NCBI RefSeq assembly: GCF_900107975.1
Contig: NZ_FNVF01000002.1
Coordinates: 511,178-575,177, forward strand
Source of the DNA: Paenibacillus sp. UNC499MF
Lineage (GTDB): Bacteria > Bacillota > Bacilli > Paenibacillales > NBRC-103111
Direction: 5' to 3'
DNA length: 64,000 bases
The position numbers and the translations under genes are program-made. The first letter of the stretch is position 1; every line of letters starts with the position of its first letter. Below are positions 1 through 64,000 of this stretch, piece after piece. The notes beneath the pieces are model-generated. The model was given only the letters and a program-made list of their open reading frames with translations, ran no database searches and was not told the DNA's origin.

Positions 1-64
1 GACTTGCCAAACTCAGCCCACAGAGGGCTGCACGCTGGGAGATTTTTCGTCCCTCCAATCGCTT

Positions 65-1495
65 CTACATAAACTTCCGGTGGCTTTTCTTCCCGTCGTA
101 CGAAAACAGCACTGCTTTGTCTTCCACCACGCTTTGCAGGTAGACGGGTTTGCCCCACAGCCGGTACAGGTACGGCAGCGTTTTTTCCACGTATTTCAGG
201 TCGAGCTCGACGCCTTCGTACGAGTGCCGCAAGTACAGCTCGCCATTCCGCTGGTAATCTCCGTCGTAGACTTCCAGATAAGGAAAGCCGCCGTTCACGC
301 GGGAATAGACGAGCTGGTCCCGGATATTTTTCCAGGTCTTGTCGGTAATTTTCCATTCCGGCCCCTTTTTCTCAAACACGTACAGGTCCAGGTCTTCGAC
401 CAGCTCTTTGGTCATGTAATTGCGGATAAAAGACGTGTCCGAATCGAATTCGCGGACCTCGAAAATTTTGCTGCGTCCTTCGCCGCCCCGCCGTCCGTAC
501 TTTTCCCGATCTTCGTCTTTCGGATTGTCCCAGCGCTTCTCGATATCCTCGAAAATTTTGAGCCCGAGGTAGTAGGGGTTAAGCGACTGCCTGGACGGCT
601 GGACTACGCCCGAGTTCAGCTTGGAGTACTCGATCGTCTCCTCCTCGGTCAAATCCAGCTCGCGCAGGATGCGCTGATGCCAGTAAGAAGCCCAGCCCTC
701 GTTCATGATTTTGGTCTCCATCTGCGGCCAGAAGTAGAGCATCTCGTCGCGCATCATCGTCATAATATCCCGCTGCCAGTCCTCCAGATGGGGGGCGTTT
801 TCTTCAATGAACAGAAGAACGTCCTTCTCCGGCTTCGGGGGAAAACGTACCGGCGGGCTTTCTTCCTCATCGGTCTCGGTGTCCCGCCCCTCCAGATCCC
901 ACAGGTCTTCGTAGCCGGTTTTCGGTCTGCCGTTGCGGCCCATCTTATCGCTGTCCTTGTCGTCCTGTTCGTCCGGCTTCCTGCGCCCTGGCTTCGTCAG
1001 GCTCGGATCAACGTGCTCCTGCACGGCCAGTACGCAGTCCAGAAACTCCTCGACCCGCCGGGTTCCGTACTCAATCTCATATTGGCGCACCCGCTCGGCC
1101 GTAGCCGACATGCTTTCCACCATATTGCGGTTGGTGCGGGAGAAACGCGCGTTGTTTTTGAAAAAATCACAGTGGGCGAGGACATGCGCAACGATCAGCT
1201 TGTTCTGGATAAGCGAGTTGCCGTCGAGCAGGAAAGCGTAGCAGGGATCGGAATTGATGACCAGCTCGTAAATTTTGCTGAGCCCGAAATCATACTGGGT
1301 TTTCATCTTGTGGAACGTTTTGCCGAAGCTCCAGTGCGAGAAACGGGTCGGCATTCCGTAAGCCCCGAACGTATAAATGATATCGGCGGGGCATATTTCA
1401 TAGCGCATCGGATAGAAGTCAAGGCCGAAGCCTTCGGCGACTTCCGTAATTTCCGCTATCGCATGTTCAAGCTGACGGATTTCGTCCGGTGTCAA
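65..1495 (-). CDS. spoVR: SpoVR family sporulation protein
   Basis: 476-residue protein of the SpoVR family, which in Bacillus is needed for normal spore cortex formation. The family length (about 470) and its conserved N-terminal part, including the stretch [19 protein letters not shown], are visible. The ATG overlaps the stop of the upstream yhbH by 4 bases (ATGA), so the two are translationally coupled. In many bacteria the same pair sits with the kinase gene prkA; no prkA is present here. Biochemical function is not known for the family. The identification is firm; the role in this organism is inferred from Bacillus. Confidence 0.93.
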
Positions 1496-2661
1496 ATGAG
1501 TTCGCCTCCCTCGGTTCGGGGTGTGAAGAAGGATCGGAGCGCCTTGTACACTTCGGATTTTTCCCGGATGATGTAGTGCATGAATTTCGGATGATGAATA
1601 TTGCGGTAAGCGGACATGAGCGTGGAGCTGCGGTTATATTGGTTGACCTCGCCGTAGCCGAACATGTTGGCACGCTCCATCAGCTGTCCGATCAGCTTCA
1701 CGCAGCGCTCGTTGTCCGAGGTGAGGTTGTCGCCGTCCGAGAAATGAAACGGATAGATGTTGTACTGCTCCGGCGGATACCGGGAGTCGATGATGTCCAG
1801 CGCGGTCTGATAAGCGGAAGAACAGATGGTGCCGCCGCTTTCGCCTTTTGTAAAAAACTCCTCCTCCGTCACTTCCTTCGCTTCCGTATGGTGGGCGATG
1901 AACACGATTTCGACATGCTCATACTTCGTCCTTAAAAAACGCGTCATCCAGAAGAAAAAGCTCCGGGCGATAAACTTTTCAAAAGATCCCATGGACCCTG
2001 ACGTATCCATCATAGCGATGATGAGGGCGTTGGAATGGGGCTTTTCCACTTCGTTCCAGGTTTTGAAACGCAGATCGTCCGGCGATATGCCGTGAATGCC
2101 GGGATCGCCCTGCGTGGCGTTGCGCCGCAAATTTTCCAGAATCGTCTTCTTCTTGTCGATGTTGGACATGATGCCTTTCTTGCGGATATCGTTGAAAAGC
2201 ACTTCCTTCACCGTAAAATTCTTCTTGTCTTTGCGCTGCAGGAACGGCAGTTCCAGCTCTTCGAAAAGCAGCGCCTGCAGCTCCTCGAACGAAACCTCGG
2301 CCTCGTAATAATCCTCGCCCGGCTTATCGCCGGCTCCTTCGCCCTTGCCGCCTTTGGAGGAAGGCTGGGGATCTACGCCGAGCACGTCGCCGACCTGGCT
2401 GTCGCCGTCGCCCTGTCCGACATGCTTGCTTTTCTGATAGTTATATCGGAACCGGTACTCGTCGAGGGAGCGGATCGGAACTTTGACAACCTGCTTGCCG
2501 TTGGACAGAATGATGCTCTCATCGGACACGATGTCGGGCAGATTCTGTTTGATCGCATCGCGGACTTTTTCCTGGTGTCTCGTCTGGTCCTGGTAGCCTT
2601 TGCGGTGAAGTGACCAGTCCTCTCGGGAGACGATAAACGAAGAGTCTGTCATGATGGGCAC
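1492..2661 (-). CDS. yhbH: YhbH/DUF444 sporulation protein
   Basis: 389-residue DUF444 (YhbH) protein, the usual length. The C-terminal half holds a von Willebrand A-like core: a MIDAS-type motif [11 protein letters not shown] near residue 220, consistent with metal binding. The N-terminal third is charged, with a Gly/Lys-rich linker around residues 95-115. In B. subtilis yhbH is expressed under sporulation control. It is the first gene of a two-gene operon with spoVR. The region 2662-2870 upstream contains no gene I can support and should hold its promoter, though I could not identify a clear sigma-factor site. Confidence 0.92.
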
Positions 2662-2870
2662 CTTCCTTGTGGAATATGGGGCACAGTTTGGCCTGTTGTT
2701 AAGTAAGTATATTCACGGGAAGGGACGATATGTGATCGGGAGCGAGATAAAATGTGAGGAAACGGAGTTGCAGGGAGGAAAATAAATTAAACCACGAGGA
2801 AAAGAGGGCATTTGCCTGCTCTGGATTACGAAATAAACGAAACAAAAGAAGAAGCTTGTGCCTCTCCTTT

Positions 2871-4685
2871 TTAGGCGTATGATTTTGCCTGGGTTTTGAA
2901 CATGGCGGCATAGCTGCCTCCCAGACTGATCAGATCTTTATGAGATCCGCTTTCAATTAAACAGCCGTTTTTTAACACAAAAATGCGGTCCGCACTCCGG
3001 CAGCTTCCTAACCGGTGGGATATGTAAATGGCCGTCTTGCCTTCCGTCAGCTCCGTGAATCGGTCAAATATCGCGGCTTCGGCCATGGGATCCAGGGAAG
3101 CCGTAGGTTCGTCGAGAAAAACGACTTGAAAGTCCCGGAAGAAAGCCCGCGCGACGGCGATTCTCTGCCACTGTCCCAGAGAGAGTTCACTCCCTCCCAA
3201 GAAAACGGGGCCGAGCTCCGTATCCAGGCCGCCCGGAAGTTCGTCGACCCAATCGGTAGAGCCGGATTTATCCAAAGCCGTCCTGATTTTGGCGTTGTTT
3301 TGCTTCTGCTCCATATCACCGAGAGTGATATTATCGCGCAAGCTTAAATAATAATGCATGAAATCCTGAAAAACGGCGGTCACCTGTTTTCGGAAACCGG
3401 AGTAATCGTAGCTCTCAACCGGAATTCCATCATAGCGGATTACGCCTGATGTAGGCTTATACAGACCCAATAGACACTTCACCAAAGTGCTCTTGCCTGC
3501 TCCGTTGTCTCCGACAATGGCGATCTTCTCACCTGCCTTTATTTGAAAGCTAATCTTGTTAAGAATGTCATGGTTTTGCCCGGGATACCGGAAGGTTAAA
3601 TTCTCGACAGTGATACCCTGAGTCAAAACGGAAGGAAATTCGATCCGTGCCTCGTCCTCCTTTTCCTCCTCTTCTTGATCCAGAAAGCCGAACAGATCCA
3701 AAACATGAAGGACATCCTCATACATGGTGGCAATGTACATGGAGATATTCTGAAGTTTCGATTGAGAGTTTGTTACCGTCTGGCCGAGAGCCACGAAAAG
3801 ACCCAAAGTCAGCTTGCCGTTTATGCCGATCCATATCAACAGTCCCGTAACTGCGCTTACCAGTACATAGAGCAGCGCATCGGACTGAGCCTGCAGAAAA
3901 GAAATCTTTCCTTCGAGCTTAAGACGATCCTTCGCAAGGCGCATGTAGAGCGTGCGCCAGTTATGAAGAAGGGACCCGAACATACCGAATACACGTATTT
4001 CCTTGGCGGAATCCCGGCCAACCAGAAGGTAATGGCAGTAAGCCGTTTTTCTGCTTTCCGCCGTCTGCTGAACTAACTGCTTGAACCGGCTTTTTCCCTG
4101 CCAGATGTAGATATATAAAGAGGGGATGATAAACAGAAGGAGTCCGAGACTTAGAAGCGAGTGGAAGTTGTAAAGCAGAGCAATGTAAGCCGTTACTGTA
4201 AACAAGCCAAGAGCGATTTTGATACTGTTAAATAAAACCCGGATTCCCCTCGTTTCAATCCCGTTGGTCGCACGTTGAATCCGGTCGTGATAGGCGGGAT
4301 TTTCAAACTCGATCAGTGGAATGCGAATTGCCTTCTCGGCAACCTTTTCCTGGAAGAATGCGGCTCCAAGGGTGCCGATCACTGTTTCCAAGTAGGTTTG
4401 AGCCGTGATCAAATACCCGTTTAGAATTAGAACGCCAAGCTGCAGAGCAAGGATCAGATAGGCGTCCTGCCCGTGATTCCATCCCAATTGGAAGGCTTGT
4501 CCGACGGCATCGAGAAATTTCTGGGTCAGCACTACCTGATACACGGGAATACCGGCAAGGAGAAGCTGGATGACGAGCAGCATGGTAAATTTGCCCGGAG
4601 AAATGCGCCAAATCATGGGCAGAAGCCGTAAGAAAGTTTTAACGCTCAGTCCGATCGTGCGAAACGTCTCAGACGGATTCGGCAT
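2871..4685 (-). CDS. ABC exporter, fused permease-ATPase
   Basis: 604-residue half-transporter. About six transmembrane segments occupy residues 20-320 and an ATPase domain 350-600, with Walker A GDNGAGKST, signature LSLGQWQR and Walker B VVFLDEP. The signature departs slightly from LSGGQ. There is no N-terminal C39 peptidase domain, so it would not cleave a double-glycine leader itself. It ends a compact minus-strand operon behind a thioredoxin-like gene (18-base gap), a MauE-like gene and a Cys-rich peptide. That context suggests export of the peptide or its mature form. It resembles LanT-type exporters lacking the peptidase; the substrate is inferred. Confidence 0.85.
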   Translation of the reverse strand: MPNPSETFRTIGLSVKTFLRLLPMIWRISPGKFTMLLVIQLLLAGIPVYQVVLTQKFLDAVGQAFQLGWNHGQDAYLILALQLGVLILNGYLITAQTYLETVIGTLGAAFFQEKVAEKAIRIPLIEFENPAYHDRIQRATNGIETRGIRVLFNSIKIALGLFTVTAYIALLYNFHSLLSLGLLLFIIPSLYIYIWQGKSRFKQLVQQTAESRKTAYCHYLLVGRDSAKEIRVFGMFGSLLHNWRTLYMRLAKDRLKLEGKISFLQAQSDALLYVLVSAVTGLLIWIGINGKLTLGLFVALGQTVTNSQSKLQNISMYIATMYEDVLHVLDLFGFLDQEEEEKEDEARIEFPSVLTQGITVENLTFRYPGQNHDILNKISFQIKAGEKIAIVGDNGAGKSTLVKCLLGLYKPTSGVIRYDGIPVESYDYSGFRKQVTAVFQDFMHYYLSLRDNITLGDMEQKQNNAKIRTALDKSGSTDWVDELPGGLDTELGPVFLGGSELSLGQWQRIAVARAFFRDFQVVFLDEPTASLDPMAEAAIFDRFTELTEGKTAIYISHRLGSCRSADRIFVLKNGCLIESGSHKDLISLGGSYAAMFKTQAKSYA

Positions 4686-4703
4686 GTTATTCTCTCCTTT
4701 CCG

Positions 4704-5273
4704 TCAGCCGGCTTTCCGGTAGGTCTCGTAATTCAGGGTGAGAGCTTCAAGATCTGCAGGGAGAGCGATCACTCCTTTGGCGATTACGTGCCTGTCCGGA
4801 CCGAGCGCATACCCGAACGGGAACACAGTTGTGGACAGCCGGAAGATATCTTCTTCCACGATTTTTGCAACGGGAACCTCGAGATCATACTCCTGAATCA
4901 AGTCCCAAGCTTCACGGTCGGTATTGTCTTCACTAAGATTTAGGACGACCACTTTCAACAGGGGGTTATCCTTCTGATAGGTACCGATATGAGGATAAAT
5001 GTTTTTGCACACATCGCAGCCCGCTGCCGTAAACAGTACAATATAACCGTCTTGTCCTTTTCCTAGATTTAATTCCAGTTGGTTAATTGCAGCAAAATCG
5101 GCCAAAGGGAATTCAGCCCCGTACTCGATTCCTTTGTCCGTACCGTGCAGGCCTCCACTTGTTCCCCGCAGTCTTTTGGTTTGCTGGCGCACAACCTTTA
5201 CGTACAAAATTGCAAAAAGCGTAATAAACAACCAGAGGATTGAATACGCTGTAAGCAGCAGATTCCCGTTCAT
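4704..5273 (-). CDS. Membrane-anchored thioredoxin-like protein (MauD/TlpA-like)
   Basis: 189 residues: an N-terminal membrane anchor (about residues 5-27) followed by an extracytoplasmic thioredoxin fold with the redox motif CDVC in the stretch FTAAGCDVCKNIYP near residue 100. Proteins of this type catalyse thiol-disulfide exchange outside the membrane. It lies 16 bases downstream of a MauE-like gene, the same pairing as mauD-mauE in methylamine dehydrogenase operons, where the pair is required for the disulfide-rich small subunit. No methylamine dehydrogenase genes are present; the cysteine-rich peptide at 5864-6007 is the likely client. Domain call is firm; client is inference. Confidence 0.85.
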   Translation of the reverse strand: MNGNLLLTAYSILWLFITLFAILYVKVVRQQTKRLRGTSGGLHGTDKGIEYGAEFPLADFAAINQLELNLGKGQDGYIVLFTAAGCDVCKNIYPHIGTYQKDNPLLKVVVLNLSEDNTDREAWDLIQEYDLEVPVAKIVEEDIFRLSTTVFPFGYALGPDRHVIAKGVIALPADLEALTLNYETYRKAG

Positions 5274-5289
5274 CCCGTTTGCCCCCTTT

Positions 5290-5808
5290 CTATTTCTCCG
5301 TCAGGAGATTTAAGTAGGTCTGAATCGTTTGATAAAGGATATAAAATAAAAGTGCACTTATGGATAAAGTGAAGTACAGAAGGGCTTCGACTAGAGAAGC
5401 ATCCGCCAATCCGGCGGCGTCCGGTATAAACACCAGGATAAGATCCAACGCCAGCATGACGGCAATTCGTGCCAGTGTAGTCCACCCGAACGTTTCCGAA
5501 GTCAGACTTCCGAAGCAGGAGCATTCTACCGGGGATTTACCGGTCATTCCTTTATAGGTAGCCCAGAGAAAGCAGCCCAGCAGAGCAAGAATAACGACTT
5601 CACCGGCGAAACGCAGGGGACTGAAGAGAATCAGAAGCGCAGCGGCCAGTTCAAGTAAAGGGATGCCTGCAGCAAGCATAACGAGTTTGTCAGCAACCCC
5701 CAGGCGTTTCAATGTTTTTTTGAAGGCCGTCAGTCCGGTAAGTTTAGGCAGAGCGGACGTGACAAGTATGAGGGCAAGGAACATTTGAATCCACGCGGTC
5801 CAATTCAT
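5290..5808 (-). CDS. MauE/DoxX-like redox-associated membrane protein
   Basis: 172 residues with about four transmembrane helices and a CSCFG motif in the loop SPVECSCFGSL, typical of the MauE family that works with a thioredoxin-like partner in disulfide formation. I start it at the ATG at 5808 (MNWTAWIQ), which has AAGGAGG nine bases upstream. The longer reading frame reaches back into the peptide gene and its terminator and lacks a ribosome site. It follows the small Cys-rich peptide gene across a hairpin terminator and precedes the thioredoxin-like gene. Probably forms an oxidation module with it. Confidence 0.82.
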   Translation of the reverse strand: MNWTAWIQMFLALILVTSALPKLTGLTAFKKTLKRLGVADKLVMLAAGIPLLELAAALLILFSPLRFAGEVVILALLGCFLWATYKGMTGKSPVECSCFGSLTSETFGWTTLARIAVMLALDLILVFIPDAAGLADASLVEALLYFTLSISALLFYILYQTIQTYLNLLTEK

Positions 5809-5832
5809 TTCAAACAACCTCCTTAAACGAAT

Positions 5833-5857
5833 AAAAAAGGGTGACGAATCACCCTTT
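5833..5857 (-). terminator. Intrinsic terminator between peptide and maturation genes
   Basis: Read on the minus strand: GGGTGA, loop TTCG, TCACCC, then a run of T. It begins six bases after the peptide stop codon and precedes the ribosome site of the MauE-like gene. The position suggests partial termination, giving much more peptide mRNA than maturation/export mRNA. Confidence 0.85.
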
Positions 5858-5863
5858 CGCTGT

Positions 5864-6007
5864 TTAACAGCAGCCCCCTTCTTTCCGGGCTTCTTCCGTA
5901 TTGTCATCACATTTATAAATCATCCAACGAGTCCATTTGCTTGTAGAGCTGCAATTGTTTCCGTATCTACAATCGTTTTTGATCCATTGTGTGCAACCTG
6001 CCATCAT
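5864..6007 (-). CDS. Small cysteine-rich peptide, candidate secreted peptide precursor
   Basis: 47-residue peptide with six cysteines (positions 5, 13, 19, 33, 46, 47), three tryptophans, net charge near +1, and the C-terminal end EGGCC. The start is set by a strong site AAAGGAGGTGCAC directly before ATGATG; the second ATG (6004) is equally possible. The longer frame upstream has no ribosome site. No hydrophobic signal or double-glycine leader is visible, so it may be leaderless or carry an unfamiliar leader. Downstream genes encode a MauE-like/thioredoxin pair and an ABC exporter; upstream are a kinase and LytTR regulator. Candidate disulfide-bonded bacteriocin or signal. I do not recognise its family. 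Confidence 0.75.
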   Translation of the reverse strand: MMAGCTQWIKNDCRYGNNCSSTSKWTRWMIYKCDDNTEEARKEGGCC

Positions 6008-6036
6008 GTGCACCTCCTTTCGTTTTGTTAATTGAA

Positions 6037-6099
6037 TCATATACCGTGCGGATCGTAAGGGGGCTGAATTTGCCCGAAGGACCGAATTTCCGTCCCGAA
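6037..6099 (-). promoter_or_regulatory. Candidate LytTR-activated promoter of the peptide operon
   Basis: On the minus strand, TTCGGGAC (6099-6092) and TTCGGGCA (6078-6071) form an imperfect direct repeat with 21-base periodicity, two helical turns, as expected for LytTR dimers. A TATGAT -10-like hexamer lies at 6042-6037 with no good -35 element, fitting an activated promoter. The adjacent gene encodes a LytTR regulator. The assignment is inferred from spacing and context. Confidence 0.5.
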
Positions 6100-6116
6100 A
6101 TGCGTCAGCGAACGAC

Positions 6117-6147
6117 AAAAAAGCTGATCCGTCACGGGATCAGCTTT
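6117..6147 (-). terminator. Terminator after the LytTR regulator
   Basis: Minus strand: AAAGCTGATCC, short loop, GGATCAGCTTTTTT. A strong hairpin with T-run, 50 bases after the regulator stop. It separates the two-component genes from the peptide operon, implying the peptide has its own promoter. Confidence 0.85.
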
Positions 6148-6199
6148 GTCGGGCTCACAAACTTTAATGACTCAGGACTGGATACAGACAGTTTTGCGT

Positions 6200-7006
6200 T
6201 CAGCCGCTGTACTCACGAATAATGGCGGGATAAAAAGGAGGCGCCTGAAATGCCGCGATAAATTCGCGATACTTTTTTCTCGACAAAGGAATCGGTTCCC
6301 CGGAGTCTTTCATTTCAACCAGATAATTACCGGGAAGCAGCGGATCGGGAAGCACTTTTTTAACATGACAGCCATTAAGAAGATAACTCCGGTGCGGTGA
6401 CAGGAAGATATCGGGGCATTGAGCCGCCAAACGGCTTAGATTCGTATCCGATTCGATCACTTTCCCGCAGGTCAGAACGATCCTTGTGCAGTGGCGGGAT
6501 ACTTTCTCGGCGTACAGCAATTCCGAGGCAGCAAAATGGACAAGGCGGTTCCGATGGGGCACTGACACCAGCCGGCTGTCGCCTTTAGGTTCTCTTGCGC
6601 TTAGGCGCCCAAGATGCACTTTATCCTTCGCCCGCTGCAGAGCACGGTCCAAACGGGCCTTCGTGAACGGTTTGGTTACATAATCTACCGACTGCAGCTC
6701 GTAACTTTTGCCGTAATGTTCCGGTTGAACGGAGCCGGTGACGAATATGATACAGGGATGGATACCTGCTTCCACGAGTCGGGTACAAGCGGAGATGCCG
6801 TCCATCCTTTCCAGGCCGATATCCATAATAATCAAATCGGGCCGGGTTTCCAGAGCGGAGCGCACGAGTCGGCTTCCGGACGATACGGCGTCGAGGAGGT
6901 CAAGATTATGCGATTTTGCGGCTTCTGCAAGAAAATTGCGTGTGGCTTCGTCGTCTTCGGCTATCATGACGGATAAGGTGAAATCATCCCGCTTTGAAAT
7001 TTCCAC
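6200..7006 (-). CDS. LytTR-family response regulator
   Basis: About 268 residues: receiver domain with acidic pair in AEDDEATR and phospho-acceptor Asp in LIIMDIGLERMDG, then a LytTR DNA-binding domain (roughly residues 140-240; SPHRSYLLN is characteristic). The frame can start at GTG 7018 but that codon lies within the Shine-Dalgarno sequence GAGGAGGTG; the GTG at 7006 is better spaced. It follows the kinase gene with the ribosome site overlapping the kinase stop. The pair resembles AgrCA/CitST-type systems. Likely controls the peptide operon immediately downstream. Confidence 0.88.
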   Translation of the reverse strand: MEISKRDDFTLSVMIAEDDEATRNFLAEAAKSHNLDLLDAVSSGSRLVRSALETRPDLIIMDIGLERMDGISACTRLVEAGIHPCIIFVTGSVQPEHYGKSYELQSVDYVTKPFTKARLDRALQRAKDKVHLGRLSAREPKGDSRLVSVPHRNRLVHFAASELLYAEKVSRHCTRIVLTCGKVIESDTNLSRLAAQCPDIFLSPHRSYLLNGCHVKKVLPDPLLPGNYLVEMKDSGEPIPLSRKKYREFIAAFQAPPFYPAIIREYSG

Positions 7007-7022
7007 AGCCCTTGGCACCTCC

Positions 7023-8768
7023 TCATTGAACTAACGGAATGGAGACATGAAAAGTAACTTCATAAGTTTTTGTCTCAACGGCAATAGTGCCGTAATAAGA
7101 TTCAACGATGCGTTTAATGATGTACATACCAAGCCCTCGGTTAACCGAACCGATATTTTTAGTTGTGTAGCCTTTTTTGAACATTTGGCGGAGATTTATA
7201 GCAGGTTGTGGGCTTATTGGATTGGTCATGATAAATTCGAGCCTATTTTGAAGGATGCGCCCGCTCAATTCGATCCATTTCTCCTCTTCCGGCAATTTCT
7301 CCACTTCATCCATTGCATTGTCCAGCAGGTTTCCGATAATACGGACAAGATCGACCGATTTGATTCCCGGAAAATCTTTTTGGCTCAAATGGAACTCACA
7401 GTGAATGTTAATTCCTTTTCGCTGAGCAAGCGCGCATTTGGCCCGGACAACGGCGGCAATGGCGGGATGGCTGATTTGCAGAACGTTTCCGGTCGAAGAG
7501 ATATCGCCTATCAATTCGTCCAGATATTTTTCCTGTTCCTCTTTCCCGCCGGACTTAAGAAGCGAATAGAGGGCCTGGACATGGTGATTCCAGTCATGCC
7601 ACTGGGCACGTACCTGGGTAATAAACTCTTCGGCTTTATCTTGGGAGGAATGCCCCCAAATGGTGGAGAGCCACCTGTAAGCCTTAACAACAAAATGCTT
7701 GATCAACAGCCATGAGATCCATACAAGTTCGGAAGCGGCGGCGGACAAAAGTATTTGAACGAATTTTGACTCAAAAGTCACATGATAATCGGTAACAAGC
7801 GCCAAAATATACTTTTCAGAAGGTTTGTCGATCGGCACAAAGGTCCTGCGAACCAATTTATCCTGAACAAGATCGTTATACCCGGCTGTCTTACGATGTA
7901 CGCGGACATAGTCCAGCATTTCTTTATCCCGGGCTCCTCGGTTTACATAAGTCCCAAAAAGAATTCCCCGGGTTACAACTTTATTTTCACCCTTTACTAT
8001 GATAGGGTCGGGCTCTAGATATTTGGGATCTATTAAGGCGATTTCCCTGAGTGAAGGGTGGTCAGCTTGGGATTTTTGCAGAATATCGGAGATTTTGTTC
8101 GGTTCCAGCGGTGAGGAAACATTTACAGATGTCATAACTATGTAGTCGGATTTACCATCATAATAACTTCTTGCAAAAGAAATGTTCGTGCCCGTTCCGG
8201 ACCCTGTTATGTAGAAAGGCTTTGTCCAGTTATTTACGGAAGGACTTCCGTCCCAGCTTTTATACGTCTTATTATCCATAATAGAGGCCAGTTCCATGTA
8301 CTCGGTATCCGAATCTTCGAAGGTGGTTCCTATGAGATCGTAATTGGAAGATTTAATGATTACGAATTGCCGGTCGTTCTTTTGGATCAGAGACACATGA
8401 AGGCCGTTCAAACGGGTGCTTAAGTCGATCAAATCATAATTGGTGATCTGACCGGCGATAGGAGGTAGCTGCGATTGTGCTGCAGGGGCCGCGGTTACCA
8501 GGGAATTTCCCAATGTCCTGGAGAAATAAGCGATACCTTCCTGATACATTTCCAGAGCAAGTACAGTTTCGCTGTAGGCGGATCGTACCGTTTTGTTTTC
8601 ATTGTCCAGAGAATCCAGTTCGTCGGGAGATGCAAACTCATGATTGAGCAATTGTGAAATAATGATCGCGGCAGTCATAAGGACAGCCAGGACGGTAAAT
8701 ACAAGCAAGCTTTTCCTGACAAGCTGTCTGGACTTGCGGAAACGCAAAAGATCCTCCTTGAAAAGCAT
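7023..8768 (-). CDS. Sensor histidine kinase with extracellular sensor domain
   Basis: 581 residues: a transmembrane segment near residues 20-42, a large extracytoplasmic domain of about 290 residues, a second membrane segment near 335-360, then a Spo0B/CitA-like dimerisation region with the His in QWHDWNHHVQAL, and a HATPase domain with N-box NLLDNAMDEV and G-box NRGLGMYIIK. The catalytic part matches kinases that pair with LytTR or CitB-type regulators. The large sensor domain differs from the polytopic AgrC sensor, so the signal may be a small ligand or the extracellular peptide bound differently. Regulator gene follows at once. Confidence 0.88.
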   Translation of the reverse strand: MLFKEDLLRFRKSRQLVRKSLLVFTVLAVLMTAAIIISQLLNHEFASPDELDSLDNENKTVRSAYSETVLALEMYQEGIAYFSRTLGNSLVTAAPAAQSQLPPIAGQITNYDLIDLSTRLNGLHVSLIQKNDRQFVIIKSSNYDLIGTTFEDSDTEYMELASIMDNKTYKSWDGSPSVNNWTKPFYITGSGTGTNISFARSYYDGKSDYIVMTSVNVSSPLEPNKISDILQKSQADHPSLREIALIDPKYLEPDPIIVKGENKVVTRGILFGTYVNRGARDKEMLDYVRVHRKTAGYNDLVQDKLVRRTFVPIDKPSEKYILALVTDYHVTFESKFVQILLSAAASELVWISWLLIKHFVVKAYRWLSTIWGHSSQDKAEEFITQVRAQWHDWNHHVQALYSLLKSGGKEEQEKYLDELIGDISSTGNVLQISHPAIAAVVRAKCALAQRKGINIHCEFHLSQKDFPGIKSVDLVRIIGNLLDNAMDEVEKLPEEEKWIELSGRILQNRLEFIMTNPISPQPAINLRQMFKKGYTTKNIGSVNRGLGMYIIKRIVESYYGTIAVETKTYEVTFHVSIPLVQ

Positions 8769-8886
8769 AAATTCCTCTCCAAAAACGCGGTAAGATGGTT
8801 AAAAGAAGTATATCCGAATAATACCATAATTGATAAATATGGTAAACTTACTATATATTATTAATTTTAAGTAAACTGGCTCGATA

Positions 8887-8895
8887 TGGTATACT
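8887..8895 (+). promoter_or_regulatory. Candidate extended -10 promoter of the Dabb gene
   Basis: TGGTATACT (extended -10, TGnTATACT) lies 33 bases before the TTG start at 8928. A second possible promoter, TTGATA (8830) and TATATA (8852) with 16-base spacing, lies further upstream in the AT-rich divergent spacer. Confidence 0.4.
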
Positions 8896-8927
8896 GGAAG
8901 CATTACGATTGGAAAAGAGGGAATCCA

Positions 8928-9221
8928 TTGATCGATCATATCGTGCTTGTAAAATTCGGCGAATCCACGACGGAGGAGCAGCTTCAGGATGTCATCGCCA
9001 GATTTAAAGCGTTGAAAAACCATCTGTCCGGCGTCATTGACCTGCAGGCGGGTTTGAATTTCTCCCCCAACAGCCAGGGGTACCAGCTGGTCCTTTCCGT
9101 CCGCTTCGAGAACCAGGAAGCGCTGGAAGCTTACGGGCCTCATCCGGAACATCAGGCGGTTGCCGCTTATATCCGCGAAGTCGGACGTGTGGACAGCATT
9201 GTGGTTGACATCCGTATCTGA
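8928..9221 (+). CDS. Dabb (stress-responsive A/B barrel) family protein
   Basis: 97 residues, the normal length for a Dabb ferredoxin-like barrel: begins MIDHIVLVKF, has the family's ALEAYGPHPEHQAV stretch near the end. Start is TTG at 8928, preceded by AGAGGG six bases upstream; the longer frame has no site. Dabb proteins form dimeric barrels, some of which are oxygenases or stress proteins; the substrate here is unknown. Monocistronic, divergent from the sensor kinase. Confidence 0.85.
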   Translation: MIDHIVLVKFGESTTEEQLQDVIARFKALKNHLSGVIDLQAGLNFSPNSQGYQLVLSVRFENQEALEAYGPHPEHQAVAAYIREVGRVDSIVVDIRI

Positions 9222-9342
9222 CCGAAGAGCGGAACCGAAAACATAAACGTACATATGAAGCCGTGTGCCGGATGGGTGCCGGCTTCCTTTTATAACCCGG
9301 GAATGCAATATAAATACGACTAGAGGAAGGAAGGATCCGTCT

Positions 9343-10251
9343 ATGAAAAAGAATCGTCTGGGGCAAACCGAGCTGTTTATAAGTGAAGTGGGGCTCGGCT
9401 GCATGTCCCTCGGAACAGAGGAGAAGAAAGCGGTCGGGCTCGTCCATAAAGCGCTGGATCTGGGCGTGACGTTCCTCGATACGGCCGATTTGTACGACGA
9501 AGGACGTAATGAAGAGCTGGTGGGCAAAGCTCTCCGGGGCCGCAGATCCGAGGTTGTGCTGGCGACGAAAGTCGGAAACCGGCGGATTCCCGGACAAGAG
9601 GGATGGACGTGGGATCCGTCCAAAGCGTATATCAAATCGGCTGTAAAAGACAGTCTGAAGAGGCTGCAGACCGATTATATCGATTTGTACCAGCTTCACG
9701 GCGGAACGCTGGAGGATCCCATCGACGAGACGATCGAGGCCTTCGAGGAGCTCAAGGAGGAAGGGCTCATCCGCCATTACGGAATCTCGTCGATCCGGCC
9801 GAACGTCATCCGCGAATATGTGAAACGCTCGGGCATCGTCAGCGTGATGAGCCAATACAGCATCCTGGACCGGCGGCCGGAAGAAGAGGTGCTGCCTCTG
9901 CTTGAGGATAAAGGCATCAGCCTGATCGCCCGCGGTCCGGTAGCCCGGGGCATTCTCACCGCAAGGGGTGAAGAGAAAGCCGCCCGGGGCTATCTCGATT
10001 ACAGCGCGGAAGAACTGCCGGAGGTACGCCGCCGGCTGCTTGAACGGGTCGGTTCCGACAGGGACCCCGGCCATATGGCCATCCGCTACGCGCTGGCCCA
10101 CCCGGCGGTAGCCGCCGTCATCCCGGGGGCCAGCTCCCTGGAGCAGCTCGCGCACAACGCGGAAGCGGGAGCGGCAGCTCCTCTGTCCGAGGAGGAGCTG
10201 GCCGAGATCCGGCGGATCTCCAAGGCGTCCCGCTACGCGCAGCACCGCTAG
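9343..10251 (+). CDS. Aldo/keto reductase
   Basis: 302 residues, NADPH-dependent aldo/keto reductase of the YhdN/general-stress type. The catalytic tetrad can be placed at D46, Y51, K76 and H119 (FLDTADLYDE, LATKVG, YQLHGG). Start is ATG 9343 after GAAGGAAGG. Cytosolic. Codon use is GC-rich as in its neighbours. Substrate cannot be told from sequence. It is not obviously in an operon; 434 bases without a gene follow. Confidence 0.92.
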   Translation: MKKNRLGQTELFISEVGLGCMSLGTEEKKAVGLVHKALDLGVTFLDTADLYDEGRNEELVGKALRGRRSEVVLATKVGNRRIPGQEGWTWDPSKAYIKSAVKDSLKRLQTDYIDLYQLHGGTLEDPIDETIEAFEELKEEGLIRHYGISSIRPNVIREYVKRSGIVSVMSQYSILDRRPEEEVLPLLEDKGISLIARGPVARGILTARGEEKAARGYLDYSAEELPEVRRRLLERVGSDRDPGHMAIRYALAHPAVAAVIPGASSLEQLAHNAEAGAAAPLSEEELAEIRRISKASRYAQHR

Positions 10252-10685
10252 AAAAACGCGGGAGCGGGATAAGCGCCTGACGTCCGGTCCATCAACGGCG
10301 AACTGTCCCGGCCGGACTTGTTCGGCCTGCGGTATTTCAGACCGCCGGGTGACTGTCCGCCAACCCGGTACAATCAGCCATTTGCCGGGCGTTACGAGCT
10401 TCATTGTTTTTTGAGCCGACGGCTGACGATTTCGTTCCATAAAAAAAAGCCCCTGCGCACAGAGGGATCCAGCGGAAGCCGGACGGGAAGTCATTCCTCG
10501 ACGGCTTTTTGTCTTGCCGGGAACTTAGTGCGAGGGGAGTTTTAAAATCGCCGGGCAATAGCCGGACGCCGGGGATTATGCCGCCTCTGGCCTTCTGCTT
10601 CTGCAGCAAGGCGTGTCCGTCCGAGCCGGGAAGACGCTTGTTGGCGGCAAGCCTTCCTGCTGCGGTTGTTGTGTCAGCAGGCGGC
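10252..10685. other. Intergenic spacer between convergent genes
   Basis: 434 bases between the reductase (plus) and the phosphoesterase (minus). The only structure I can support is the minus-strand terminator at 10441-10468; several short frames here have no ribosome sites or recognisable domains. Confidence 0.5.
10441..10468 (-). terminator. Candidate terminator of the phosphoesterase gene
   Basis: Minus strand: CCCTCTG, loop TGCG, CAGGGG, then C and eight T. The stem is about seven pairs including one G-U. It lies about 220 bases past the phosphoesterase stop, which is rather far. Confidence 0.55.
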
Positions 10686-11723
10686 TCAGTCCGCCGCTTT
10701 TTGGAGCGGGACGGTCCAGTCCGCGGCACCGATCCAGCTTGCATTGCTGAACTCCCGGCCGCGTACGCGTACCTCATGCTCGTAAACCTGGATATACATT
10801 CCCTGAGACAGCACTTTGGAGCGGCTGCGTCCTACGGTCGAGTTGCTGAACCAGTGAAAGGTCGCGTGCCGGGTGTAATGGTTGGCCGTAAAATCGCGGT
10901 GCGTGTGGCCCGAGAATACGAATACGTTGGGATACGGGGCTAGAATGGCGCGGAGCTCGTTGGCCCGGATCACCCGGTGGGTGCCTCCGTCGGAGCCCTC
11001 CTGCGGAAGTGGCTGGTGAATCATAACGAGAGCGGGAAGATGCTTCTCCCGTATCGCCAGCTCGGCTTTCAGCCAGGCCAGCTGCTCATCCGAGTACCAG
11101 GCTCCTTCGCCGACCTCGGGTTTTTCCTGCACGTACGCTTCCTGGGACAGCAGAAATACCGGAATCCCGCCGGCTTCAAACTTGCCGTAAGGACGATCGG
11201 TTTTCATAAAAGTTTGGAAACGCTGCCTCGATTGGGCATCCGTTTTACCATTGGGCTGCGTTTCCGTGGCGAAGCTTCCTTTACCGTCAATCCAGATGTC
11301 GTAATAATCGTGATTGCCCATGTTGGCGTATAATGGGGGCAGCTTAAAGCCGCCGAGCACGCTTTTGAGCTGTTTGTAGTCGTTATCCGAACCGTACTCG
11401 GTCAGATCTCCTCCCAAAATAAGCGCATCCCCGGGGTGCTCCGCTTTTAAGAGATCGGCCAGCGCTTTTTTCAGCTTCTCGGACGTCTCTGAATCGTAAG
11501 GGGTGACGTGCAGGTCGCTCAGCAGCCAGAAGGACGCAAGCAGCTTTCCCGGGCCGGCGGAGACCGGAGGGTGAGCGGCGGACGGACCGGTGGATGGCGG
11601 TGTGAGTCCGGAGCCCAGTTCTTTGGAAGCGCCACGGGTAAAAAAGGAGTAGAAAGCGGCGGCACCGAGAGAGGCCGCCGCAAAAGCACCCGCAAGGGAG
11701 CGGAGAAATTGCCGTCTGTTCAT
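10686..11723 (-). CDS. Tat-exported calcineurin-like metallophosphoesterase
   Basis: 345 residues. A twin-arginine signal, NRRQFLRSLAG followed by an Ala-rich hydrophobic stretch, covers residues 2-30. Metal-ligand motifs of the calcineurin family appear in order: LSDLHVTPYD, GGDLTEYG, GNHDYYD, MIHQPLP, and FSGHTHRD. This predicts a dinuclear-metal phosphoesterase acting outside the membrane, perhaps anchored. Substrate unknown. A Pro/Ser linker (about residues 38-58) separates the signal from the enzyme. Likely monocistronic. Confidence 0.9.
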   Translation of the reverse strand: MNRRQFLRSLAGAFAAASLGAAAFYSFFTRGASKELGSGLTPPSTGPSAAHPPVSAGPGKLLASFWLLSDLHVTPYDSETSEKLKKALADLLKAEHPGDALILGGDLTEYGSDNDYKQLKSVLGGFKLPPLYANMGNHDYYDIWIDGKGSFATETQPNGKTDAQSRQRFQTFMKTDRPYGKFEAGGIPVFLLSQEAYVQEKPEVGEGAWYSDEQLAWLKAELAIREKHLPALVMIHQPLPQEGSDGGTHRVIRANELRAILAPYPNVFVFSGHTHRDFTANHYTRHATFHWFSNSTVGRSRSKVLSQGMYIQVYEHEVRVRGREFSNASWIGAADWTVPLQKAAD

Positions 11724-11823
11724 GTCTCACTTCCGTTCGGAGATAGTTGTGCCGGAGCACGGAGTCTCCCTACTCATACGGATTACGGGCGAATCGGTTA
11801 CACCTGCGGCGAGGCAAAGCCGG

Positions 11824-13287
11824 CTACAGAACCGCCTTTTCGAAAGCACGCCGTATTCTGCGGATTCCTTCAACGATTTGGTGCTCTCCTATTGAGGCGT
11901 AGGTAAGTCTGAAAAATCCTTTTTTCATGCCGTAAATGCTTCCGGGCCACAGCATAACGCCTTCTTTTACAGCCAGATCGACCAATTGTTTGTCTTCCAA
12001 AGGCAAATTAAGCTTGAGCCAGACGTAATATCCCCCCGGTGCGTTCTGATTTCCGCCAAAAACGGATGCGTACGGAGAAAGCTCGCGCTGCAGCGCGTTC
12101 AGCATAGTATTTCTTCTTGCCGTCAAACCTTCGCGGATGGAGATCAAGGATGGAACGGACGAAGGAGAGGTTACATACAGCTGAGCGAGCCGTTCTCCGG
12201 AGTGACTGGAGCTGTAGCCCATACGGTTTTTGGTTTCCGCGAGTTTGGCGATTACCGGCGGGGGAGCCACAATCCAGCCTGTACGCATGCCGGGCGTCGA
12301 GATTTTGGACAGCGTTCCGAGGTAGATGACAATCTTGTCCCCTTCGGGCAATGCTTTTAGAGGCGGAACGGGAGGCGAGCCTGACAGATGAAGCAGACCG
12401 TACGGATCGTCTTCTACTAGCGGAAGACGGAGCTGTTCGCACAGGTCGATAAGCTTGGCCCGTCGAGCCGGGCTGAGTGTCGTGCCAGTCGGATTCTGAT
12501 AGGTGGGATTCGTAAATACCATGCGGATATTGTGTTTGTGGACCAGACGCGGAAGTTCGTCCGGAATCAGGCCGTGTTCGTCCACGGGAAGCGGAAACAT
12601 GCGGATACCGGATGATGAGAAAACCTGCATGGCATAGATATAGGAAGGTCCTTCGAGAGCGACTGCGTCTCCGGGCTGGAGAAGAGTGTTGGAAATGAGC
12701 TGGAGCGAATGCTTCACTCCTGACGTGACCAGGATGCTTTCGGGAGAGGCGGAGATGCCGGACCGGGTTTTCATAAAATCGGACAGGGCGGCGCGCAAGG
12801 CCGGTTCGCCGCGGTTATCCGAGAAGTAGCTGTAGGCCTGCGAATAGTCGATTTGAGACGCGAGTTCGCCGAGCAGGTCCAGCGGCATCAGATCCGGGGC
12901 CAGCTCCCCTTTGATCATGTTTACGATGCCGGGTATGGAGGCGGCTTCGCCGATTTTGTCGGTTATGGCCGCGTTGGGATTGAAGAACCGCCGTCCCAGA
13001 TAATGATCCCAATTCGGCGCGGTCTGGACGGTAGTTTCCCAGAGGCTTTCGCTGACCCGGGTTCCGCTCCCCTGTACCGAGTAAACCAGTCCCGTAGCCC
13101 GGAGTTCTTCATAGGCGGCCGATACGGTGCTCCGGTTGACGGACAATTGGAGCGCAAGCTCTCTTTCTGTCGGAAGCCGGGTGCCTGGCGAGAGCTCTCC
13201 TTTTAAGATCTGTTCCTTGAAATACGTACAAATTTGACGAAATATAGGGGTGTGGTCATAAGGCCGCGGTTTCCAGCTCATATTCAT
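11824..13287 (-). CDS. MocR-type GntR regulator with aminotransferase domain
   Basis: 487 residues: N-terminal GntR winged helix (about 8-80; LPTERELALQLSVNRSTVS) joined to a fold-type I aminotransferase-like domain (about 120-480) with a PLP-lysine motif LGTLSKISTPGMRTGW. MocR proteins sense PLP or PLP-amino acid adducts and usually control a neighbouring gene. It is divergent from the MFS transporter at 13430, with about 140 bases between them, so that transporter is the most likely target. The exact subfamily (PdxR, GabR, other) cannot be assigned. Confidence 0.9.
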   Translation of the reverse strand: MNMSWKPRPYDHTPIFRQICTYFKEQILKGELSPGTRLPTERELALQLSVNRSTVSAAYEELRATGLVYSVQGSGTRVSESLWETTVQTAPNWDHYLGRRFFNPNAAITDKIGEAASIPGIVNMIKGELAPDLMPLDLLGELASQIDYSQAYSYFSDNRGEPALRAALSDFMKTRSGISASPESILVTSGVKHSLQLISNTLLQPGDAVALEGPSYIYAMQVFSSSGIRMFPLPVDEHGLIPDELPRLVHKHNIRMVFTNPTYQNPTGTTLSPARRAKLIDLCEQLRLPLVEDDPYGLLHLSGSPPVPPLKALPEGDKIVIYLGTLSKISTPGMRTGWIVAPPPVIAKLAETKNRMGYSSSHSGERLAQLYVTSPSSVPSLISIREGLTARRNTMLNALQRELSPYASVFGGNQNAPGGYYVWLKLNLPLEDKQLVDLAVKEGVMLWPGSIYGMKKGFFRLTYASIGEHQIVEGIRRIRRAFEKAVL

Positions 13288-13429
13288 GGCTAACCCTCCT
13301 TGTTTCGTTTATTATACCGCATGAGGGGATTGGATGGGGAAAAAAACTGGGATTGGCTGGTGTGTCTACATAATTTAGGCGATATACTGAACTTACTTGC
13401 TACTACATGACGAGGGTGAAAGGAGTTAG

Positions 13430-14755
13430 ATGCGTTTGCTGTTCAAAGAGCAAAAATATGCCTGGTTTCTTCTGGCATTCTTATGGGTGTTCGGTTTTGT
13501 CGGATCTTTGGGCAGGTTCGTCATGGCGTATTACCAGAAGGACATTTCGGAAACTCTGGGCGTAGGACGAAGCTTTCTCGGGGCCACCTGGTCCACGGCC
13601 ATTTTTATCGGCGCAATCAGCGCACCGCTCGGGGGCTGGCTGATCGACAAAATCGGCTACAAGAAAGTCATGATTTACAGCGCGATCGCCAACCTGCTTT
13701 CCCTGGCTATCGTTCTGCTTTTCCGCAATCCCATCGGTTATTTCCTTGGATTCGGATTGATTACAGGCATAGCGGGTATAGGGGCCTCGGCCAGCTATGT
13801 GCTGGTCGCAAACTGGTTTAAACATCACCGCGCCAAAGCGTTAATGATCATTGGCAGTGCCGGTTCTCTCGGATTGGCGGTGCTCACTCCCGTTCTTGTC
13901 AGCAACAAAAGCTGGCTGAGCTGGACAACGGTATATACCGTGCTGTTTATTATTTCGCTCGCGTTCATCCCCTTGATTTTATTGATTGTCCGTTCCAACA
14001 AAGAGGCAGCCGAAGAAGAGGCGCCGGCAGCATCCGTACAGGACACATCGTCTCCTACAAATAAGGAATCCGGTGAAGAACAGCCGCCGGCTCCCGCAGA
14101 ACCTGTCTTTTCCCTGAAGAAAATGTCGGAAGGCTTCAAGGCATTCCTGCTTTACCTGACCCGCCCGGTTATGCTGGTCATTATGTTCGCCCTGCTTACG
14201 TGCGGTATCAGCATGGGCACCGTCGAAATGAACTTGATGGCCATTCACCAGCTGGCTCACGTGCCCGATGTGATGATGTCCTCGTCCCTGAGTTTGCTGG
14301 GACTTTTGGAACTGGTTGGGGGCGTCACGTTCTCCATCCTTCTGGACTACATGCCGCGTGTGAAAGCACTTGCTTACTTATATTTCTTCCGTATCGCCGC
14401 TTTCGCGGTTCTGTTCTTCCACTTTGAGTATTCTCCTATTCTCTTTTCGCTGATTTTCGGAGCGACCTATCTTGGCGCTGTGCCTGGAGGTATTCTCGTT
14501 GCCGGAGAAGCATTGAATGAAGGCAAGAAACAAATCGGCCTTCAGACGGGAATTCTCCTGCTCATTCATCAATTGGGCGGAGTCATTGCGGCAATCGCCG
14601 GTGGATTCAACTTCGACCTTGCGAATAACTATCAATTCCTGATCGCGGCCAACGCCGTTTTCAGCTTAATCGCCGCCGCGGGATATTTTGTCCTTCACCG
14701 CAAAGGAATCGGGACCAAGAAAGCCCCTGTTCTTACCGGCGAGGTCGGCGCCTGA
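13430..14755 (+). CDS. MFS transporter (12 TM)
   Basis: 441 residues with two blocks of six membrane helices separated by a hydrophilic, Pro/Glu-rich loop (about residues 190-230). The motif GGWLIDKIGYKKVM after helix 2 is the MFS signature (GxLaDrxGrkxv). It resembles OFA/monocarboxylate-type MFS proteins. Start ATG follows AAAGGAG. Divergent from the MocR regulator, which may control it. It stands 257 bases before the biosynthetic cluster, so a role in that cluster is possible but not shown. Confidence 0.85.
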   Translation: MRLLFKEQKYAWFLLAFLWVFGFVGSLGRFVMAYYQKDISETLGVGRSFLGATWSTAIFIGAISAPLGGWLIDKIGYKKVMIYSAIANLLSLAIVLLFRNPIGYFLGFGLITGIAGIGASASYVLVANWFKHHRAKALMIIGSAGSLGLAVLTPVLVSNKSWLSWTTVYTVLFIISLAFIPLILLIVRSNKEAAEEEAPAASVQDTSSPTNKESGEEQPPAPAEPVFSLKKMSEGFKAFLLYLTRPVMLVIMFALLTCGISMGTVEMNLMAIHQLAHVPDVMMSSSLSLLGLLELVGGVTFSILLDYMPRVKALAYLYFFRIAAFAVLFFHFEYSPILFSLIFGATYLGAVPGGILVAGEALNEGKKQIGLQTGILLLIHQLGGVIAAIAGGFNFDLANNYQFLIAANAVFSLIAAAGYFVLHRKGIGTKKAPVLTGEVGA

Positions 14756-14874
14756 TCAGTAACTTTCAAGAGAGGCGGGGAAAGGCTCCCGCTTCCGCTT
14801 GACAGGCGGTTTAAGTCTGGCTTTACGATTACGTTTCGTAAGAGATCTTGCTTGGATATTTCTGTGCCGTCGTT

Positions 14875-14903
14875 TTGTACGATGTGCACTGGAGATATAT
14901 AGT
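14875..14903 (+). promoter_or_regulatory. Candidate promoter of the biosynthetic cluster
   Basis: TTGTAC (14875-14880), 17 bases, TATAGT (14898-14903), about 110 bases before the first gene at 15013. It is the best match in the 257-base spacer after the MFS gene. No operator or regulator gene for the cluster was recognised. Confidence 0.45.
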
Positions 14904-15012
14904 CTATGACGCAGCATGAGAAGGTGAAGAAAGCGAGGTGTCGACATAGGCAGCCCTTTTTTTTAAGCACAAAATGGATATTAATAGAAGATTAAGGAGT
15001 TGATATTAAAAA

Positions 15013-15972
15013 ATGAAAATAATACCAAGATATGATGAGGATTTTTTTAACTGTGTGGAAAGTCATTATGTAAGCTATTGGAAAGCAGAAGGCATTCCGG
15101 TTGAATATATGTTTTACGGCGCCTTGGAAGATACCCGTAACGTCTACGATCATTTTATCGAAAAAAGGGACAACCGCTGGCTTTTTCACGACAAAAAACA
15201 CGTTTTGGACGATATTCATCATTTCGGCCTGACATTACGCCAGGAGAGAATCGAAACGTTCCAAGAAGCGGAGCCGAAAATTATCGAAGCGCTGGATGAG
15301 GGGAAAATCGTATTTTTCTTCATCGACGGATATTACTTCAAACACCGCACCTTTACTTATCTCCAAAAGCATGAACCCCACTGCATGATGATTTCCCAGC
15401 TCAGCCACGAGGGCGGAAAGAAATGGTTCATCCAGGACCATGCCCAGCCGGATTTCTTCGACTATTACCCCCATGAAACGGTTGAAAAAGCTTATGACGA
15501 TAATCCCGTAGAACAATTTGTCAAAGAGATCATGATTTTCGACATCGACCGCGAACGGGCGGCCAATCCTGAACTGGACCAAATCAAAGCGAAATTCGAG
15601 CTCTGGGTCCACGAATGCCGCGACGATTTTAAAATTTACCAGCAGGCTGTCGATTTTCTGGAAGCCAACCGTGCAGACATCTCCAAGGTGGAAGAAGAAC
15701 TGGAGGCGTACCAGAATGCGTTTTTCTTCCTTTACAGCTCCCGACTCCTGTTCAGTCGATTCCTCGATGTCATGAACATTGAAACCTCCATCCGCGAATC
15801 TTTAAATGAAAGCATCCAATTGACCGACAGGGTCCGCAAGCTGATTACCAACTACAAGATCCTGGGGAAAATCAGTGTTCCCAAAATTACGGAAGCATGC
15901 GGCAGACTCTACGAAATCGAAACTCAAATGATCCAGACCCTGAAAGAAGAGCTGCTGACACAAAAAATATAG
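15013..15972 (+). CDS. BtrH-like acyltransferase (papain-like fold), copy 1
   Basis: 319 residues resembling the BtrH N-terminal family. BtrH moves an acyl group from an acyl carrier protein to an aminoglycoside amine in butirosin synthesis. A papain-like triad can be proposed: Cys14 in FFNCVESHY, His123 in EPHCMMI and Asp142 in FIQDHAQ. The C-terminal half is charged and helical. First gene of the cluster; an acyl carrier protein gene starts 15 bases downstream. Two related proteins are at 24595 and 25642. The family call is by motif pattern and context; the acyl group and acceptor are unknown. Confidence 0.7.
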   Translation: MKIIPRYDEDFFNCVESHYVSYWKAEGIPVEYMFYGALEDTRNVYDHFIEKRDNRWLFHDKKHVLDDIHHFGLTLRQERIETFQEAEPKIIEALDEGKIVFFFIDGYYFKHRTFTYLQKHEPHCMMISQLSHEGGKKWFIQDHAQPDFFDYYPHETVEKAYDDNPVEQFVKEIMIFDIDRERAANPELDQIKAKFELWVHECRDDFKIYQQAVDFLEANRADISKVEEELEAYQNAFFFLYSSRLLFSRFLDVMNIETSIRESLNESIQLTDRVRKLITNYKILGKISVPKITEACGRLYEIETQMIQTLKEELLTQKI

Positions 15973-15987
15973 GAGGAGTCAACTTTT

Positions 15988-16239
15988 ATGAATCCAATTG
16001 AGCACAAAATCAGAGAAATCCTTACACAGTCGGACATCGCCGTTGACCAGATCGGAAGCAATGACGATATGACAACGATGGGGCTAAACTCGTTAACCCT
16101 GATTAAATCGATGCTGGAGATCATCAAGTTTTACGATCTCGAAATCGATGAAGAAAGCGTGGAATTTTACAACATCAAAACGATTCAGAACATGGTGGAC
16201 TTCGTGTCCGCGAGTGTGGCCGAGAAAGCCAACGCTTAG
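15988..16239 (+). CDS. Acyl carrier protein 1
   Basis: 83-residue four-helix carrier protein. The phosphopantetheine serine is Ser35 in MGLNSLTLIK; most carriers have Asp before the Ser, here Asn. Ribosome site AGGAGG lies a few bases upstream. It sits between a BtrH-like gene and a halogenase-like flavoprotein gene, the arrangement expected if an acyl chain is held on this protein for oxidation or halogenation and then transferred. It is not the fatty-acid synthase carrier, given its divergence and context. Confidence 0.88.
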   Translation: MNPIEHKIREILTQSDIAVDQIGSNDDMTTMGLNSLTLIKSMLEIIKFYDLEIDEESVEFYNIKTIQNMVDFVSASVAEKANA

Positions 16240-16280
16240 CCAAAAACAGGATTTCCAATAGGGAAGGGGCATTCAATTTA

Positions 16281-17978
16281 ATGGAAAACAAAGCAGCAGG
16301 AACAGCAAAAAACTATGATGTTATCGTAATCGGGGCAGGAATCGCGGGAACGATCCTTTCCGCCATCTTGGCCAGACAGCAGATCAGCGTACTTGTTATC
16401 GATGCGGCCACTCATCCGCGTTTCGTTATCGGGGAATCCATGATTCCCGCCACATCTTTTATGATGCGGATTATGGCCGAGCGCTACGATGTGCCTGAAA
16501 TCATGCACTGCAGCACACTTCCGTTTGTTCAAAATCATATCACATCGAATTCCGGAACAAAACGTAATTTCTCGTTCTTTTATCACCGTGAGGGACAAGC
16601 CCAGAATCCGAAGGAAAGCACGCAGCTGCCGGTCCCTAATATCCCTTACGGACCCGAAGCTCACTTGTTCAGACAGGACACCGATGCTTACATGATGGCG
16701 GTAGCCATTAAGTACGGCGCCAAAGTGAAGCAGAAGACGATGATCACCGATATCGATTTCCACGAGGACGGCGTTAATATCAAAACGACGGCGAACGAAG
16801 AGTTCAGTGCCAAGTATATCGTGGACGCCAGCGGCTTCAACTCCGTGTTGGCGAAGCGGCTTGGCCTGCGTGAAGAGCCGTCCCGGATGAAAACAAACTC
16901 CCGTTCCCTGTTCACACACATGGTCGGCGTAAAACCGTTCGACGAAATTACAAATAAGGATGAGCACAAGCTCCCTAACCGGATTCATAACGGTACGCTG
17001 CATCATATCTTTGACGGCGGCTGGCTGTGGGTCATCCCGTTTGACAACAACGCGAAATCCACGAGTATCCTATGCAGCGTCGGTCTTCAATACGACCTGA
17101 ATCGCAATCCGGACAACGTTCCGAACAAAAAGCCGGAAGAAGAATTTGCCGACTTCCTCGAAGCTTACCCCGATGTCAAAAAACAATTCGAAAACGCCAA
17201 ACCGGTAAGAGAATGGATTTCAAGCGGCGGCCGGCTTCAATATTCCGCAAGCAAGGTTATCGGCAAGCGTTTCTGTTTGCTGGCACATGCTTCCGCCTTT
17301 ATCGATCCGCTGTTCTCCAGGGGTCTTGCCATCACGACGGAAACGATCAACTCGCTTGCCCAGCGCTTGATCGACGCCGTAAGGGAAGACGACTTCAATG
17401 AAGAGCGCTTTGAACCGGTTTCCCGGATCATCCAGCAATCTTATGACACAAATGACCGCCTCGTTTCCTGTTCGTACACCGCTTTCCGTGACTTTAATCT
17501 CTGGAATGCCTGGTACCGCGTATGGGCGCTTGGACAAGCTTTTACCTCTCTTCGCCTGACTCAGGTTCTCTCCAAATTCTACAAAGAAAGAGACATGCAA
17601 ATTTTGCTGGATATCGAGAAGGCTCCGTTCATCGGCTCCTTGTGCGTGGATTTTGCGGAGTTCCAGCCTCTGTTTGAAAAGGTGGCCTCGACGGTGGAAG
17701 CGGTCCGTGATCATGGGCTTTCTACGGAAGAAGCGACTAAGCGGATTTACGGCTATTACGAAGAAGTGCAGGGCTTTATTCCGGATCAGTATGAATTTTT
17801 GAACCCGGACAAGCGTTTTATTTCGAAGATGGACATGCTTTCCCTTTATGAAGTGGTTATGTGGGGAGCACAGCAGGCGCCGGAAACGATCCGGAAACTG
17901 TATTTCGATATCGACGAATCTTTCTTGAAGGGAACGAAGGAACCTGCTTCCAATGCGGTTCCCGTTACGACGGTATAG
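16281..17978 (+). CDS. FAD-dependent halogenase-like monooxygenase
   Basis: 565 residues. FAD-binding GAGIAG at 18-23, GESMIP at 51-56, DASG at 182-185, WLWVIP at 248-253 and FIDPLFSRG at 340-348. The WxWxIP and GES motifs are those of flavin-dependent halogenases and relatives acting on carrier-bound substrates; the last motif is shared with geranylgeranyl-reductase-like flavoproteins. The enzyme may chlorinate or hydroxylate; motif alone does not settle it. Its gene follows an acyl carrier protein gene by 41 bases, so a carrier-tethered substrate is likely. A flavin reductase gene was not seen nearby. Confidence 0.78.
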   Translation: MENKAAGTAKNYDVIVIGAGIAGTILSAILARQQISVLVIDAATHPRFVIGESMIPATSFMMRIMAERYDVPEIMHCSTLPFVQNHITSNSGTKRNFSFFYHREGQAQNPKESTQLPVPNIPYGPEAHLFRQDTDAYMMAVAIKYGAKVKQKTMITDIDFHEDGVNIKTTANEEFSAKYIVDASGFNSVLAKRLGLREEPSRMKTNSRSLFTHMVGVKPFDEITNKDEHKLPNRIHNGTLHHIFDGGWLWVIPFDNNAKSTSILCSVGLQYDLNRNPDNVPNKKPEEEFADFLEAYPDVKKQFENAKPVREWISSGGRLQYSASKVIGKRFCLLAHASAFIDPLFSRGLAITTETINSLAQRLIDAVREDDFNEERFEPVSRIIQQSYDTNDRLVSCSYTAFRDFNLWNAWYRVWALGQAFTSLRLTQVLSKFYKERDMQILLDIEKAPFIGSLCVDFAEFQPLFEKVASTVEAVRDHGLSTEEATKRIYGYYEEVQGFIPDQYEFLNPDKRFISKMDMLSLYEVVMWGAQQAPETIRKLYFDIDESFLKGTKEPASNAVPVTTV

Positions 17979-17997
17979 CGTCGGGGGGCCGTAAATC

Positions 17998-19272
17998 ATG
18001 CATCTTCTTCTCAATGTAATGATCGCTCTAATTCTCATTCTTACGTCTGCACGGATTATGGCCAGAGTGGCGGTCCTGCTCGGATTTCCTTCTGTAATCG
18101 GAGAGATGGTAGCGGGGATTCTTCTGGGACCCACCTGCTTCATGTATTTCTTTCCCGAAATCGGCAAAGCGGTATTTACTGCGGATGTCGGCAATGTGAT
18201 CTACATTTTAAGCAATTTCGGCCTGTGCCTGTACATGCTGCTTGTCGGTATGGAGATGAAAGGCATCGACCGGAAGTCGTTCCGGCAGGCCGGTATGCTC
18301 GCTTCATCGGGAATTATTCCTCCCTTTCTGCTTGGGGGAGGAATCTCCCTCTTCCTGTATGCATCTCTTGCGCAGCAGCAGATTACCCAGCTCGAATTTT
18401 TTCTGTACATGGGAGTCGCCTTATCGATTACCTCTATTCCCATGCTTGCGAGAATTCTGGAAGAGCAGGGGCTGCTTCAATCCCGTTTCGCCTCGCTTAC
18501 TATGCTGGCGGGAAGTATAGACGACGTTATTTCGTGGTGCATTCTGGCTGTCGTGATCGTCATGGTACAAGCCAAAAGTATGTTCTCCGGAGTGTCGACT
18601 CTGCTGTATACCATTTTGTTCGTTCTGATCGTCCTGTTTGTCGTGAAACCGCTGATGCAGCGTTTTGGCGCAAAGGTCCAGAAGGCCGGCTTCTTATCGC
18701 ACGGAGGATTGGCCACCGTTTTGCTGCTGACACTGGGAGCCAGCTTCGTCACGGAATACATCGGCATTTATGCCGTCTTCGGCTGTTTTATACTGGGACT
18801 GGCCATGCCGCGCAGCGAAGTGTTTCTCAGCGAAATGAACGTCAAGATCAGAGACATTACCGTAGTCTTTTTTCTCCCGCTTTATTTCGCTTATTCGGGG
18901 ATGAAGACGAATCTGCTGGACCTGTTCAGCGCCGATATGCTGGCTCCGTTCCTTATCCTGCTGGTTTGCTCCATTCTGGGCAAATACGGCGGATGTACGC
19001 TTTATATGAGAAAGATCGGATTCAGCTGGAGAGAAGCCTCCGCAGTCGGCGGATTGATGAATGCCAGAGGACTGATGGAGCTGGTCGTCATCAATATCGG
19101 GATGACTTACGGAATCATCACACCCAAGCTTTACGCCATGCTCGTACTGATGGCGCTAGTGACTACCGCTCTCGCTATGCCGATCTACTCCTTATCCATG
19201 GGGACGAAGTCCCGTTCGGCTTCGACGGTATTCCCTCCCAAAGTCCAGTACCGTACAGAGGACGGAGGCTAG
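17998..19272 (+). CDS. Kef-type cation:proton antiporter (CPA2)
   Basis: 424 residues with 11-13 membrane helices, membrane part only, without the C-terminal TrkA domains of KefB/C. The N-terminal pattern with GFPSVIGEMVAGILLGP is typical of CPA2 exchangers. It lies inside the biosynthetic cluster, 19 bases after the halogenase-like gene and 30 bases before the second carrier gene. Such antiporters occur in some antibiotic clusters and may serve self-protection or ion balance; a direct export role is not established. Confidence 0.85.
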   Translation: MHLLLNVMIALILILTSARIMARVAVLLGFPSVIGEMVAGILLGPTCFMYFFPEIGKAVFTADVGNVIYILSNFGLCLYMLLVGMEMKGIDRKSFRQAGMLASSGIIPPFLLGGGISLFLYASLAQQQITQLEFFLYMGVALSITSIPMLARILEEQGLLQSRFASLTMLAGSIDDVISWCILAVVIVMVQAKSMFSGVSTLLYTILFVLIVLFVVKPLMQRFGAKVQKAGFLSHGGLATVLLLTLGASFVTEYIGIYAVFGCFILGLAMPRSEVFLSEMNVKIRDITVVFFLPLYFAYSGMKTNLLDLFSADMLAPFLILLVCSILGKYGGCTLYMRKIGFSWREASAVGGLMNARGLMELVVINIGMTYGIITPKLYAMLVLMALVTTALAMPIYSLSMGTKSRSASTVFPPKVQYRTEDGG

Positions 19273-19302
19273 GAACATCAATCTGAAGAAGGTGGGAAAA
19301 CG

Positions 19303-19560
19303 ATGAATATTCAAGACAAAATCAAACAATTTATTATGGAAGCCTCGGACGGCAATGTGACGCCTGAGGATCTGGAAAGAGTAGGCGACGATATCGGAAG
19401 ACTTGGACTGGATTCCCTGGCGAAGATCAAAATCGTCGTTCTGCTGGAGGAAGCTTACGATATTGAGACCGAAGTGGAAGAAATCAGTCCGGAAGTACTC
19501 AACTCCATTTCCCGTCTGGCGGAGTTCATTGAACAGGAAGTTCAGAAAATTTCTGTATAA
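19303..19560 (+). CDS. Acyl carrier protein 2
   Basis: 85-residue carrier protein with the classical motif GLDSLAKIK; the phosphopantetheine site is Ser38. Acidic, helical. It differs clearly from carrier 1 (GLNSL), suggesting two carriers with separate partners. Start ATG follows GAAGGTGGG. Placed between the antiporter and the class II aldolase genes. Confidence 0.9.
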   Translation: MNIQDKIKQFIMEASDGNVTPEDLERVGDDIGRLGLDSLAKIKIVVLLEEAYDIETEVEEISPEVLNSISRLAEFIEQEVQKISV

Positions 19561-19605
19561 CGTGCGTACTTTAATCATTTTTCAACCGGAAGGGGACTAA
19601 ATTGA

Positions 19606-20325
19606 GTGAGCCAGTTTATTGAAGAGATGGTCTATGCCTCTCAAATTTTGTATCTGGAGGGACATAACGACATTAACAACGGGCAAATTTCATACCGCGA
19701 CCCCGAAACGGGAAACATCTGGATCCGGAAAGGGTTTCTGGGCTGGGAAGAAACGACGCCCGACGATTTTATCCTTATCGATGCCGAAGGCAACCGCTTG
19801 AAGGGTGAGGGGCATATTCCTTCGGAATGGCCGCTCCACACCGAAACGTACAAAGCGAGGGCGGACGTGAACTGCATTATTCACTCGCACCCTCCGTATT
19901 CCATGATCTTCAGCGCCACGGATCTGGATCTTCGTCCGGTTACGCACGATGCTACCCCGATTATGAACACACAGCGTTTTACGCTGACTACAAATACGGT
20001 TACAAACACGAATATTGCCGCACAGGTAGCGGAATCGCTCGGAAAAAGCAACACGCTGCTGCTCAAAAACCACGGACTTGTCGCAGCCGGTAAAACGATT
20101 CCGGAAACCGTCTGCTGGGCAGCCGTTCTGGAGAACGCGTGCAAGCTGCAGCTTATCGCCGAGTCCACAGGTGTTCCTTATACATGGACGGAAGGCCACG
20201 AGATCAAAATGAAAAGCAAAATCATCTTCGGCGCGACAGCGATCCGGGAGTACTGGGCCTACTGGTGCAGGAAAGCGGACCGGCACTTTAATCCCCATTC
20301 CAAAAACCACTTGGTAGGAGTGTAA
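19606..20325 (+). CDS. Class II aldolase/adducin family protein
   Basis: 239 residues of the class II aldolase/epimerase fold. Zinc ligands are visible as His93 and His95 (IIHSHPPYSM) and His156 (LLLKNHGLVAAG), with a catalytic acid candidate Glu74 (PSEWPLH). Family members cleave or epimerise sugar phosphates such as L-fuculose- or ribulose-phosphate. Start is GTG at 19606 after GGAAGGGG. It ends one base before the next ATG, so translation is likely coupled to the large adenylation protein. Probably makes or breaks a small carbon unit for the product; substrate unknown. Confidence 0.85.
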   Translation: MSQFIEEMVYASQILYLEGHNDINNGQISYRDPETGNIWIRKGFLGWEETTPDDFILIDAEGNRLKGEGHIPSEWPLHTETYKARADVNCIIHSHPPYSMIFSATDLDLRPVTHDATPIMNTQRFTLTTNTVTNTNIAAQVAESLGKSNTLLLKNHGLVAAGKTIPETVCWAAVLENACKLQLIAESTGVPYTWTEGHEIKMKSKIIFGATAIREYWAYWCRKADRHFNPHSKNHLVGV

Positions 20326-20326
20326 C

Positions 20327-23215
20327 ATGACCAATCAACTGTTAACTCAAGAGGATGCCCTGTCCATTTTCTACAATTTAAAAGGACGGGAATACGTGGG
20401 AAGCAAATTCTCCAAGTCGCCCCGTCCTGAAAGACATAAAAACTTCGAAGGTCCTTATACCCGCCTGAAAACTTCCGTTTTTAACAAAACAAATGAAGAT
20501 ATGCTGCCCAAAACGGGATTAAGCATTCTGGAGCAGGTGCTACTCAGCTCTTTCAGCGTCACGTCGGTTAAATTTTACGGCTACCAGTCTGAAATGCTGT
20601 GGTCGTTCCCGTCTGCCGGAGGCTGCTACCCTGTCGACGTGTATGTTATCGTCCGTTCGCTGGACGGTGTGGAGCCGGGTATCTACTATTACTCGCCTCT
20701 CAACACTTCCCTTCATAAAATCGCCTGCGCCGATTCTCTTTTCCTGCTGGATGAGGCAATTCTTCCACAGGACCAGGACGCGGATTACTACATCATGGTT
20801 TCCGCCGTCCCTTGGCGCAGCTGCTGGAAATACTCCCATCGCGGTTATCGCTTCAGTTTTATTGACGCTGGCCATGTTCTGGCGAATTTCCAAACGATCT
20901 TTCATTCGCTCGGCGTAAACTTTACCACGTATACCGCGTGCAAAGATCAGCATATCAAAACGCTGCTTCATCTGGACAGCCACGAGGAACCGGTCGGCAT
21001 TATCGCTGTCAAGCAGCACGAAACCAAACCCCGGGCCGTGCAGCAGGCCTATCGCGGAAACTACCAAAGCCGCTGCATCACTACGTTCGACAGCGGTTTG
21101 TCCGCTTTTGACTGGGAACCGATCCGGTTGTACCAGGAAAAGGTGCGCCAGTCTCTCCAGCATCAGCAGCCGTCCGAGGATTGGACAGTACGCCATCATA
21201 TTCCGGCGGAATGGAACGATTACAACGAGATGCTGCGCCTGATCATCGAGCGCCGCTCCAGCTCCTCCTATTTGCCGGTTGAAATTCCGCGTCACGATTT
21301 CATCCGTCTGCTTGAATTTGTAAACAGCCTCGGTATGCCGATCCGCATATTCTGCGTCGTCCATGCCGTGGAGGGAATGATTCCGGGCACCTATGAATTC
21401 AACGGAAGCGAGCTGAAAATGATCAAGGCCGGCGATTTCAGAGCCCGTTCGACTCAGCTTTGCTTCGATCAGGAATTCGTACACGATTCTTCGGTCCTGT
21501 TCTTCTTTGCGATCGATAAGTCCCAGGTGAATGACAAAAACTTCTATACGTATCAGCAAAGACTGGTGGATATGGGAATTCTGGCTCAAATGATTTACCT
21601 GAAGTCGGGAGAACTGAAGCTGGGCTACTCCGCCATCGGCGGTTATTACGACGAAGAAGCGAAGGAATTGTTTAACCTCGGGGAGAACATGGACCTGCTT
21701 TACTCCGGTACGCTGGGCAAAGATGACGTTAACTCGGCTTTCAAGGTTAAAATGGACCGCTACTATCTCAACAAACCGAAAGACAGCGAAGTGGTAAAGG
21801 GTGATTCGCCGGCTCAAAACGAGCGCATCATCGACAAGCTGTATGAAGCGGTACAGAAATACGGACCGAAAGAAGCGATCCGCTATGCGGACGAAAGCTA
21901 TACGTACCACCAGTTCTGGAACCAGGTGGAGAAGACGGGAGCCTGGATCAAACAGCAGATTCCGAAGCAGTATCCCGTCGGCATTTCCATGAAGAACTGC
22001 CCGAACTATTTGTTCGCCTACTACGGCCTTCTTCTGGAAGGGTATATCCCGATGCTCATCGATCACACCTTTACCCAGGATGAGGTGGACAACCTCTGCT
22101 CCTACTACAACATCGGTTCCCTTCTGACGCTTGACGGCGAAGGCCGGATTCAGGTGCAGCTGCGGGAAGAAAGTTTCGATTCGTTCGACGAAGACGAATT
22201 TGCGAATGTGGCGACCTGCCGCTTCTCTTCCGGTACGACAGGCCGTCCCAAATGCCTGATGTTCACCCATGATGCGGTGATCAATGCCGGAGTGAACTGG
22301 GCGAAGGCTTCCGGAATCTCTTCCGCCGACAACGTTCAGGTGACCGCGCTGTTCCATAACGGACTCGCATTCAATACTTCCCTGCTTGCCGTATTCGTGT
22401 CGGGCGCCTGCCTGTTTATCGCAAAGCAGATTACACCAAAGTCGATCTGGGAAACGGTGTCGAAGGAAAATATCACGATTCTGGTCGCCTTCCCCGTCGT
22501 CTATGATCTGCTGAACAACTCGAAATACTGCAAACCGGGACACAACCTCCGCTTGTGCTTGTCCTCTGCGGCTCCGCTCCACCATGCCGTGAAGCAGGCG
22601 TTTTTGGATAAAACCGGTATGGAGATCTGCGATTATTACGGGATCGTCGAGGCGGGTCCTTGCACGTTCAATAACGGCAGCAAGGAAGCTTCTCTGGGTA
22701 CTCCGGTACCCGGTGTGGATATCCGGATCGTCAATGAAGAGGGCTTTGCCGTTGCGGACGGCGAATCGGGCATTATTCAAGTCCGTTCCTCCTCGATGGC
22801 TAAAGGCTACTATAAAGCTTCCTTCCCGTTCGTCATTTCGCCGGACGGTTATTATCAGACCACGGACAGAGGGTTTATAGAAAACAACCACCTGTACATT
22901 AACGGCCGTTCCTCCGATATGATCAACGTCGCGGGTAAGAAGATGGACCCGCTTGAAGTAGAGAATGTTCTGCTGAAGCTGACCGGCGTCCAGGATGTCG
23001 CCGTTGTCGGTGTCATGAACGAGCGGAAAACGACCGAGTATCCGGTAGCCTTCGTCGTTCTCGATTCCGGTGTGACGATCGACGATCTTATCGCGCACTG
23101 CCAGCAGTATCTGGCACCTTTCAAGCTGCCGCAAAAGTTTGTTACGGTAGATAGCATTCCGCGCAGCGGAGTCGGTAAAATCAAACGCAAGGAACTGGCG
23201 GACTCACTGTCCTAA
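20327..23215 (+). CDS. Two nitroreductase/SagB-like domains fused to an adenylation domain
   Basis: 962 residues in three parts. Residues about 60-240 and 300-480 each resemble flavin-dependent nitroreductase/SagB oxidases (first: FPSAGGCYPVDVYVI and DAGHVLANFQ; second: ERRSSSSYLPVEI and GYSAIGGYYDEEA). Residues about 500-962 are an ANL adenylation domain with P-loop FSSGTTGRPK near 632, YGIVEAGP, TTDRG and a C-terminal Lys motif GVGKIKRKEL. SagB-type and NRPS oxidase domains dehydrogenate azolines; the adenylation domain would activate an acid for a carrier. No carrier domain is fused, so ACP1 or ACP2 should receive the acyl group. I know no characterised protein with this order. Confidence 0.8.
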   Translation: MTNQLLTQEDALSIFYNLKGREYVGSKFSKSPRPERHKNFEGPYTRLKTSVFNKTNEDMLPKTGLSILEQVLLSSFSVTSVKFYGYQSEMLWSFPSAGGCYPVDVYVIVRSLDGVEPGIYYYSPLNTSLHKIACADSLFLLDEAILPQDQDADYYIMVSAVPWRSCWKYSHRGYRFSFIDAGHVLANFQTIFHSLGVNFTTYTACKDQHIKTLLHLDSHEEPVGIIAVKQHETKPRAVQQAYRGNYQSRCITTFDSGLSAFDWEPIRLYQEKVRQSLQHQQPSEDWTVRHHIPAEWNDYNEMLRLIIERRSSSSYLPVEIPRHDFIRLLEFVNSLGMPIRIFCVVHAVEGMIPGTYEFNGSELKMIKAGDFRARSTQLCFDQEFVHDSSVLFFFAIDKSQVNDKNFYTYQQRLVDMGILAQMIYLKSGELKLGYSAIGGYYDEEAKELFNLGENMDLLYSGTLGKDDVNSAFKVKMDRYYLNKPKDSEVVKGDSPAQNERIIDKLYEAVQKYGPKEAIRYADESYTYHQFWNQVEKTGAWIKQQIPKQYPVGISMKNCPNYLFAYYGLLLEGYIPMLIDHTFTQDEVDNLCSYYNIGSLLTLDGEGRIQVQLREESFDSFDEDEFANVATCRFSSGTTGRPKCLMFTHDAVINAGVNWAKASGISSADNVQVTALFHNGLAFNTSLLAVFVSGACLFIAKQITPKSIWETVSKENITILVAFPVVYDLLNNSKYCKPGHNLRLCLSSAAPLHHAVKQAFLDKTGMEICDYYGIVEAGPCTFNNGSKEASLGTPVPGVDIRIVNEEGFAVADGESGIIQVRSSSMAKGYYKASFPFVISPDGYYQTTDRGFIENNHLYINGRSSDMINVAGKKMDPLEVENVLLKLTGVQDVAVVGVMNERKTTEYPVAFVVLDSGVTIDDLIAHCQQYLAPFKLPQKFVTVDSIPRSGVGKIKRKELADSLS

Positions 23216-23232
23216 GCAAAAGCAAGCTCGGC

Positions 23233-23253
23233 ACCGGCGGGAAAACCGCCGGT
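23233..23253 (+). other. Stem-loop between adenylation and aminotransferase genes
   Basis: ACCGGCGG, loop GAAAA, CCGCCGGT: a perfect eight-pair stem with a GNRA-like loop and no T-run. It sits 17 bases after the stop. Perhaps an RNA stability or processing element rather than a terminator. Confidence 0.5.
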
Positions 23254-23285
23254 TCTCCATAAAAACACACAAATGAGGGATAATC

Positions 23286-24530
23286 ATGCTCGTTCTTCAA
23301 GATTACATTCAAAAGTCCTTTGCGGACCGCATCGGCGGAGATAAGTTCGGCAAAGGAAACGAGGTCTACAAATTCGAGAAAATCAAGCGGGCGAAGGCTC
23401 AAGCTTTGAAGGAGAAACCGGGTATTCCTATCATTGATATGGGATTAGGGGAGCCCGACTGGATGGCCGACAAGGAGGTCGTTAACGTTCTCTCCGCGGA
23501 AGCGGCCAAACGTGAAAACCGGTTTTACTCGGATAACGGGTCGGTTGACTTCAAGGAGGCGGCAGCCGCATACATGGAGCGGGTTTACGGTGTAAAGGGA
23601 CTTAATCCCGCGACCGAAATCAACCACTGTATCGGCTCCAAGCCCGCTCTCGCCCAGATTCCGGCTGTATTCATCAACCCGGGAGACATTACGCTGATGA
23701 CCGTGCCGGGTTATCCGGTTATAGGCACCCATACTCAGTGGCTGGGCGGGGAAGTGGTCAAGATGCCGCTTCTGGAAGAGAACGGCTATCTGCCCGATTT
23801 GAATGCCTTGTCCGACGAGGTGAAGAAAAGAGCGAAGCTGCTCTATCTGAATTACCCGAACAATCCGACCGGTGCCGTGGCTACCCGGGCGTTTTATGAA
23901 GAAGTCGTCCGCTTTGCCAAAGAAAATGAAATTATCGTCGTATCCGATGAGGCCTACGCCGCATTGACGTTCGACGGTGAACCGCCGCTGTCGTTCCTGT
24001 CCGTTCCGGGAGCCAAGGACGTAGGCGTTGCCATTCAGTCCTTGTCGAAGGCGTTCAACATGACGGGCTGGAGGCTGGGTTTCGTGGTCGGCAACGAGCT
24101 TGTTCTGAAAGCATTTTCTTACGCGAAAGACAATCATGATTCCGGACAATTTCTTGCGATTCAGAAAGCGGGCATTTACTGCCTGAACCATCCGGAAATT
24201 ACGGAGGCTACCGCAGCCAAATATTCCAGACGGCACGGCCTTCTGGCTGAAGCTTTAGGCTCGGTCGGCTTTAAAGTCCGGAAGCCCAAAGCGACCTTCT
24301 ATTTATATGCGCAAGCTCCGAAGGGCATAGAAGAAGGGCCGCGTTTCGATAGTGCGGAGGACTTTTCCCAATATCTGATTACGGAAAAGCTGATCTCCAC
24401 CGTGCCTTGGGACGATGCGGGCGCCTATGTGCGTTTCTCCGTCACATTCGAGGCGGAAGGCGAAGAGGAAGAAAGAGCATTGATCGACGAGCTTAAATCG
24501 AGGCTGCACGGACTCCGGTACATCTGGTAA
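23286..24530 (+). CDS. DapL-like class I/II PLP aminotransferase
   Basis: 414 residues, fold-type I aminotransferase similar to LL-diaminopimelate aminotransferase. PLP lysine K255 in SLSKAFNMTGWRLGF; other family marks are NYPNNPTGAV, SDEAYAALTFD and the C-terminal VRFSVTFE. Start ATG follows GAGGG. DapL normally makes LL-diaminopimelate for lysine and peptidoglycan; inside this cluster it more likely supplies an amino group to an intermediate. A housekeeping DapL displaced here cannot be ruled out. Confidence 0.85.
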   Translation: MLVLQDYIQKSFADRIGGDKFGKGNEVYKFEKIKRAKAQALKEKPGIPIIDMGLGEPDWMADKEVVNVLSAEAAKRENRFYSDNGSVDFKEAAAAYMERVYGVKGLNPATEINHCIGSKPALAQIPAVFINPGDITLMTVPGYPVIGTHTQWLGGEVVKMPLLEENGYLPDLNALSDEVKKRAKLLYLNYPNNPTGAVATRAFYEEVVRFAKENEIIVVSDEAYAALTFDGEPPLSFLSVPGAKDVGVAIQSLSKAFNMTGWRLGFVVGNELVLKAFSYAKDNHDSGQFLAIQKAGIYCLNHPEITEATAAKYSRRHGLLAEALGSVGFKVRKPKATFYLYAQAPKGIEEGPRFDSAEDFSQYLITEKLISTVPWDDAGAYVRFSVTFEAEGEEEERALIDELKSRLHGLRYIW

Positions 24531-24594
24531 TCCCGCACAGTGGCAGCATGGGGATGACGGAAGGCTGTCTAATTCGAAGAAGGAGTGAAGACGC

Positions 24595-25608
24595 GTGAAA
24601 ACGGGAATTAAAATGCTGCCTGTGGAGATACCTCCCATCCATGGACGCATGTATTACGCGTTTCCGTTGAGTATACTCGGTCCGGCCGATTCTTATCTGC
24701 CGTGGATGCTCAACAATTTTATACAGCTGCAGGCTTATTCGCTGACCAGGACCGGGGAAGAACAAGCCGCGGAAATCCGTTTTTATAACGCGGACGAGCC
24801 CGGCTGTTTCAGTGAAGTGCTGACTATAGTGCCGGAAGCGGCGGGAAAAGAGCAGGACATTCACCGGCAGGCGGTAGAAGCTATTGACCGGGGCCAATAC
24901 GTGTATGCCTATGTAGATAAATATTTTGTGGCGGACAATCCTTTTCACGGAAAGAAACACGTTGTCCAGGAAGCGCTGATCTACGGATACGATCTGGAAG
25001 AGCAAACTTTCCGGATTCTTGGTTTTAACAAAAGCAGACTTTTCGCTTCTTCAATTGTCCCTTTCGCCGATATTGCCAAAGGGATTATCCATTCTCCCGT
25101 TACGGATGTTTTCCTGTTAAAGCCGAGAGAAGATTTTAAACCGGAATTCCAGCTGGACAAGGTGATACCGCTTCTGACCCAGTACGTGGACTCGGCGGAC
25201 AAGCATACCGGAGCCGCACTTCCCGAGCGTTCCAGGCTGGTGTTCGGACTCGATGTTTACAAAAGCGCTGTGGAGTCTTTGAGGTGCATTCTGGACAGAG
25301 AAGGTGCTGTCGTAACGAATATCGCTTACCTTCATATCCTTTGGGAGCACAAGAAAGTTATGGGAGTCCGGCTGCAGTACATGCAGGATCATGGGATTGC
25401 CATACATTCGGGTCTGGACATCGTACGGGAAGCGTATCGGCAAATGGAACAGGAGTTGTTCAACTTAAGAAACAAGCTGCTCAAATACGAGCTCACTCAA
25501 AGCGCGCGTCTGATCGAACAGATCATCCAAAGCCTCGATGCGATGGCGCTGAAAGAAAAGCAGGTTCTGGAGCTTTGGCTGGAACGGCTGGCTATGATAC
25601 CGGGCTGA
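24595..25608 (+). CDS. BtrH-like protein, copy 2, catalytic Cys absent
   Basis: 337 residues, same general plan as the proteins at 15013 and 25642: an N-terminal papain-like region of about 160 residues and a helical C-terminal half. His122 (KKHVVQEALIYGYD) is retained, but the N-terminal NCV motif is replaced by a stretch without Cys (MYYAFPLSIL), and the Asp after VL is ILGFN here. It may be a non-catalytic partner of copy 3, whose gene follows 33 bases downstream. Start GTG with AAGGAG upstream. Homology is judged by pattern. Confidence 0.6.
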   Translation: MKTGIKMLPVEIPPIHGRMYYAFPLSILGPADSYLPWMLNNFIQLQAYSLTRTGEEQAAEIRFYNADEPGCFSEVLTIVPEAAGKEQDIHRQAVEAIDRGQYVYAYVDKYFVADNPFHGKKHVVQEALIYGYDLEEQTFRILGFNKSRLFASSIVPFADIAKGIIHSPVTDVFLLKPREDFKPEFQLDKVIPLLTQYVDSADKHTGAALPERSRLVFGLDVYKSAVESLRCILDREGAVVTNIAYLHILWEHKKVMGVRLQYMQDHGIAIHSGLDIVREAYRQMEQELFNLRNKLLKYELTQSARLIEQIIQSLDAMALKEKQVLELWLERLAMIPG

Positions 25609-25641
25609 TTTTCATCTTGATCAAGAAGGGAGCGCGCTGCG

Positions 25642-26640
25642 TTGACCTCTAACCAATCTCTACACCCGTTTAACGACTTCTGGATGAACTGCGTTTCGAA
25701 TACGGTATATTCTATTGCCGTCTCTAACGATTCCAGCTACCGGACGGCGGCTTATCTGAATCACTATACGTATCAGGTCGCAGCTGATCCTGCATTCACT
25801 TATTTAACGATGGACCATCCGCTTGAGTATCAGAATGAGGTTTTTAATTCGTTTATCCGAAAGTGGGAGCCTTACAATTTCCGGAATCCCCAGAAAATCG
25901 GGGAGGAAATCGGCGAATTGCTGGACAGCGGTCAACTCCCGGTCGTCCATGTGGATTTATTTCACTGGATTCCGAACTCACTCGCCTGGAAACAGTACCA
26001 CTGGTACCATTACTCGCTAATCACGGGTTACGATGCGGAGCGTTCGGTATATCGGGTACTGGATGACGATATCAACGGTTTCCGGGATTTTGAAGTTCCG
26101 CCCGAGCGTCTGCAGGAGGCTTTTCTCAGTTCGCAAACGGAAAATAACCCGGCTTATCAGGAGCCCCCTTGTTCTCTGATCCGGCTGAAGGAAGAGATTC
26201 CGCCTTACGAATTCAAGCTTTCCGATTTGAGCCGCCACGCGGAGAGGCTGATCGGAGAGCTGGACAGCCTGCAGACAGAGCATCTGTGGGAAGGTACACC
26301 GGAACCGGATATGTTCGAAGAGAGCATGACCAACGGACTGGTCGGCGTCAATATTATTGAAAGCAGACAGGCGGGAAACCGGCTTATGCTGCGCTATTTA
26401 CTGGATGCGGGATTTATAAAAGAAGCCGATTTTCAGACGCTCGACCGGGAGCTTGAGGAGTTGGCCCTTGGCTGGTTCAAAGCGAAAAATGTGTTTATCA
26501 AGGCGAAATTTTCATTGAAGAGAAGATTCAACAGGGAGCAGCTCATGACCTTAGCGGTACCGCTTCTTTACCGGGAGAGGAATTACTGGGCGGCGCTTCT
26601 CGAAACTACCGGCGCCGCGGCTCTCTCTAAGGAATCCTAA
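25642..26640 (+). CDS. BtrH-like acyltransferase (papain-like fold), copy 3
   Basis: 332 residues with the same motif order as copy 1: Cys17 in WMNCVSNT, His123 in YHYSLITGYD, Asp141 in YRVLDDD. The Cys-His-Asp spacing closely matches copy 1 (14/123/142), which supports common descent and a functional triad. Start TTG at 25642 after AAGGGAG. Expected to transfer an acyl group from a carrier to an acceptor, or to hydrolyse it. Follows the Cys-less copy 2 at once. Confidence 0.68.
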   Translation: MTSNQSLHPFNDFWMNCVSNTVYSIAVSNDSSYRTAAYLNHYTYQVAADPAFTYLTMDHPLEYQNEVFNSFIRKWEPYNFRNPQKIGEEIGELLDSGQLPVVHVDLFHWIPNSLAWKQYHWYHYSLITGYDAERSVYRVLDDDINGFRDFEVPPERLQEAFLSSQTENNPAYQEPPCSLIRLKEEIPPYEFKLSDLSRHAERLIGELDSLQTEHLWEGTPEPDMFEESMTNGLVGVNIIESRQAGNRLMLRYLLDAGFIKEADFQTLDRELEELALGWFKAKNVFIKAKFSLKRRFNREQLMTLAVPLLYRERNYWAALLETTGAAALSKES

Positions 26641-26666
26641 GAAGAAGCTAAGGAGGGCGCCAAAAG

Positions 26667-28607
26667 ATGAAATATACCGGTACGGAACAAGTGGAAGTAT
26701 CGCAGCATCACGGCCGTCTCCGGCCTGTACCCGGTGTACGGCATTACCAGGCGGTCCGTGCTTCCAGGCTTATGCCTGACTTGGAGGGAGGTCCCGGCTG
26801 GACCTTTCATAACGCGCCAATGCTGGCATTCTGGAGACAGCGGTTTTATTTGCAGTACATTACATGTCCCGTGGAAGAGAATCATCCTCCCGCCCGGACG
26901 ATGATCACCAGTTCGGCCGACGGCAGGGAATGGACCGAGCCAAGGGTTGCGTTCCCTTCTTATGAAATACCGTCCGGTGTGTACATCGGACCGGACGGGA
27001 CCGACCTGCCGAAGGGCAGCCTTTCCGTCATGCATCAGCGTATGGGGTTCTATACTGCAGCGGACGGAAGACTTCTGACACTGGGCTTTTACGGTATCAG
27101 TCCGGAACTTTCCGTGATGCCCAATGACGGCAGGGGAATCGGCCGGGTCGTACGCGAGATTTACCCAGACGGGTCCATGGGGCCGATCTATTTCATCCGG
27201 CTGAATGCTCATGCGGGATGGGATACCGGAAATACCAAATATCCTTTCTATACGGAATCGCCGGATGAAAAGTTTGTCGAGGCATGCCGTCTGTTATTGC
27301 AGGACAAGCTGGCGACGGCTCAGTGGTGGGAAGAGGATCAGAGCGAGGATGGCTTCTATCCGCTTACGGGCTATAAAGCGCTGAGCTGCTATTCCTTGCC
27401 GGACAACAAGGTGGCCGGCATCGGTAAAAACGGCAAATACGCGCTGAGCTCGGACAACGGGGAAAGCTGGACGGAGACCGGTGAGATAGACGGTCTGGTT
27501 ACAGCGGGCAGCAAGCTGTGGGGCCAGCAAACGCCGGACGGCAAATATGCGCTGCTGTACAATCCCAACCCGAACAATGCGTACCGCTGGCCGCTGGCCG
27601 CAGCCGTAAGCGAGGATGGGCGTCACTTCGACAAGCTCCGGTTAATCGGAGGCGAAGCTCCTCCCCGCCGCTATACCGGTTTTTACAAATTTTACGGGAT
27701 GAATTATGTCCGCGGAATAACGCCCGGTAACGGCACGCCCGAAGAAGATGCAATCTGGGTCACTTACAGCATGAACAAAGAGGACATTTGGGTGGCCCGC
27801 ATACCGGTACCCTTGGAGCCTGACACCCGAGAAGAGGCCGAGTCGTCCGCTGAGCTTGGATCGGATGTGAATAGCTCGTTCAATGGTTATGCCCCACCCG
27901 GGCATAACATGGCCGAGTCACAATCCGAACCGGATCATGTAACGGACATGTTATCTCCTGCGACCAAAGAGAGCGGAGGGATGGCGGCTCGTCCAGGCTC
28001 CGGCCTCGAGGATTTCGACCGTTGGAGTGTCTACCAGCCGAAGTGGTCGGAGATCCGGTTGCGGGGGGATTCCGGGCTTATCTTGAGCAGCCGCGACCCT
28101 TATGACTACGTCAAAGTCGAGAAAGCTTTCGCCTTCCGGGCCGATCTTCAGACGGATGTGACAATCGGTATCCGGCCCCTTGCCATCGGAACGGTACCCC
28201 TTACGATCGAGCTGACCGACGGCCGGGGAGAAACGGCCTTCGGACTCGAGTGGAGTACGGACGGATGTATTTCGGTCCTGCAAGGAGAAAGCAGCGTATT
28301 TTTACAAACCTATGAAGAGGGAACCGAGTATGACTGCGCGCTGTCCATTGATCCGGATAACGGCAGCTTACGCCTTTCCATAAACGGAACGCCGGCAGGA
28401 AAGCCTTTTGAGTATCGTACAGCGCAGGTTAAAACCGTCGCATTCAAAGTAGGCGAGAGGCCGTTTCGGGTAACGCTGGATACGCCCCTGGACGGAGGGG
28501 ATTTGAGCATTCCGGATGAGCCGCTCCTTCCCTCTGCCTACTGTATCCGCTATGTGAAAATCCAAAGCTCGCGCTTATCAAATCATGTGCAAGCCGAAAG
28601 GAGATGA
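26667..28607 (+). CDS. Sialidase-fold (beta-propeller) protein, no signal peptide
   Basis: 646 residues. The first 400 contain repeated propeller-type motifs (SSADGREWTEP, SSDNGESWTE, SEDGRHFDK), like Asp-box repeats of exo-alpha-sialidases. Residues about 400-470 are a low-complexity linker, then a beta-rich region (about 475-620) that may be a concanavalin-like or carbohydrate-binding module. No signal peptide is visible, unlike secreted sialidases, so it should act inside the cell. In a product cluster it could hydrolyse or rearrange a glycoside. Start ATG after AAGGAGGG. Catalytic residues could not be assigned. Confidence 0.6.
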   Translation: MKYTGTEQVEVSQHHGRLRPVPGVRHYQAVRASRLMPDLEGGPGWTFHNAPMLAFWRQRFYLQYITCPVEENHPPARTMITSSADGREWTEPRVAFPSYEIPSGVYIGPDGTDLPKGSLSVMHQRMGFYTAADGRLLTLGFYGISPELSVMPNDGRGIGRVVREIYPDGSMGPIYFIRLNAHAGWDTGNTKYPFYTESPDEKFVEACRLLLQDKLATAQWWEEDQSEDGFYPLTGYKALSCYSLPDNKVAGIGKNGKYALSSDNGESWTETGEIDGLVTAGSKLWGQQTPDGKYALLYNPNPNNAYRWPLAAAVSEDGRHFDKLRLIGGEAPPRRYTGFYKFYGMNYVRGITPGNGTPEEDAIWVTYSMNKEDIWVARIPVPLEPDTREEAESSAELGSDVNSSFNGYAPPGHNMAESQSEPDHVTDMLSPATKESGGMAARPGSGLEDFDRWSVYQPKWSEIRLRGDSGLILSSRDPYDYVKVEKAFAFRADLQTDVTIGIRPLAIGTVPLTIELTDGRGETAFGLEWSTDGCISVLQGESSVFLQTYEEGTEYDCALSIDPDNGSLRLSINGTPAGKPFEYRTAQVKTVAFKVGERPFRVTLDTPLDGGDLSIPDEPLLPSAYCIRYVKIQSSRLSNHVQAERR

Positions 28608-28616
28608 GGTGCTTCT

Positions 28617-30062
28617 GTGACCACTTTATTGAAAAACTATATATCCGGCAGCTGGCAGGAATCTTCTTCATCCGTGACGGAAGCGGTCTATAATCCGGCT
28701 GATGACGGAGTTATCGCCCAAGTCCCTCTGTCAACCCGCAAAGATCTGGATGAGGCTGTTCAAGCGGCGAAGGCCGCCTTCCTGCCGTGGAAAAACACAC
28801 CCGTTCAGAAAAGGGCGAGAATTCTTTTTAAATACCAGCAGCTTCTCGTTGAAGCCTGGGACGAGCTTGCCGCTTTGATCACGAGAGAGAACGGGAAATC
28901 TCAGCAGGATGCGTACATGGAGGTCCAGCGCGGCGTCGAATGCGTGGAATTCGCGGCGGGTATTCCGTCCCTCATGATGGGACAGATTACTCCGGATGTG
29001 GCTACCGGTGTAGAGACGACTATGCTGCGTTACCCGATTGGAGTAGTGGGGGGCATCACACCGTTTAATTTCCCCATGATGGTCCCCTGCTGGATGTTTC
29101 CCATGGCGATTGCCTGCGGCAATACGTTCATTTTGAAGCCGTCCGAACGTACGCCTCTGCTTGCGAACCGGCTGGCCGAGCTGTTCACGGAGGCGGGGCT
29201 TCCCGACGGCGTGTTCAATATCGTGCACGGCGCGCGCGAAGTGGTGAACGGCATTCTGGAGCATCCCGAGATCAAAGCCGTATCCTTCGTCGGCTCGCAG
29301 CCGGTTGCGGAATACGTGTACAAAACGGCGGCACAGCACGGCAAAAGAGTTCAGGCTCTTGCCGGAGCCAAAAATCATTCCATCGTTATGCCGGATGCGG
29401 ATGAAGATCTTGCGGTCAAGAGCATTATCGAGTCGGCTTTCGGATCCGCCGGTGAACGGTGTATGGCTTGTTCCGTCGTCGTTCTGGTCGGCGGAGACCG
29501 CGAAGGCTTGAAGCAAAAACTGCTTGCCGCGGCGGACCGGCTGCAGATCGGCAGCGGTGAGGAGAAGGAGACGGAACTTGGTCCCCTTATCCGTCAAAGC
29601 CACAAGGACAGGACGCTGGATTATCTCAGCTCCGGCGAACAGGAAGGCGCCGTTCTGCTGCGGGACGGCCGAAAAGACAGGGCCGCATCGGGCGCAGGCT
29701 ATTTTCTCGGACCGACGGTCTTCGATGAAGTTACCCCGGCCATGAAGATTTGGCAGGAAGAAATTTTCGCGCCCGTGCTGTCCATTATGCAGGCGGACAA
29801 TCTGGAAGAGGCGATCGCGCTTGCCAACCGCTCTTCTTTTGCCAACGGAGCCTGCATTTACACCGGACAGCTCGCTGCCGTCCGCCAGTTCCGCGAGGAA
29901 ATAGATGCCGGCATGCTGGGAGTGAACATCGGCGTACCTGCTCCGACGGGGCTTTTCCCTTTCTCCGGCTACAAAAACTCTTTTTACGGCGATCTGCATG
30001 TGAACGGGAAAGACGGACTTGAATTTTATACGCGCAAGAAGGTAATGACGGTGAAAGCCTGA
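28617..30062 (+). CDS. mmsA: MmsA/IolA-type CoA-acylating aldehyde dehydrogenase
   Basis: 481 residues, the family size. Nucleophile C282 in GERCMACS; the general-base position reads LAGAKNH, the mark of methylmalonate-semialdehyde dehydrogenases, which form acyl-CoA rather than acid. Cofactor region [13 protein letters not shown] is also typical. Start GTG at 28617 with GAGGTG upstream. Converts a semialdehyde to propionyl- or acetyl-CoA. In this cluster it may supply an acyl-CoA or oxidise a pathway semialdehyde. No myo-inositol genes lie near, which argues against an iol role. Confidence 0.88.
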
Positions 30063-30102
30063 GTACAGCCTGAAGCGGCGCAGATGGAAAGGAGTGTGAC
30101 GA

Positions 30103-31104
30103 ATGGAGCTGCTCAAGCAGGAAACCGAGGACATTGTCAGTGTGAAGCTGCCTGTCGGCAGTGTCCTGCAGTGGCTGAACGCTTATCTCATCCGCGGGGA
30201 AGACGGCTACACGCTGCTTGATGCGGGAATGCCCGATGAAGAAACATTCGGCTTGTGGCAGCAAGCCTGGAGACATCTGGGGATTTCTCCGCGAGATATC
30301 ACCTCCATTATAATCACTCATCATCATGTGGATCATTACGGATTGGCCGCGAGACTCCAGGAAGTGACGGGAGCCCCGGTTCGCATGACGGAGTCCTGTT
30401 TCCTTCAGGCCTCGCGAATATGGTCGGCGGATTCCGTTTACGATGAAGAGGTATTGGAGCTTTTCGCCCGGCACGGAGCTCCCGGGCATCTGCTGGAAGT
30501 TACCGCGCCGGATCTGAAGCATTACGTGAAGTCTGTGAATGTCCATCCGGATACGGAATTTATACGGGCAGGCGATAAACTTGTGCTCGGTAAGTCGATC
30601 TTCGAAGCCGAGCTGGTGTCCGGCCACGCGGAAGGACATCTCTGTCTATACGACAAACAAGATCAGCTCGTTTTTTGCGGGGATCATGTGATTCCGAAAA
30701 TGCTGCCAAACCTTAATTTCACGCTCGGATTTGACGAGAATCCGCTCGGCTCTTATTTCAGTTCGCTGAAGGAGCATGCCGAATTGCCTGTCCGGAAGGC
30801 TTATCCCGGGCATATGATTCCTTTCCGAAAGTACAACGCCCGTGCGGCCGACATTGCGGCCCAGTACCGGCAGCGCATTGACGACATACTGGCCCGCCTG
30901 GACAAGCCGATGACCGCTTTTGAATTGTGCTGTCTCGTGTTCTTTGTGCCGGTAAACGCGGAGCAGCTCCGTTTTAAGCTGTTTGAAATGCTGGCCAGCC
31001 TGAATTATTTGCAGAGTCTGAATTTGATTGAACCGGCGGAAGCGGGAGCGGACGGGCGGCTTTATTACAGACGTGCACCCGTACATGCTAATCGGAACCC
31101 ATGA
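30103..31104 (+). CDS. Metallo-beta-lactamase-fold hydrolase
   Basis: 333 residues. The metal motif HxHxDH is H73, H75, D77, H78 in THHHVDHYG; further ligands appear in SGHAEGH and CGDHVIP. A C-terminal helical domain (about 245-330) like a winged-helix tail of LACTB2-type proteins follows. Candidate thioesterase or lactonase for releasing a carrier- or CoA-bound intermediate. Start ATG after AAAGGAG. Last but one gene of the cluster; the next begins 13 bases after its stop. Confidence 0.85.
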   Translation: MELLKQETEDIVSVKLPVGSVLQWLNAYLIRGEDGYTLLDAGMPDEETFGLWQQAWRHLGISPRDITSIIITHHHVDHYGLAARLQEVTGAPVRMTESCFLQASRIWSADSVYDEEVLELFARHGAPGHLLEVTAPDLKHYVKSVNVHPDTEFIRAGDKLVLGKSIFEAELVSGHAEGHLCLYDKQDQLVFCGDHVIPKMLPNLNFTLGFDENPLGSYFSSLKEHAELPVRKAYPGHMIPFRKYNARAADIAAQYRQRIDDILARLDKPMTAFELCCLVFFVPVNAEQLRFKLFEMLASLNYLQSLNLIEPAEAGADGRLYYRRAPVHANRNP

Positions 31105-31117
31105 AAGGATGAGGACA

Positions 31118-31915
31118 TTGGAAGCAAACAAAATAGTGGACTGGGCACATTATATCTTCGTAAGCGCAAAAGCGGGCCTTACTTATGCCTCGGACAGCTG
31201 TGATCTGAAAAGATACGCGGTTATTAAGGGAGTGGCGCAAGAGATGCTTTCTCTTTACACAGAGCCGCATGAGGATCTCCCTCGCAGAGTTCCGAACGGA
31301 GAAAACAAAATTTATTTAACGTTTGACGACGGCCCCGATCCCGTTTATACCCCGCAGATCCTGGATCTTTTAAAAAAATACGGCATCACCGGTACATTCT
31401 TTCTAATGGGAGAAAGGGTACGGCAGCACCCGCACATCGTTAAGCGGATAGTGGATGAAGGGCATGCGATCGGCAATCATACCTATACCCATCCTTTCAT
31501 GATCCTCCTTAATGAGAAAGAGTTGAACGAGGAGCTGTCCTTGACGGATGAAGCCATACGAGATGCCGTCGGTTTTTCGCCCGTTCTTTTCCGCCCTCCG
31601 TACGGTTTGCTGAATCAGGGGACTATCGATTTGCTCCGGGCCCGGGGTTACGAAATTATGATGTGGTCCGAGGAACTCGAAATGTATGATTGGTCTTTCC
31701 CCGGGGTGGACAACATGGTCCGTCTTATTGAGGAAAAGACAGAATCCGGCAGCATGATTCTGCTTCATGACGGTGGAGGAACCCGGGAAGAAACTGTCCG
31801 TACGTTAGAGAAAGTCATTCCTCTGCTGCTCGAGCGCGGTTTTCATTTTGCCGCAGACTACCTGGAGCAAAGCCGGAATGAACACGGGCAAACTGCGGCG
31901 GGAACGGCCCGGTAA
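31118..31915 (+). CDS. Polysaccharide deacetylase-fold (NodB) protein, cytoplasmic
   Basis: 265 residues from TTG 31118 (AAAGGA eight bases upstream; the frame's earlier ATG codons overlap the preceding gene). NodB motifs: TFDDGPDP with D70/D71, NHTYTHP with H121/H125, RPPYG, and LLHDGGG. The 60-residue N-terminal part is not a signal peptide and has no membrane segment. A cytosolic NodB enzyme in this setting suggests N-deacylation of a small molecule, comparable with deacetylases in other antibiotic clusters. Ends at the terminator at 31983. Confidence 0.85.
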   Translation: MEANKIVDWAHYIFVSAKAGLTYASDSCDLKRYAVIKGVAQEMLSLYTEPHEDLPRRVPNGENKIYLTFDDGPDPVYTPQILDLLKKYGITGTFFLMGERVRQHPHIVKRIVDEGHAIGNHTYTHPFMILLNEKELNEELSLTDEAIRDAVGFSPVLFRPPYGLLNQGTIDLLRARGYEIMMWSEELEMYDWSFPGVDNMVRLIEEKTESGSMILLHDGGGTREETVRTLEKVIPLLLERGFHFAADYLEQSRNEHGQTAAGTAR

Positions 31916-31982
31916 CATACGGCCGAGTGCTGCGGCAGCAGAACCCGCACGCCTTACAACCGCATAGCGCGATGGTGCAAAA

Positions 31983-32019
31983 AACAAGGGAGCATTCCGG
32001 ACGGAATACTCCCTTGTTT
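31983..32019. terminator. Bidirectional terminator closing the cluster
   Basis: AACAAGGGAG-ATTCCG, short loop, CGGAAT-CTCCCTTGTTT: a long stem usable on both strands, between the deacetylase gene (plus) and bluB (minus). Confidence 0.85.
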
Positions 32020-32665
32020 AATTTTCGAGCTGTCCCCACGTTTCGCGGTAGATCAGGCCGTCCAAGGCCCGGCGCTTTTCCCAGTTAGCCGTTTCGAGAA
32101 TCGGCTGGGCGGGATAGTGATCCGTGTAACCGATGGAGATTAAAGCGAGCGGATCGATATGGGGCGGAATCGCCAGAATATCGCGGATATCGTTCTTCTT
32201 GTAGAAGCTGACCCAGCCGGCTGCGAGTCCTTCCGCGCAAGCGGCAAGCCACAGGTTCTGGATGGCGCACGCGACGGACATCATATCCGTCTCGGGAATG
32301 GAGTTGCGTCCCAGAACGTGAGAACCTCCGCGCGTCGGGTCGCAGGTAATGCATACGGTCAGGGGCGCCTGCTTCAGACCTTCGATTTTCAGATTCAGAA
32401 ATTGGTCCTGTCGCTCCCCTTCGTAATGAATGGCGAGCGCCCTTCTTTCTTTGTCGGCCGCCCAGGCGAGCCGTTCCTTGATTTCATCCGACGTGACCAG
32501 GATAAAATTCCAGGGCTGCATAAATCCTACGGATGGGGCATGATGGGCGGCTTCCAGCAGCCTGATAACGGTTTCATCGGAAATCGGATCGCTGCGGAAT
32601 GTACGGACGTCACGCCGGGTATACATGATTTTATAGAGCGCTTCTTTTTCTTCTTTACTGAACAT
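32018..32665 (-). CDS. bluB: 5,6-dimethylbenzimidazole synthase (BluB)
   Basis: 215-residue flavin-destructase of the nitroreductase fold. The opening pattern TRRDVRTFRSDPIS, then AAHHAPSVGFMQPW and EGLAAGWVSFY, is that of BluB rather than of general nitroreductases. BluB cuts reduced FMN with oxygen to give the lower ligand of vitamin B12. Start ATG after AGAGGAGGTG. No other cobalamin gene or B12 riboswitch was recognised around it, so it seems to be an isolated locus. Not part of the plus-strand cluster, being convergent with it. Confidence 0.8.
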   Translation of the reverse strand: MFSKEEKEALYKIMYTRRDVRTFRSDPISDETVIRLLEAAHHAPSVGFMQPWNFILVTSDEIKERLAWAADKERRALAIHYEGERQDQFLNLKIEGLKQAPLTVCITCDPTRGGSHVLGRNSIPETDMMSVACAIQNLWLAACAEGLAAGWVSFYKKNDIRDILAIPPHIDPLALISIGYTDHYPAQPILETANWEKRRALDGLIYRETWGQLEN

Positions 32666-32778
32666 GTCTGCTCACCTCCTCTTCCATTATATGCTTTTTT
32701 GGGCCTTATGGGTTTGGCTAAAAAGGAGAAGAGGTGCAAATCTCCTTCCTATTATGAATTTTTTTTGACAAAAATCTC

Positions 32779-32807
32779 TTGCCAATGGAACCGCTTCCGT
32801 GTAAGAT
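32779..32807 (+). promoter_or_regulatory. Candidate promoter of the ugp-like operon
   Basis: TTGCCA (32779-32784), 17 bases, TAAGAT (32802-32807). It would start the RNA just before the leader hairpin at 32838, leaving a leader of about 230 bases before the solute-binding protein gene. Confidence 0.5.
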
Positions 32808-32837
32808 GGAGACAAATATCACACCTGATCCAACGAT

Positions 32838-32910
32838 GGCTAGAGATGATGAGAAGCCTTCACGCATACTCCTTTTCGGAGGTGTTTTTATGCTGGAGGC
32901 TTCTTTTTCT
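32838..32910 (+). promoter_or_regulatory. Leader terminator/antiterminator, copy 1 (candidate GlpP target)
   Basis: The core AGAGATGATGAGAAGCC is followed by a terminator: AGAAGCCT (32852-32859) pairs with AGGCTTCT (32897-32904) before TTTTCTT. A short inner hairpin CTCC-GGAG lies in the loop. GGCT at 32838 can instead pair with AGCC, hiding the 5' arm of the terminator. A near-identical core recurs at 34383 and glpP is in the same locus. Antitermination by GlpP is inferred. Confidence 0.65.
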
Positions 32911-33041
32911 TATGCCTATTTATTGAAAGGAGCGATCATACCCGGGCTACCGCAAATAAATGAATGCGTTTTCACAAAAAGGGCAAGGGCTCACAACCAG
33001 CACAGACTTACACACTTTACGAATTTCAGGGGGGAACGTTC

Positions 33042-34358
33042 TTGAAAAAACTAATGGTTCTTATGATCGCGCTCACCATGCTCCTTTCAGCCTGCGGAGG
33101 AGGCGGCGGAAGTACGGCGTCCACGGACAACAAAGGTGCGGGCGGCGACAGCGGCAAACCCGTCGAGCTTCAATTTTACTTCCCGGTTGCCGTAGGCGGA
33201 CCGATTACGAAAATTATCGACGGGCTTGCCCAAGATTTCGAGAAAGAAAATCCGACGATCAAAATCAAGCCGGTTTACGGCGGCAGTTACCAGGATACGA
33301 TGACGAAGGTCGCTACGGCGGTGCAGGGAAATAACTCCCCGGATATGGCGGTTCTGCTTTCGACGGATCTGTATACGCTGCTTTCGATGAAAGCCATCGA
33401 GGACCTGACACCACGCTTCCCGAAGGAATACTTCGGAAACTTCTATGAAGCGTTCCTCGGTAATACCAAATCCGGCGATACCGTCTGGAGCGTTCCGTTC
33501 CAGCGCAGCACGATCGTGCTTTACTACAACAAAGATATGTTCAAGGAAGCGGGGCTGGACCCGGAAAAAGCACCTAAAAACTGGACCGAGCTCCGCGAGG
33601 CTGCGGCCAAGCTGACCAAAAAAGACGCATCCGGCAAAGTGTCGCAGTGGGGGATTGAAATCCCGAGCACCGGCTATCAATACTGGATGCTGCAAGCGCT
33701 CTCATTGCAGTCCGGCGACAACATTATGTCGAACGACGGCAAACAGGTATTTTTCAACAAGCCGCACGTCGAAGAAGCTCTTCAATTCTATATGGATCTC
33801 GGGCAGAAGGATAAAGTGATGCCTAACGGGGCGATCGAGTGGGCGACCGTGCCTTCCGATTTCATCAGCGGCAAAACGGCCATGATGTTCCATACGACCG
33901 GCAACCTGACGAAAGTCAAAACCGATGCGAAATTCAACTTCGGCGTCGCTTTCCTGCCGGCCAACAAGCAGTTCGGTTCTCCAACCGGAGGCGGCAACTT
34001 GTATGTGTTCAAAAATATCCCGGAAGAACGCAAAAAAGCGGCCGTCAAATTCATCGAATTCCTGACGAAGCCGGAGCGTGTGGCCCAGTGGTCGATCGAC
34101 ACCGGATATGTCGGCACGACGAAAGCCGCTTACGAAACCGATCAGCTGAAAAAGTACATCGAATCGTTCCCGCAGGCCAAAGTAGCCAGAGATCAGCTGG
34201 AGCACGCGGACAGCGAGCTTTCCACGTACCAGAACGGCCAGATAACGAAGCTGTTCAACGACAATATTCAGGCTGCGCTGCTCGGCAAGATGACGGCGAA
34301 AGAAGCCCTGCAGAAATCGCAGGAAGCGGCCGACGGCATTCTGAAAAATTTTAAATAA
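33042..34358 (+). CDS. ugpB: Extracellular solute-binding lipoprotein, UgpB-like
   Basis: About 438 residues. TTG start at 33042 after AGGGGGG gives a lipoprotein signal ending LLSAC with the lipid Cys at 18. An earlier ATG frame would put 26 hydrophilic residues before the signal. The mature part is a cluster 1 ABC solute-binding protein (VYGGSYQDTMTKV, STGYQYWMLQAL, TGGGNLYVF). Two permease genes follow. Similarity to UgpB and the presence of glpP suggest uptake of glycerol-3-phosphate or a related diester; sugars remain possible. Confidence 0.8.
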   Translation: MKKLMVLMIALTMLLSACGGGGGSTASTDNKGAGGDSGKPVELQFYFPVAVGGPITKIIDGLAQDFEKENPTIKIKPVYGGSYQDTMTKVATAVQGNNSPDMAVLLSTDLYTLLSMKAIEDLTPRFPKEYFGNFYEAFLGNTKSGDTVWSVPFQRSTIVLYYNKDMFKEAGLDPEKAPKNWTELREAAAKLTKKDASGKVSQWGIEIPSTGYQYWMLQALSLQSGDNIMSNDGKQVFFNKPHVEEALQFYMDLGQKDKVMPNGAIEWATVPSDFISGKTAMMFHTTGNLTKVKTDAKFNFGVAFLPANKQFGSPTGGGNLYVFKNIPEERKKAAVKFIEFLTKPERVAQWSIDTGYVGTTKAAYETDQLKKYIESFPQAKVARDQLEHADSELSTYQNGQITKLFNDNIQAALLGKMTAKEALQKSQEAADGILKNFK

Positions 34359-34382
34359 CAGTACCTAACTTAAAACATGTTC

Positions 34383-34470
34383 GGCTAGAGACGATGAGAA
34401 GCCGCAGTTGCGTTAAGGAATCCTTCTTTCTCTGCGGGATCACCTGATGTGACCTGCGGCTTCCTGTCGT
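34383..34470 (+). promoter_or_regulatory. Leader terminator/antiterminator, copy 2 (candidate GlpP target)
   Basis: The core AGAGACGATGAGAAGCC differs from copy 1 at one base. GAAGCCGCAG (34398-34407) pairs perfectly with CTGCGGCTTC (34454-34463), followed by a weak T-rich tail. GGCT at 34383 can pair with AGCC as in copy 1. It sits between the binding-protein gene and the permeases, giving a second control point and perhaps higher binding-protein dosage. Confidence 0.6.
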
Positions 34471-34510
34471 TTTCGACCAACCTCTCCATGTGAAGAAACG
34501 GGTGATTTGA

Positions 34511-35407
34511 TTGGCTCAACGAACAGCAACCATCAAGAGCAAATTTAACTGGAAAGAGAATGCGTTCGCTTATGCGCTCCTTCTGCCTTCTCTGATTTTC
34601 CTGGCCTTGTTCACGTTTTACCCGACGCTCAAGTCGATCTATCTCAGCTTCTACAGCTCCAACTTCGAAAGCAGTACGTTTGTCGGGCTTGATCAATATA
34701 AATCCGTCCTGCAGGATGAAGTGTTCCGCAAAGTCATTAAGAACAACATTCTTCTGGCGGTCGGCACGGTTCCGACGAGTATTTTTCTCGCCATCTATAT
34801 GGCCATCTGGGTGAATAACAAGCTGAAGGGCAACGGGCTGCTCCGTGCCGCCTTTTTCTACCCGACCATCATTCCGATGATTGCCATCGCCAACGTATGG
34901 CTGTTCATTTATACGCCGGATTACGGGCTTTTGGATAAATTCCTCGGTGTATTCGGCATCGAGAGCCCCAACTGGCTCGGCAGTCCCGAGTGGGTCATGT
35001 ACGCCATGATGTTTATGGTCATCTGGAAGGAAGCCGGGTACTTCATGATTTTCTACCTGGCAGGGCTGCAAAGTCTGCCTAAGGAAGTGTACGAAGCCGC
35101 CAAGATGGAAGGCGCGAGCCCTTTTCAGGTGTTCCGCAAAATTACGTTTCCGCTGCTGATGCCTACCACGACGTTCGTTTTTATCATCGCGGTGACGAAT
35201 TCCTTCAAACTGGTGGACCATCTGTACATTATGACCAAGGGAGGCCCGGATAACGGGAGCAACCTGCTGCTTTATCACATTTACGAAACGGCGTTCAGCT
35301 TCTGGGACATGGGCAAAGCTTCCGTACTGACGGTCATCCTGCTCGTCATTCTGCTTGCCGTATCCATTTTCAACTACGCTTACCTCGATAAAAAAATCCA
35401 TTACTAG
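34511..35407 (+). CDS. ugpA: ABC transporter permease, UgpA-like
   Basis: 298 residues, six membrane helices, with the cytoplasmic EAA loop EVYEAAKMEGASPFQVFRKI that contacts the ATPase. The stretch TKGGPDNGSNLLLYHIYE near the end is shared with UgpA-type permeases. Start TTG at 34511; ribosome site weak. No ATPase gene is in the operon, so a shared MsmX/UgpC-type ATPase elsewhere must serve it. Confidence 0.85.
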   Translation: MAQRTATIKSKFNWKENAFAYALLLPSLIFLALFTFYPTLKSIYLSFYSSNFESSTFVGLDQYKSVLQDEVFRKVIKNNILLAVGTVPTSIFLAIYMAIWVNNKLKGNGLLRAAFFYPTIIPMIAIANVWLFIYTPDYGLLDKFLGVFGIESPNWLGSPEWVMYAMMFMVIWKEAGYFMIFYLAGLQSLPKEVYEAAKMEGASPFQVFRKITFPLLMPTTTFVFIIAVTNSFKLVDHLYIMTKGGPDNGSNLLLYHIYETAFSFWDMGKASVLTVILLVILLAVSIFNYAYLDKKIHY

Positions 35408-35428
35408 GAGAAAGGAGAGGCACCCTTT

Positions 35429-36241
35429 ATGCATCAAGTCATCAACCGGACGATTGTTATTCTGCTTGCCATCGCCTTCCTGATCCCTCTAGTATGGACG
35501 GTGTTCACTTCCTTCACGCCTTCGGAAGAAATCATTACAAGGGCCAATCCGTTTGCGATTGAAAATCCGACCTTTATAAACTACATCAACGCGTGGAAAA
35601 CGATTCCGTTCCTCCAGTATTACTGGAATACGATCGTCATTGTCGTCGGCATCCTGGCCGTTCAGCTCTTTACGGTCACGCTGGCCGCCTATGCGTTTGC
35701 CCGGTTGAATTTTGTCGGCTCGGGTATTCTGTTCATCATCTTCCTGACGCAGATCATGATTCCGCCGGACATTCTGATCTACCCGAACTACACGATCATG
35801 AAAGAGCTGAACCTTGTCGACACGAAGCTGGCGATCATGCTGCCGTATTGGGCCTCCTCGTTCGGAGTGTTCCAGCTGCGCCAGACGTTCAAGCAAATTC
35901 CGCTCGATCTGGACGAAGCGGCACGCATGGATGGCTGCAAATGGTGGCAGACGCTCTGGTACGTATACCTGCCCGCCGCCAAACCGACTTACATTGCGTT
36001 CGGCCTCATTTCCGTGAGCACCCACTGGAGCAACTTCATGTGGCCGCTCGTCGTTACGAACTCCGTGGAATCCCGTCCGCTTACCGTAGGGATCGCGATT
36101 TTCGCCCAGTCGTTTGAAACCGGCGCCCAATGGGGGACGGTAACGGCAGCGACGCTGATGGTTATCCTGCCGCTGCTCATCGCTTTCTTCGTGTTCCAGA
36201 GACAATTCGTCGACAGCTTTATGCACTCCGGCATCAAGTAG
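35429..36241 (+). CDS. ugpE: ABC transporter permease, UgpE-like
   Basis: 270 residues, six membrane helices, EAA loop DLDEAARMDGCKWWQTLWYV. Start ATG after AGGAGAGG, 21 bases after ugpA. Partner of the preceding permease in a cluster 1 importer. Confidence 0.86.
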   Translation: MHQVINRTIVILLAIAFLIPLVWTVFTSFTPSEEIITRANPFAIENPTFINYINAWKTIPFLQYYWNTIVIVVGILAVQLFTVTLAAYAFARLNFVGSGILFIIFLTQIMIPPDILIYPNYTIMKELNLVDTKLAIMLPYWASSFGVFQLRQTFKQIPLDLDEAARMDGCKWWQTLWYVYLPAAKPTYIAFGLISVSTHWSNFMWPLVVTNSVESRPLTVGIAIFAQSFETGAQWGTVTAATLMVILPLLIAFFVFQRQFVDSFMHSGIK

Positions 36242-36254
36242 GGGGCGCGCAGAC

Positions 36255-37043
36255 ATGGAACTGATTTTAATGGGAACGGCGTGCGCCTCCTCGGGCAGAG
36301 ACAGAGACAATACGTATCTGCTTCTGCGCGATACGGACGGGAGCACCCTCATAGATATCGGGGGCAACCCGCTCGGGAAGCTGAAAACACTCGGGCTTAC
36401 AACGCACGAAATCAAGCGGGTCGTGTTTACGCATGTTCATATCGACCATATTTACGGTCTTCCTTCCCTGCTCTGGGGGATGTGGATCGACGGCCGTGAA
36501 GATCCGCTGGAAATTTACTGCGACGAGTCGGAGAAAGAATGGCTGCAAAACTGGCTGGAGCTGATGAGGCTGACGAAATGGCCCGTTGCTTTCGAGATTT
36601 CCGTCCGGGCGTTCCAGTGGGAAGAGCCTGCGCTTTTATGGCAAAAAGACGAGACGGCCCTGTCGGTTTTTCCGAGCAGGCACGGTGTTGCGGCCGTCGG
36701 CATCAAGGTGGAACACAACGGAACGGTATTCGTTTATTCGACGGATACGACGCCAAACCCGCTCATTCGGGACATGGCCCGGATCGATCTGCTTGTCCAT
36801 GAATCGACGACGGCGGAGAGAAGTCTGGCGATGCACAGCACCTTGCGCGACATTGCCGGTTACTACGACTGGGGCAAAATCGGCCGGGGCATACTCGTGC
36901 ATCTGACCGACGACGAGCCTTACGATGAATTGCTGAAGGAATTACCGGTGGGGATTTCTTCTAAAATCTCCTTGGGCCGGGAACTGGAAAGAATCCCTTT
37001 GACCGGCGGAATTTTAAACGGAAAAAGTGAAGCACCCGAGTAA
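36255..37043 (+). CDS. Metallo-beta-lactamase-fold hydrolase (RNase Z-like)
   Basis: 262 residues with HVHIDH (H60, H62, D64, H65), later VFVYSTDTTPNPL and LVHESTT, as in the RNase Z/phosphodiesterase branch of the fold. It lies 13 bases after ugpE in the operon. Given the neighbours, hydrolysis of an imported glycerophosphodiester is a reasonable guess, but unproven. Confidence 0.8.
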   Translation: MELILMGTACASSGRDRDNTYLLLRDTDGSTLIDIGGNPLGKLKTLGLTTHEIKRVVFTHVHIDHIYGLPSLLWGMWIDGREDPLEIYCDESEKEWLQNWLELMRLTKWPVAFEISVRAFQWEEPALLWQKDETALSVFPSRHGVAAVGIKVEHNGTVFVYSTDTTPNPLIRDMARIDLLVHESTTAERSLAMHSTLRDIAGYYDWGKIGRGILVHLTDDEPYDELLKELPVGISSKISLGRELERIPLTGGILNGKSEAPE

Positions 37044-37097
37044 CAGGCGTTTCGGCAGGTTACGTGAGAGCCTATGTGAGAGAAAGGGAGTGAAGAG

Positions 37098-37889
37098 GTG
37101 GATCATTATGCGGGCTACATATTTGATTTGGACGGAACGATTTACCTGGGCGATCATGCGATCGAAGGAGCGGTGGAAACGATCCATCATCTGCAGTCCA
37201 AAGGAAAGAAGCTTCTGTTCTTGACGAACAAGACAATCGAATCCCGTGAAAATTACGTTAAAAAGCTGGACAAATTCGGCGTGAAAATCGGCATGGAACA
37301 GATGCTGAATCCCGCGCTCGTCACGATCCATTATTTGCAGAATCACTATCCGGGTGAGAAGGTGTACGTCATCGGAGAGCCGATTCTAAAAGAAGAATTT
37401 CTGGAAAACGGCATCCGGTTCGCGGACACGCCGGAGGAAACCGGTGTGGTCGTCATTTCCTGGGACCGTGATTTTCACTACAATCATCTGGACTTCGCTT
37501 ACCAGGCGATCAAGCATGGTGCGGAAGCCATCGCGACCCACCCCGACAGAACGTGCCCGATGCCGGGCGGAGACGTTCCCGACTGCGGAGGGATGATCGG
37601 CGCCATCGAAGGCACTACCGGCAAGAAGGTCACCCTGATTATGGGCAAGCCTTCCGTCATGACAGCGCTTACCGCGCTCGATATTTTGCAGGTGGAAGCG
37701 AAGGACTGCCTGATGACCGGAGACCGTCTGGAGACGGACATCCGGATGGGAGCCGAGGCGGGAATGAGTACCGCGCTTGTCCTCACGGGCATTACGAGCG
37801 AAGCGGATATCGCATCGGCCGAGTTTAAGCCGACCTATGTGCTGCCTTCCGTTCACGCCATTGTGAAACAGGGCTGTTCTTCCCAGTAA
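37098..37889 (+). CDS. HAD-IIA family phosphatase (NagD/AraL-like)
   Basis: 263 residues, HAD class IIA. Nucleophile D10 and acid D12 in IFDLDGTIYLG; motif III/IV GKPSVMTALTA and MTGDRLETDIRMG. GTG start. Relatives dephosphorylate sugar or glycerol phosphates, which fits a glycerol-phosphate uptake operon. Placed between the MBL gene and glpP. Confidence 0.88.
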   Translation: MDHYAGYIFDLDGTIYLGDHAIEGAVETIHHLQSKGKKLLFLTNKTIESRENYVKKLDKFGVKIGMEQMLNPALVTIHYLQNHYPGEKVYVIGEPILKEEFLENGIRFADTPEETGVVVISWDRDFHYNHLDFAYQAIKHGAEAIATHPDRTCPMPGGDVPDCGGMIGAIEGTTGKKVTLIMGKPSVMTALTALDILQVEAKDCLMTGDRLETDIRMGAEAGMSTALVLTGITSEADIASAEFKPTYVLPSVHAIVKQGCSSQ

Positions 37890-38031
37890 CCTGCCGCAGG
37901 GAGATACAAGATACAGCTTTGAGGCAGCCGGGAAATGCGGCATGGTTACTTGCACCAAGGGACTGATGGGACTGAACGTTTGATTGGACCGGAGACCTGG
38001 AGAATGTTTAATCAACGATGAGGTGATGAGG

Positions 38032-38634
38032 ATGAAAGAGACGACAGAACGTGCACAGAGAGTGGCTTATTGTCTGAAAAAGAAACCCGTGATTACAAGT
38101 CTGATGAATGCGGAGGAGCTGCCGGGCATTTTGCAGACCTCCTCCAATATCGTTTTCATATTGAAATCGGATATTTTTATGATCGAAGGGATTGTGGAAA
38201 AAATCCGCGAAGCCGGAAAGCTGTCCTTTGTCCATTTCGACCTGATCGAAGGAATCGGCAAAGACAAAGCGGGAGTCGCCTATATGGCGGAGAAAATCGG
38301 CATCGACGGAATCGTCACGACGAAGAACAACATTATTGCCGAAGGGAAAAAGTATGGCTTGATTACCGTACAAAGGCTTTTTGTTTTCGACTCGGTGTCG
38401 CTGGATAACGGCATTAAAATGACAAAAAGCTCCCAGCCTGACGCGATCGAGGTTCTTCCGGGAATGGTCTGCTCGCGGATTATGAAGCGGATCCGGGCCG
38501 AGGTGGACGTGCCGGTCATTGCCGGCGGTCTGATGACCGATCTCGAAGACTTTAACGCCGCTCTCGGAAGCGGGGTCATCGGCATCTCCACTTCCAGCAA
38601 GGAATTGTGGCGCTGGCAGGATGAAAACCGCTAA
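38032..38634 (+). CDS. glpP: Glycerol-3-phosphate-responsive antiterminator GlpP
   Basis: 200 residues, full length for GlpP. The whole protein matches the TIM-barrel-like family (VHFDLIEGIGKDKAGVAYM, VTTKNNII, EVLPGM, IAGGLMTDLEDF). GlpP binds glycerol-3-phosphate and prevents termination in glp leader RNAs. I choose ATG 38032 because GAGGTG lies six bases before it. About 140 bases separate it from the HAD gene. It provides a local regulator for the two leader elements upstream of and inside the ugp-like operon. Confidence 0.9.
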   Translation: MKETTERAQRVAYCLKKKPVITSLMNAEELPGILQTSSNIVFILKSDIFMIEGIVEKIREAGKLSFVHFDLIEGIGKDKAGVAYMAEKIGIDGIVTTKNNIIAEGKKYGLITVQRLFVFDSVSLDNGIKMTKSSQPDAIEVLPGMVCSRIMKRIRAEVDVPVIAGGLMTDLEDFNAALGSGVIGISTSSKELWRWQDENR

Positions 38635-38849
38635 GCCTCCCTTAACAATTTCTTCATTAGATGTGCGGCGCCGGATGCGTTAGGATATTCAAGGGATTTC
38701 TATAGATGCTTTTGTACCGGTTTCGCGTAATAGGAACGGTGCGTCTCCTTTGGGAAATAACGGTTGAATACTTGTGGATGGCTTTGAAAATACGATCCGC
38801 TCTTATTCGGCCGTTTTTCATATAATCGTTACGCCTAGGAGGATGAAGA

Positions 38850-40751
38850 ATGCGCAAAAGTTTACGCAACAAGATGGCCGGTGTCTTGACTCTGGCCTTG
38901 GCGGCGGCTCCGCTTCTGCCGGTTTCGCCGACTCAGTCCGTTCAGGCCGCGGCCGTGCCGAAGCTGCTCATTACGGAATTGGTGCCGGACACGACCAATT
39001 ACGCGAGCTACGACGCTTTCGAGTACATCGAGGTGTACAACAACAGCGCCGTACAGGTCGATCTGCAGGGCTACCGGTTCAAAGCCGGCAGCTGGACCGC
39101 CCAAATCGCCCAGTCCTACAAGCTGGGACCTTGGGAGACCGGCGTGGTCTGGACCCGGAGAGCCGAAATCGCTCCGCTTGGCAAAGAGGCGTTTAACAGC
39201 TATTATTCCCTTTCCTACGCAAGCAAGTACGTACCGGACAGCAAGCTTCAGATCATTGAAAATGTCGGCGGCCTGACGAACAGCGGTACGCAGACCGTCA
39301 CGATCCTGGACCCGGCGGGCGTGGAAACGGCCAAGGCTTCGTATACGGCCGACGATGTGGCCGAAGGCAAGACGATCACCTACCGCTATCCGGCGGCGGG
39401 CGGTACGGCGATGCAGAAGATCGCCGGCCTCCAGGCGCCGACGCCCGGCAGACTTCTCGCCGGACAAGCGCCGGCCCGTCCGAAGCAGGACAACCTGGCG
39501 CCTCAGGCACCGGCCGGTGTTACGGCGGCTGCGGGCGGCGGCAGCGCGAAGCTCTCGTGGTCGGCGAACCCCGAGGGCGATGTGTTCCAGTACAACATCT
39601 ACCAGAACGGAGCCCTGCTCTATACAGTTCCCGCTTCCCAGCGCGAGTTCACCGCTTACTCCCTGATCGGAAACAAGCCGTATACATTCCAGATCAGCGC
39701 CGTGGATCTTTCCGAGAACGAATCGGCCAAAACGTCCGTTACCGTCACGCCTTCCCACCAGCTGATCACGCAGGAAGAAAGAGCCGTCAATCCGAAGGAC
39801 GCCAAGTACCAGAGCTTGTGGAACATCAGCTCCGACGGTCCGGTCGTTCCGGGATTGAAACAGGATCTCGTCCCGCAGGGGATGGCGTATTACCAGGCCA
39901 ACAACTGGCTGCTCACCGTGGCGTATCTGGAAGACGGCCGTCCCGCGACTTTGACTGTCACGGACGCTTCGACGAACCAGTACGTCAAATCGATCGTGCT
40001 GTATAACAGCGACGGCACTCCGTACACCGGACATGCCGGAGGCGTGGCGGTCAGCCGGGATCACGTGTGGATCGCCTCGGAAGGCGCGCTGCATCAACTC
40101 CGTCTGAGCGATGTGACCGGCGCCCAGAACAACGGCGAAGTCTCCTTCATCGGCTCCGTGCCGGTGCCGGTGGACGCGGCGTTCAACACGTTCGCCGACG
40201 GCGTTCTTTGGGTGGGCGAGTTCTACGAAGCGAAGAGCTACCCGACCGATCCGAGCCACAAGCTCGTGAACCGCGACGGCGTGCAGCATTACGCCTGGAC
40301 CGCGGGATACCGGCTTGACCCGGTCACGGATACGATCCGTTCGGACAAGTGGAACGGCAGCGCCGGCACTCCGGCCGTGCCGGACTATCTCTTGTCCATA
40401 ACGGAGAAGATCCAGGGCATCGCGTTTATGCACAATTCCGTCGTGCTCAGCCAGTCCTACGGACGCGGCAACGACAGCACGCTGTACCGCTATAACAACC
40501 CGCTGCAGGAGCCGGCCCACGCCACGGGAACCGTGGGCGGGACAAGCGTGCCCGTCTGGTTCCTCGACGGGCAGTCCGCCAAGGCAACGAACAGCAAGCT
40601 GACCGCCGTACCGATGACCGAGGGCATCGTGCCGGTGGGCGGCGACCTGTTCGTCCTGTTCGAGTCCGGCGCGAACAAATACCGGTACACGACGACGTAC
40701 ATCATGGACCGCGTTCTCAAAATCAACTGGAACCAGTGGGACCAGATGTAA
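38850..40751 (+). CDS. Secreted lamin-tail domain / FN3 protein
   Basis: 633 residues. Sec signal (residues 1-34, ending VQAAA), then a lamin-tail domain (about 37-150; LLITELVPDTTNY, FEYIEVYNNS, YRFKAGSW), a fibronectin III domain (about 215-305), and a C-terminal part of about 320 residues that looks like a beta-propeller (HVWIASEGALHQLRLSDV, ADGVLWVGEFYEA). Secreted; no cell-wall sorting motif. The C-terminal half resembles secreted proteins annotated next to LTD domains; activity unknown. Start ATG after AGGAGG. Confidence 0.82.
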   Translation: MRKSLRNKMAGVLTLALAAAPLLPVSPTQSVQAAAVPKLLITELVPDTTNYASYDAFEYIEVYNNSAVQVDLQGYRFKAGSWTAQIAQSYKLGPWETGVVWTRRAEIAPLGKEAFNSYYSLSYASKYVPDSKLQIIENVGGLTNSGTQTVTILDPAGVETAKASYTADDVAEGKTITYRYPAAGGTAMQKIAGLQAPTPGRLLAGQAPARPKQDNLAPQAPAGVTAAAGGGSAKLSWSANPEGDVFQYNIYQNGALLYTVPASQREFTAYSLIGNKPYTFQISAVDLSENESAKTSVTVTPSHQLITQEERAVNPKDAKYQSLWNISSDGPVVPGLKQDLVPQGMAYYQANNWLLTVAYLEDGRPATLTVTDASTNQYVKSIVLYNSDGTPYTGHAGGVAVSRDHVWIASEGALHQLRLSDVTGAQNNGEVSFIGSVPVPVDAAFNTFADGVLWVGEFYEAKSYPTDPSHKLVNRDGVQHYAWTAGYRLDPVTDTIRSDKWNGSAGTPAVPDYLLSITEKIQGIAFMHNSVVLSQSYGRGNDSTLYRYNNPLQEPAHATGTVGGTSVPVWFLDGQSAKATNSKLTAVPMTEGIVPVGGDLFVLFESGANKYRYTTTYIMDRVLKINWNQWDQM

Positions 40752-40760
40752 GCAGCCGGG

Positions 40761-40793
40761 CCGTCCGCTTCTCGGGAAGCGGGCGGTTTTTTT
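40761..40793 (+). terminator. Terminator after the lamin-tail gene
   Basis: CCGTCCGCTTC, loop TCGG, GAAGCGGGCGG, then seven T. Eleven-pair stem, 10 bases past the stop. Confidence 0.92.
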
Positions 40794-40860
40794 ATTTTGC
40801 GGGAAAAGACGGAGAGATGTAAGATAAAGGAAACAGGAAGGGAGAAAGGAGGTAAGGACT

Positions 40861-41055
40861 ATTTTCATTTTTATTGTCCTAGTCGTGATAGGGCTTTTAA
40901 TGCTGGCTGCGCCGGGCGCCGTCTGGGCCGTCAAGGAAAGCTGGAAATCCAACGACGGAACGGAGCCGTCGGATCTGTATCTGTTCTCCACAAGGATCGG
41001 CGGAGGAATTTTTCTGCTTATCGGAATAGCCGGTATTGCAGTCAGTCTGCTGTGA
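40861..41055 (+). CDS. Small DUF6199-like membrane protein with apparent ATT start
   Basis: 64 residues: helix, VWAVKESWKSNDGTEPSDLY, helix; this plan (W, ESWK, EPS, then R..G) is that of the DUF6199 family. AGAAAGGAGGT lies seven bases before an ATT codon and no ATG, GTG or TTG is suitably placed in this frame; the next is GTG at 40885, inside the first helix. An ATT start, rare but known from infC, is the simplest reading. Function unknown. Confidence 0.65.
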   Translation: MFIFIVLVVIGLLMLAAPGAVWAVKESWKSNDGTEPSDLYLFSTRIGGGIFLLIGIAGIAVSLL

Positions 41056-41087
41056 GCGGTGAATCCGTTTAAATGAGGGAAGAGATT

Positions 41088-41507
41088 ATGGTAAAAAAGT
41101 GGAACTGCACGTTTTTCGGTACGCTTCGGTTGACCCTGCTTTTAAGTGTTCTTCACGGAGCGGGCGGAGAACTGCTTTTTGTTTGTGTCTATAAGTATTC
41201 TGCGGTAATGGAAAGCCTAGGTCTCGCCGTGGCTGTTCTGACGATTTTGTACGCGCTGCCGGTTGTTGCATGGTTCCGGACGAAATATTGGGCCGTGTTG
41301 GTTTTTCTCCTTGTACTGAGTCCGCTCGGCTGCTTGTTGTTTCTTTTCATCGGAGGACTGCTGTTTCCGGCCGCGGAAGATGACTTAGGAGCCGGAATAC
41401 TTTGGTTCATCACGACAGGGATCAATCTTTTGAGCGTTGTGCTCGGCACGCTCCTGGGCGGTTTGACCAACCTGATGCTGCGCAGCAGGCGAATGCTGAA
41501 TTCTTAA
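41088..41507 (+). CDS. Hypothetical four-helix membrane protein
   Basis: 139 residues with about four hydrophobic segments and short loops, no recognised domain. I prefer the ATG at 41088 (MVKKWNC) with AGGGAAGAG upstream; the ATG at 41073 has no site. It follows the small DUF6199-like gene by 32 bases and may share its transcript. Confidence 0.6.
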   Translation: MVKKWNCTFFGTLRLTLLLSVLHGAGGELLFVCVYKYSAVMESLGLAVAVLTILYALPVVAWFRTKYWAVLVFLLVLSPLGCLLFLFIGGLLFPAAEDDLGAGILWFITTGINLLSVVLGTLLGGLTNLMLRSRRMLNS

Positions 41508-41537
41508 TTGTTTCTATAAAAAAGGAGGACCCCACCC

Positions 41538-42203
41538 ATGCCGATCAAGGCGGTTCTTTTCGATTTCGACGGCACGCTGGCGGATACGCTGCCGCTTTCA
41601 TTCGACGCTTTCCGCCGTGTTTTTGAAACGTACGAAAACGTGACGCTGTCCGACGAGCAGATTACGGCCAAATTCGGACCGACCGAGGATGACATCATCC
41701 GGCTGAATGTGAGCGACGCTTCCAAGGCGCCGGCAGCCATAGCGGATTACTATGCTTTCTATGAAAACCATTTTCATGAAAGGGTGAGCATGCCCCGGGA
41801 CATTGTACATATGCTGGAGGCTTTAAACGAGCTGGATGTTCGCATGGTCATCATAACGGGCAAAAGCAGGAGAGCCCTCGATGTTAGCTTGAACAAGCTG
41901 GACATTAGAAAATACTTCTGCTTCTCCGTATCCGGCGACGAAGTAGAGCGTCCGAAACCGGACCCGGAGGGTATTTCTGCAGCGCTGAAAAAGCTTGGAG
42001 TGTCCAAGGAGGACGCGATCTTCGTTGGAGACAGCAGCGCGGATATTAAGGCCGGGAAGTCGGCCGGATTGTGGACGATTGGGGCTCACTGGTTTGAGAC
42101 CGTTCAAACGACGCAGTTTTCTCCGGAGCCCGACGATGTGTTGACGAATGTCCGGGATCTTACGGAGCTTGTGAGGCAATCAAGAACAGATACAGACCGC
42201 TAA
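41538..42203 (+). CDS. HAD family hydrolase (PpaX/Gph-like)
   Basis: 221 residues: FDFDGTLADT with D9/D11, then ITGKSRRALD and FVGDSSADIKAGKSAG. Cap domain of the phosphoglycolate phosphatase/pyrophosphatase type. Start ATG after AAAGGAGG. Substrate open. Confidence 0.9.
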   Translation: MPIKAVLFDFDGTLADTLPLSFDAFRRVFETYENVTLSDEQITAKFGPTEDDIIRLNVSDASKAPAAIADYYAFYENHFHERVSMPRDIVHMLEALNELDVRMVIITGKSRRALDVSLNKLDIRKYFCFSVSGDEVERPKPDPEGISAALKKLGVSKEDAIFVGDSSADIKAGKSAGLWTIGAHWFETVQTTQFSPEPDDVLTNVRDLTELVRQSRTDTDR

Positions 42204-42228
42204 GAACAAAAGAAGGGATAGATGCAGC

Positions 42229-42600
42229 ATGACCTATCAAAAAGCATTGGAAGCTTACATAGCCGCTACGAATACACACGACTTCAGTGAAGTCGAAAAA
42301 GTTCTTCACCCGCTGGCCGTCTATTGGTTCACGGACAAGAGCTGCACGACGCCGGAGCAAATCCGGGCGTACTTTGAGAACGCATGGAATCTTATCCGTG
42401 AAGAGGTGTATTCGGTCCGGGATGTGCAGTGGATTGCGGAGAGTCCGCAGTCGGCCGCCTGCATTTACACGTATCATTGGGAAGGCTATCACAACGGGAA
42501 GTTTGTTTCGGGGAGCGGGCGCGGGACGAATGTGTTCGTCAAGGATGCTGAGGGCGAGTGGAAGCTCGTGCACGAGCATCTGAGCGGTGCCGTTCAGTAG
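42229..42600 (+). CDS. SnoaL/NTF2-like (DUF4440-type) protein
   Basis: 123-residue cone-fold protein (ALEAYIAATNTHDFSEVEKVL at the start, WKLVHEHLS at the end, as in SnoaL-like or DUF4440 proteins). Ligand-binding or small enzyme; no catalytic assignment. Follows the HAD gene by 25 bases. Confidence 0.78.
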   Translation: MTYQKALEAYIAATNTHDFSEVEKVLHPLAVYWFTDKSCTTPEQIRAYFENAWNLIREEVYSVRDVQWIAESPQSAACIYTYHWEGYHNGKFVSGSGRGTNVFVKDAEGEWKLVHEHLSGAVQ

Positions 42601-42764
42601 GGGGAAGGTATTAGATTAGTTGTCGAGCAGAACGATATAATAGCAGAGGCATAGTCAAGTTAACAGGAGAGAGTGCGATGTAGGCTTCGTCGCATGCACA
42701 TGCGAAAGGAAATATTAATTCAACTTACAAATATTAGCTGCTGAAATATCATGTTGGTAACAGA

Positions 42765-42815
42765 TCTCGCCACGCATACCTGTGAAGGTTGCGCACCAGG
42801 GCGAGACATTTTTTT
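42765..42815 (+). terminator. Candidate terminator
   Basis: TCTCGCC (42765-42771) pairs with GGCGAGA (42800-42806), followed by CATTTTTTT. Loop of 28 bases. Found in the 236-base spacer after the SnoaL-like gene, where I see no gene. Confidence 0.55.
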
Positions 42816-42836
42816 ATATGGAGATAACCAGCGTTT

Positions 42837-43300
42837 GTGTCGTCGCTCTCTTCTTTGAGGGATAGCCAACCGATCGTGTCTCTTAACACGAACGGCGGTT
42901 CAATATTTTATTCTGAAGCGGTGCCGTTCGGAGGTACATTGGTGTCTCAATATATTCCGGTGAAGGAGTGCTGCAGCTTCGAGGGTTGGTACTACGACAG
43001 TGCGCTGACGCAAGCCTACAAGAAGTCGGATCCAATCAAACAAACAATAACGCTGTACGCGAAATGGGGGCTACGAGCGCAAACACATTGACCTCGATGA
43101 TCGGTACGGTAAGTACCGGCGGGACAGCGAGCGAGACGATCTCTGTGAAACAAGTAAGCCAATTCGTCATCAAGCACGCATCGGAAGTTGGGGAGCCCCA
43201 CCGCCTTAAACACGAAGGGGTATCATTCACGGAATTATTTTGGACGAAAACTATAGCAAGCGTCGGGCGTTTAAAAGTCACAATAGTCAAAGATGAGTAA
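42837..43300 (+). pseudogene. Broken remnant of a large surface protein
   Basis: The first part encodes one InlB/Flg_new (Listeria-Bacteroides) repeat: VSLNTNGGSIFY, EGWYYDSALT, ITLYAKW. That frame stops at 43091. The next frame continues with ANTLTSMIGTVSTGGTASETI, the kind of repeat found after such domains in Paenibacillus S-layer or adhesin proteins, then degrades. A frameshift near 43065 and missing ends point to a dead fragment. No ribosome site or signal peptide. Confidence 0.65.
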
Positions 43301-44309
43301 TATTCAGCAATGGGGAGGTTGATGCGGAATTCGAGTAACGATTATTCCCCCCGAGCTCCAGCACCGCCACAATCCGTTCCTGAGGAAGAATCCCAAATGG
43401 CTTACATCTTTCGCGGTCATAAATCCAATCCGGAATCATGCGTCGCACGTTCCATGGTTTTGATTTAGTCAACAATTGAAAATTCTGAATTAAGCAGCAA
43501 ACCGCTGCGTAATCCTCTTCTTGCTTGTGGAGATCCGCTTCTTCCTTTGCCACGACCAGAAGCAACGAAGGGGAAGCATCCTCATATGAGGATCCTAGTT
43601 GGCTGACCATATCTTTATCAGTCACGTAAACAAATCGCCACGGTTCTCGTAATCCGTCGTTTGGTGCCCAGACCGCCTCATTAAGAACATCTAGAATACT
43701 TTGTGAATTTATTTGAAGGTTATCCGAATGCAGCCTGTTATCCTCACCAATTGAAATCCACTTCTTTTCTGCCGGCGTTCTTTTCCGCCAGGATCTTGGC
43801 GTTTTTTCGAAGTGCCCTATATGCAATATCCCGGCAAATCTCTCTCCTTTTCGCAAGCCTATTTCCTTAAAGAAGGACTCGCTTTGAATCATTGGGTCTG
43901 TGTACCACAGCATGCCCAACGAGTGATTCCACCCTAGCAACTGAAAGTTTTGCATGATGCTGCATACTGCTGCATAATTTTCGTCACTTTGCTGCTTGTT
44001 ATCGGTTGCTTCTGCAATAAAGACCAAGTTGGCAGGGGTATTCGATAATTGTTTCGCGAAAAAATCCGTCATTGGGGAGGGGATAAGCTTTCCCAGCCTG
44101 CTTTCCTTTACCTTAGCAACCATGCTGTTGGCTAGCCTTTGACGCGAATCGAGCGTGTTGAAATGAACACAACGCCAGTGCGGCGTCTTCTCGGATTCGT
44201 ACAAGCTTGCAGCGTTATTCAGCAAGGAAATAATCAGTTCTTGTTCTATCGGTGTTACAGTAAATTTCCTTATGGATCTACGTTCTTTTATCACCTTGGA
44301 GAAGTCCAA
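43287..44309 (-). CDS. Tandem nitroreductase-fold protein
   Basis: About 340 residues from TTG 44309 (AAGGTG six bases upstream; MDFSKVIKERRSIRKF is the normal nitroreductase opening). Two halves each resemble a nitroreductase: residues 1-195 and 200-340, with the repeated pattern EDYAAVCCLIQNFQLL / ENYAAVCSIMQNFQLLGW and AVWAPNDGLREPWRFVYV. It looks like an internal duplication making a one-chain pseudo-dimer. FMN and NAD(P)H use is expected. Divergent from a MarR gene that may control it. Confidence 0.75.
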   Translation of the reverse strand: MDFSKVIKERRSIRKFTVTPIEQELIISLLNNAASLYESEKTPHWRCVHFNTLDSRQRLANSMVAKVKESRLGKLIPSPMTDFFAKQLSNTPANLVFIAEATDNKQQSDENYAAVCSIMQNFQLLGWNHSLGMLWYTDPMIQSESFFKEIGLRKGERFAGILHIGHFEKTPRSWRKRTPAEKKWISIGEDNRLHSDNLQINSQSILDVLNEAVWAPNDGLREPWRFVYVTDKDMVSQLGSSYEDASPSLLLVVAKEEADLHKQEEDYAAVCCLIQNFQLLTKSKPWNVRRMIPDWIYDRERCKPFGILPQERIVAVLELGGNNRYSNSASTSPLLNITHL

Positions 44310-44318
44310 AAAGATCAC

Positions 44319-44665
44319 CTTCTTCAGTTTTTGTTAATACACAAACAATAATTTTAATTTGAAATCAAAGAGTCAAGGAGTTTAAATATCTTTTTTTGTT
44401 CACGAGTAAACTATATAATGTGTGAATGGCGTTTGTCAAACTTATTATTGAGAGTAGATATCATGTGAGGTATGCGAAAAATGTTTAAAACAATCAACCA
44501 AACAGGGTTGGCTACAAATTTCGGTCATCAAATTGGATAGAGGTTCAGCAATTGATTAATTGAGATGGATGTGGTACTTTAGTTTACGTGTTAACAATTT
44601 CGACGGGTGTTATCCATATGTGACTGGTTCATTCATATAACTTTGTAATATAAAGGGGGAGCATA
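44319..44665. other. AT-rich divergent spacer
   Basis: 347 bases between the nitroreductase (minus) and MarR (plus). TATAAT occurs at 44414 but without a well-spaced -35. MarR operators are likely here, yet I could not identify a convincing palindrome. Confidence 0.35.
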
Positions 44666-45166
44666 GTGAATCCATCCGAGGGACTTAAGCAATTTTTATA
44701 TGACCGATTTCTTCATTTTTTGCATTTGGCAGAGGATATTTCCAGAACCGAGATTGAAGAGTTTGCTAATCTCGCAAAGCTGCAAGGACTTACCTCGTTT
44801 CCGAATTTGACAGGCATACACGTAATTGATTGCATCGGCAACAACGAACCAATAAATAACACGTCAATTGCGGAAAAAATGAATTTGTCCAAGGCTAGTA
44901 TTACAAAAGTCAGCACTCAACTGCATACAGAAGGTTTCATTAAGCGAAGCCAGATGAACGACAACAAGAAAGAAGTGTATTTTAGCCTTTCGCCCAAAGG
45001 CAGGCAAGTCTTCGAAGCGCACACGTTGATGCATGAAAAAATAAAACGCAAATTTTTCGATGATTTGAACTCATTTTCGGAATCAGAACTGCAGGCTTCG
45101 CTTAAATTTTTCCAAACGATAATTAATCAACATGATAACGTCGTCAAAGCAGATGGAAAGACATGA
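44666..45166 (+). CDS. MarR family transcriptional regulator
   Basis: 166 residues: winged helix at about 45-120 (NTSIAEKMNLSKASITKVSTQL is the recognition region) and wing ending KKEVYFSLSPKGRQVF. GTG start after AAAGGGGGAG. AT-rich like its surroundings. Probably represses itself and the divergent nitroreductase; ligand unknown. Confidence 0.85.
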   Translation: MNPSEGLKQFLYDRFLHFLHLAEDISRTEIEEFANLAKLQGLTSFPNLTGIHVIDCIGNNEPINNTSIAEKMNLSKASITKVSTQLHTEGFIKRSQMNDNKKEVYFSLSPKGRQVFEAHTLMHEKIKRKFFDDLNSFSESELQASLKFFQTIINQHDNVVKADGKT

Positions 45167-45170
45167 CGTA

Positions 45171-45269
45171 ATGAGTGAAATCAACATTAATTTTTGTTTG
45201 CAGGAGTTATTCGCCAGGCTGGGCGAAGCCGACCTGTATGAAGGAGAAGATTATTTCCAAGCTCGGTAG
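45171..45269 (+). CDS. 32-residue open frame, possible remnant
   Basis: ATG at 45171 opens a short frame ending LYEGEDYFQAR. It begins five bases after marR but has no good ribosome site. It may be the N-terminal scrap of a lost gene or a chance frame. It precedes the terminator at 45285. Confidence 0.25.
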   Translation: MSEININFCLQELFARLGEADLYEGEDYFQAR

Positions 45270-45284
45270 AAAAGCAGCAATAAC

Positions 45285-45317
45285 AAAGACACTGATGGAT
45301 TGAATCTCAGTGTCTTT
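45285..45317 (+). terminator. Terminator after marR
   Basis: AAAGACACTGA, loop, TCAGTGTCTTTTT: 11-pair stem with T-run. The following bases up to 45681 hold no supported gene; a 63-codon frame at 45435 lacks a ribosome site. Confidence 0.85.
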
Positions 45318-45623
45318 TTACTGCATGGATTTCCTGATAACTCTTGCCATGGTCAGTGGTTCACTTATTATTAAAAATCTCTCTCCACAGTACTTGATGG
45401 TAGCTCAATCAGCAGATTAAGACGATAGTGATAATTGTCCGGCGAGCAAAGACTACAAAATAAGGCCTTTGTTTGTCTCTTTTTAAAGGCTGTGGAAAAA
45501 GCCGGACGGTTCCCATCCTGCTCTCCGTTGTCGGCGGCAAAATTGAACATAAAAATCCGTACTTTAAATTTATTATGGTGGATATTTTCTTTATTCTACG
45601 CCTGCGGCAGAAAAAATACTCTG

Positions 45624-45632
45624 TGATATAAT
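45624..45632 (+). promoter_or_regulatory. Extended -10 promoter of the endonuclease V gene
   Basis: TGATATAAT fits TGnTATAAT. It lies about 50 bases before the start; a second TATAAT is at 45636. No good -35. Confidence 0.5.
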
Positions 45633-45681
45633 GGCTATAATTTATAGCTTAAAATGGGCTTAAAGGAAGGGATTGCTATCC

Positions 45682-46191
45682 ATGATCATCGCTGTCGATG
45701 TATATTATGAGGAAAACCAAGCGAAGTCAGTGGGGGTTATTTTTCAGAGCTGGGAAGATTCTAAACCACTCGAAGTCATAATCTCTTATACGGAAAACCC
45801 TCACGAATACGAAACGGGTTTTTTCTATAAACGAGAGCTCCCTTGTATACAGGAACTGTTGAAACTTACTGATATAAATCAAATACATACCATTGTTGTG
45901 GATGGCTACGTGTACTTAAACAATGAGAAAAAGCCCGGGCTCGGACATTATGTTTACACACATTTTTCAGGAAAAATTCCAGTGATCGGTGTTGCAAAAA
46001 GTGCCTTTCACGACAACGAAGCCTTTGTCAAAAAGATTTACCGAGGCAGCAGTTCCAAGCCTTTGTATATAACCTCTATCGGCATGGAGCTAGCAACCGC
46101 TGCCGAGCACATACAGAGTATGTACGGAGAATACCGCTTTCCGCATCTGCTGAAATTGCTGGATAAGCAAACGAAGGAAGCCCGGCTATAA
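45682..46191 (+). CDS. Endonuclease V-like protein
   Basis: 169 residues. MIIAVDVYY carries the first catalytic Asp, VVDGYVYL the second, and IPVIGVAKSAF and YITSIGMEL are later family motifs. Endonuclease V cuts DNA or RNA beside inosine. This is shorter than B. subtilis YwqL (about 238), lacking part of the usual N-terminus. ATG 45682 is chosen; an in-frame TTG at 45673 sits too close to the ribosome site AAGGAAGG. The next gene follows after 19 bases. Confidence 0.75.
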   Translation: MIIAVDVYYEENQAKSVGVIFQSWEDSKPLEVIISYTENPHEYETGFFYKRELPCIQELLKLTDINQIHTIVVDGYVYLNNEKKPGLGHYVYTHFSGKIPVIGVAKSAFHDNEAFVKKIYRGSSSKPLYITSIGMELATAAEHIQSMYGEYRFPHLLKLLDKQTKEARL

Positions 46192-46210
46192 TCAACAGGG
46201 GGAATTCAAT

Positions 46211-47536
46211 ATGTTGTTTTGGAAGAAAGAAACGCAACTTGATCGAATAAAAAACAAACTCGAAAAGGCCATGCGCAAAGATACGGCTTTTTCGGTGTTT
46301 GGAGCATCCTCACACAAATACAGGGTTTATGAAAAGCTTACAGCAAAAGAGCTTGCGGACTGGCAAGCAAAGAATCAAGTCACACTCCCGGAGCCTTATG
46401 CGCAGTTTTTAACGAGAGTCGGAAATGGAGGTGCCGGGCCGTATTACGGGATTTATTCGATTGAAAAGGCAACCTCTTATACCGGTAGTGCACTTACTAC
46501 AAAATGCGTTCTACACCCCGGAATGACAAAAGAGGAATGGAACCATCTGACCGATCCCCTGATCAATGATGAGGACATCTCCGACCTGGAATACGACGCC
46601 GTCCGCGATAGGGTGTTGGGCGGCATGTTGTGTATTGGCACACAAGGCTGCGAATACGATATGTATCTCGTACTTGAAGGGAAACACAGGGGGAAAATCG
46701 TTTACACTTCAGATTTTTATCCGGATCATCCCTTTTTCTTTGTTTATGAAGACAACTTTCTGGACTGGTATGAGCGCTGGCTGGACGAAATTATTTTGGA
46801 TTATGATATCGCGTGGTTTGGCACCAGAATGCCGGGCGATGAAAATGCATTAATACAGGTTTATCAAAACGCCCCAAACGAAGAAATCAAATCAAAAGCG
46901 CTTGATGGAATGTTCAAGTTTAAGAAAATCTCGCAGCCAACCGTTGATTTTTTAGAAAGCGTTGCTGAGCAAGGACAAAATGATCGCACCACAGCCATTC
47001 AGCTAATCTGCAAAACCTCTATTGACGCGGGAAGAGACTTTCTCCTTGAGCTGTTGCATTCTGAAAGTAATGAGGATTTTTTACAAGCATTATACATTCT
47101 GAACTGGTACGGTAAATCTTCTGATTTAGCGGAATTTATACAAGTGATAGTGCAAAGTCTTGACAGGGTTCACGACCCGGAGACGCTGCGTCATGTGGGG
47201 TATGTTTTGGAATCTTCCGGCGCGATTACACTCCAAAACTTTGCGCCTTTTTTGTGCCACAACGACTCGAATATACAAACAGCTGCAATTTATGCCACAC
47301 GCAGTTGCAATGACAAATCGGAAAGTTGGGAGATCATTCAACAGATGTTCATGGGGGGCGGCAAGGAGGTTGTGAAAAACTCTATTCACTATTGGGGCAT
47401 TATCCCACATGAGAAGTTATTGCCTTATTATAAGGCTGCATGGCCGGAATATAAAAGCAAAAATAATTTCAGGGAAAAATTTATAGATTGTTTGAAAGAA
47501 TTAAATTTGCCGGATGATTATTTTGACAAAGAATAA
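46211..47536 (+). CDS. SMI1/KNR4 (SUKH) domain protein with HEAT-like C-terminus
   Basis: 441 residues. A SUKH domain at about 40-185 (LPEPYAQFLTRVGNGGAGP, TQGCEYDMYLVLEG), then helical repeats resembling HEAT/armadillo (about 215-400). SUKH proteins include immunity proteins against polymorphic toxins and also general regulators. No toxin gene is adjacent. It may be co-transcribed with the endonuclease V-like gene. Confidence 0.78.
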   Translation: MLFWKKETQLDRIKNKLEKAMRKDTAFSVFGASSHKYRVYEKLTAKELADWQAKNQVTLPEPYAQFLTRVGNGGAGPYYGIYSIEKATSYTGSALTTKCVLHPGMTKEEWNHLTDPLINDEDISDLEYDAVRDRVLGGMLCIGTQGCEYDMYLVLEGKHRGKIVYTSDFYPDHPFFFVYEDNFLDWYERWLDEIILDYDIAWFGTRMPGDENALIQVYQNAPNEEIKSKALDGMFKFKKISQPTVDFLESVAEQGQNDRTTAIQLICKTSIDAGRDFLLELLHSESNEDFLQALYILNWYGKSSDLAEFIQVIVQSLDRVHDPETLRHVGYVLESSGAITLQNFAPFLCHNDSNIQTAAIYATRSCNDKSESWEIIQQMFMGGGKEVVKNSIHYWGIIPHEKLLPYYKAAWPEYKSKNNFREKFIDCLKELNLPDDYFDKE

Positions 47537-47628
47537 TTTAACTGCTCCATATCCATACCATTGAAAACTCGCGCAACATTGCGTAAGGCACCTTGGAAAT
47601 AATGATTCCATTAGAAGAGGAGAAGTAT

Positions 47629-48192
47629 ATGAGTTACGATCTCTCTGTCCACCTTAAGGGATTAAATGACAGTATTATACCTGAATGGTTGTCTGAAATA
47701 AGAAAGTTTAATATGGATGTAGAAGTATATCCTGGATTTTCATTCAATACTCATTCAGGATTTCTTCCCTTCAAGGTTGTCATCTATGATTGCCCTAACA
47801 GTAGTCTGAATAATATCAAACTAATGACAGGATTTGAATGGTTTGTTAGACATATTGAAGTAAAGGGTAAGAAGGGAACCTTTTTCACAAAGATATTTGG
47901 CAAACAACAACCATTGAGATTAATTGAGAAGAAACTAAGAGAAGCGGAAACTGAAATAAGTTTTTACATAAGTACAAAGGATAGTTTTGAATTTAGGATG
48001 GGATGGTATTCAGCGGCTACGCTCGCTTTATTATGCGATGGCGTATTGACCGACTTACAGGAAGGCATTCAATTGGAAGGAAGTCAATTAATTAGACATG
48101 CACATGAAGTAGTTTTGAAAGACGAGAGGCTAATCAATAAAGACGATTGGAGAGTACATGAATTTAAAGAATGGCTTGGGGAACACAAATAG
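47629..48192 (+). CDS. Hypothetical protein, AT-rich
   Basis: 187 residues, begins MSYDLSVHLKGL after GAGGAG; the frame's earlier codons have no site. No domain recognised; soluble, mixed alpha/beta. Base composition is visibly lower in GC than the flanking chromosome, suggesting recent acquisition. A role as an immunity-like or SUKH-associated protein is only a thought from its neighbour. Confidence 0.6.
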   Translation: MSYDLSVHLKGLNDSIIPEWLSEIRKFNMDVEVYPGFSFNTHSGFLPFKVVIYDCPNSSLNNIKLMTGFEWFVRHIEVKGKKGTFFTKIFGKQQPLRLIEKKLREAETEISFYISTKDSFEFRMGWYSAATLALLCDGVLTDLQEGIQLEGSQLIRHAHEVVLKDERLINKDDWRVHEFKEWLGEHK

Positions 48193-48566
48193 GGTTCCAT
48201 TATTGGGGGTACTTTCATCATTGAACGATAGTTGAATGGACCGCTGTTTTATTATTCCTGCTGAATTTTCTCTGAGGCTTGATCGATAATCTTCCAGCGA
48301 TAGGGTTTCATAAATTTCGGCAGTGCTGTGGTTACGGAGATATCATGATTTCTTGGTGATAAACTGCTCCGACCGAACCGGCTGTAATCAGGTTGCCATC
48401 GGTCACGATTCTCTCGCAGTCCCGACGCCCGCCAAAACTGACTCATGTTCAAAAACTTCGGCGTTATCGCGCCGGAGCTTTTTTTGCATTCAATCAAAGA
48501 GCCAAATGCTATAAAATATTGCCACACATAGCCAGTCGGCAGTTTCATGCAGACTTAAAAATATTG
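48193..48566. other. Spacer with decayed sequence
   Basis: About 370 bases with no supported gene. A 98-codon minus-strand frame (48252-48548) lacks a ribosome site and has a terminator through its middle, so I leave it out. The terminator at 48456 is the only clear structure. Confidence 0.4.
48456..48485 (+). terminator. Terminator
   Basis: CTTCGGCG, loop TTATCG, CGCCGGAG, C, seven T. Eight-pair stem with one G-U. Its upstream gene on this strand is the hypothetical at 47629, 260 bases away. Confidence 0.7.
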
Positions 48567-48619
48567 TTGACACGACACCGAATGGTGTCCTATAATTTAA
48601 AGTGACACCAAACGGTGTC
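48567..48619 (+). promoter_or_regulatory. Promoter with two palindromic operators
   Basis: TTGACA (48567-48572), 18 bases, TATAAT (48591-48596). Two copies of GACACC-N4-GGTGTC lie at 48574-48589 (inside the spacer) and 48604-48619 (at the start site), 30 bases apart. A repressor dimer binding both would block transcription of the DoxX-like gene. The likely repressor is the ArsR-type protein whose remnant is at 49174. Confidence 0.85.
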
Positions 48620-48694
48620 CAATTAAGAGCCAGTCATTAACAAGATTGAACCCTGAATATGTTTCGCTTAAAACAAGTATAAGGAGGAAACAAA

Positions 48695-49153
48695 ATGAGC
48701 ACGATCATCAGTATGGAAACAACTGCGAAAGCAGAAACCCGGCACCGCGGAAAAACGATCGCTTATTGGACCGTGACCTTACTGCTCGCAATATCCATTA
48801 CATTAAGCGGTATCGGGCAGCTAATGCGATTGGGAGGTAATGTAGACTTGGTGACCGGTATCGGATTCCCGCTATACGTTACGCACATTCTCGGGACTTG
48901 GAAATTACTCGGAGTCATCGCTATCATCGTGCCGGGTTTTCCCCGGCTTAAAGAATGGGCTTACGCCAGTATTTTCTTCTTAATGACGGGTGCGGCTTTA
49001 TCACACGTGTTTGCCGGCGATTATGGGGATAGCGGGTTTCATTTTATTCTTCCTCTTTTCTATGCCGCACTGAATATCGCCTCGTGGGCGCTGCGTCCAA
49101 AGAGCCGCAAAATGTATCAAGAGGTGGTTAAATTATCGGTTGCCCCTTCGTAA
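48695..49153 (+). CDS. DoxX-like membrane protein
   Basis: 152 residues with four membrane helices; GFPLYVTHILGTWKLLGV followed by PGFPRLKEWAYA is the DoxX-like (DoxX_2) signature. Start ATG after AAGGAGG. In related bacteria this gene is usually paired with an ArsR-type regulator and an SRPBCC protein. Function unknown; a regulated accessory membrane protein. Confidence 0.85.
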   Translation: MSTIISMETTAKAETRHRGKTIAYWTVTLLLAISITLSGIGQLMRLGGNVDLVTGIGFPLYVTHILGTWKLLGVIAIIVPGFPRLKEWAYASIFFLMTGAALSHVFAGDYGDSGFHFILPLFYAALNIASWALRPKSRKMYQEVVKLSVAPS

Positions 49154-49173
49154 TAATTTGGAGAGACTGTTGA

Positions 49174-49299
49174 GAACAAGAGCAACCGATTGCGGAGGAT
49201 GTATTTGACGCGATTGCAGATCCAACTAGACGCCGACTGATTCGTCTGTTAGCAGAGGCAGACAAGATACCGCTTCATGAATTAACGCCCCAGTTTTAG
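49174..49299 (+). pseudogene. Truncated ArsR-family regulator
   Basis: The frame gives EDVFDAIADPTRRRLIRLLAE and then IPLHELTPQF, the typical first third of ArsR repressors (first two helices before the recognition helix), and stops at TAG. No ATG, GTG or TTG start or ribosome site is in place. The DNA-binding helix is gone, so it cannot repress. It directly follows the DoxX-like gene whose operators survive. Confidence 0.8.
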
Positions 49300-49328
49300 G
49301 AAACCAAAAGATAAGAGGAGAGATGGAA

Positions 49329-49793
49329 ATGTCGTCTATCGTTGATTTTAAAAAGGTGTCCACGGCCGGTCTAGAGTCTTCACCTGTTGCGGAAGCGCTT
49401 GCCGGACTGCGTGCAAACGAAGCCCGTTATTTTATGAACAAATACAAGCATGAGTTTACGGTTGTACCCGCCGGCGAAAGTCAGGAGAACCTGGATTATG
49501 TGAACCGGATACTGAAGGAAGAACGTGATATCGAGTTTGCGGCCAAGCCTTTGGAAACGTCGCGTTTTCAAGTGGAAAATATTCAATTTACTTATGTCTT
49601 TTATGAAGACGGGCTTGCGCTCAATGTCATGTATACGGTCGATAACCCCAAGAAGCGGGCCGTCGGGTTTAAGCTTTCGGAGGGGATGGAGGTACCGCAG
49701 GAGTTAGAAGGGAAATTTAAGTTTGCCAGACAGAAGTCCGCATTAGCCGGAACGATTCGGGGCTCGTTTTTTGTAATCAAAGGAGAGTATTAA
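49329..49793 (+). CDS. Hypothetical protein
   Basis: About 154 residues, soluble, no recognised domain; Phe/Tyr-rich middle (QFTYVFYEDGLALNVMYTVDN) and a basic end. AGGAG lies eight bases before ATG 49329; ATG 49323 is also possible. GC content returns toward that of the main chromosome. Nothing in the context suggests a function. Confidence 0.6.
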   Translation: MSSIVDFKKVSTAGLESSPVAEALAGLRANEARYFMNKYKHEFTVVPAGESQENLDYVNRILKEERDIEFAAKPLETSRFQVENIQFTYVFYEDGLALNVMYTVDNPKKRAVGFKLSEGMEVPQELEGKFKFARQKSALAGTIRGSFFVIKGEY

Positions 49794-49932
49794 GGTAAGC
49801 AAAATGCAAGTGGAGGAGTCGTTGCCCGAACATGGCGATGCCCGCAGGCTGCCGACCCCAAAAAACTTCGCAACGTTTCCCCGGGCTCGGGGCTGATCGA
49901 AATTGAACCGGACTCCCGTTCCGCCCATAGGA

Positions 49933-49974
49933 AAAGCGGCCGCCTTCATCTTTCGGAAGGCGGCCGCTTTTTTT
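49933..49974. terminator. Strong terminator
   Basis: AAAGCGGCCGCCTTC, loop ATCTTTCG, GAAGGCGGCCGCTTT, T-run. Fifteen-pair stem, the strongest in the window; closes the accessory island. The rest of 49794-50130 holds no supported gene. Confidence 0.93.
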
Positions 49975-50130
49975 ATTTGAAGAGGAGGGGCAGGGCCGGC
50001 TGGGTCCGTTGTGCGGGTTGGGAACTCTTTCCTCCTTTCTGAGATCACTATATGCGAGATTAATAGAAAGATGGCGGCGGCCGCCCGAATCTATGAAAAA
50101 AAGAATCCCTGATCTCTAAGAAAAAAGTTC

Positions 50131-50184
50131 TTTTATGTTCACTACCGTTGTGATACACTAAAAACGAACATAAATGAACATAAA
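50131..50184 (+). promoter_or_regulatory. Operator region of the kdu operon
   Basis: TTTTATGTTCA at 50131 is inverted relative to GAACATAAA at 50166 and TGAACATAAA at 50175, which form a direct repeat of about one turn. TACACT at 50154 may be the -10. Repeats of this kind suit the DeoR-type regulator encoded in the operon. Confidence 0.6.
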
Positions 50185-50209
50185 CGTACCTTATAGGAGG
50201 TTACCCCAT

Positions 50210-51040
50210 ATGGAAATTCGTCACACGACAAACCCGGCTGATTTTAAAACCTTTACGACCGAACGCATGAGAAAAGACTTTTTGATCGAAAACCTGTTTC
50301 AGGAAGAACGTATTTCGATGGTCTACACCCATTATGACCGCATGGTTATCGGAGGCGCGGTTCCCGTTAAGGAAGCGCTGGAACTTGAAGCGGCCGACAC
50401 GCTCAAAACGGAGTACTTTCTGGAGCGCCGCGAGGTCGGCTTCCTGAACATCGGCGGAGACGCGGTTATCACGGCGGACCGAGAAAGCTTCGAGCTGGGC
50501 CGTCTGGACGCGCTGTATGTAGGCAAAGGAAACAAGAAAGTAACGATCTCCAGCAAGGATGCTTCTAATCCGGCACGCGTTTATTTCTGTTCGGCTCTTG
50601 CTCATGCGGAAATTCCGACGAGAAAAATTTCGATCAAGGAAGCGAATCCGAACCACCTCGGATCCCTGGAAACGTCCAACGAGCGCGTTCTGAACCAGTA
50701 CATTCATGCCGACGGCATTCAAAGCTGCCAGCTGATGATGGGCGTTACCCAGCTCAAGACGGGAAGCGTATGGAACACGATGCCGGCTCATATTCATGAC
50801 CGCAGAATGGAAGCTTACCTCTATTTCGATCTGAAGGAAGACGCGCGCGTATTTCATATGATGGGCGAGCCTTCGGAGACGCGTCACCTCGTGGTCTCCA
50901 ATGAACAGGGCGTCATTTCGCCGAGCTGGTCCATCCATTCCGGAGCGGGAACAAGCAACTATTCGTTCATCTGGGCCATGGCCGGCGAAAATTATACCTT
51001 TAAAGATATGGATATGGTGCCTATGAACGAGTTAAAGTAG
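50210..51040 (+). CDS. kduI: 5-keto-4-deoxyuronate isomerase
   Basis: 276 residues, full-length KduI cupin. Metal ligands H194, H196 and E201 are in MPAHIHDRRMEAYLYF. It isomerises 5-keto-4-deoxyuronate to 2,5-diketo-3-deoxygluconate in pectin/alginate/glycosaminoglycan breakdown. Start ATG 50210 after TAGGAGG. First gene of kduI-deoR-kduD. Confidence 0.95.
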   Translation: MEIRHTTNPADFKTFTTERMRKDFLIENLFQEERISMVYTHYDRMVIGGAVPVKEALELEAADTLKTEYFLERREVGFLNIGGDAVITADRESFELGRLDALYVGKGNKKVTISSKDASNPARVYFCSALAHAEIPTRKISIKEANPNHLGSLETSNERVLNQYIHADGIQSCQLMMGVTQLKTGSVWNTMPAHIHDRRMEAYLYFDLKEDARVFHMMGEPSETRHLVVSNEQGVISPSWSIHSGAGTSNYSFIWAMAGENYTFKDMDMVPMNELK

Positions 51041-51078
51041 AAGCATGAACCTGTTTGACAGGCAAGGAGGAATTATTC

Positions 51079-51828
51079 ATGCTGGCTGCTGAGCGCCATC
51101 GTACCATTCTGGAAGAACTGGAAAGCCGGAAAAGCGTCAAGGTTTCCGAGCTTAGCGATAAATTTCAGGTGACGGAAAAGACGATCCGCGAGGATCTCGA
51201 GAAGCTGGAGGAGAAGGGGCTTCTGAAGCGGACCCACGGGGGCGCCGTTCCCTTGCCGGACGAAGAGAGCCTGCTGCCGCAGATTCCGAATATCAAGCAC
51301 GTCCGCGAAAAGTCCGCCATCGCCGAATACGCGCTGACTTTCATCGAACCGCACGACATCATCGCGCTCGACGCCGGGAGTACGACGCTGGAGATCGCCC
51401 GCAAAGTGAAGAACATGCCGCTCACGGTTCTGACCAACGATCTGCTCATTATCCGCGAGCTGACGGCCAAGGATCAGATCCGGCTTGTCGTTCCGGGCGG
51501 GTACCGGCATCATAACCTGCTTGTCGGCACCGATCCGGATTGGGTGAAGAAGCTCAACGTGCATAAGCTGTTTCTGTCCGCCACCGGCATTCATCCGGAT
51601 TACGGGCTGACCATTTTTACGGAAGAGCTGACAAGGCTCAAGCGTGTCTACATGGAATGCGCCAAAACGATTTACTGCGTCGCCGACCACAAGAAGTTCG
51701 GCAAGGGCGCTTTGATTACGTTTGCGGGGCTTGACGAGATCGACTATGTGATCACGGACAGCGGCATCGGTTCCGAAACGCTGAGCAAATACGGGGAAGC
51801 CGTCAACATTTTGCAGGCGCCCCTCTAA
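51079..51828 (+). CDS. DeoR family regulator of the kdu operon
   Basis: 249 residues: N-terminal HTH (MLAAERHRTILEELESRK, VTEKTIREDLEKLEEKG) and C-terminal sugar-phosphate-binding DeoR domain (LDAGSTTLEIA, TNDLLI). Start ATG after AAGGAGG. Lying between kduI and kduD it probably senses a uronate intermediate and represses this operon. Confidence 0.9.
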   Translation: MLAAERHRTILEELESRKSVKVSELSDKFQVTEKTIREDLEKLEEKGLLKRTHGGAVPLPDEESLLPQIPNIKHVREKSAIAEYALTFIEPHDIIALDAGSTTLEIARKVKNMPLTVLTNDLLIIRELTAKDQIRLVVPGGYRHHNLLVGTDPDWVKKLNVHKLFLSATGIHPDYGLTIFTEELTRLKRVYMECAKTIYCVADHKKFGKGALITFAGLDEIDYVITDSGIGSETLSKYGEAVNILQAPL

Positions 51829-51857
51829 TAACCGTTAGGCTAAGGAAGGTGTACGGA

Positions 51858-52613
51858 ATGAACTTATTTGATTTGTCCGGCAAAAAAGCCGTCGTAACCG
51901 GAGCGGGACGCGGTCTCGGGGCCGCTATCGCGATCGGCCTCGCCGAGGCGGGAGCGGACGTGGCGCTGGTGACGAACCGGACGCCCGCGGACGACGTCAA
52001 GGCCCGGGTGGAGAGCTTCGGCCGCCGCGCGGTCACCATCCAGGCGGATGTGTCCGACCGCAGCCTGCTGCCCGGCGTGATCGGCCAAGCCCTCGAAGGC
52101 TTGGGCGGACTCGACATCCTGGTCAACAACGCGGGCATCATCCGGCGCAAGCCGGCCGCCGAGCATGACTACCAGGACTGGCAGGATGTGCTGGATGTGA
52201 ACCTGAACTCCGTGTTCACGCTCTGCCAGCTTGCCGGCCGCCATATGATTGCCCAGGGCTCCGGCAAAATCATCAACGTGGCTTCCATGCTGTCGTTCCA
52301 GGGGGGCATCAACGTGCCCGGCTACACATCCAGCAAGCATGCCGTTGCCGGCCTGACCAAAGCTCTGGCGAACGAGTGGGCCTCCAAAGGCATCCAGGTC
52401 AACGCCATCGCTCCCGGCTACATGAGCACGGACAACACCGAAGCGCTGCGCGACGATCCGGTCCGCAGCAAGCAGATTCTCGAACGCATTCCGGCTGCGC
52501 GCTGGGGCACGTCCGAGGATTTGATGGGACCGGCGGTGCTGCTCGCCTCCCGTGCTTCGGATTACATGAACGGACACGTTCTGTGCGTCGACGGGGGCTG
52601 GATGGTCCGCTAA
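51858..52613 (+). CDS. kduD: 2-deoxy-D-gluconate 3-dehydrogenase
   Basis: 251-residue short-chain dehydrogenase. TGAGRGLG cofactor motif, NNAG, and triad S143, Y156, K160 (YTSSK). MNLFDLSGKKAVVTG is typical of KduD, which reduces 2,5-diketo-3-deoxygluconate. Start ATG after AAGGAAGG. Completes the two-step conversion with KduI. Confidence 0.93.
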   Translation: MNLFDLSGKKAVVTGAGRGLGAAIAIGLAEAGADVALVTNRTPADDVKARVESFGRRAVTIQADVSDRSLLPGVIGQALEGLGGLDILVNNAGIIRRKPAAEHDYQDWQDVLDVNLNSVFTLCQLAGRHMIAQGSGKIINVASMLSFQGGINVPGYTSSKHAVAGLTKALANEWASKGIQVNAIAPGYMSTDNTEALRDDPVRSKQILERIPAARWGTSEDLMGPAVLLASRASDYMNGHVLCVDGGWMVR

Positions 52614-52674
52614 GCCGTGCCGCCCGTTATTTCTCCTTCATCGGACAGGGCCGAACTCCCCCCTGCATAAAGCC

Positions 52675-52732
52675 AAGCCCTTCCGGGTTACAATGAGAAC
52701 ATCCTTCTCGTTTAATCCGGCAAGGGCTTTTT
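52675..52732 (+). terminator. Terminator of the kdu operon
   Basis: AAGCCCTT-CCGG and CCGG-C-AAGGGCTTTTT pair across a 30-base loop. Confidence 0.75.
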
Positions 52733-52808
52733 GCGTTGGACGGACAAATTTAATCAGCGTAGGGAAAAAAGGACTACTAAAAGACTCATGAAGTTTATAG
52801 GAATATGA

Positions 52809-52837
52809 TTGACTAGAAACTTTTTAAACACTATAAT
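52809..52837 (+). promoter_or_regulatory. Promoter of the marR-MFS operon
   Basis: TTGACT (52809-52814), 17 bases, TATAAT (52832-52837); near-consensus SigA promoter 55 bases before the marR start. Confidence 0.8.
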
Positions 52838-52891
52838 ATTTCGTATGCAAAATATTTGGAGGCGAATAGTAAAGAAAGGAAGGAATCGGCA

Positions 52892-53362
52892 TTGGAGAAA
52901 CAGGAACGCAGTCACCGGATATTTCAATCGTACCGGGAAGTTAATCATGCTTTTTTCCAAGTCTTGATGAAAGCGGCCCAGCTGTATGGCTTGACGCCGG
53001 TCCAACTGCTCACCCTGAAAAATCTGAAGGAGCATCCTCGTATCGGATTGGGGGAACTGAGCGAGCATATTCTGCTGGGGACCAGCACGACGAGCGGGAT
53101 TGTGGACCGTCTGGTCAAAGCGGGGCTCGTTTCCCGGGAACGTTCGGAGACGGACCGCAGGTCCGTGATGCTCAAGCTGACGGAGAAAGGGCTGGAACAG
53201 TGGAACCTGGTCGAACGGGACCACATGGACCGATTGTATATTCTCGCTTCGGTATCCGAAGAGGATCAGCGGCAGCTGGAGCGTATCAATACACAAATCT
53301 TAGACATTTTACAGAAAGTGAGAGATGAAGAAACCCATGAGTACAGAAGCACCCAAATTTAA
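52892..53362 (+). CDS. MarR family regulator of efflux pump
   Basis: 156 residues; winged helix at about 35-105 (LGELSEHILLGTSTTSGIVDRLVKAG and RSETDRRSVMLKLTEKG). Start TTG 52892 with AAGGAAGG eight bases upstream. Overlaps the transporter gene by 38 bases, so the two are co-expressed; likely self-represses and is released by a pump substrate. Confidence 0.9.
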   Translation: MEKQERSHRIFQSYREVNHAFFQVLMKAAQLYGLTPVQLLTLKNLKEHPRIGLGELSEHILLGTSTTSGIVDRLVKAGLVSRERSETDRRSVMLKLTEKGLEQWNLVERDHMDRLYILASVSEEDQRQLERINTQILDILQKVRDEETHEYRSTQI

Positions 53363-54848
53363 GCGGGGCCCCATTGTGGCCTCCCTGCTGATCGGAGCGT
53401 TCGTCGCCCTGCTCAGCCAAACCTTCCTCAACGTCGCCCTGCCGGGCATGATGAAGGATCTCCACGTAAACGAGAACACCATCCAGTGGCTGTCCAACGG
53501 CTATATGCTGGTCAGCGGTGTTCTCGTCCCGATCAGCGCCTTTCTGATCGAGCGGTTTACGACGCGGAAGCTGTTTATCGCCGCAGTCGGCTTATTTACG
53601 CTGGGCACGGTCATAAGCGGCTTCGCCCCCGGGTTCGAGCTGCTGCTGACCGGCCGTCTTGTCCAGGCGGCAGGCGCCGGCGTGCTTATGCCGCTGATGT
53701 CGATCGTCTTCCTGACGATCTTCCCCGTAGAGGAACGCGGCAAAGCGATGGGCATGATGGGCGTCGCGATGATTTTCGCCCCGGCGATCGGCCCCACGCT
53801 GTCCGGCTGGATTATGGAGCATTACAACTGGCGCGCCCTGTTCTACATCATTATCCCGCTTTCTTTATTCGCTCTGGTCTTCGGAGCCGTATCGCTTAAA
53901 AACGTGACGCGCACGTCCAAGCCGCGCCTTGACGTTCTCGGCGTCATCCTTTCGACCCTCGGTTTCGGAGGACTCTTGTACGGCTTCAGCGACGCGGGTA
54001 AAGACGGATGGGACAGCACGGTTGTCGTGACCTGCCTGGCTGTCGGAGCCGTTTCGCTGATCTTGTTCATCTGGCGCGAGCTGGTGACCGAGAAGCCGAT
54101 TCTGGAATTCCGTGTTTTCAAATTCAACATGTATTCCCTCACGACTGTCATTAACGTCATTGTTACGATGGCCATGTTCTCCGGGATGATCCTTCTCCCG
54201 CTTTATCTGCAAAATATCCGCGGATTTACGCCTTTCGAATCCGGACTTCTGCTTCTTCCGGGCGCGATCCTGATGGGTATCATGTCTCCGATTACGGGGA
54301 TTATCTTCGATAAAGTCGGAGCCCGCTGGCTTTCGGTTATCGGCCTGCTGATCACGGCCGTGACAACTTACGAATTCAGCAAGCTTACCATTGATACGAC
54401 GTATACCACGCTCATTCTGCTCTACACGATCCGCAGCTTCGGCATGTCGATGCTGATGATGCCGATCCAGACGGCAGGGATGAACCAGCTTCCGCAGCGT
54501 CTGAACGCGCACGGCTCGGCCATGTCGCAGACGCTCCGGAACGTGGCAGGCGCCATCGGGACCGCTCTGCTTGTATCCATTATGACCAATGCGTCGAAGT
54601 CCCACGGAGCGGAGCTCGTTGCCGCGGGCGGCATTAATCCCGCCGACAAGGTCAAAATGGCGGAGATCGCCCAGCAGTCCGCGATCTACGGCATCAACCA
54701 TTCCTTCGTCGTGGCGACTTGGATGACGGTGGCCGCTCTCATCATGGCCTTCTTTATCCGCAAGGTGAAGCCGCATGTCGAGATCAAGCACGAGAGTGTC
54801 GTGATTGAAAATAAAGAAGCCGAAGCCGCCACGGTTTCGTCGAAATAA
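53325..54848 (+). CDS. DHA2-family MFS multidrug efflux transporter
   Basis: 507 residues, 14 membrane helices, EmrB/QacA type. Motif A-like region after helix 2 (ISAFLIERFTTRKL) and motif C-like GPTLSGWIMEHYNWRALF are visible. Proton-driven drug export. Start may be ATG 53325 or 53337, both inside the overlap with marR. Confidence 0.9.
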   Translation: MKKPMSTEAPKFKRGPIVASLLIGAFVALLSQTFLNVALPGMMKDLHVNENTIQWLSNGYMLVSGVLVPISAFLIERFTTRKLFIAAVGLFTLGTVISGFAPGFELLLTGRLVQAAGAGVLMPLMSIVFLTIFPVEERGKAMGMMGVAMIFAPAIGPTLSGWIMEHYNWRALFYIIIPLSLFALVFGAVSLKNVTRTSKPRLDVLGVILSTLGFGGLLYGFSDAGKDGWDSTVVVTCLAVGAVSLILFIWRELVTEKPILEFRVFKFNMYSLTTVINVIVTMAMFSGMILLPLYLQNIRGFTPFESGLLLLPGAILMGIMSPITGIIFDKVGARWLSVIGLLITAVTTYEFSKLTIDTTYTTLILLYTIRSFGMSMLMMPIQTAGMNQLPQRLNAHGSAMSQTLRNVAGAIGTALLVSIMTNASKSHGAELVAAGGINPADKVKMAEIAQQSAIYGINHSFVVATWMTVAALIMAFFIRKVKPHVEIKHESVVIENKEAEAATVSSK

Positions 54849-54859
54849 GGAAAAAACGG

Positions 54860-54906
54860 AATCGTCCCGAACGCCGCCCCCGTGGCTGCTTCGGGACGAT
54901 TTTTTT
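54860..54906 (+). terminator. Terminator after the efflux gene
   Basis: AATCGTCCCGAA pairs with TTCGGGACGATT, followed by T-run. Confidence 0.9.
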
Positions 54907-54998
54907 GCTTGGGAACGGCATGCTCCAGGAAGGAATCTTCCGGAGAGTTGTCGAATTTTGGAACCATGCAGGCTTTGCAGAGAGAGGGGACTTTTAAA

Positions 54999-55304
54999 AT
55001 GAAATGCAGCATTTGTCAATGGGTTAAAATCGTCGATATGAACAACGAAGCGCTGACGGAGCAGCTTTTTGTACATGGAGAAATCGAAGGGGCCGCGCTG
55101 ACGGTAGGCGCTTCGGTCGTTACGCATTCGCTCGGCCTGAAGAAATTCGAAGTCGTGTACGACAAGAGGGAAGGCATCGAATCGGCCCGCTTTAAGGTGG
55201 TCGACATCGAAGTGGACATGCTTCAGCACCCGTTCACGACCCGTGCCTACCTGGAGCCGCAGGTGCTCATCATCGGGCAGCACGACGTGGGTGAAACGGA
55301 GTAA
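54999..55304 (+). CDS. Hypothetical protein with N-terminal CxxC
   Basis: 101 residues, opens MKCSICQWVKIV, then acidic beta-rich sequence. The single CxxC could bind a metal or be redox-active. Start ATG after GAGAGGGG. No family recognised. Confidence 0.6.
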   Translation: MKCSICQWVKIVDMNNEALTEQLFVHGEIEGAALTVGASVVTHSLGLKKFEVVYDKREGIESARFKVVDIEVDMLQHPFTTRAYLEPQVLIIGQHDVGETE

Positions 55305-55421
55305 TCCGCGAGGCTCCGGCAGAGCCGGCAAGGCGGCGGAAAACCGTATCCCGATTGGATTCTTGGCGGATAATCGGCTATCATGAGAGAGACGACTTTG
55401 CTTACAAAGGAGAATGGAGAC

Positions 55422-55793
55422 ATGATGCGTTTATTCATGATGCTGGGAAGTATCAATATGTTTTTGGCGGTGGCGCTGGGCGCTTTCGGCGCTCATATGC
55501 TGAAAACGAAAATCAGTGCGGATATGCTTGCCGTCTACCAGACCGGCGTGCAGTATCATATGATTCATGCGGTCGGTCTTATCGCGATCGGCCTCGCGGC
55601 GGATCGTCTGACGCAGAATCAGTCCCTGGTCAATGCCTCGGGCTGGGCGATCGTGATCGGAATTATTTTATTTTCCGGAAGCCTCTATGTGATGAGCTTG
55701 TCCGGAATCAAAGTGTTAGGGGCCATTACGCCGTTCGGCGGGGTCGCTTTCCTGACAGGCTGGGTTTTGTTCGCGATTGCCGCTATGAAATAA
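55422..55793 (+). CDS. DUF423 membrane protein (YwdK-like)
   Basis: 123 residues, four helices, with ALGAFGAHML and YHMIHAVGL, the marks of DUF423. Start ATG 55422 after AAAGGAGAATGGAG. Function unknown. Confidence 0.88.
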   Translation: MMRLFMMLGSINMFLAVALGAFGAHMLKTKISADMLAVYQTGVQYHMIHAVGLIAIGLAADRLTQNQSLVNASGWAIVIGIILFSGSLYVMSLSGIKVLGAITPFGGVAFLTGWVLFAIAAMK

Positions 55794-55825
55794 GGGCCGG
55801 ATTTATTCCGGCTCTTTTCTTTTTT
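55792..55825 (+). terminator. Terminator after DUF423 gene
   Basis: AAGGGCCGG, ATTTATT, CCGGCTCTT, then T-rich tail. Confidence 0.8.
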
Positions 55826-56009
55826 GTAAGGGACTTAAATAATAGCAGGAAAATTTACCTAGTGCGTAGAAGTTGTTACCATTTGCATGTTTACTTGTCG
55901 ATTCAGGTGTTTGACGAAAGACAAAAATGTCGATTGAGGGCGGATTCGCAGGATCATTTTCCCGTTCCGGTCGGCAACCCCAAATCCTTTTGGTTGAAAG
56001 GAATACCGG

Positions 56010-57500
56010 ATGTATAAGTCATTCAGTCCAGATGAGGATAATGAATCGGGCTTTATCGCACCCGCTATGATTCCCGTGTTTGCTTACGCGTTCAAAGAGG
56101 CCCTGGTCGGGATGGCGGTAGTGAATCAGCAGGGAGATATTCTTGAAGTCAACGAATTGCTCAGCCGGATGCTGGGCTATACGCGCCGGGAGCTTCTCGG
56201 GATGAACAAGGACGATATCGTTTACGCGGCGGTCGACACGGAGGACTGGGTAAACCGGTGGAAGGAACTGGCCGCAACGAAAAGACTGCAGACGGAGAAG
56301 AGGTTCCGGCACAAAGACGGACACTGGGTCTGGGCGATGCTGAACGTGTCTCTTCTTCCCGATACGGACGGGTCCTTCGTCTATTATGTGCAGCTGCAGG
56401 ATTTGACGGGCCGGAAGGCCATGGAGGAAAAGCTGGAGCGGAGCCGCCAGGAGCTCGGGCCGCTTTTCGAGTATAATCCCGACATCGTCTGCATTCTGGA
56501 TATGAAGGGGCACATTGTCAACATTAATTCCACGCTGAGGCAGGTCACGGGATACGAGACGGGCGAATTGGCGGGGCATCCCTGCGAAAGATTTATTTTT
56601 CCGGGGGATCTGGACACGGCGGCCAAGCTTTTCAAAGCGGCGAAAAGCGGCAGTTCGCGGACAGGCGAATTCAACGTCTCGCGCAAGGACGGGAGCTGGA
56701 TCACCGTGGAAGTCAATACGCTTCCGATTCAGGTAGGCAGCCGCGTCGAAGGGATTTACGCGATTGCCAAAGACGTCACGAGGCGCAGGGATACGGAGGA
56801 ACGGCTGAGAACGTCCGAGAAGCTGTCGGCCGTAGGCCAGCTTGCCGCGGGTGTCGCCCATGAAATCCGGAATCCGCTGACGGCTCTGAAAGGTTTTACC
56901 CAGTTTCTACAGTCCGGAGCGGAGGGGAAGCAGGAATACTACGAGATCATGATGTCCGAGCTGAACCGGATCGATCTCATCCTTTCGGAACTGCTCATGC
57001 TCGCCAAGCCCAAAGCGTCCGAATTCGCCTGGTTGAATCCGGAGCTTGTGATCCGGCATGTGCTGGCGCTCCTCGAAGCGCAGGCTATTCTCAAGAACGT
57101 CGAATTCGTGACGGAGGTGGACGGCGGCCTGTCAAGCATGATGGGTGCCGAGAATCAGCTGAAGCAGTTGTTCGTGAATTTATTGAAAAACGCGATTGAG
57201 GCTATGCCGGACGGAGGACTTATCACGATCCGGCTCCAGGAGCAGGCGGAGGAGACGATTTGTTTCGCCATTACGGATCAGGGAAGCGGGATACCGCAGG
57301 ATCTGATCGACCAAATCGGAGTGCCCTTCTATACGACCAAAGATCAGGGCAGCGGGCTGGGCATGATGGTCAGCCGCAAAATAGTGGAAGAGCACAAAGG
57401 CACCCTTCAGATTGAAAGCGTAACGGGGGAAGGGACGACCGTGTATGTTCGGCTGCCCATAAACAGAGAAAGCAGCGAAATGGAGGAAAAGCGGAAATGA
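56010..57500 (+). CDS. PAS-PAS sensor histidine kinase (sporulation-kinase-like)
   Basis: 496 residues without membrane segments: PAS at about 28-138, PAS at 150-262, HisKA with phospho-His H284 in HEIRNPLTALKGF, HATPase with NLLKNAIEAM and GSGLGMMVS. This plan is that of cytosolic Bacillales kinases feeding the Spo0 phosphorelay (KinA/KinE type). No response regulator is adjacent, as usual for those. Overlaps the next gene by 4 bases. Confidence 0.88.
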   Translation: MYKSFSPDEDNESGFIAPAMIPVFAYAFKEALVGMAVVNQQGDILEVNELLSRMLGYTRRELLGMNKDDIVYAAVDTEDWVNRWKELAATKRLQTEKRFRHKDGHWVWAMLNVSLLPDTDGSFVYYVQLQDLTGRKAMEEKLERSRQELGPLFEYNPDIVCILDMKGHIVNINSTLRQVTGYETGELAGHPCERFIFPGDLDTAAKLFKAAKSGSSRTGEFNVSRKDGSWITVEVNTLPIQVGSRVEGIYAIAKDVTRRRDTEERLRTSEKLSAVGQLAAGVAHEIRNPLTALKGFTQFLQSGAEGKQEYYEIMMSELNRIDLILSELLMLAKPKASEFAWLNPELVIRHVLALLEAQAILKNVEFVTEVDGGLSSMMGAENQLKQLFVNLLKNAIEAMPDGGLITIRLQEQAEETICFAITDQGSGIPQDLIDQIGVPFYTTKDQGSGLGMMVSRKIVEEHKGTLQIESVTGEGTTVYVRLPINRESSEMEEKRK

Positions 57501-59395
57501 TACCGGTTCTCTTAGGCGGGTATGCGGCAGTTATCGTGATCGGAAGTGTGCTGCTGAGAGCCTACGCAGTCTGGATCTGCCTGGGAGCTTCTGCCGTACT
57601 GGCGGGGGCGCTGTATGCCGTTAACAAGCGCGGCAACCCCGCTGCTTCCCGGCAGGAAGGACTTACGGCATTGGACAACAAGCCGCCGGTGGATCCGCCG
57701 GTTGCGGATGAATCCTCCCGATTGCTGGACACTTTATTCGATTACAGCCCGAACGCGATAAGCGTAACGGATGAGCACGGCAAATTAACCCGGGTAAGCC
57801 GGACCATGGAGAGGCTTCTCGGGGCGACGAACGAGCAGCTGGTCGGGCATTCTTTCGGAGCCTACGTGTCCGACGAGCACCAGGGTACGCTCAGGCAGCG
57901 CTACGGAGATTTGCGGACAGGGGCGCCGCAGTTGTTCGATATCCCGGTGCTTCACCGGAGCGGATACCGGATCGACTTGTCCGCCACGGGCGTTCCGCTC
58001 GAGACGCAGGGGGCAAGCAGACGGTTCCTGTTCATGTTCCAGGACATTACGGAGCGGCGGAGAGCCGACGAGCAGTTCCGGCATATGGCCTATTATGACG
58101 ATATGACGGGCCTGCCGAACCGGCGGCTGTATAAAGAACAGCTTACCGAGGCGCTGCTTCTGGCGGAGAGCCATCATCAGCGAGTCGCGGTCATGTACGT
58201 CGACATCGACGGCTTCAAGCTGTTCAACGACTGCTTCGGTTACGACTACGGCGACATGCTGCTGCTTCAGGTGGCGGAGCGGTTCACCCGGTGCGTCTCG
58301 GATAACGACTTTATCGCCCGGACGGAAGGCGACGAATTCGCCTTCTTCTACACGGGCATTCAAGGGCGGGAGCAGGCCCTGCAGATCGGCGCCCGGCTGC
58401 TGACCGTGCTTGAGGAGCCTTTCATGCTGGAACAGTATGAGCTGCACGTCACGGCAAGCATCGGCATCTCGCTGTTGTCGCGCGAGCGCGAGGATGCGGA
58501 TACGCTGATGAAGCATGCGAATATGGCCGTGACCCGGGCCAAGGAGAACGGAAAAAGCGATATCCAGATTTTTAACTCTGAAATGAGATCGGTCTCGCTC
58601 CAAAAGCTCCAACTGGAAAACGACTTGAGGCGCGCCATTACAAACAACGAATTCGTGCTGCACTATCAGCCTCAGGTCGAAATCGAAAGCGGTCAGATCG
58701 TCGGGATGGAGGCCCTTATCCGCTGGAACCATCCCCAAAAGGGGTTTATTCCGCCGGGGGATTTTATCCCGTTTGCGGAGCAGTCGGGACTTATCGTGCC
58801 CATCTCGGAGTGGGTGCTGCACGAAGCGTGCCAGCAGAACCAGGCCTGGCAGGATGCCGGCCTTCCGAAAGTTCCGGTATCCGTGAACTTGTCCTCCCGG
58901 CAGTTCCTTCAGCACAACCTGAAGACGAAGGTCGACCAGGTGCTGCAGCATACGGGGCTGGCGCCCCACTTCCTGGAGCTGGAGATTACGGAAAGCATGA
59001 CCATGGACGTGGAGCATGCCATCGCTTCGCTTCTGGAGCTTAAGCAGCTCGGTGTCCAGGTGAGCATCGACGATTTCGGCACGGGCTACAGTTCCCTGTC
59101 GTATTTGAAAAGATTTCCGGTCGACCGGCTGAAGATCGACCGTTCCTTTGTCCGGGACATCATGGAGGATCCGAGCGACGCCGCCATCGTCGCCACGATT
59201 ATTTCCATGACGCGGCATTTGAACTTGAAAGTGATCGCCGAAGGCGTGGAGACGGAGGAACAGCTTTCCTTCCTGCACCGCAATCAGTGCCATGAGGTAC
59301 AGGGCTACTGGTTCAGCCCGCCGCTTACGCCGGACAAGATGGGCTCCATGCTGCGCCGGATCACCTGCAGCGCAGGGAGACTTAAGGAGGCTTAA
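57497..59395 (+). CDS. PAS-GGDEF-EAL cyclic-di-GMP protein
   Basis: 632 residues: two membrane helices (1-45), PAS (about 75-190), GGDEF domain (195-355) and EAL domain (370-625). The GGDEF signature reads EGDEF, losing the first Gly; the EAL motif EALIRW and later IDDFGTGYSSL are intact. So phosphodiesterase activity is likely and cyclase activity doubtful. ATG overlaps the kinase stop, linking the two signalling genes in one operon. Confidence 0.9.
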   Translation: MIPVLLGGYAAVIVIGSVLLRAYAVWICLGASAVLAGALYAVNKRGNPAASRQEGLTALDNKPPVDPPVADESSRLLDTLFDYSPNAISVTDEHGKLTRVSRTMERLLGATNEQLVGHSFGAYVSDEHQGTLRQRYGDLRTGAPQLFDIPVLHRSGYRIDLSATGVPLETQGASRRFLFMFQDITERRRADEQFRHMAYYDDMTGLPNRRLYKEQLTEALLLAESHHQRVAVMYVDIDGFKLFNDCFGYDYGDMLLLQVAERFTRCVSDNDFIARTEGDEFAFFYTGIQGREQALQIGARLLTVLEEPFMLEQYELHVTASIGISLLSREREDADTLMKHANMAVTRAKENGKSDIQIFNSEMRSVSLQKLQLENDLRRAITNNEFVLHYQPQVEIESGQIVGMEALIRWNHPQKGFIPPGDFIPFAEQSGLIVPISEWVLHEACQQNQAWQDAGLPKVPVSVNLSSRQFLQHNLKTKVDQVLQHTGLAPHFLELEITESMTMDVEHAIASLLELKQLGVQVSIDDFGTGYSSLSYLKRFPVDRLKIDRSFVRDIMEDPSDAAIVATIISMTRHLNLKVIAEGVETEEQLSFLHRNQCHEVQGYWFSPPLTPDKMGSMLRRITCSAGRLKEA

Positions 59396-59750
59396 GCCGG
59401 CTAAGACGGTGCGGTCCGGAGCAGTCGATGAGGCTGCGGACATGGAGAGGCAGCCGCGAAAGTTAAAGCGGTAATGCTTTCGTCTGCATAGTAAGGAAAC
59501 GATGAGGTTGGCTGCAGCAGCTCCGGGAATCGACAGTGAAATGGGGGCGGCCGGTCAGACAAACGGACGGTGAACGGTTACGGAACGTTCCGGGTCCGTT
59601 TGTCAGCCATCCCCCATCCCCGTGATCGAAAGGAACGGGCATGTGGGATAGCGGCTACCGGCGCCCGATGGGGCGTCCGTTTGACGCGGGTCTGCCTCGC
59701 TTCCCTGCAGAAACAAGAAAGGCCCGAGCGCGCAAGCGCCGGGCCTTTTT
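59396..59750. other. Spacer between convergent genes
   Basis: 355 bases with no supported gene; only the terminator at 59718-59752 is clear. Confidence 0.5.
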
Positions 59751-59752
59751 TT
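59718..59752. terminator. Terminator between convergent genes
   Basis: AAAGGCCCG, GC-rich loop, CGGGCCTTTTTTT. It touches the 3' end of the minus-strand gene and faces plus; the A-run on the other side is short. Confidence 0.8.
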
Positions 59753-60290
59753 AATGTAGAGACATATTGTCGATCTCGTTGAGCTTAAACAGGTAGACTT
59801 TCTTCTCATCCACATGGTAGACGGTGACATTGCCCGATTCCTCGTCGAAATTCAGAACCCGGCAGGGAAGGCTGAGACGGATGCCTGCCCCTTTAACGAT
59901 GGAAAGGCGAATCAGGGTGTTGTCCTTGATCATTTTCCGGAGCTGGTCCTGTACCTGGGGCCGGTGCTGAGTGGAAGCGGATGCATCGGAGGGCGCGGAC
60001 GACCCGGCTTTAGATGCGGGAGCGGAAGATGTCTGTTTCCCGGATGCTGCCGTATATCCCAATGCGGATGCTTCGGCAGACGGTGCGGACGATGGAGCGA
60101 TCGGAGCGGTATTTAATTCGATCAGCTTGCCGAGCTCAATTCCCTGCTCAATCGAAAAATCTTTGAAATTCGCGTCGTTCAAGACCTGCAGCAGCTTTTG
60201 AAGCGCAAGCCCATTCGTCTCTTCTTCCATCAAAATTTTAACGGTAAACAAATGGCCTTGTTTGGATGTTTGGTTCTTGTTAGTAGTCAT
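59751..60290 (-). CDS. Hypothetical protein with Ser/Ala-rich linker
   Basis: 179 residues: an alpha/beta N-terminal part (1-60), a low-complexity Ala/Ser/Pro linker (about 63-108) and a beta-rich C-terminal part (112-179; RLSLPCRVLNFDEESGNVTVYHVDEKKVYLF). Two small domains joined by a flexible linker. Family not recognised. ATG after GGAGGTCT. Confidence 0.7.
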   Translation of the reverse strand: MTTNKNQTSKQGHLFTVKILMEEETNGLALQKLLQVLNDANFKDFSIEQGIELGKLIELNTAPIAPSSAPSAEASALGYTAASGKQTSSAPASKAGSSAPSDASASTQHRPQVQDQLRKMIKDNTLIRLSIVKGAGIRLSLPCRVLNFDEESGNVTVYHVDEKKVYLFKLNEIDNMSLH

Positions 60291-60428
60291 AAGACCTCCG
60301 TCTCGCTGAATCTGGTCCTCTTACTATAGCATGAAATAGGTCTTCAGATACACACCGTTTTTCCGGCACCAAAACTTCTTTCCGGGCATATACTGCGTAT
60401 GATTTTGAAGCGAGGAGATGTGTCGATC

Positions 60429-60596
60429 ATGATGAAAGTGGAACCCGTTGAACTGGACGGAAATACGGCCATTGCGATAGAAGTAAAGCTGCCCAAAACG
60501 ACGCTGCTCGTAGTGACGACGGATAAAGGCTATATCATGTGCGGAGCACTTGATATAGGGAGGCAGTCTTTTTTGCCGGGGGCTATGCCAGACTAG
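60429..60596 (+). pseudogene. Truncated YunC (DUF1805) protein
   Basis: 55 residues matching the first half of YunC: VKLPKTTLLVVTTDKGYIMCGALD is followed by a short unrelated tail and a stop. YunC is about 100 residues, so the C-terminal half is missing. Ribosome site GAGGAG and start are intact, so a short protein may still be made. Confidence 0.65.
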
Positions 60597-60998
60597 GGCG
60601 GACAAGCTTTTGGTTGAGTTGTCTGTTTTATATTCACGTACTTATACGGTTCGCAAAGCGTGTAGTTTTTGTGATCGTAATGGTGATCAATCTTCTTTTT
60701 TCCCAAAGATAGAGAATTCTTCTTGAATCCTGTAACTAAAGCTTTTATATAAAGGCACATCCTGCTCTCATTCCTTAAGGGTGGCTAACCGGCGGGAAGT
60801 CGGCAAGGAAAGCGAAATGTTCACGGTTGTATAATGTTTATTTAGTAGGTATAAAGGATCATTTTGTGAAAAGTCGTGCTGCTGACATTCAAAAATAAAA
60901 CAGATGAGCTGCAATCCACAGCTTAGAAATCCACCATGGACGTGGCAGCTTTTTAATAAATAAGATAGATAGGGTAGGATAGGATACCTGCGATCCGG
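60597..60998. other. AT-rich spacer before phage-like genes
   Basis: 402 bases, no supported gene. A possible hairpin with T-run (AGCTGC at 60907, GCAGCT at 60945, TTTT) could be a terminator. I looked for an att repeat here and found no convincing one. Confidence 0.4.
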
Positions 60999-61916
60999 TT
61001 ATTTGTCGGGTCTCATTCCTTCCTCTTCAGGTTCTATGCTCAGTCCGTTTTGTTTGGCCGCAGCAACCGAGTTCAGAAAAGCCAACTCACCGGCCGTCAG
61101 TTCTTTGTTCCGGATTTTCGCGATCCATTTCCAATCCGTTATTTCTTGGCGGTTATATCTTTGAGACCAGATGGCGTTCAGCATTTTCCATTCATAATCG
61201 TTAAGGGACAAAGGCATGGTGTCTTCATCCTCCTTTCGCAGGAGTTCTCCGTTGTTTTTCTTTAGATATTCCGTTAATTCGCCGATTTCAGCGAGGAATT
61301 TTTGCCAAAGCGCTTCGCCTTGAATGTTGTCTATATGCAGGTTATCCCGCATCCAGGCAATTTGGGCGGATGTCCAGCCTTTGCCCGCACAATGTTTATC
61401 GTTAAATAACAGGTCCAGAAAAGGAAGCGGGCAGTCTTTGTGGGTAATATCCCAATGTCTGCATATATCCGTTCCGGGATTCCAGCCGTACAGGCGGCAT
61501 AAGTGAGCCATAGTCCACACCGCGCGTTTGTAAGATTCGCGAAAATTGCCGTTCCCATTGACACACATCTCATAGCCCAGTGTCGTCCGGTTTGGATAGG
61601 CGCCGAATTGACGGGTGTAGTAGGTGTTTGCTCCGACATGGTAGGCCATTTCGGCCTCCCCGGGGAGATAGGGCAGAGCAGCCAGGATTTCTTCCGAATC
61701 TCCGATCAGGTGCGCACTGCCGTAAGAGCCGGTCCGGTTGTTAAAAAAGTTCCGGTTCGCTCTGGCGTTTGCCCCTTTCCCTATATTTCCCGTCCAATGA
61801 ATAATGCCGCCCGAGGGCTTAATTTTTTCTTTTGTACGGGTCCAGGGAGATGGCGCGATGAAGGCATTGCCGATAGAGTAGCCGCCGCAGGAGATAATTT
61901 CATCAGGAATAGACAT
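60999..61916 (-). CDS. Phage-type N-acetylmuramoyl-L-alanine amidase
   Basis: 305 residues. Amidase_2 fold at about 30-180: zinc-ligand candidates in GGIIHWTGN and RHWDITHKDCP. The rest (about 200-300) is a charged helical region, perhaps for wall or partner binding. Follows the holin gene by six bases: a lysis cassette. Cuts the peptide from peptidoglycan. Confidence 0.85.
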   Translation of the reverse strand: MSIPDEIISCGGYSIGNAFIAPSPWTRTKEKIKPSGGIIHWTGNIGKGANARANRNFFNNRTGSYGSAHLIGDSEEILAALPYLPGEAEMAYHVGANTYYTRQFGAYPNRTTLGYEMCVNGNGNFRESYKRAVWTMAHLCRLYGWNPGTDICRHWDITHKDCPLPFLDLLFNDKHCAGKGWTSAQIAWMRDNLHIDNIQGEALWQKFLAEIGELTEYLKKNNGELLRKEDEDTMPLSLNDYEWKMLNAIWSQRYNRQEITDWKWIAKIRNKELTAGELAFLNSVAAAKQNGLSIEPEEEGMRPDK

Positions 61917-61922
61917 ATACGC

Positions 61923-62369
61923 TCACCCTTTAGCCTGCGGATCTTTTTCGTCCAGATTGCCTTTTAAAACCGAAAGAGCTTTTTTTAAGACGGGAGGAAT
62001 CGGGAGACCGATTCTTCCGAAATTTTCGAAAATGGAGATAAGTTCGTTAGCCAGCCAAAAATAAATACAGCCGCTCATACACCAGTTTACTCCTAAAGCT
62101 ATGTCGATTTGATGGCCGATAGAAACGGAAAGCAGCATCATCGTCTTTTTGATGAGTCCCCAAAATCCGACTTCACTGTTCAGGCCCTGCTTTTCTTTAA
62201 GAGAAGCAATGAGACCGGTCGAGTAATCGACGGCCATAATCATAAGCAGAAATTCCAGCAATTGTGTCCAACCTCCAAACAGATACGTAATTATTGAACC
62301 GATAACGGCTGGAACCGTATAAATTCCAAGTTCTTTCAAAGTTAAAAATTTGACGGTTAAATGCTCCAA
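61923..62369 (-). CDS. Phage holin (toxin secretion/phage lysis family)
   Basis: 148 residues with three membrane helices; AVDYSTGLIASLKEKQGLNSEVGFWGLIKK is shared with phage_holin_4 (Cph1-type) holins; quoted part covers residues about 45-74. Start TTG 62369 with AGGAG eight bases upstream; the longer frame runs into the upstream gene. Confidence 0.83.
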   Translation of the reverse strand: MEHLTVKFLTLKELGIYTVPAVIGSIITYLFGGWTQLLEFLLMIMAVDYSTGLIASLKEKQGLNSEVGFWGLIKKTMMLLSVSIGHQIDIALGVNWCMSGCIYFWLANELISIFENFGRIGLPIPPVLKKALSVLKGNLDEKDPQAKG

Positions 62370-62413
62370 TTCATTCACTCCTGTGTAAAAAAATAAGAGC
62401 GCCGCAGGGCGCT

Positions 62414-64000
62414 CTACATAATAAAGACATAAGACGAATCGTCCGAATCGTCGTAAACTTGAATGCGGCTCGTCAAGTCGCTTGCGAGCTTGGTTCGAAC
62501 CTGAATAAAGGTACGGAGCTCTTTTATTTCGGGTTTGGGGACCGTAATCAAGCAAGCGAAATACTCCGACGATACGAGAATAGAGCCTCCGAGCTCGGAT
62601 TTCGTGTAAACTCTCACATAACTTGACAGGCCCTCACTTACGTTTTGTCGCGCTGTCAAGCGGCCGCTAAGCTGGCTCTGTTCTTTCCGGGAAACCTTTA
62701 AGGTACCGGAAACTACGCTGCCGAGAACGACCTCCAGACTGCCGGGAAGTGCGGGAAGGCTAATTCTGACTGACCCTGGTAGCGGGCTCAGCTCGTTTCT
62801 CCGGGCTGTCAGCGAGGCAGGTAGGTCCTTAACCTCATTTCGACGGACCCAGATTGTACCGGGGAAAGAAGGCTGACTGACGCGGAGAGTGGAAGGCATG
62901 GTAAGATCGCCTTTAACCCTCACGGTCAGCCGGCTGGTTTGCAGCGATTCGGCATTACGCCTTACGGTAAGCCGGCCCCAGACGACCTCGCTTTTGACGA
63001 AGAGGGTGCATTCCATAAAATCAGGTGAATGTACATGGATGCGTCCGGGAAGATCCGATTTAAACCACACTTCACGCACGCTGATTTTGCCTGTAAGGTT
63101 TTTCGTTCCGTTTTGACGAACGGTCAGGGTATTGTTACGCAGCTCGGATCTTCCTGGGCTGTACACGTTCTGATCCAGGTACTCGATCTCAAGGAGAGGC
63201 GGAGTTTTACCTTGTTCTCTTGTATAAAAACGCTGGTAGGCGATCGTTTCATCAAGTGCCTTTAAGAGAAGGCCATAGTTGCTGGATGGAGCTTGGTACC
63301 ACTTCTTTACAAGCTCCAACAAATCGAACTTGATGTATCCTTTCGTTTTGCCTGCTTTTTCTTGAAGCTGAAGAGAGGCGGATACCGGCTGGTTATCCCA
63401 AGTGATGCCGTCTTCCGTCCAAGGCTCTTGAGCTTCATAGAGCCCGATTATAGCTTCCGGCATATTCTCATAGTCGGAGAAGATCTTCAGATCCGCTTTC
63501 GTGAGCTTCTGGAGCGGAGGAAGCGCGGTTAAGTCGAATCGGACCAGAGAGCGGTATCTCTCGTTTAATCCGGCGTTATATCCGGCGAACATATCCTGCT
63601 CCGAGCCGTAGTTCAGCTTTGGCACCCCTTCCCGCACGAAGGCGTCCTGCACTGCCAGCAGAACCGCTTTCTTGACCGGCGGCGGAATAATATCCAATAT
63701 ACCGAACATGCGGTTGTGAACAGGGACCTGAATGCTGCCGGAGAGGGAGTCATGGAGCCTGGCCTGAATCGTCGAAGGCATATCGGCATGAAGAACAGGC
63801 GTTATGTCGACCTTTCCGACGAGCCGGTTATGCGGCGGTACATGAATGGTACCGGTGACCTGGCTACGAATCGGAACGGTGAGCGTGGAGTAAGCTTGCA
63901 CCGCTTTCAGAGTTACGTTCGGGGTTAATGCGATTTCGCCGATGTTAAGAGCCGCACCACTATATACCGTCTCCAGGAAATTAAAGCGGTAGTACTCGTA
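62414..64000 (-). CDS. DNRLRE-domain phage-like structural protein (5' end beyond window)
   Basis: At least 528 residues; the frame stays open to the window edge (reading YEYYRFNFLET at 64000), so the start is outside. A DNRLRE domain lies in the first half (VREGVPKLNYGSEQDM, LVRFDL, WDNQPVSAS). Both ends carry many short repeats of the form SLxARRNELSxLPGSVRI: beta-repeat stalk-like. Found upstream of a holin-amidase cassette, so probably a tail or fibre protein of a prophage or phage-tail-like particle. Confidence 0.75.
   Translation of the reverse strand, partial: YEYYRFNFLETVYSGAALNIGEIALTPNVTLKAVQAYSTLTVPIRSQVTGTIHVPPHNRLVGKVDITPVLHADMPSTIQARLHDSLSGSIQVPVHNRMFGILDIIPPPVKKAVLLAVQDAFVREGVPKLNYGSEQDMFAGYNAGLNERYRSLVRFDLTALPPLQKLTKADLKIFSDYENMPEAIIGLYEAQEPWTEDGITWDNQPVSASLQLQEKAGKTKGYIKFDLLELVKKWYQAPSSNYGLLLKALDETIAYQRFYTREQGKTPPLLEIEYLDQNVYSPGRSELRNNTLTVRQNGTKNLTGKISVREVWFKSDLPGRIHVHSPDFMECTLFVKSEVVWGRLTVRRNAESLQTSRLTVRVKGDLTMPSTLRVSQPSFPGTIWVRRNEVKDLPASLTARRNELSPLPGSVRISLPALPGSLEVVLGSVVSGTLKVSRKEQSQLSGRLTARQNVSEGLSSYVRVYTKSELGGSILVSSEYFACLITVPKPEIKELRTFIQVRTKLASDLTSRIQVYDDSDDSSYVFIM

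Follow-up and report, generated by a model that had tools for sequence, protein, structure and literature searches.

A Paenibacillus gene cluster for a proposed, undescribed carrier-protein-based pathway to a small amide that is probably chlorinated

Our analysis of a 64,000-nucleotide stretch of the Paenibacillus sp. UNC499MF genome (the window) has identified a gene cluster whose encoded proteins suggest a pathway not described before, in which a small amide, probably carrying chlorine, would be built on carrier proteins. On balance, we consider it probable that the cluster is a dedicated small-molecule pathway in which acyl units on stand-alone carrier proteins (ACPs) would be joined as amides without condensation domains. 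By computation, we established the gene content of the cluster, its conservation as a block, its intact catalytic residues, and the loss of the catalytic triad in one BtrH-like protein, BtrH2. Our searches of open-access papers returned no description of this cluster or pathway.

The cluster comprises 14 plus-strand genes within 15013..31915 (Table 1), one fewer than the 15 that the initial annotation had claimed for this region. The contiguous plus-strand run with short gaps was borne out, as the genes are spaced by 1-70 bp, with gaps in order of 15, 41, 19, 30, 45, 1, 70, 64, 33, 26, 9, 40 and 4 bp, the last of which assumes a deacetylase start moved to the in-frame ATG at 31109. As listed, the deacetylase ORF begins at a TTG at 31028 and overlaps the MBL gene, and homology to its relatives begins at residue 30-31 of the listed ORF. 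The gene inventory of the initial annotation also largely stood, including two PP-binding ACPs, a 962-residue fusion of two Nitroreductase stretches with AMP-binding and AMP-binding_C domains, a PLP aminotransferase (Aminotran_1_2), a class II aldolase (Aldolase_II), an MmsA-type dehydrogenase (Aldedh, with TIGR01722 MMSDH above its cut-off), an MBL hydrolase and a polysaccharide deacetylase; it had omitted the CPA2 antiporter and the BT1020-like propeller protein. Promoter- and terminator-like patterns were no commoner than in shuffles, and the case for an operon is therefore made by shared strand, short spacing and conservation. Scans of the window for tRNAs and Rfam families returned none.

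Table 1. Genes of the cluster and the probable additional member upstream; occurrence refers to the nine clusters compared.
Feature	Position	Strand	Evidence and occurrence
MFS transporter	13430..14755	+	PF07690 E 3.4e-30
BtrH1, Cys14-His123-Asp142 kept	15013..15972	+	BtrH_N 20.4 bits, below gathering score
ACP1	15988..16239	+	PF00550
FAD-dependent halogenase, phenolic PltM/CtcP type	16281..17978	+	PDB matches; Trp_halogenase family
CPA2-type cation:proton antiporter	17998..19272	+	PF00999 E 4.7e-43; 5/9 clusters
ACP2, carrier of core	19303..19560	+	PF00550; 9/9 clusters
Class II aldolase-fold enzyme (aldolase or decarboxylase)	19606..20325	+	PF00596 E 8.7e-40; 9/9 clusters
SagB-SagB-adenylation fusion, 962 aa	20327..23215	+	TIGR03605, AMP-binding
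PLP aminotransferase	23286..24530	+	NF004937 687.6 bits vs cut-off 585; 8/9 clusters
BtrH2, degenerate BtrH-like paralogue	24595..25608	+	No Pfam match; profile comparison
BtrH3, Cys-His-Asp kept	25642..26640	+	BtrH_N 25.2 bits, below gathering score
BT1020-like beta-propeller protein with sialidase-like CBM	26667..28607	+	PF24067 E 2.8e-100, PF22585
MmsA-type CoA-acylating semialdehyde dehydrogenase	28617..30062	+	TIGR01722 611.8 bits vs cut-off 448.5; 5/9 clusters
MBL-fold hydrolase, possible thioesterase	30103..31104	+	PF00753 E 3.2e-24; 7/9 clusters
NodB-type polysaccharide deacetylase	31109..31915	+	PF01522 E 8e-38; 4/9 clusters

Neighbourhood comparison, which the initial annotation had named as the check on its proposal, found the block as a block elsewhere, its genes travelling together across genera. 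We compared nine clusters. Eight of them had been selected for carrying the fusion or a close relative of it, whereas G288 was reached through the aldolase. The gene set recurs in P. chitinolyticus and P. sp. HGH0039, and rearranged versions are present in five further Paenibacillus and Cohnella species. In G288, which belongs to another family (f10), the gene content is the same and the order departs from that of the window only in the MFS gene; the deacetylase is split into two ORFs, and the flanks are unlike those of the window. Two genomes of the same genus as the window (G059 and G061) keep the right flank, from BluB onward, without the block. Because the block recurs as a block elsewhere, the adjacency of its genes exceeds chance. 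The core of ACP2, aldolase-fold enzyme, SagB-adenylation fusion and BtrH2-type protein is present in all nine clusters, accompanied in eight by the aminotransferase. Membership probably extends to the MFS gene at 13430, which has a homologue inside the G288 cluster and beside the cluster in L044, L045 and L047, and is found in seven of the nine clusters. We also considered the MmsA-type dehydrogenase and the deacetylase as outsiders and rejected this, as both recur in G288 and the dehydrogenase also in L047 and L069.

The fusion protein of G288 is 70% identical to that of the window, and 53% and 49% identical to those of L044 and L048, whose genomes (G191 and G269) share family f10 with G288. 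This greater closeness to the window than to its own family argues for horizontal transfer. In the tree, G288 and the window group together with 89/91 support, short of that tree's star threshold, and base composition gives no sign of horizontal origin (GC 0.516 in 13430-31915 vs 0.514 in the rest of the window). Individual relatives carry additional enzymes: a DltA-like ligase scores above its cut-off in L047, as do FkbH-domain and PabB-type proteins in L046, where a PPTase is also present. These added enzymes would make or load other ACP-bound units, in keeping with the pathway proposed here. L046 has a single catalytic-type BtrH candidate, a weak match (E 0.0048), and the examined stretch of L048 has none.

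No condensation or ketoacyl-synthase domain was matched by Pfam or NCBIfam/TIGRFAM profiles among the 14 window proteins, which upholds the earlier view that the cluster is neither a standard NRPS nor a PKS. This absence does not extend to all relatives, since L048 encodes two ketoacyl-synthase proteins. The attachment Ser is preserved in 13/13 ACP rows, and close kin of ACP1 are restricted, among the nine clusters, to the same genus and G288. The fusion protein scores 160.5 bits against TIGR03605 (cut-off 78.4), placing it with the SagB/McbC-type FMN dehydrogenases, of which we take a Lys-Tyr motif to be a mark. In the alignment of the fusion, Lys168-Tyr169 is found in 9/9 rows, of which seven may have been chosen by WRSCWKY, one of our two search patterns; the HN pocket is found in 7/7 fused rows.

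The halogenase was initially described as a carrier-type halogenase-like flavoprotein. The flavoprotein halogenase assignment held and the carrier type did not, as the protein scores 437.3 bits against CtcP and 372.9 against PltM but 91.3 against PltA. By these PDB scores its nearest relatives are phenolic halogenases, and we rejected an assignment to the carrier-dependent PltA type. The alignment spans residues 10-538 with CtcP and 10-504 with PltM, and thereby covers the C-terminal (helical) region absent from PltA. The catalytic Lys has been reported as Lys98 in CtcP and Lys87 in PltM; in the window protein, Lys94 and WLWVIP are preserved in 5/5 rows. Best match, C-terminal region and catalytic Lys thus all agree with a phenolic FAD halogenase, and the gene is present in seven of the nine clusters.

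Three BtrH-like transferases had been proposed, and our analysis divides them. BtrH1 and BtrH3 fall below the Pfam BtrH_N gathering score of 29.7 bits and BtrH2 has no match; at E 0.01, BtrH_N matches 10/13 members of the BtrH1/BtrH3 alignment (A5) and 2/11 members of A4. Profile-profile comparison links BtrH2 to BtrH1 and BtrH3 (97.5%, E 7.8e-12), and AlphaFold2 models were obtained for BtrH1 (pLDDT 83.8, pTM 0.81) and BtrH2 (pLDDT 81.5, pTM 0.80). Cys14, His123 and Asp142, which we assume to be the BtrH-family catalytic triad, are preserved in 13/13 A5 rows. In BtrH2, the Cys and Asp are not preserved, so the three proteins are better described as two catalytic-looking enzymes and one degenerate paralogue. 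BtrH2-type proteins nevertheless accompany all nine clusters, and in the window genome they also adjoin a condensation-domain NRPS. Similarity of the window proteins to true BtrH is weak (11-18%), and in an automatic alignment the N-terminal Cys of true BtrH stands in a different column from the Cys of BtrH1 and BtrH3.

Among the remaining enzymes, the aldolase-fold protein has NovR (80 bits) and Mlr6791 as PDB relatives, and its Glu74, His93, His95 and His156 are preserved in 8/8 rows. NovR/CloR-type oxidative decarboxylases combine three metal-binding His with the lack of a FucA-type Glu, whereas here the His are present and Glu74 is kept throughout. Because Glu is kept where NovR has Ala, the enzyme may be an aldolase or a non-oxidative decarboxylase. 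The aminotransferase is the sole gene above the NF004937 cut-off in the window genome. The propeller protein matches PDB 5mqr at 433.7 bits and its gene is present in eight of the nine clusters, and the antiporter scores 123.5 bits against TIGR00932, under that model's cut-off.

Carrier-bound acyl units with BtrH-type transfer, as initially suggested, are the best reading of this gene set, and adenylation, ACPs and BtrH-like proteins are found together in all nine clusters. Counting against it are the low BtrH_N scores of BtrH1 and BtrH3, the unaligned N-terminal Cys, the weak or missing catalytic-type BtrH in L046 and L048, the ketosynthases of L048 and the BtrH2-type proteins next to an NRPS. 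What the enzymes act on, the sequence in which they act and that an amide is formed at all are inferred from these data. The aminotransferase and aldolase-fold enzyme may supply or trim a carboxylic acid, which the adenylation domain would activate and load onto ACP2. The fused SagB pseudo-dimer would oxidise the loaded or activated acid, and the halogenase, where present, would chlorinate a phenol-like ring. Through their active-site Cys, BtrH1 and BtrH3 could then transfer the acyl group of an ACP thioester onto an amine, with BtrH2 as a partner that is inactive or has taken on another role. Acyl-ACPs may be removed or released by the MBL protein, and the antiporter and MFS proteins are candidate exporters.

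Other readings of the cluster were weighed against this pathway. An accidental run of unrelated operons would fit the uneven sharing of the deacetylase, antiporter and dehydrogenase, but the G288 block, with its matching order and non-matching flanks, and the right flanks kept without the block in G059 and G061 make it extremely improbable; chance adjacency was rejected on the neighbourhood comparison. The product could instead be an N-acylated amino sugar, if the deacetylase freed a GlcNAc-type amine, the BtrH enzymes acylated it as in butirosin, and the propeller glycosidase activated or trimmed the product. The NodB-type deacetylase and the GH-like BT1020 propeller suit such a product, BtrH acylates an aminoglycoside according to a passage in PMC10318531, a butirosin-like cluster is mentioned for P. 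chitinolyticus DSM 11030 in PMC9744104, and G058 and G288 carry a BtrH at 149 bits. Yet fewer than half of the clusters contain the deacetylase, and neither a glycosyltransferase nor an aminosugar gene turned up in the Pfam matches of the 14 window proteins. The window genome, moreover, has the cluster with a best BtrH_N match of 40.9 bits, so that a necessary link to butirosin is ruled out. We regard an amino sugar product as possible but unlikely.

It is also conceivable that the BtrH-like proteins hydrolyse, as C39-like peptidases or ACP thioesterases do; the acyl unit would then leave as a CoA ester or a free acid, and no amide would arise. BtrH_N is placed near C39 and C70 peptidases in the account given in PMC10318531, and 1/13 A5 members weakly matches Peptidase_C39_2 (E 0.0086). 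However, the presence of several ACPs together with two or three BtrH-like proteins in each cluster suits transfer better than simple hydrolysis, and our general survey of the block, which was not aimed at precursor peptides, recognised no gene for one. We regard hydrolysis as quite unlikely. A further proposal keeps the same assembly logic and changes the core acid to a pyridine- or pyrroline-type acid from lysine-pathway chemistry, made by a DapL-like aminotransferase (in Cohnella a DapB-like reductase), an aldolase-fold decarboxylase and an aromatising SagB oxidase. The aminotransferase does exceed the NCBIfam LL-DAP aminotransferase cut-off, and in Cohnella the position immediately following the fusion gene, taken elsewhere by the aminotransferase, is held by a divergent second DapB (159.9 bits, against 267.0 for the other copy). 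The aldolase-fold relative Mlr6791 is presumably a hydroxypyridine-dicarboxylate decarboxylase. Against this, the halogenase is of phenolic type, family names are no test of substrate, and the best PDB match of the aminotransferase is 6l1l (229 bits), which we take to be bacilysin BacF, vs 86 bits or less for DapL structures. A pyridine- or pyrroline-type acid is unlikely on this evidence.

If the carrier-protein amide pathway is correct, it would form amides by a logic distinct from those of NRPS, RiPP and ATP-grasp pathways, and would give BtrH-like proteins a function broader than the butirosin role to which they have been linked until now. Its core of ACP2, aldolase-fold enzyme, SagB-adenylation fusion and BtrH2 could be used for genome mining, and culturable strains would offer access to new metabolites, some of them halogenated. 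The invariant, triad-less BtrH2 raises the question of whether BtrH-fold pseudo-enzymes drive condensation. We tentatively suggest, with more doubt than belief, that such clusters form a class of their own within thiotemplated amide assembly, lacking condensation domains and to date seen in Paenibacillus-type bacteria, in which a SagB pseudo-dimer fused to an adenylation domain would make and oxidise an acyl unit on ACP2, and Cys-less BtrH2, in obligate complex with triad-bearing BtrH enzymes, would condense units from interchangeable loaders (DltA-like, FkbH, PabB-type).

The cluster shares features with several known systems. In closthioamide biosynthesis, cysteine-protease-like proteins are described as forming amide bonds on carrier proteins (PMC8868522), and the proposed logic here is alike in placing carrier-protein amide bonds outside NRPS logic, a likeness drawn from that review description. 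The window has BtrH-like proteins instead of Cta proteins, from which they are set apart by description, and no ATP-grasp domain was matched by Pfam among its 14 proteins, in disagreement with a closthioamide-type system. PMC10318531 presents BtrH_N as belonging to an ACP:aminoglycoside acyltransferase. Like the butirosin BtrH system, the cluster has BtrH_N-related proteins beside stand-alone ACPs and an acid-activating enzyme; unlike it, the window has two catalytic-looking BtrH-like proteins and a degenerate one, a SagB-SagB-adenylation fusion and a halogenase, with no aminoglycoside genes among its 14 genes. As with NovR and CloR of novobiocin and clorobiocin, a class II aldolase-fold enzyme with three conserved metal His lies in a pathway feeding an acyl unit to an amide (here a proposed one), although the window enzyme retains Glu at the place aligned with Ala in NovR. 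The halogenase resembles CtcP and PltM in its C-terminal region and catalytic Lys, and differs from that comparison set in that its gene sits in a carrier-protein cluster. Finally, the SagB-didomain oxidases of P. athensensis (L049) and a MAG (L050) are 55% and 44% identical to the fusion over the didomain but, unlike the window protein, are not fused to an adenylation domain and lie beside NRPS genes, in L049 a condensation-domain NRPS.

Conservation of the genes as a travelling unit had been set earlier as a test of the cluster, and our comparison of nine clusters bears it out. In the 5.84-Mb window genome, whose genus includes Paenibacillus chitinolyticus NBRC 15660 (G058) and P. sp. HGH0039 (G060), the cluster comprises 14 genes spaced 1 to 70 bp apart, which Pfam and NCBIfam assign, in order, to BtrH1, the carrier protein ACP1, a Trp_halogenase-family protein, a CPA2-type antiporter, ACP2, a class II aldolase fold, a SagB-SagB-adenylation fusion, an aminotransferase, BtrH2, BtrH3, a BT1020-like propeller protein, an MmsA-type dehydrogenase, an MBL hydrolase and a deacetylase. 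The initial annotation described 15 short-gapped plus-strand genes; strand and spacing stand, but the count is 14, with an MFS gene 257 bp upstream of the block. It was right that condensation and ketosynthase domains are absent, as neither database places one in the 14 proteins.

Presence was scored by tblastn (E 1e-10) in the locus stretches compared from the window, G060, G058, G288 (another family), P. curdlanolyticus, P. sp. MMS18-CY102, P. xylaniclasticus, P. phyllosphaerae (L047 with L069) and Cohnella lubricantis. ACP2, the aldolase-fold enzyme, the fusion and BtrH2 each occur in all nine, although for the fusion this is by construction in most rows, because clusters were gathered through that protein (G288 through the aldolase). 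The aminotransferase and propeller each occur in eight; the halogenase, MBL and MFS genes in seven; the antiporter and dehydrogenase in five; and the deacetylase in four. Close kin of ACP1 and BtrH3 occur in four, with other ACPs in the remainder. A scan of 84,980 species genomes with two short peptide patterns (WRSCWKY and PAEWNDY), which is no census, returned 13 loci, seven with the full fusion, and the aldolase occurs at 72-100% identity in 6 of 392 genomes drawn from the order.

In G288 the gene order is identical to that of the window, apart from an MFS gene lying between btrH2 and btrH3, and the deacetylase reading frame is broken in two; the flanks of this cluster yielded none of three tested window neighbours (BluB, SBP, HAD), nor the window's MocR-type gene. 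In G059 and G061, which belong to the same genus as the window genome, the right flank is conserved beginning with BluB, but the 20 kb preceding it contain no cluster gene. Together, these comparisons delimit a block from btrH1 (or the MFS gene) to the deacetylase.

Coordinates of the cluster and of related features
Feature	Location	Strand
Carrier-protein cluster	window 15013-31915	+
BluB-type 5,6-dimethylbenzimidazole synthase, right-flank marker	window 32018-32665	-
Second, divergent DapB, C. lubricantis	L048:12855-13691	
ScbR-like (TetR-family) regulator, P. curdlanolyticus	L044:5227-5838	
BtrH_N protein, P. chitinolyticus	G058:C14:23631-24017	
BtrH_N protein, G288	G288:C1:1351846-1352232	
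BtrH2-type protein and NRPS, window genome	G000:C11, L073:8157-17924	
BtrH_N protein after short ORFs, window genome	G000:C24, L072:6003-9496	
1273-aa protein, P. athensensis	L033:14038-17859	
ACP-like ORF, P. athensensis	L033:17886-18146	

The relatives' clusters also carry additional enzymes. P. phyllosphaerae (L047) has a DltA-like ligase above its cut-off and an additional ACP. P. xylaniclasticus is missing the halogenase and has a PabB-type ADC synthase and an FkbH-domain protein (both above cut-offs), a glycosyltransferase, a PPTase, more ACPs and a weakly matching BtrH1-type candidate (E 0.0048). C. lubricantis encodes two ketoacyl-synthase proteins, and the gene immediately after its fusion is not the aminotransferase but the divergent DapB (159.9 bits versus 267.0 for the other copy). 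These extra enzymes suggest a constant core with exchangeable loaders. A PKS gene at the edge of the P. curdlanolyticus locus, beyond an intervening minus-strand gene, probably belongs to a different cluster. The ScbR-like regulator adjoining the P. curdlanolyticus carrier-protein cluster scores under its family cut-off.

Cys14, His123 and Asp142 (BtrH1 numbering), which we take from the peptidase-like fold to be a catalytic triad, are kept by BtrH1 and BtrH3 types in 13/13 aligned rows. Of the three BtrH-like transferases named earlier, these two look catalytic, but BtrH2 lacks the N-terminal Cys and has Gly/Phe near the Asp position. At the His position, BtrH2 has Gln in the window, G288 and L047, and some other BtrH2-type proteins retain His. 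Profile comparison joins the two groups, and fairly confident AlphaFold2 models of both predict the same element order. The ACP attachment Ser is likewise present in 13/13 rows.

The steps of carrier-templated assembly that most likely explain this gene set derive from family knowledge, with putative substrates. Six of seven fused proteins share the adenylation pocket stretch ALFHNGLAFNTS, and the seventh departs from it at the last letter, which argues that these proteins would take the same acid. We lean slightly toward a phenolic acid, given the type of halogenase. The FHN adenylation stretch of the fusion, presumably reminiscent of aryl-acid ligases, counts in the same direction. The halogenase had been called carrier-type, but it is nearest to the phenolic enzymes CtcP (437 bits) and PltM (373 bits), both matches extending through the C-terminal region, with carrier-dependent PltA at 91 bits. 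Lys94 and WLWVIP are kept in 5/5 rows, and Lys94 aligns to the Lys described as catalytic in published work on CtcP and PltM. A heteroaromatic acid, slightly less favoured, would fit the DapL/DapB-type neighbours and the kinship of the aldolase-fold enzyme with Mlr6791. This enzyme keeps Glu74, His93, His95 and His156 in 8/8 rows, whereas NovR has Ala at the position of Glu74. Within the fusion, the SagB part is above its family cut-off and keeps Lys-Tyr in 9/9 rows.

BtrH-type proteins also occur outside these clusters. P. chitinolyticus carries a butirosin-like cluster, according to PMC9744104, and BtrH_N proteins at 149 bits occur in G058 and G288, both of which also hold the present cluster; the window genome has no strong BtrH match and no BtrH_N protein at that strength. 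In the window genome, another BtrH2-type protein immediately precedes a 1509-aa condensation-adenylation-carrier NRPS, with beta-lactamase-fold, thioesterase and 3-hydroxyacyl-CoA dehydrogenase-like proteins alongside, and thus marks a second cluster with such a protein. Elsewhere in this genome, a BtrH_N protein above gathering score follows several ~95-aa ORFs, which might be a precursor array, in a transporter neighbourhood. In a P. athensensis cluster whose SagB didomain stands alone, a BtrH-like stretch lies within a 1273-aa protein, and an ACP-like ORF comes next. Searches of the open-access literature turned up no description of this gene set. The nearest described logics are butirosin BtrH (PMC10318531) and closthioamide (review PMC8868522), and the window cluster shows full membership in neither.
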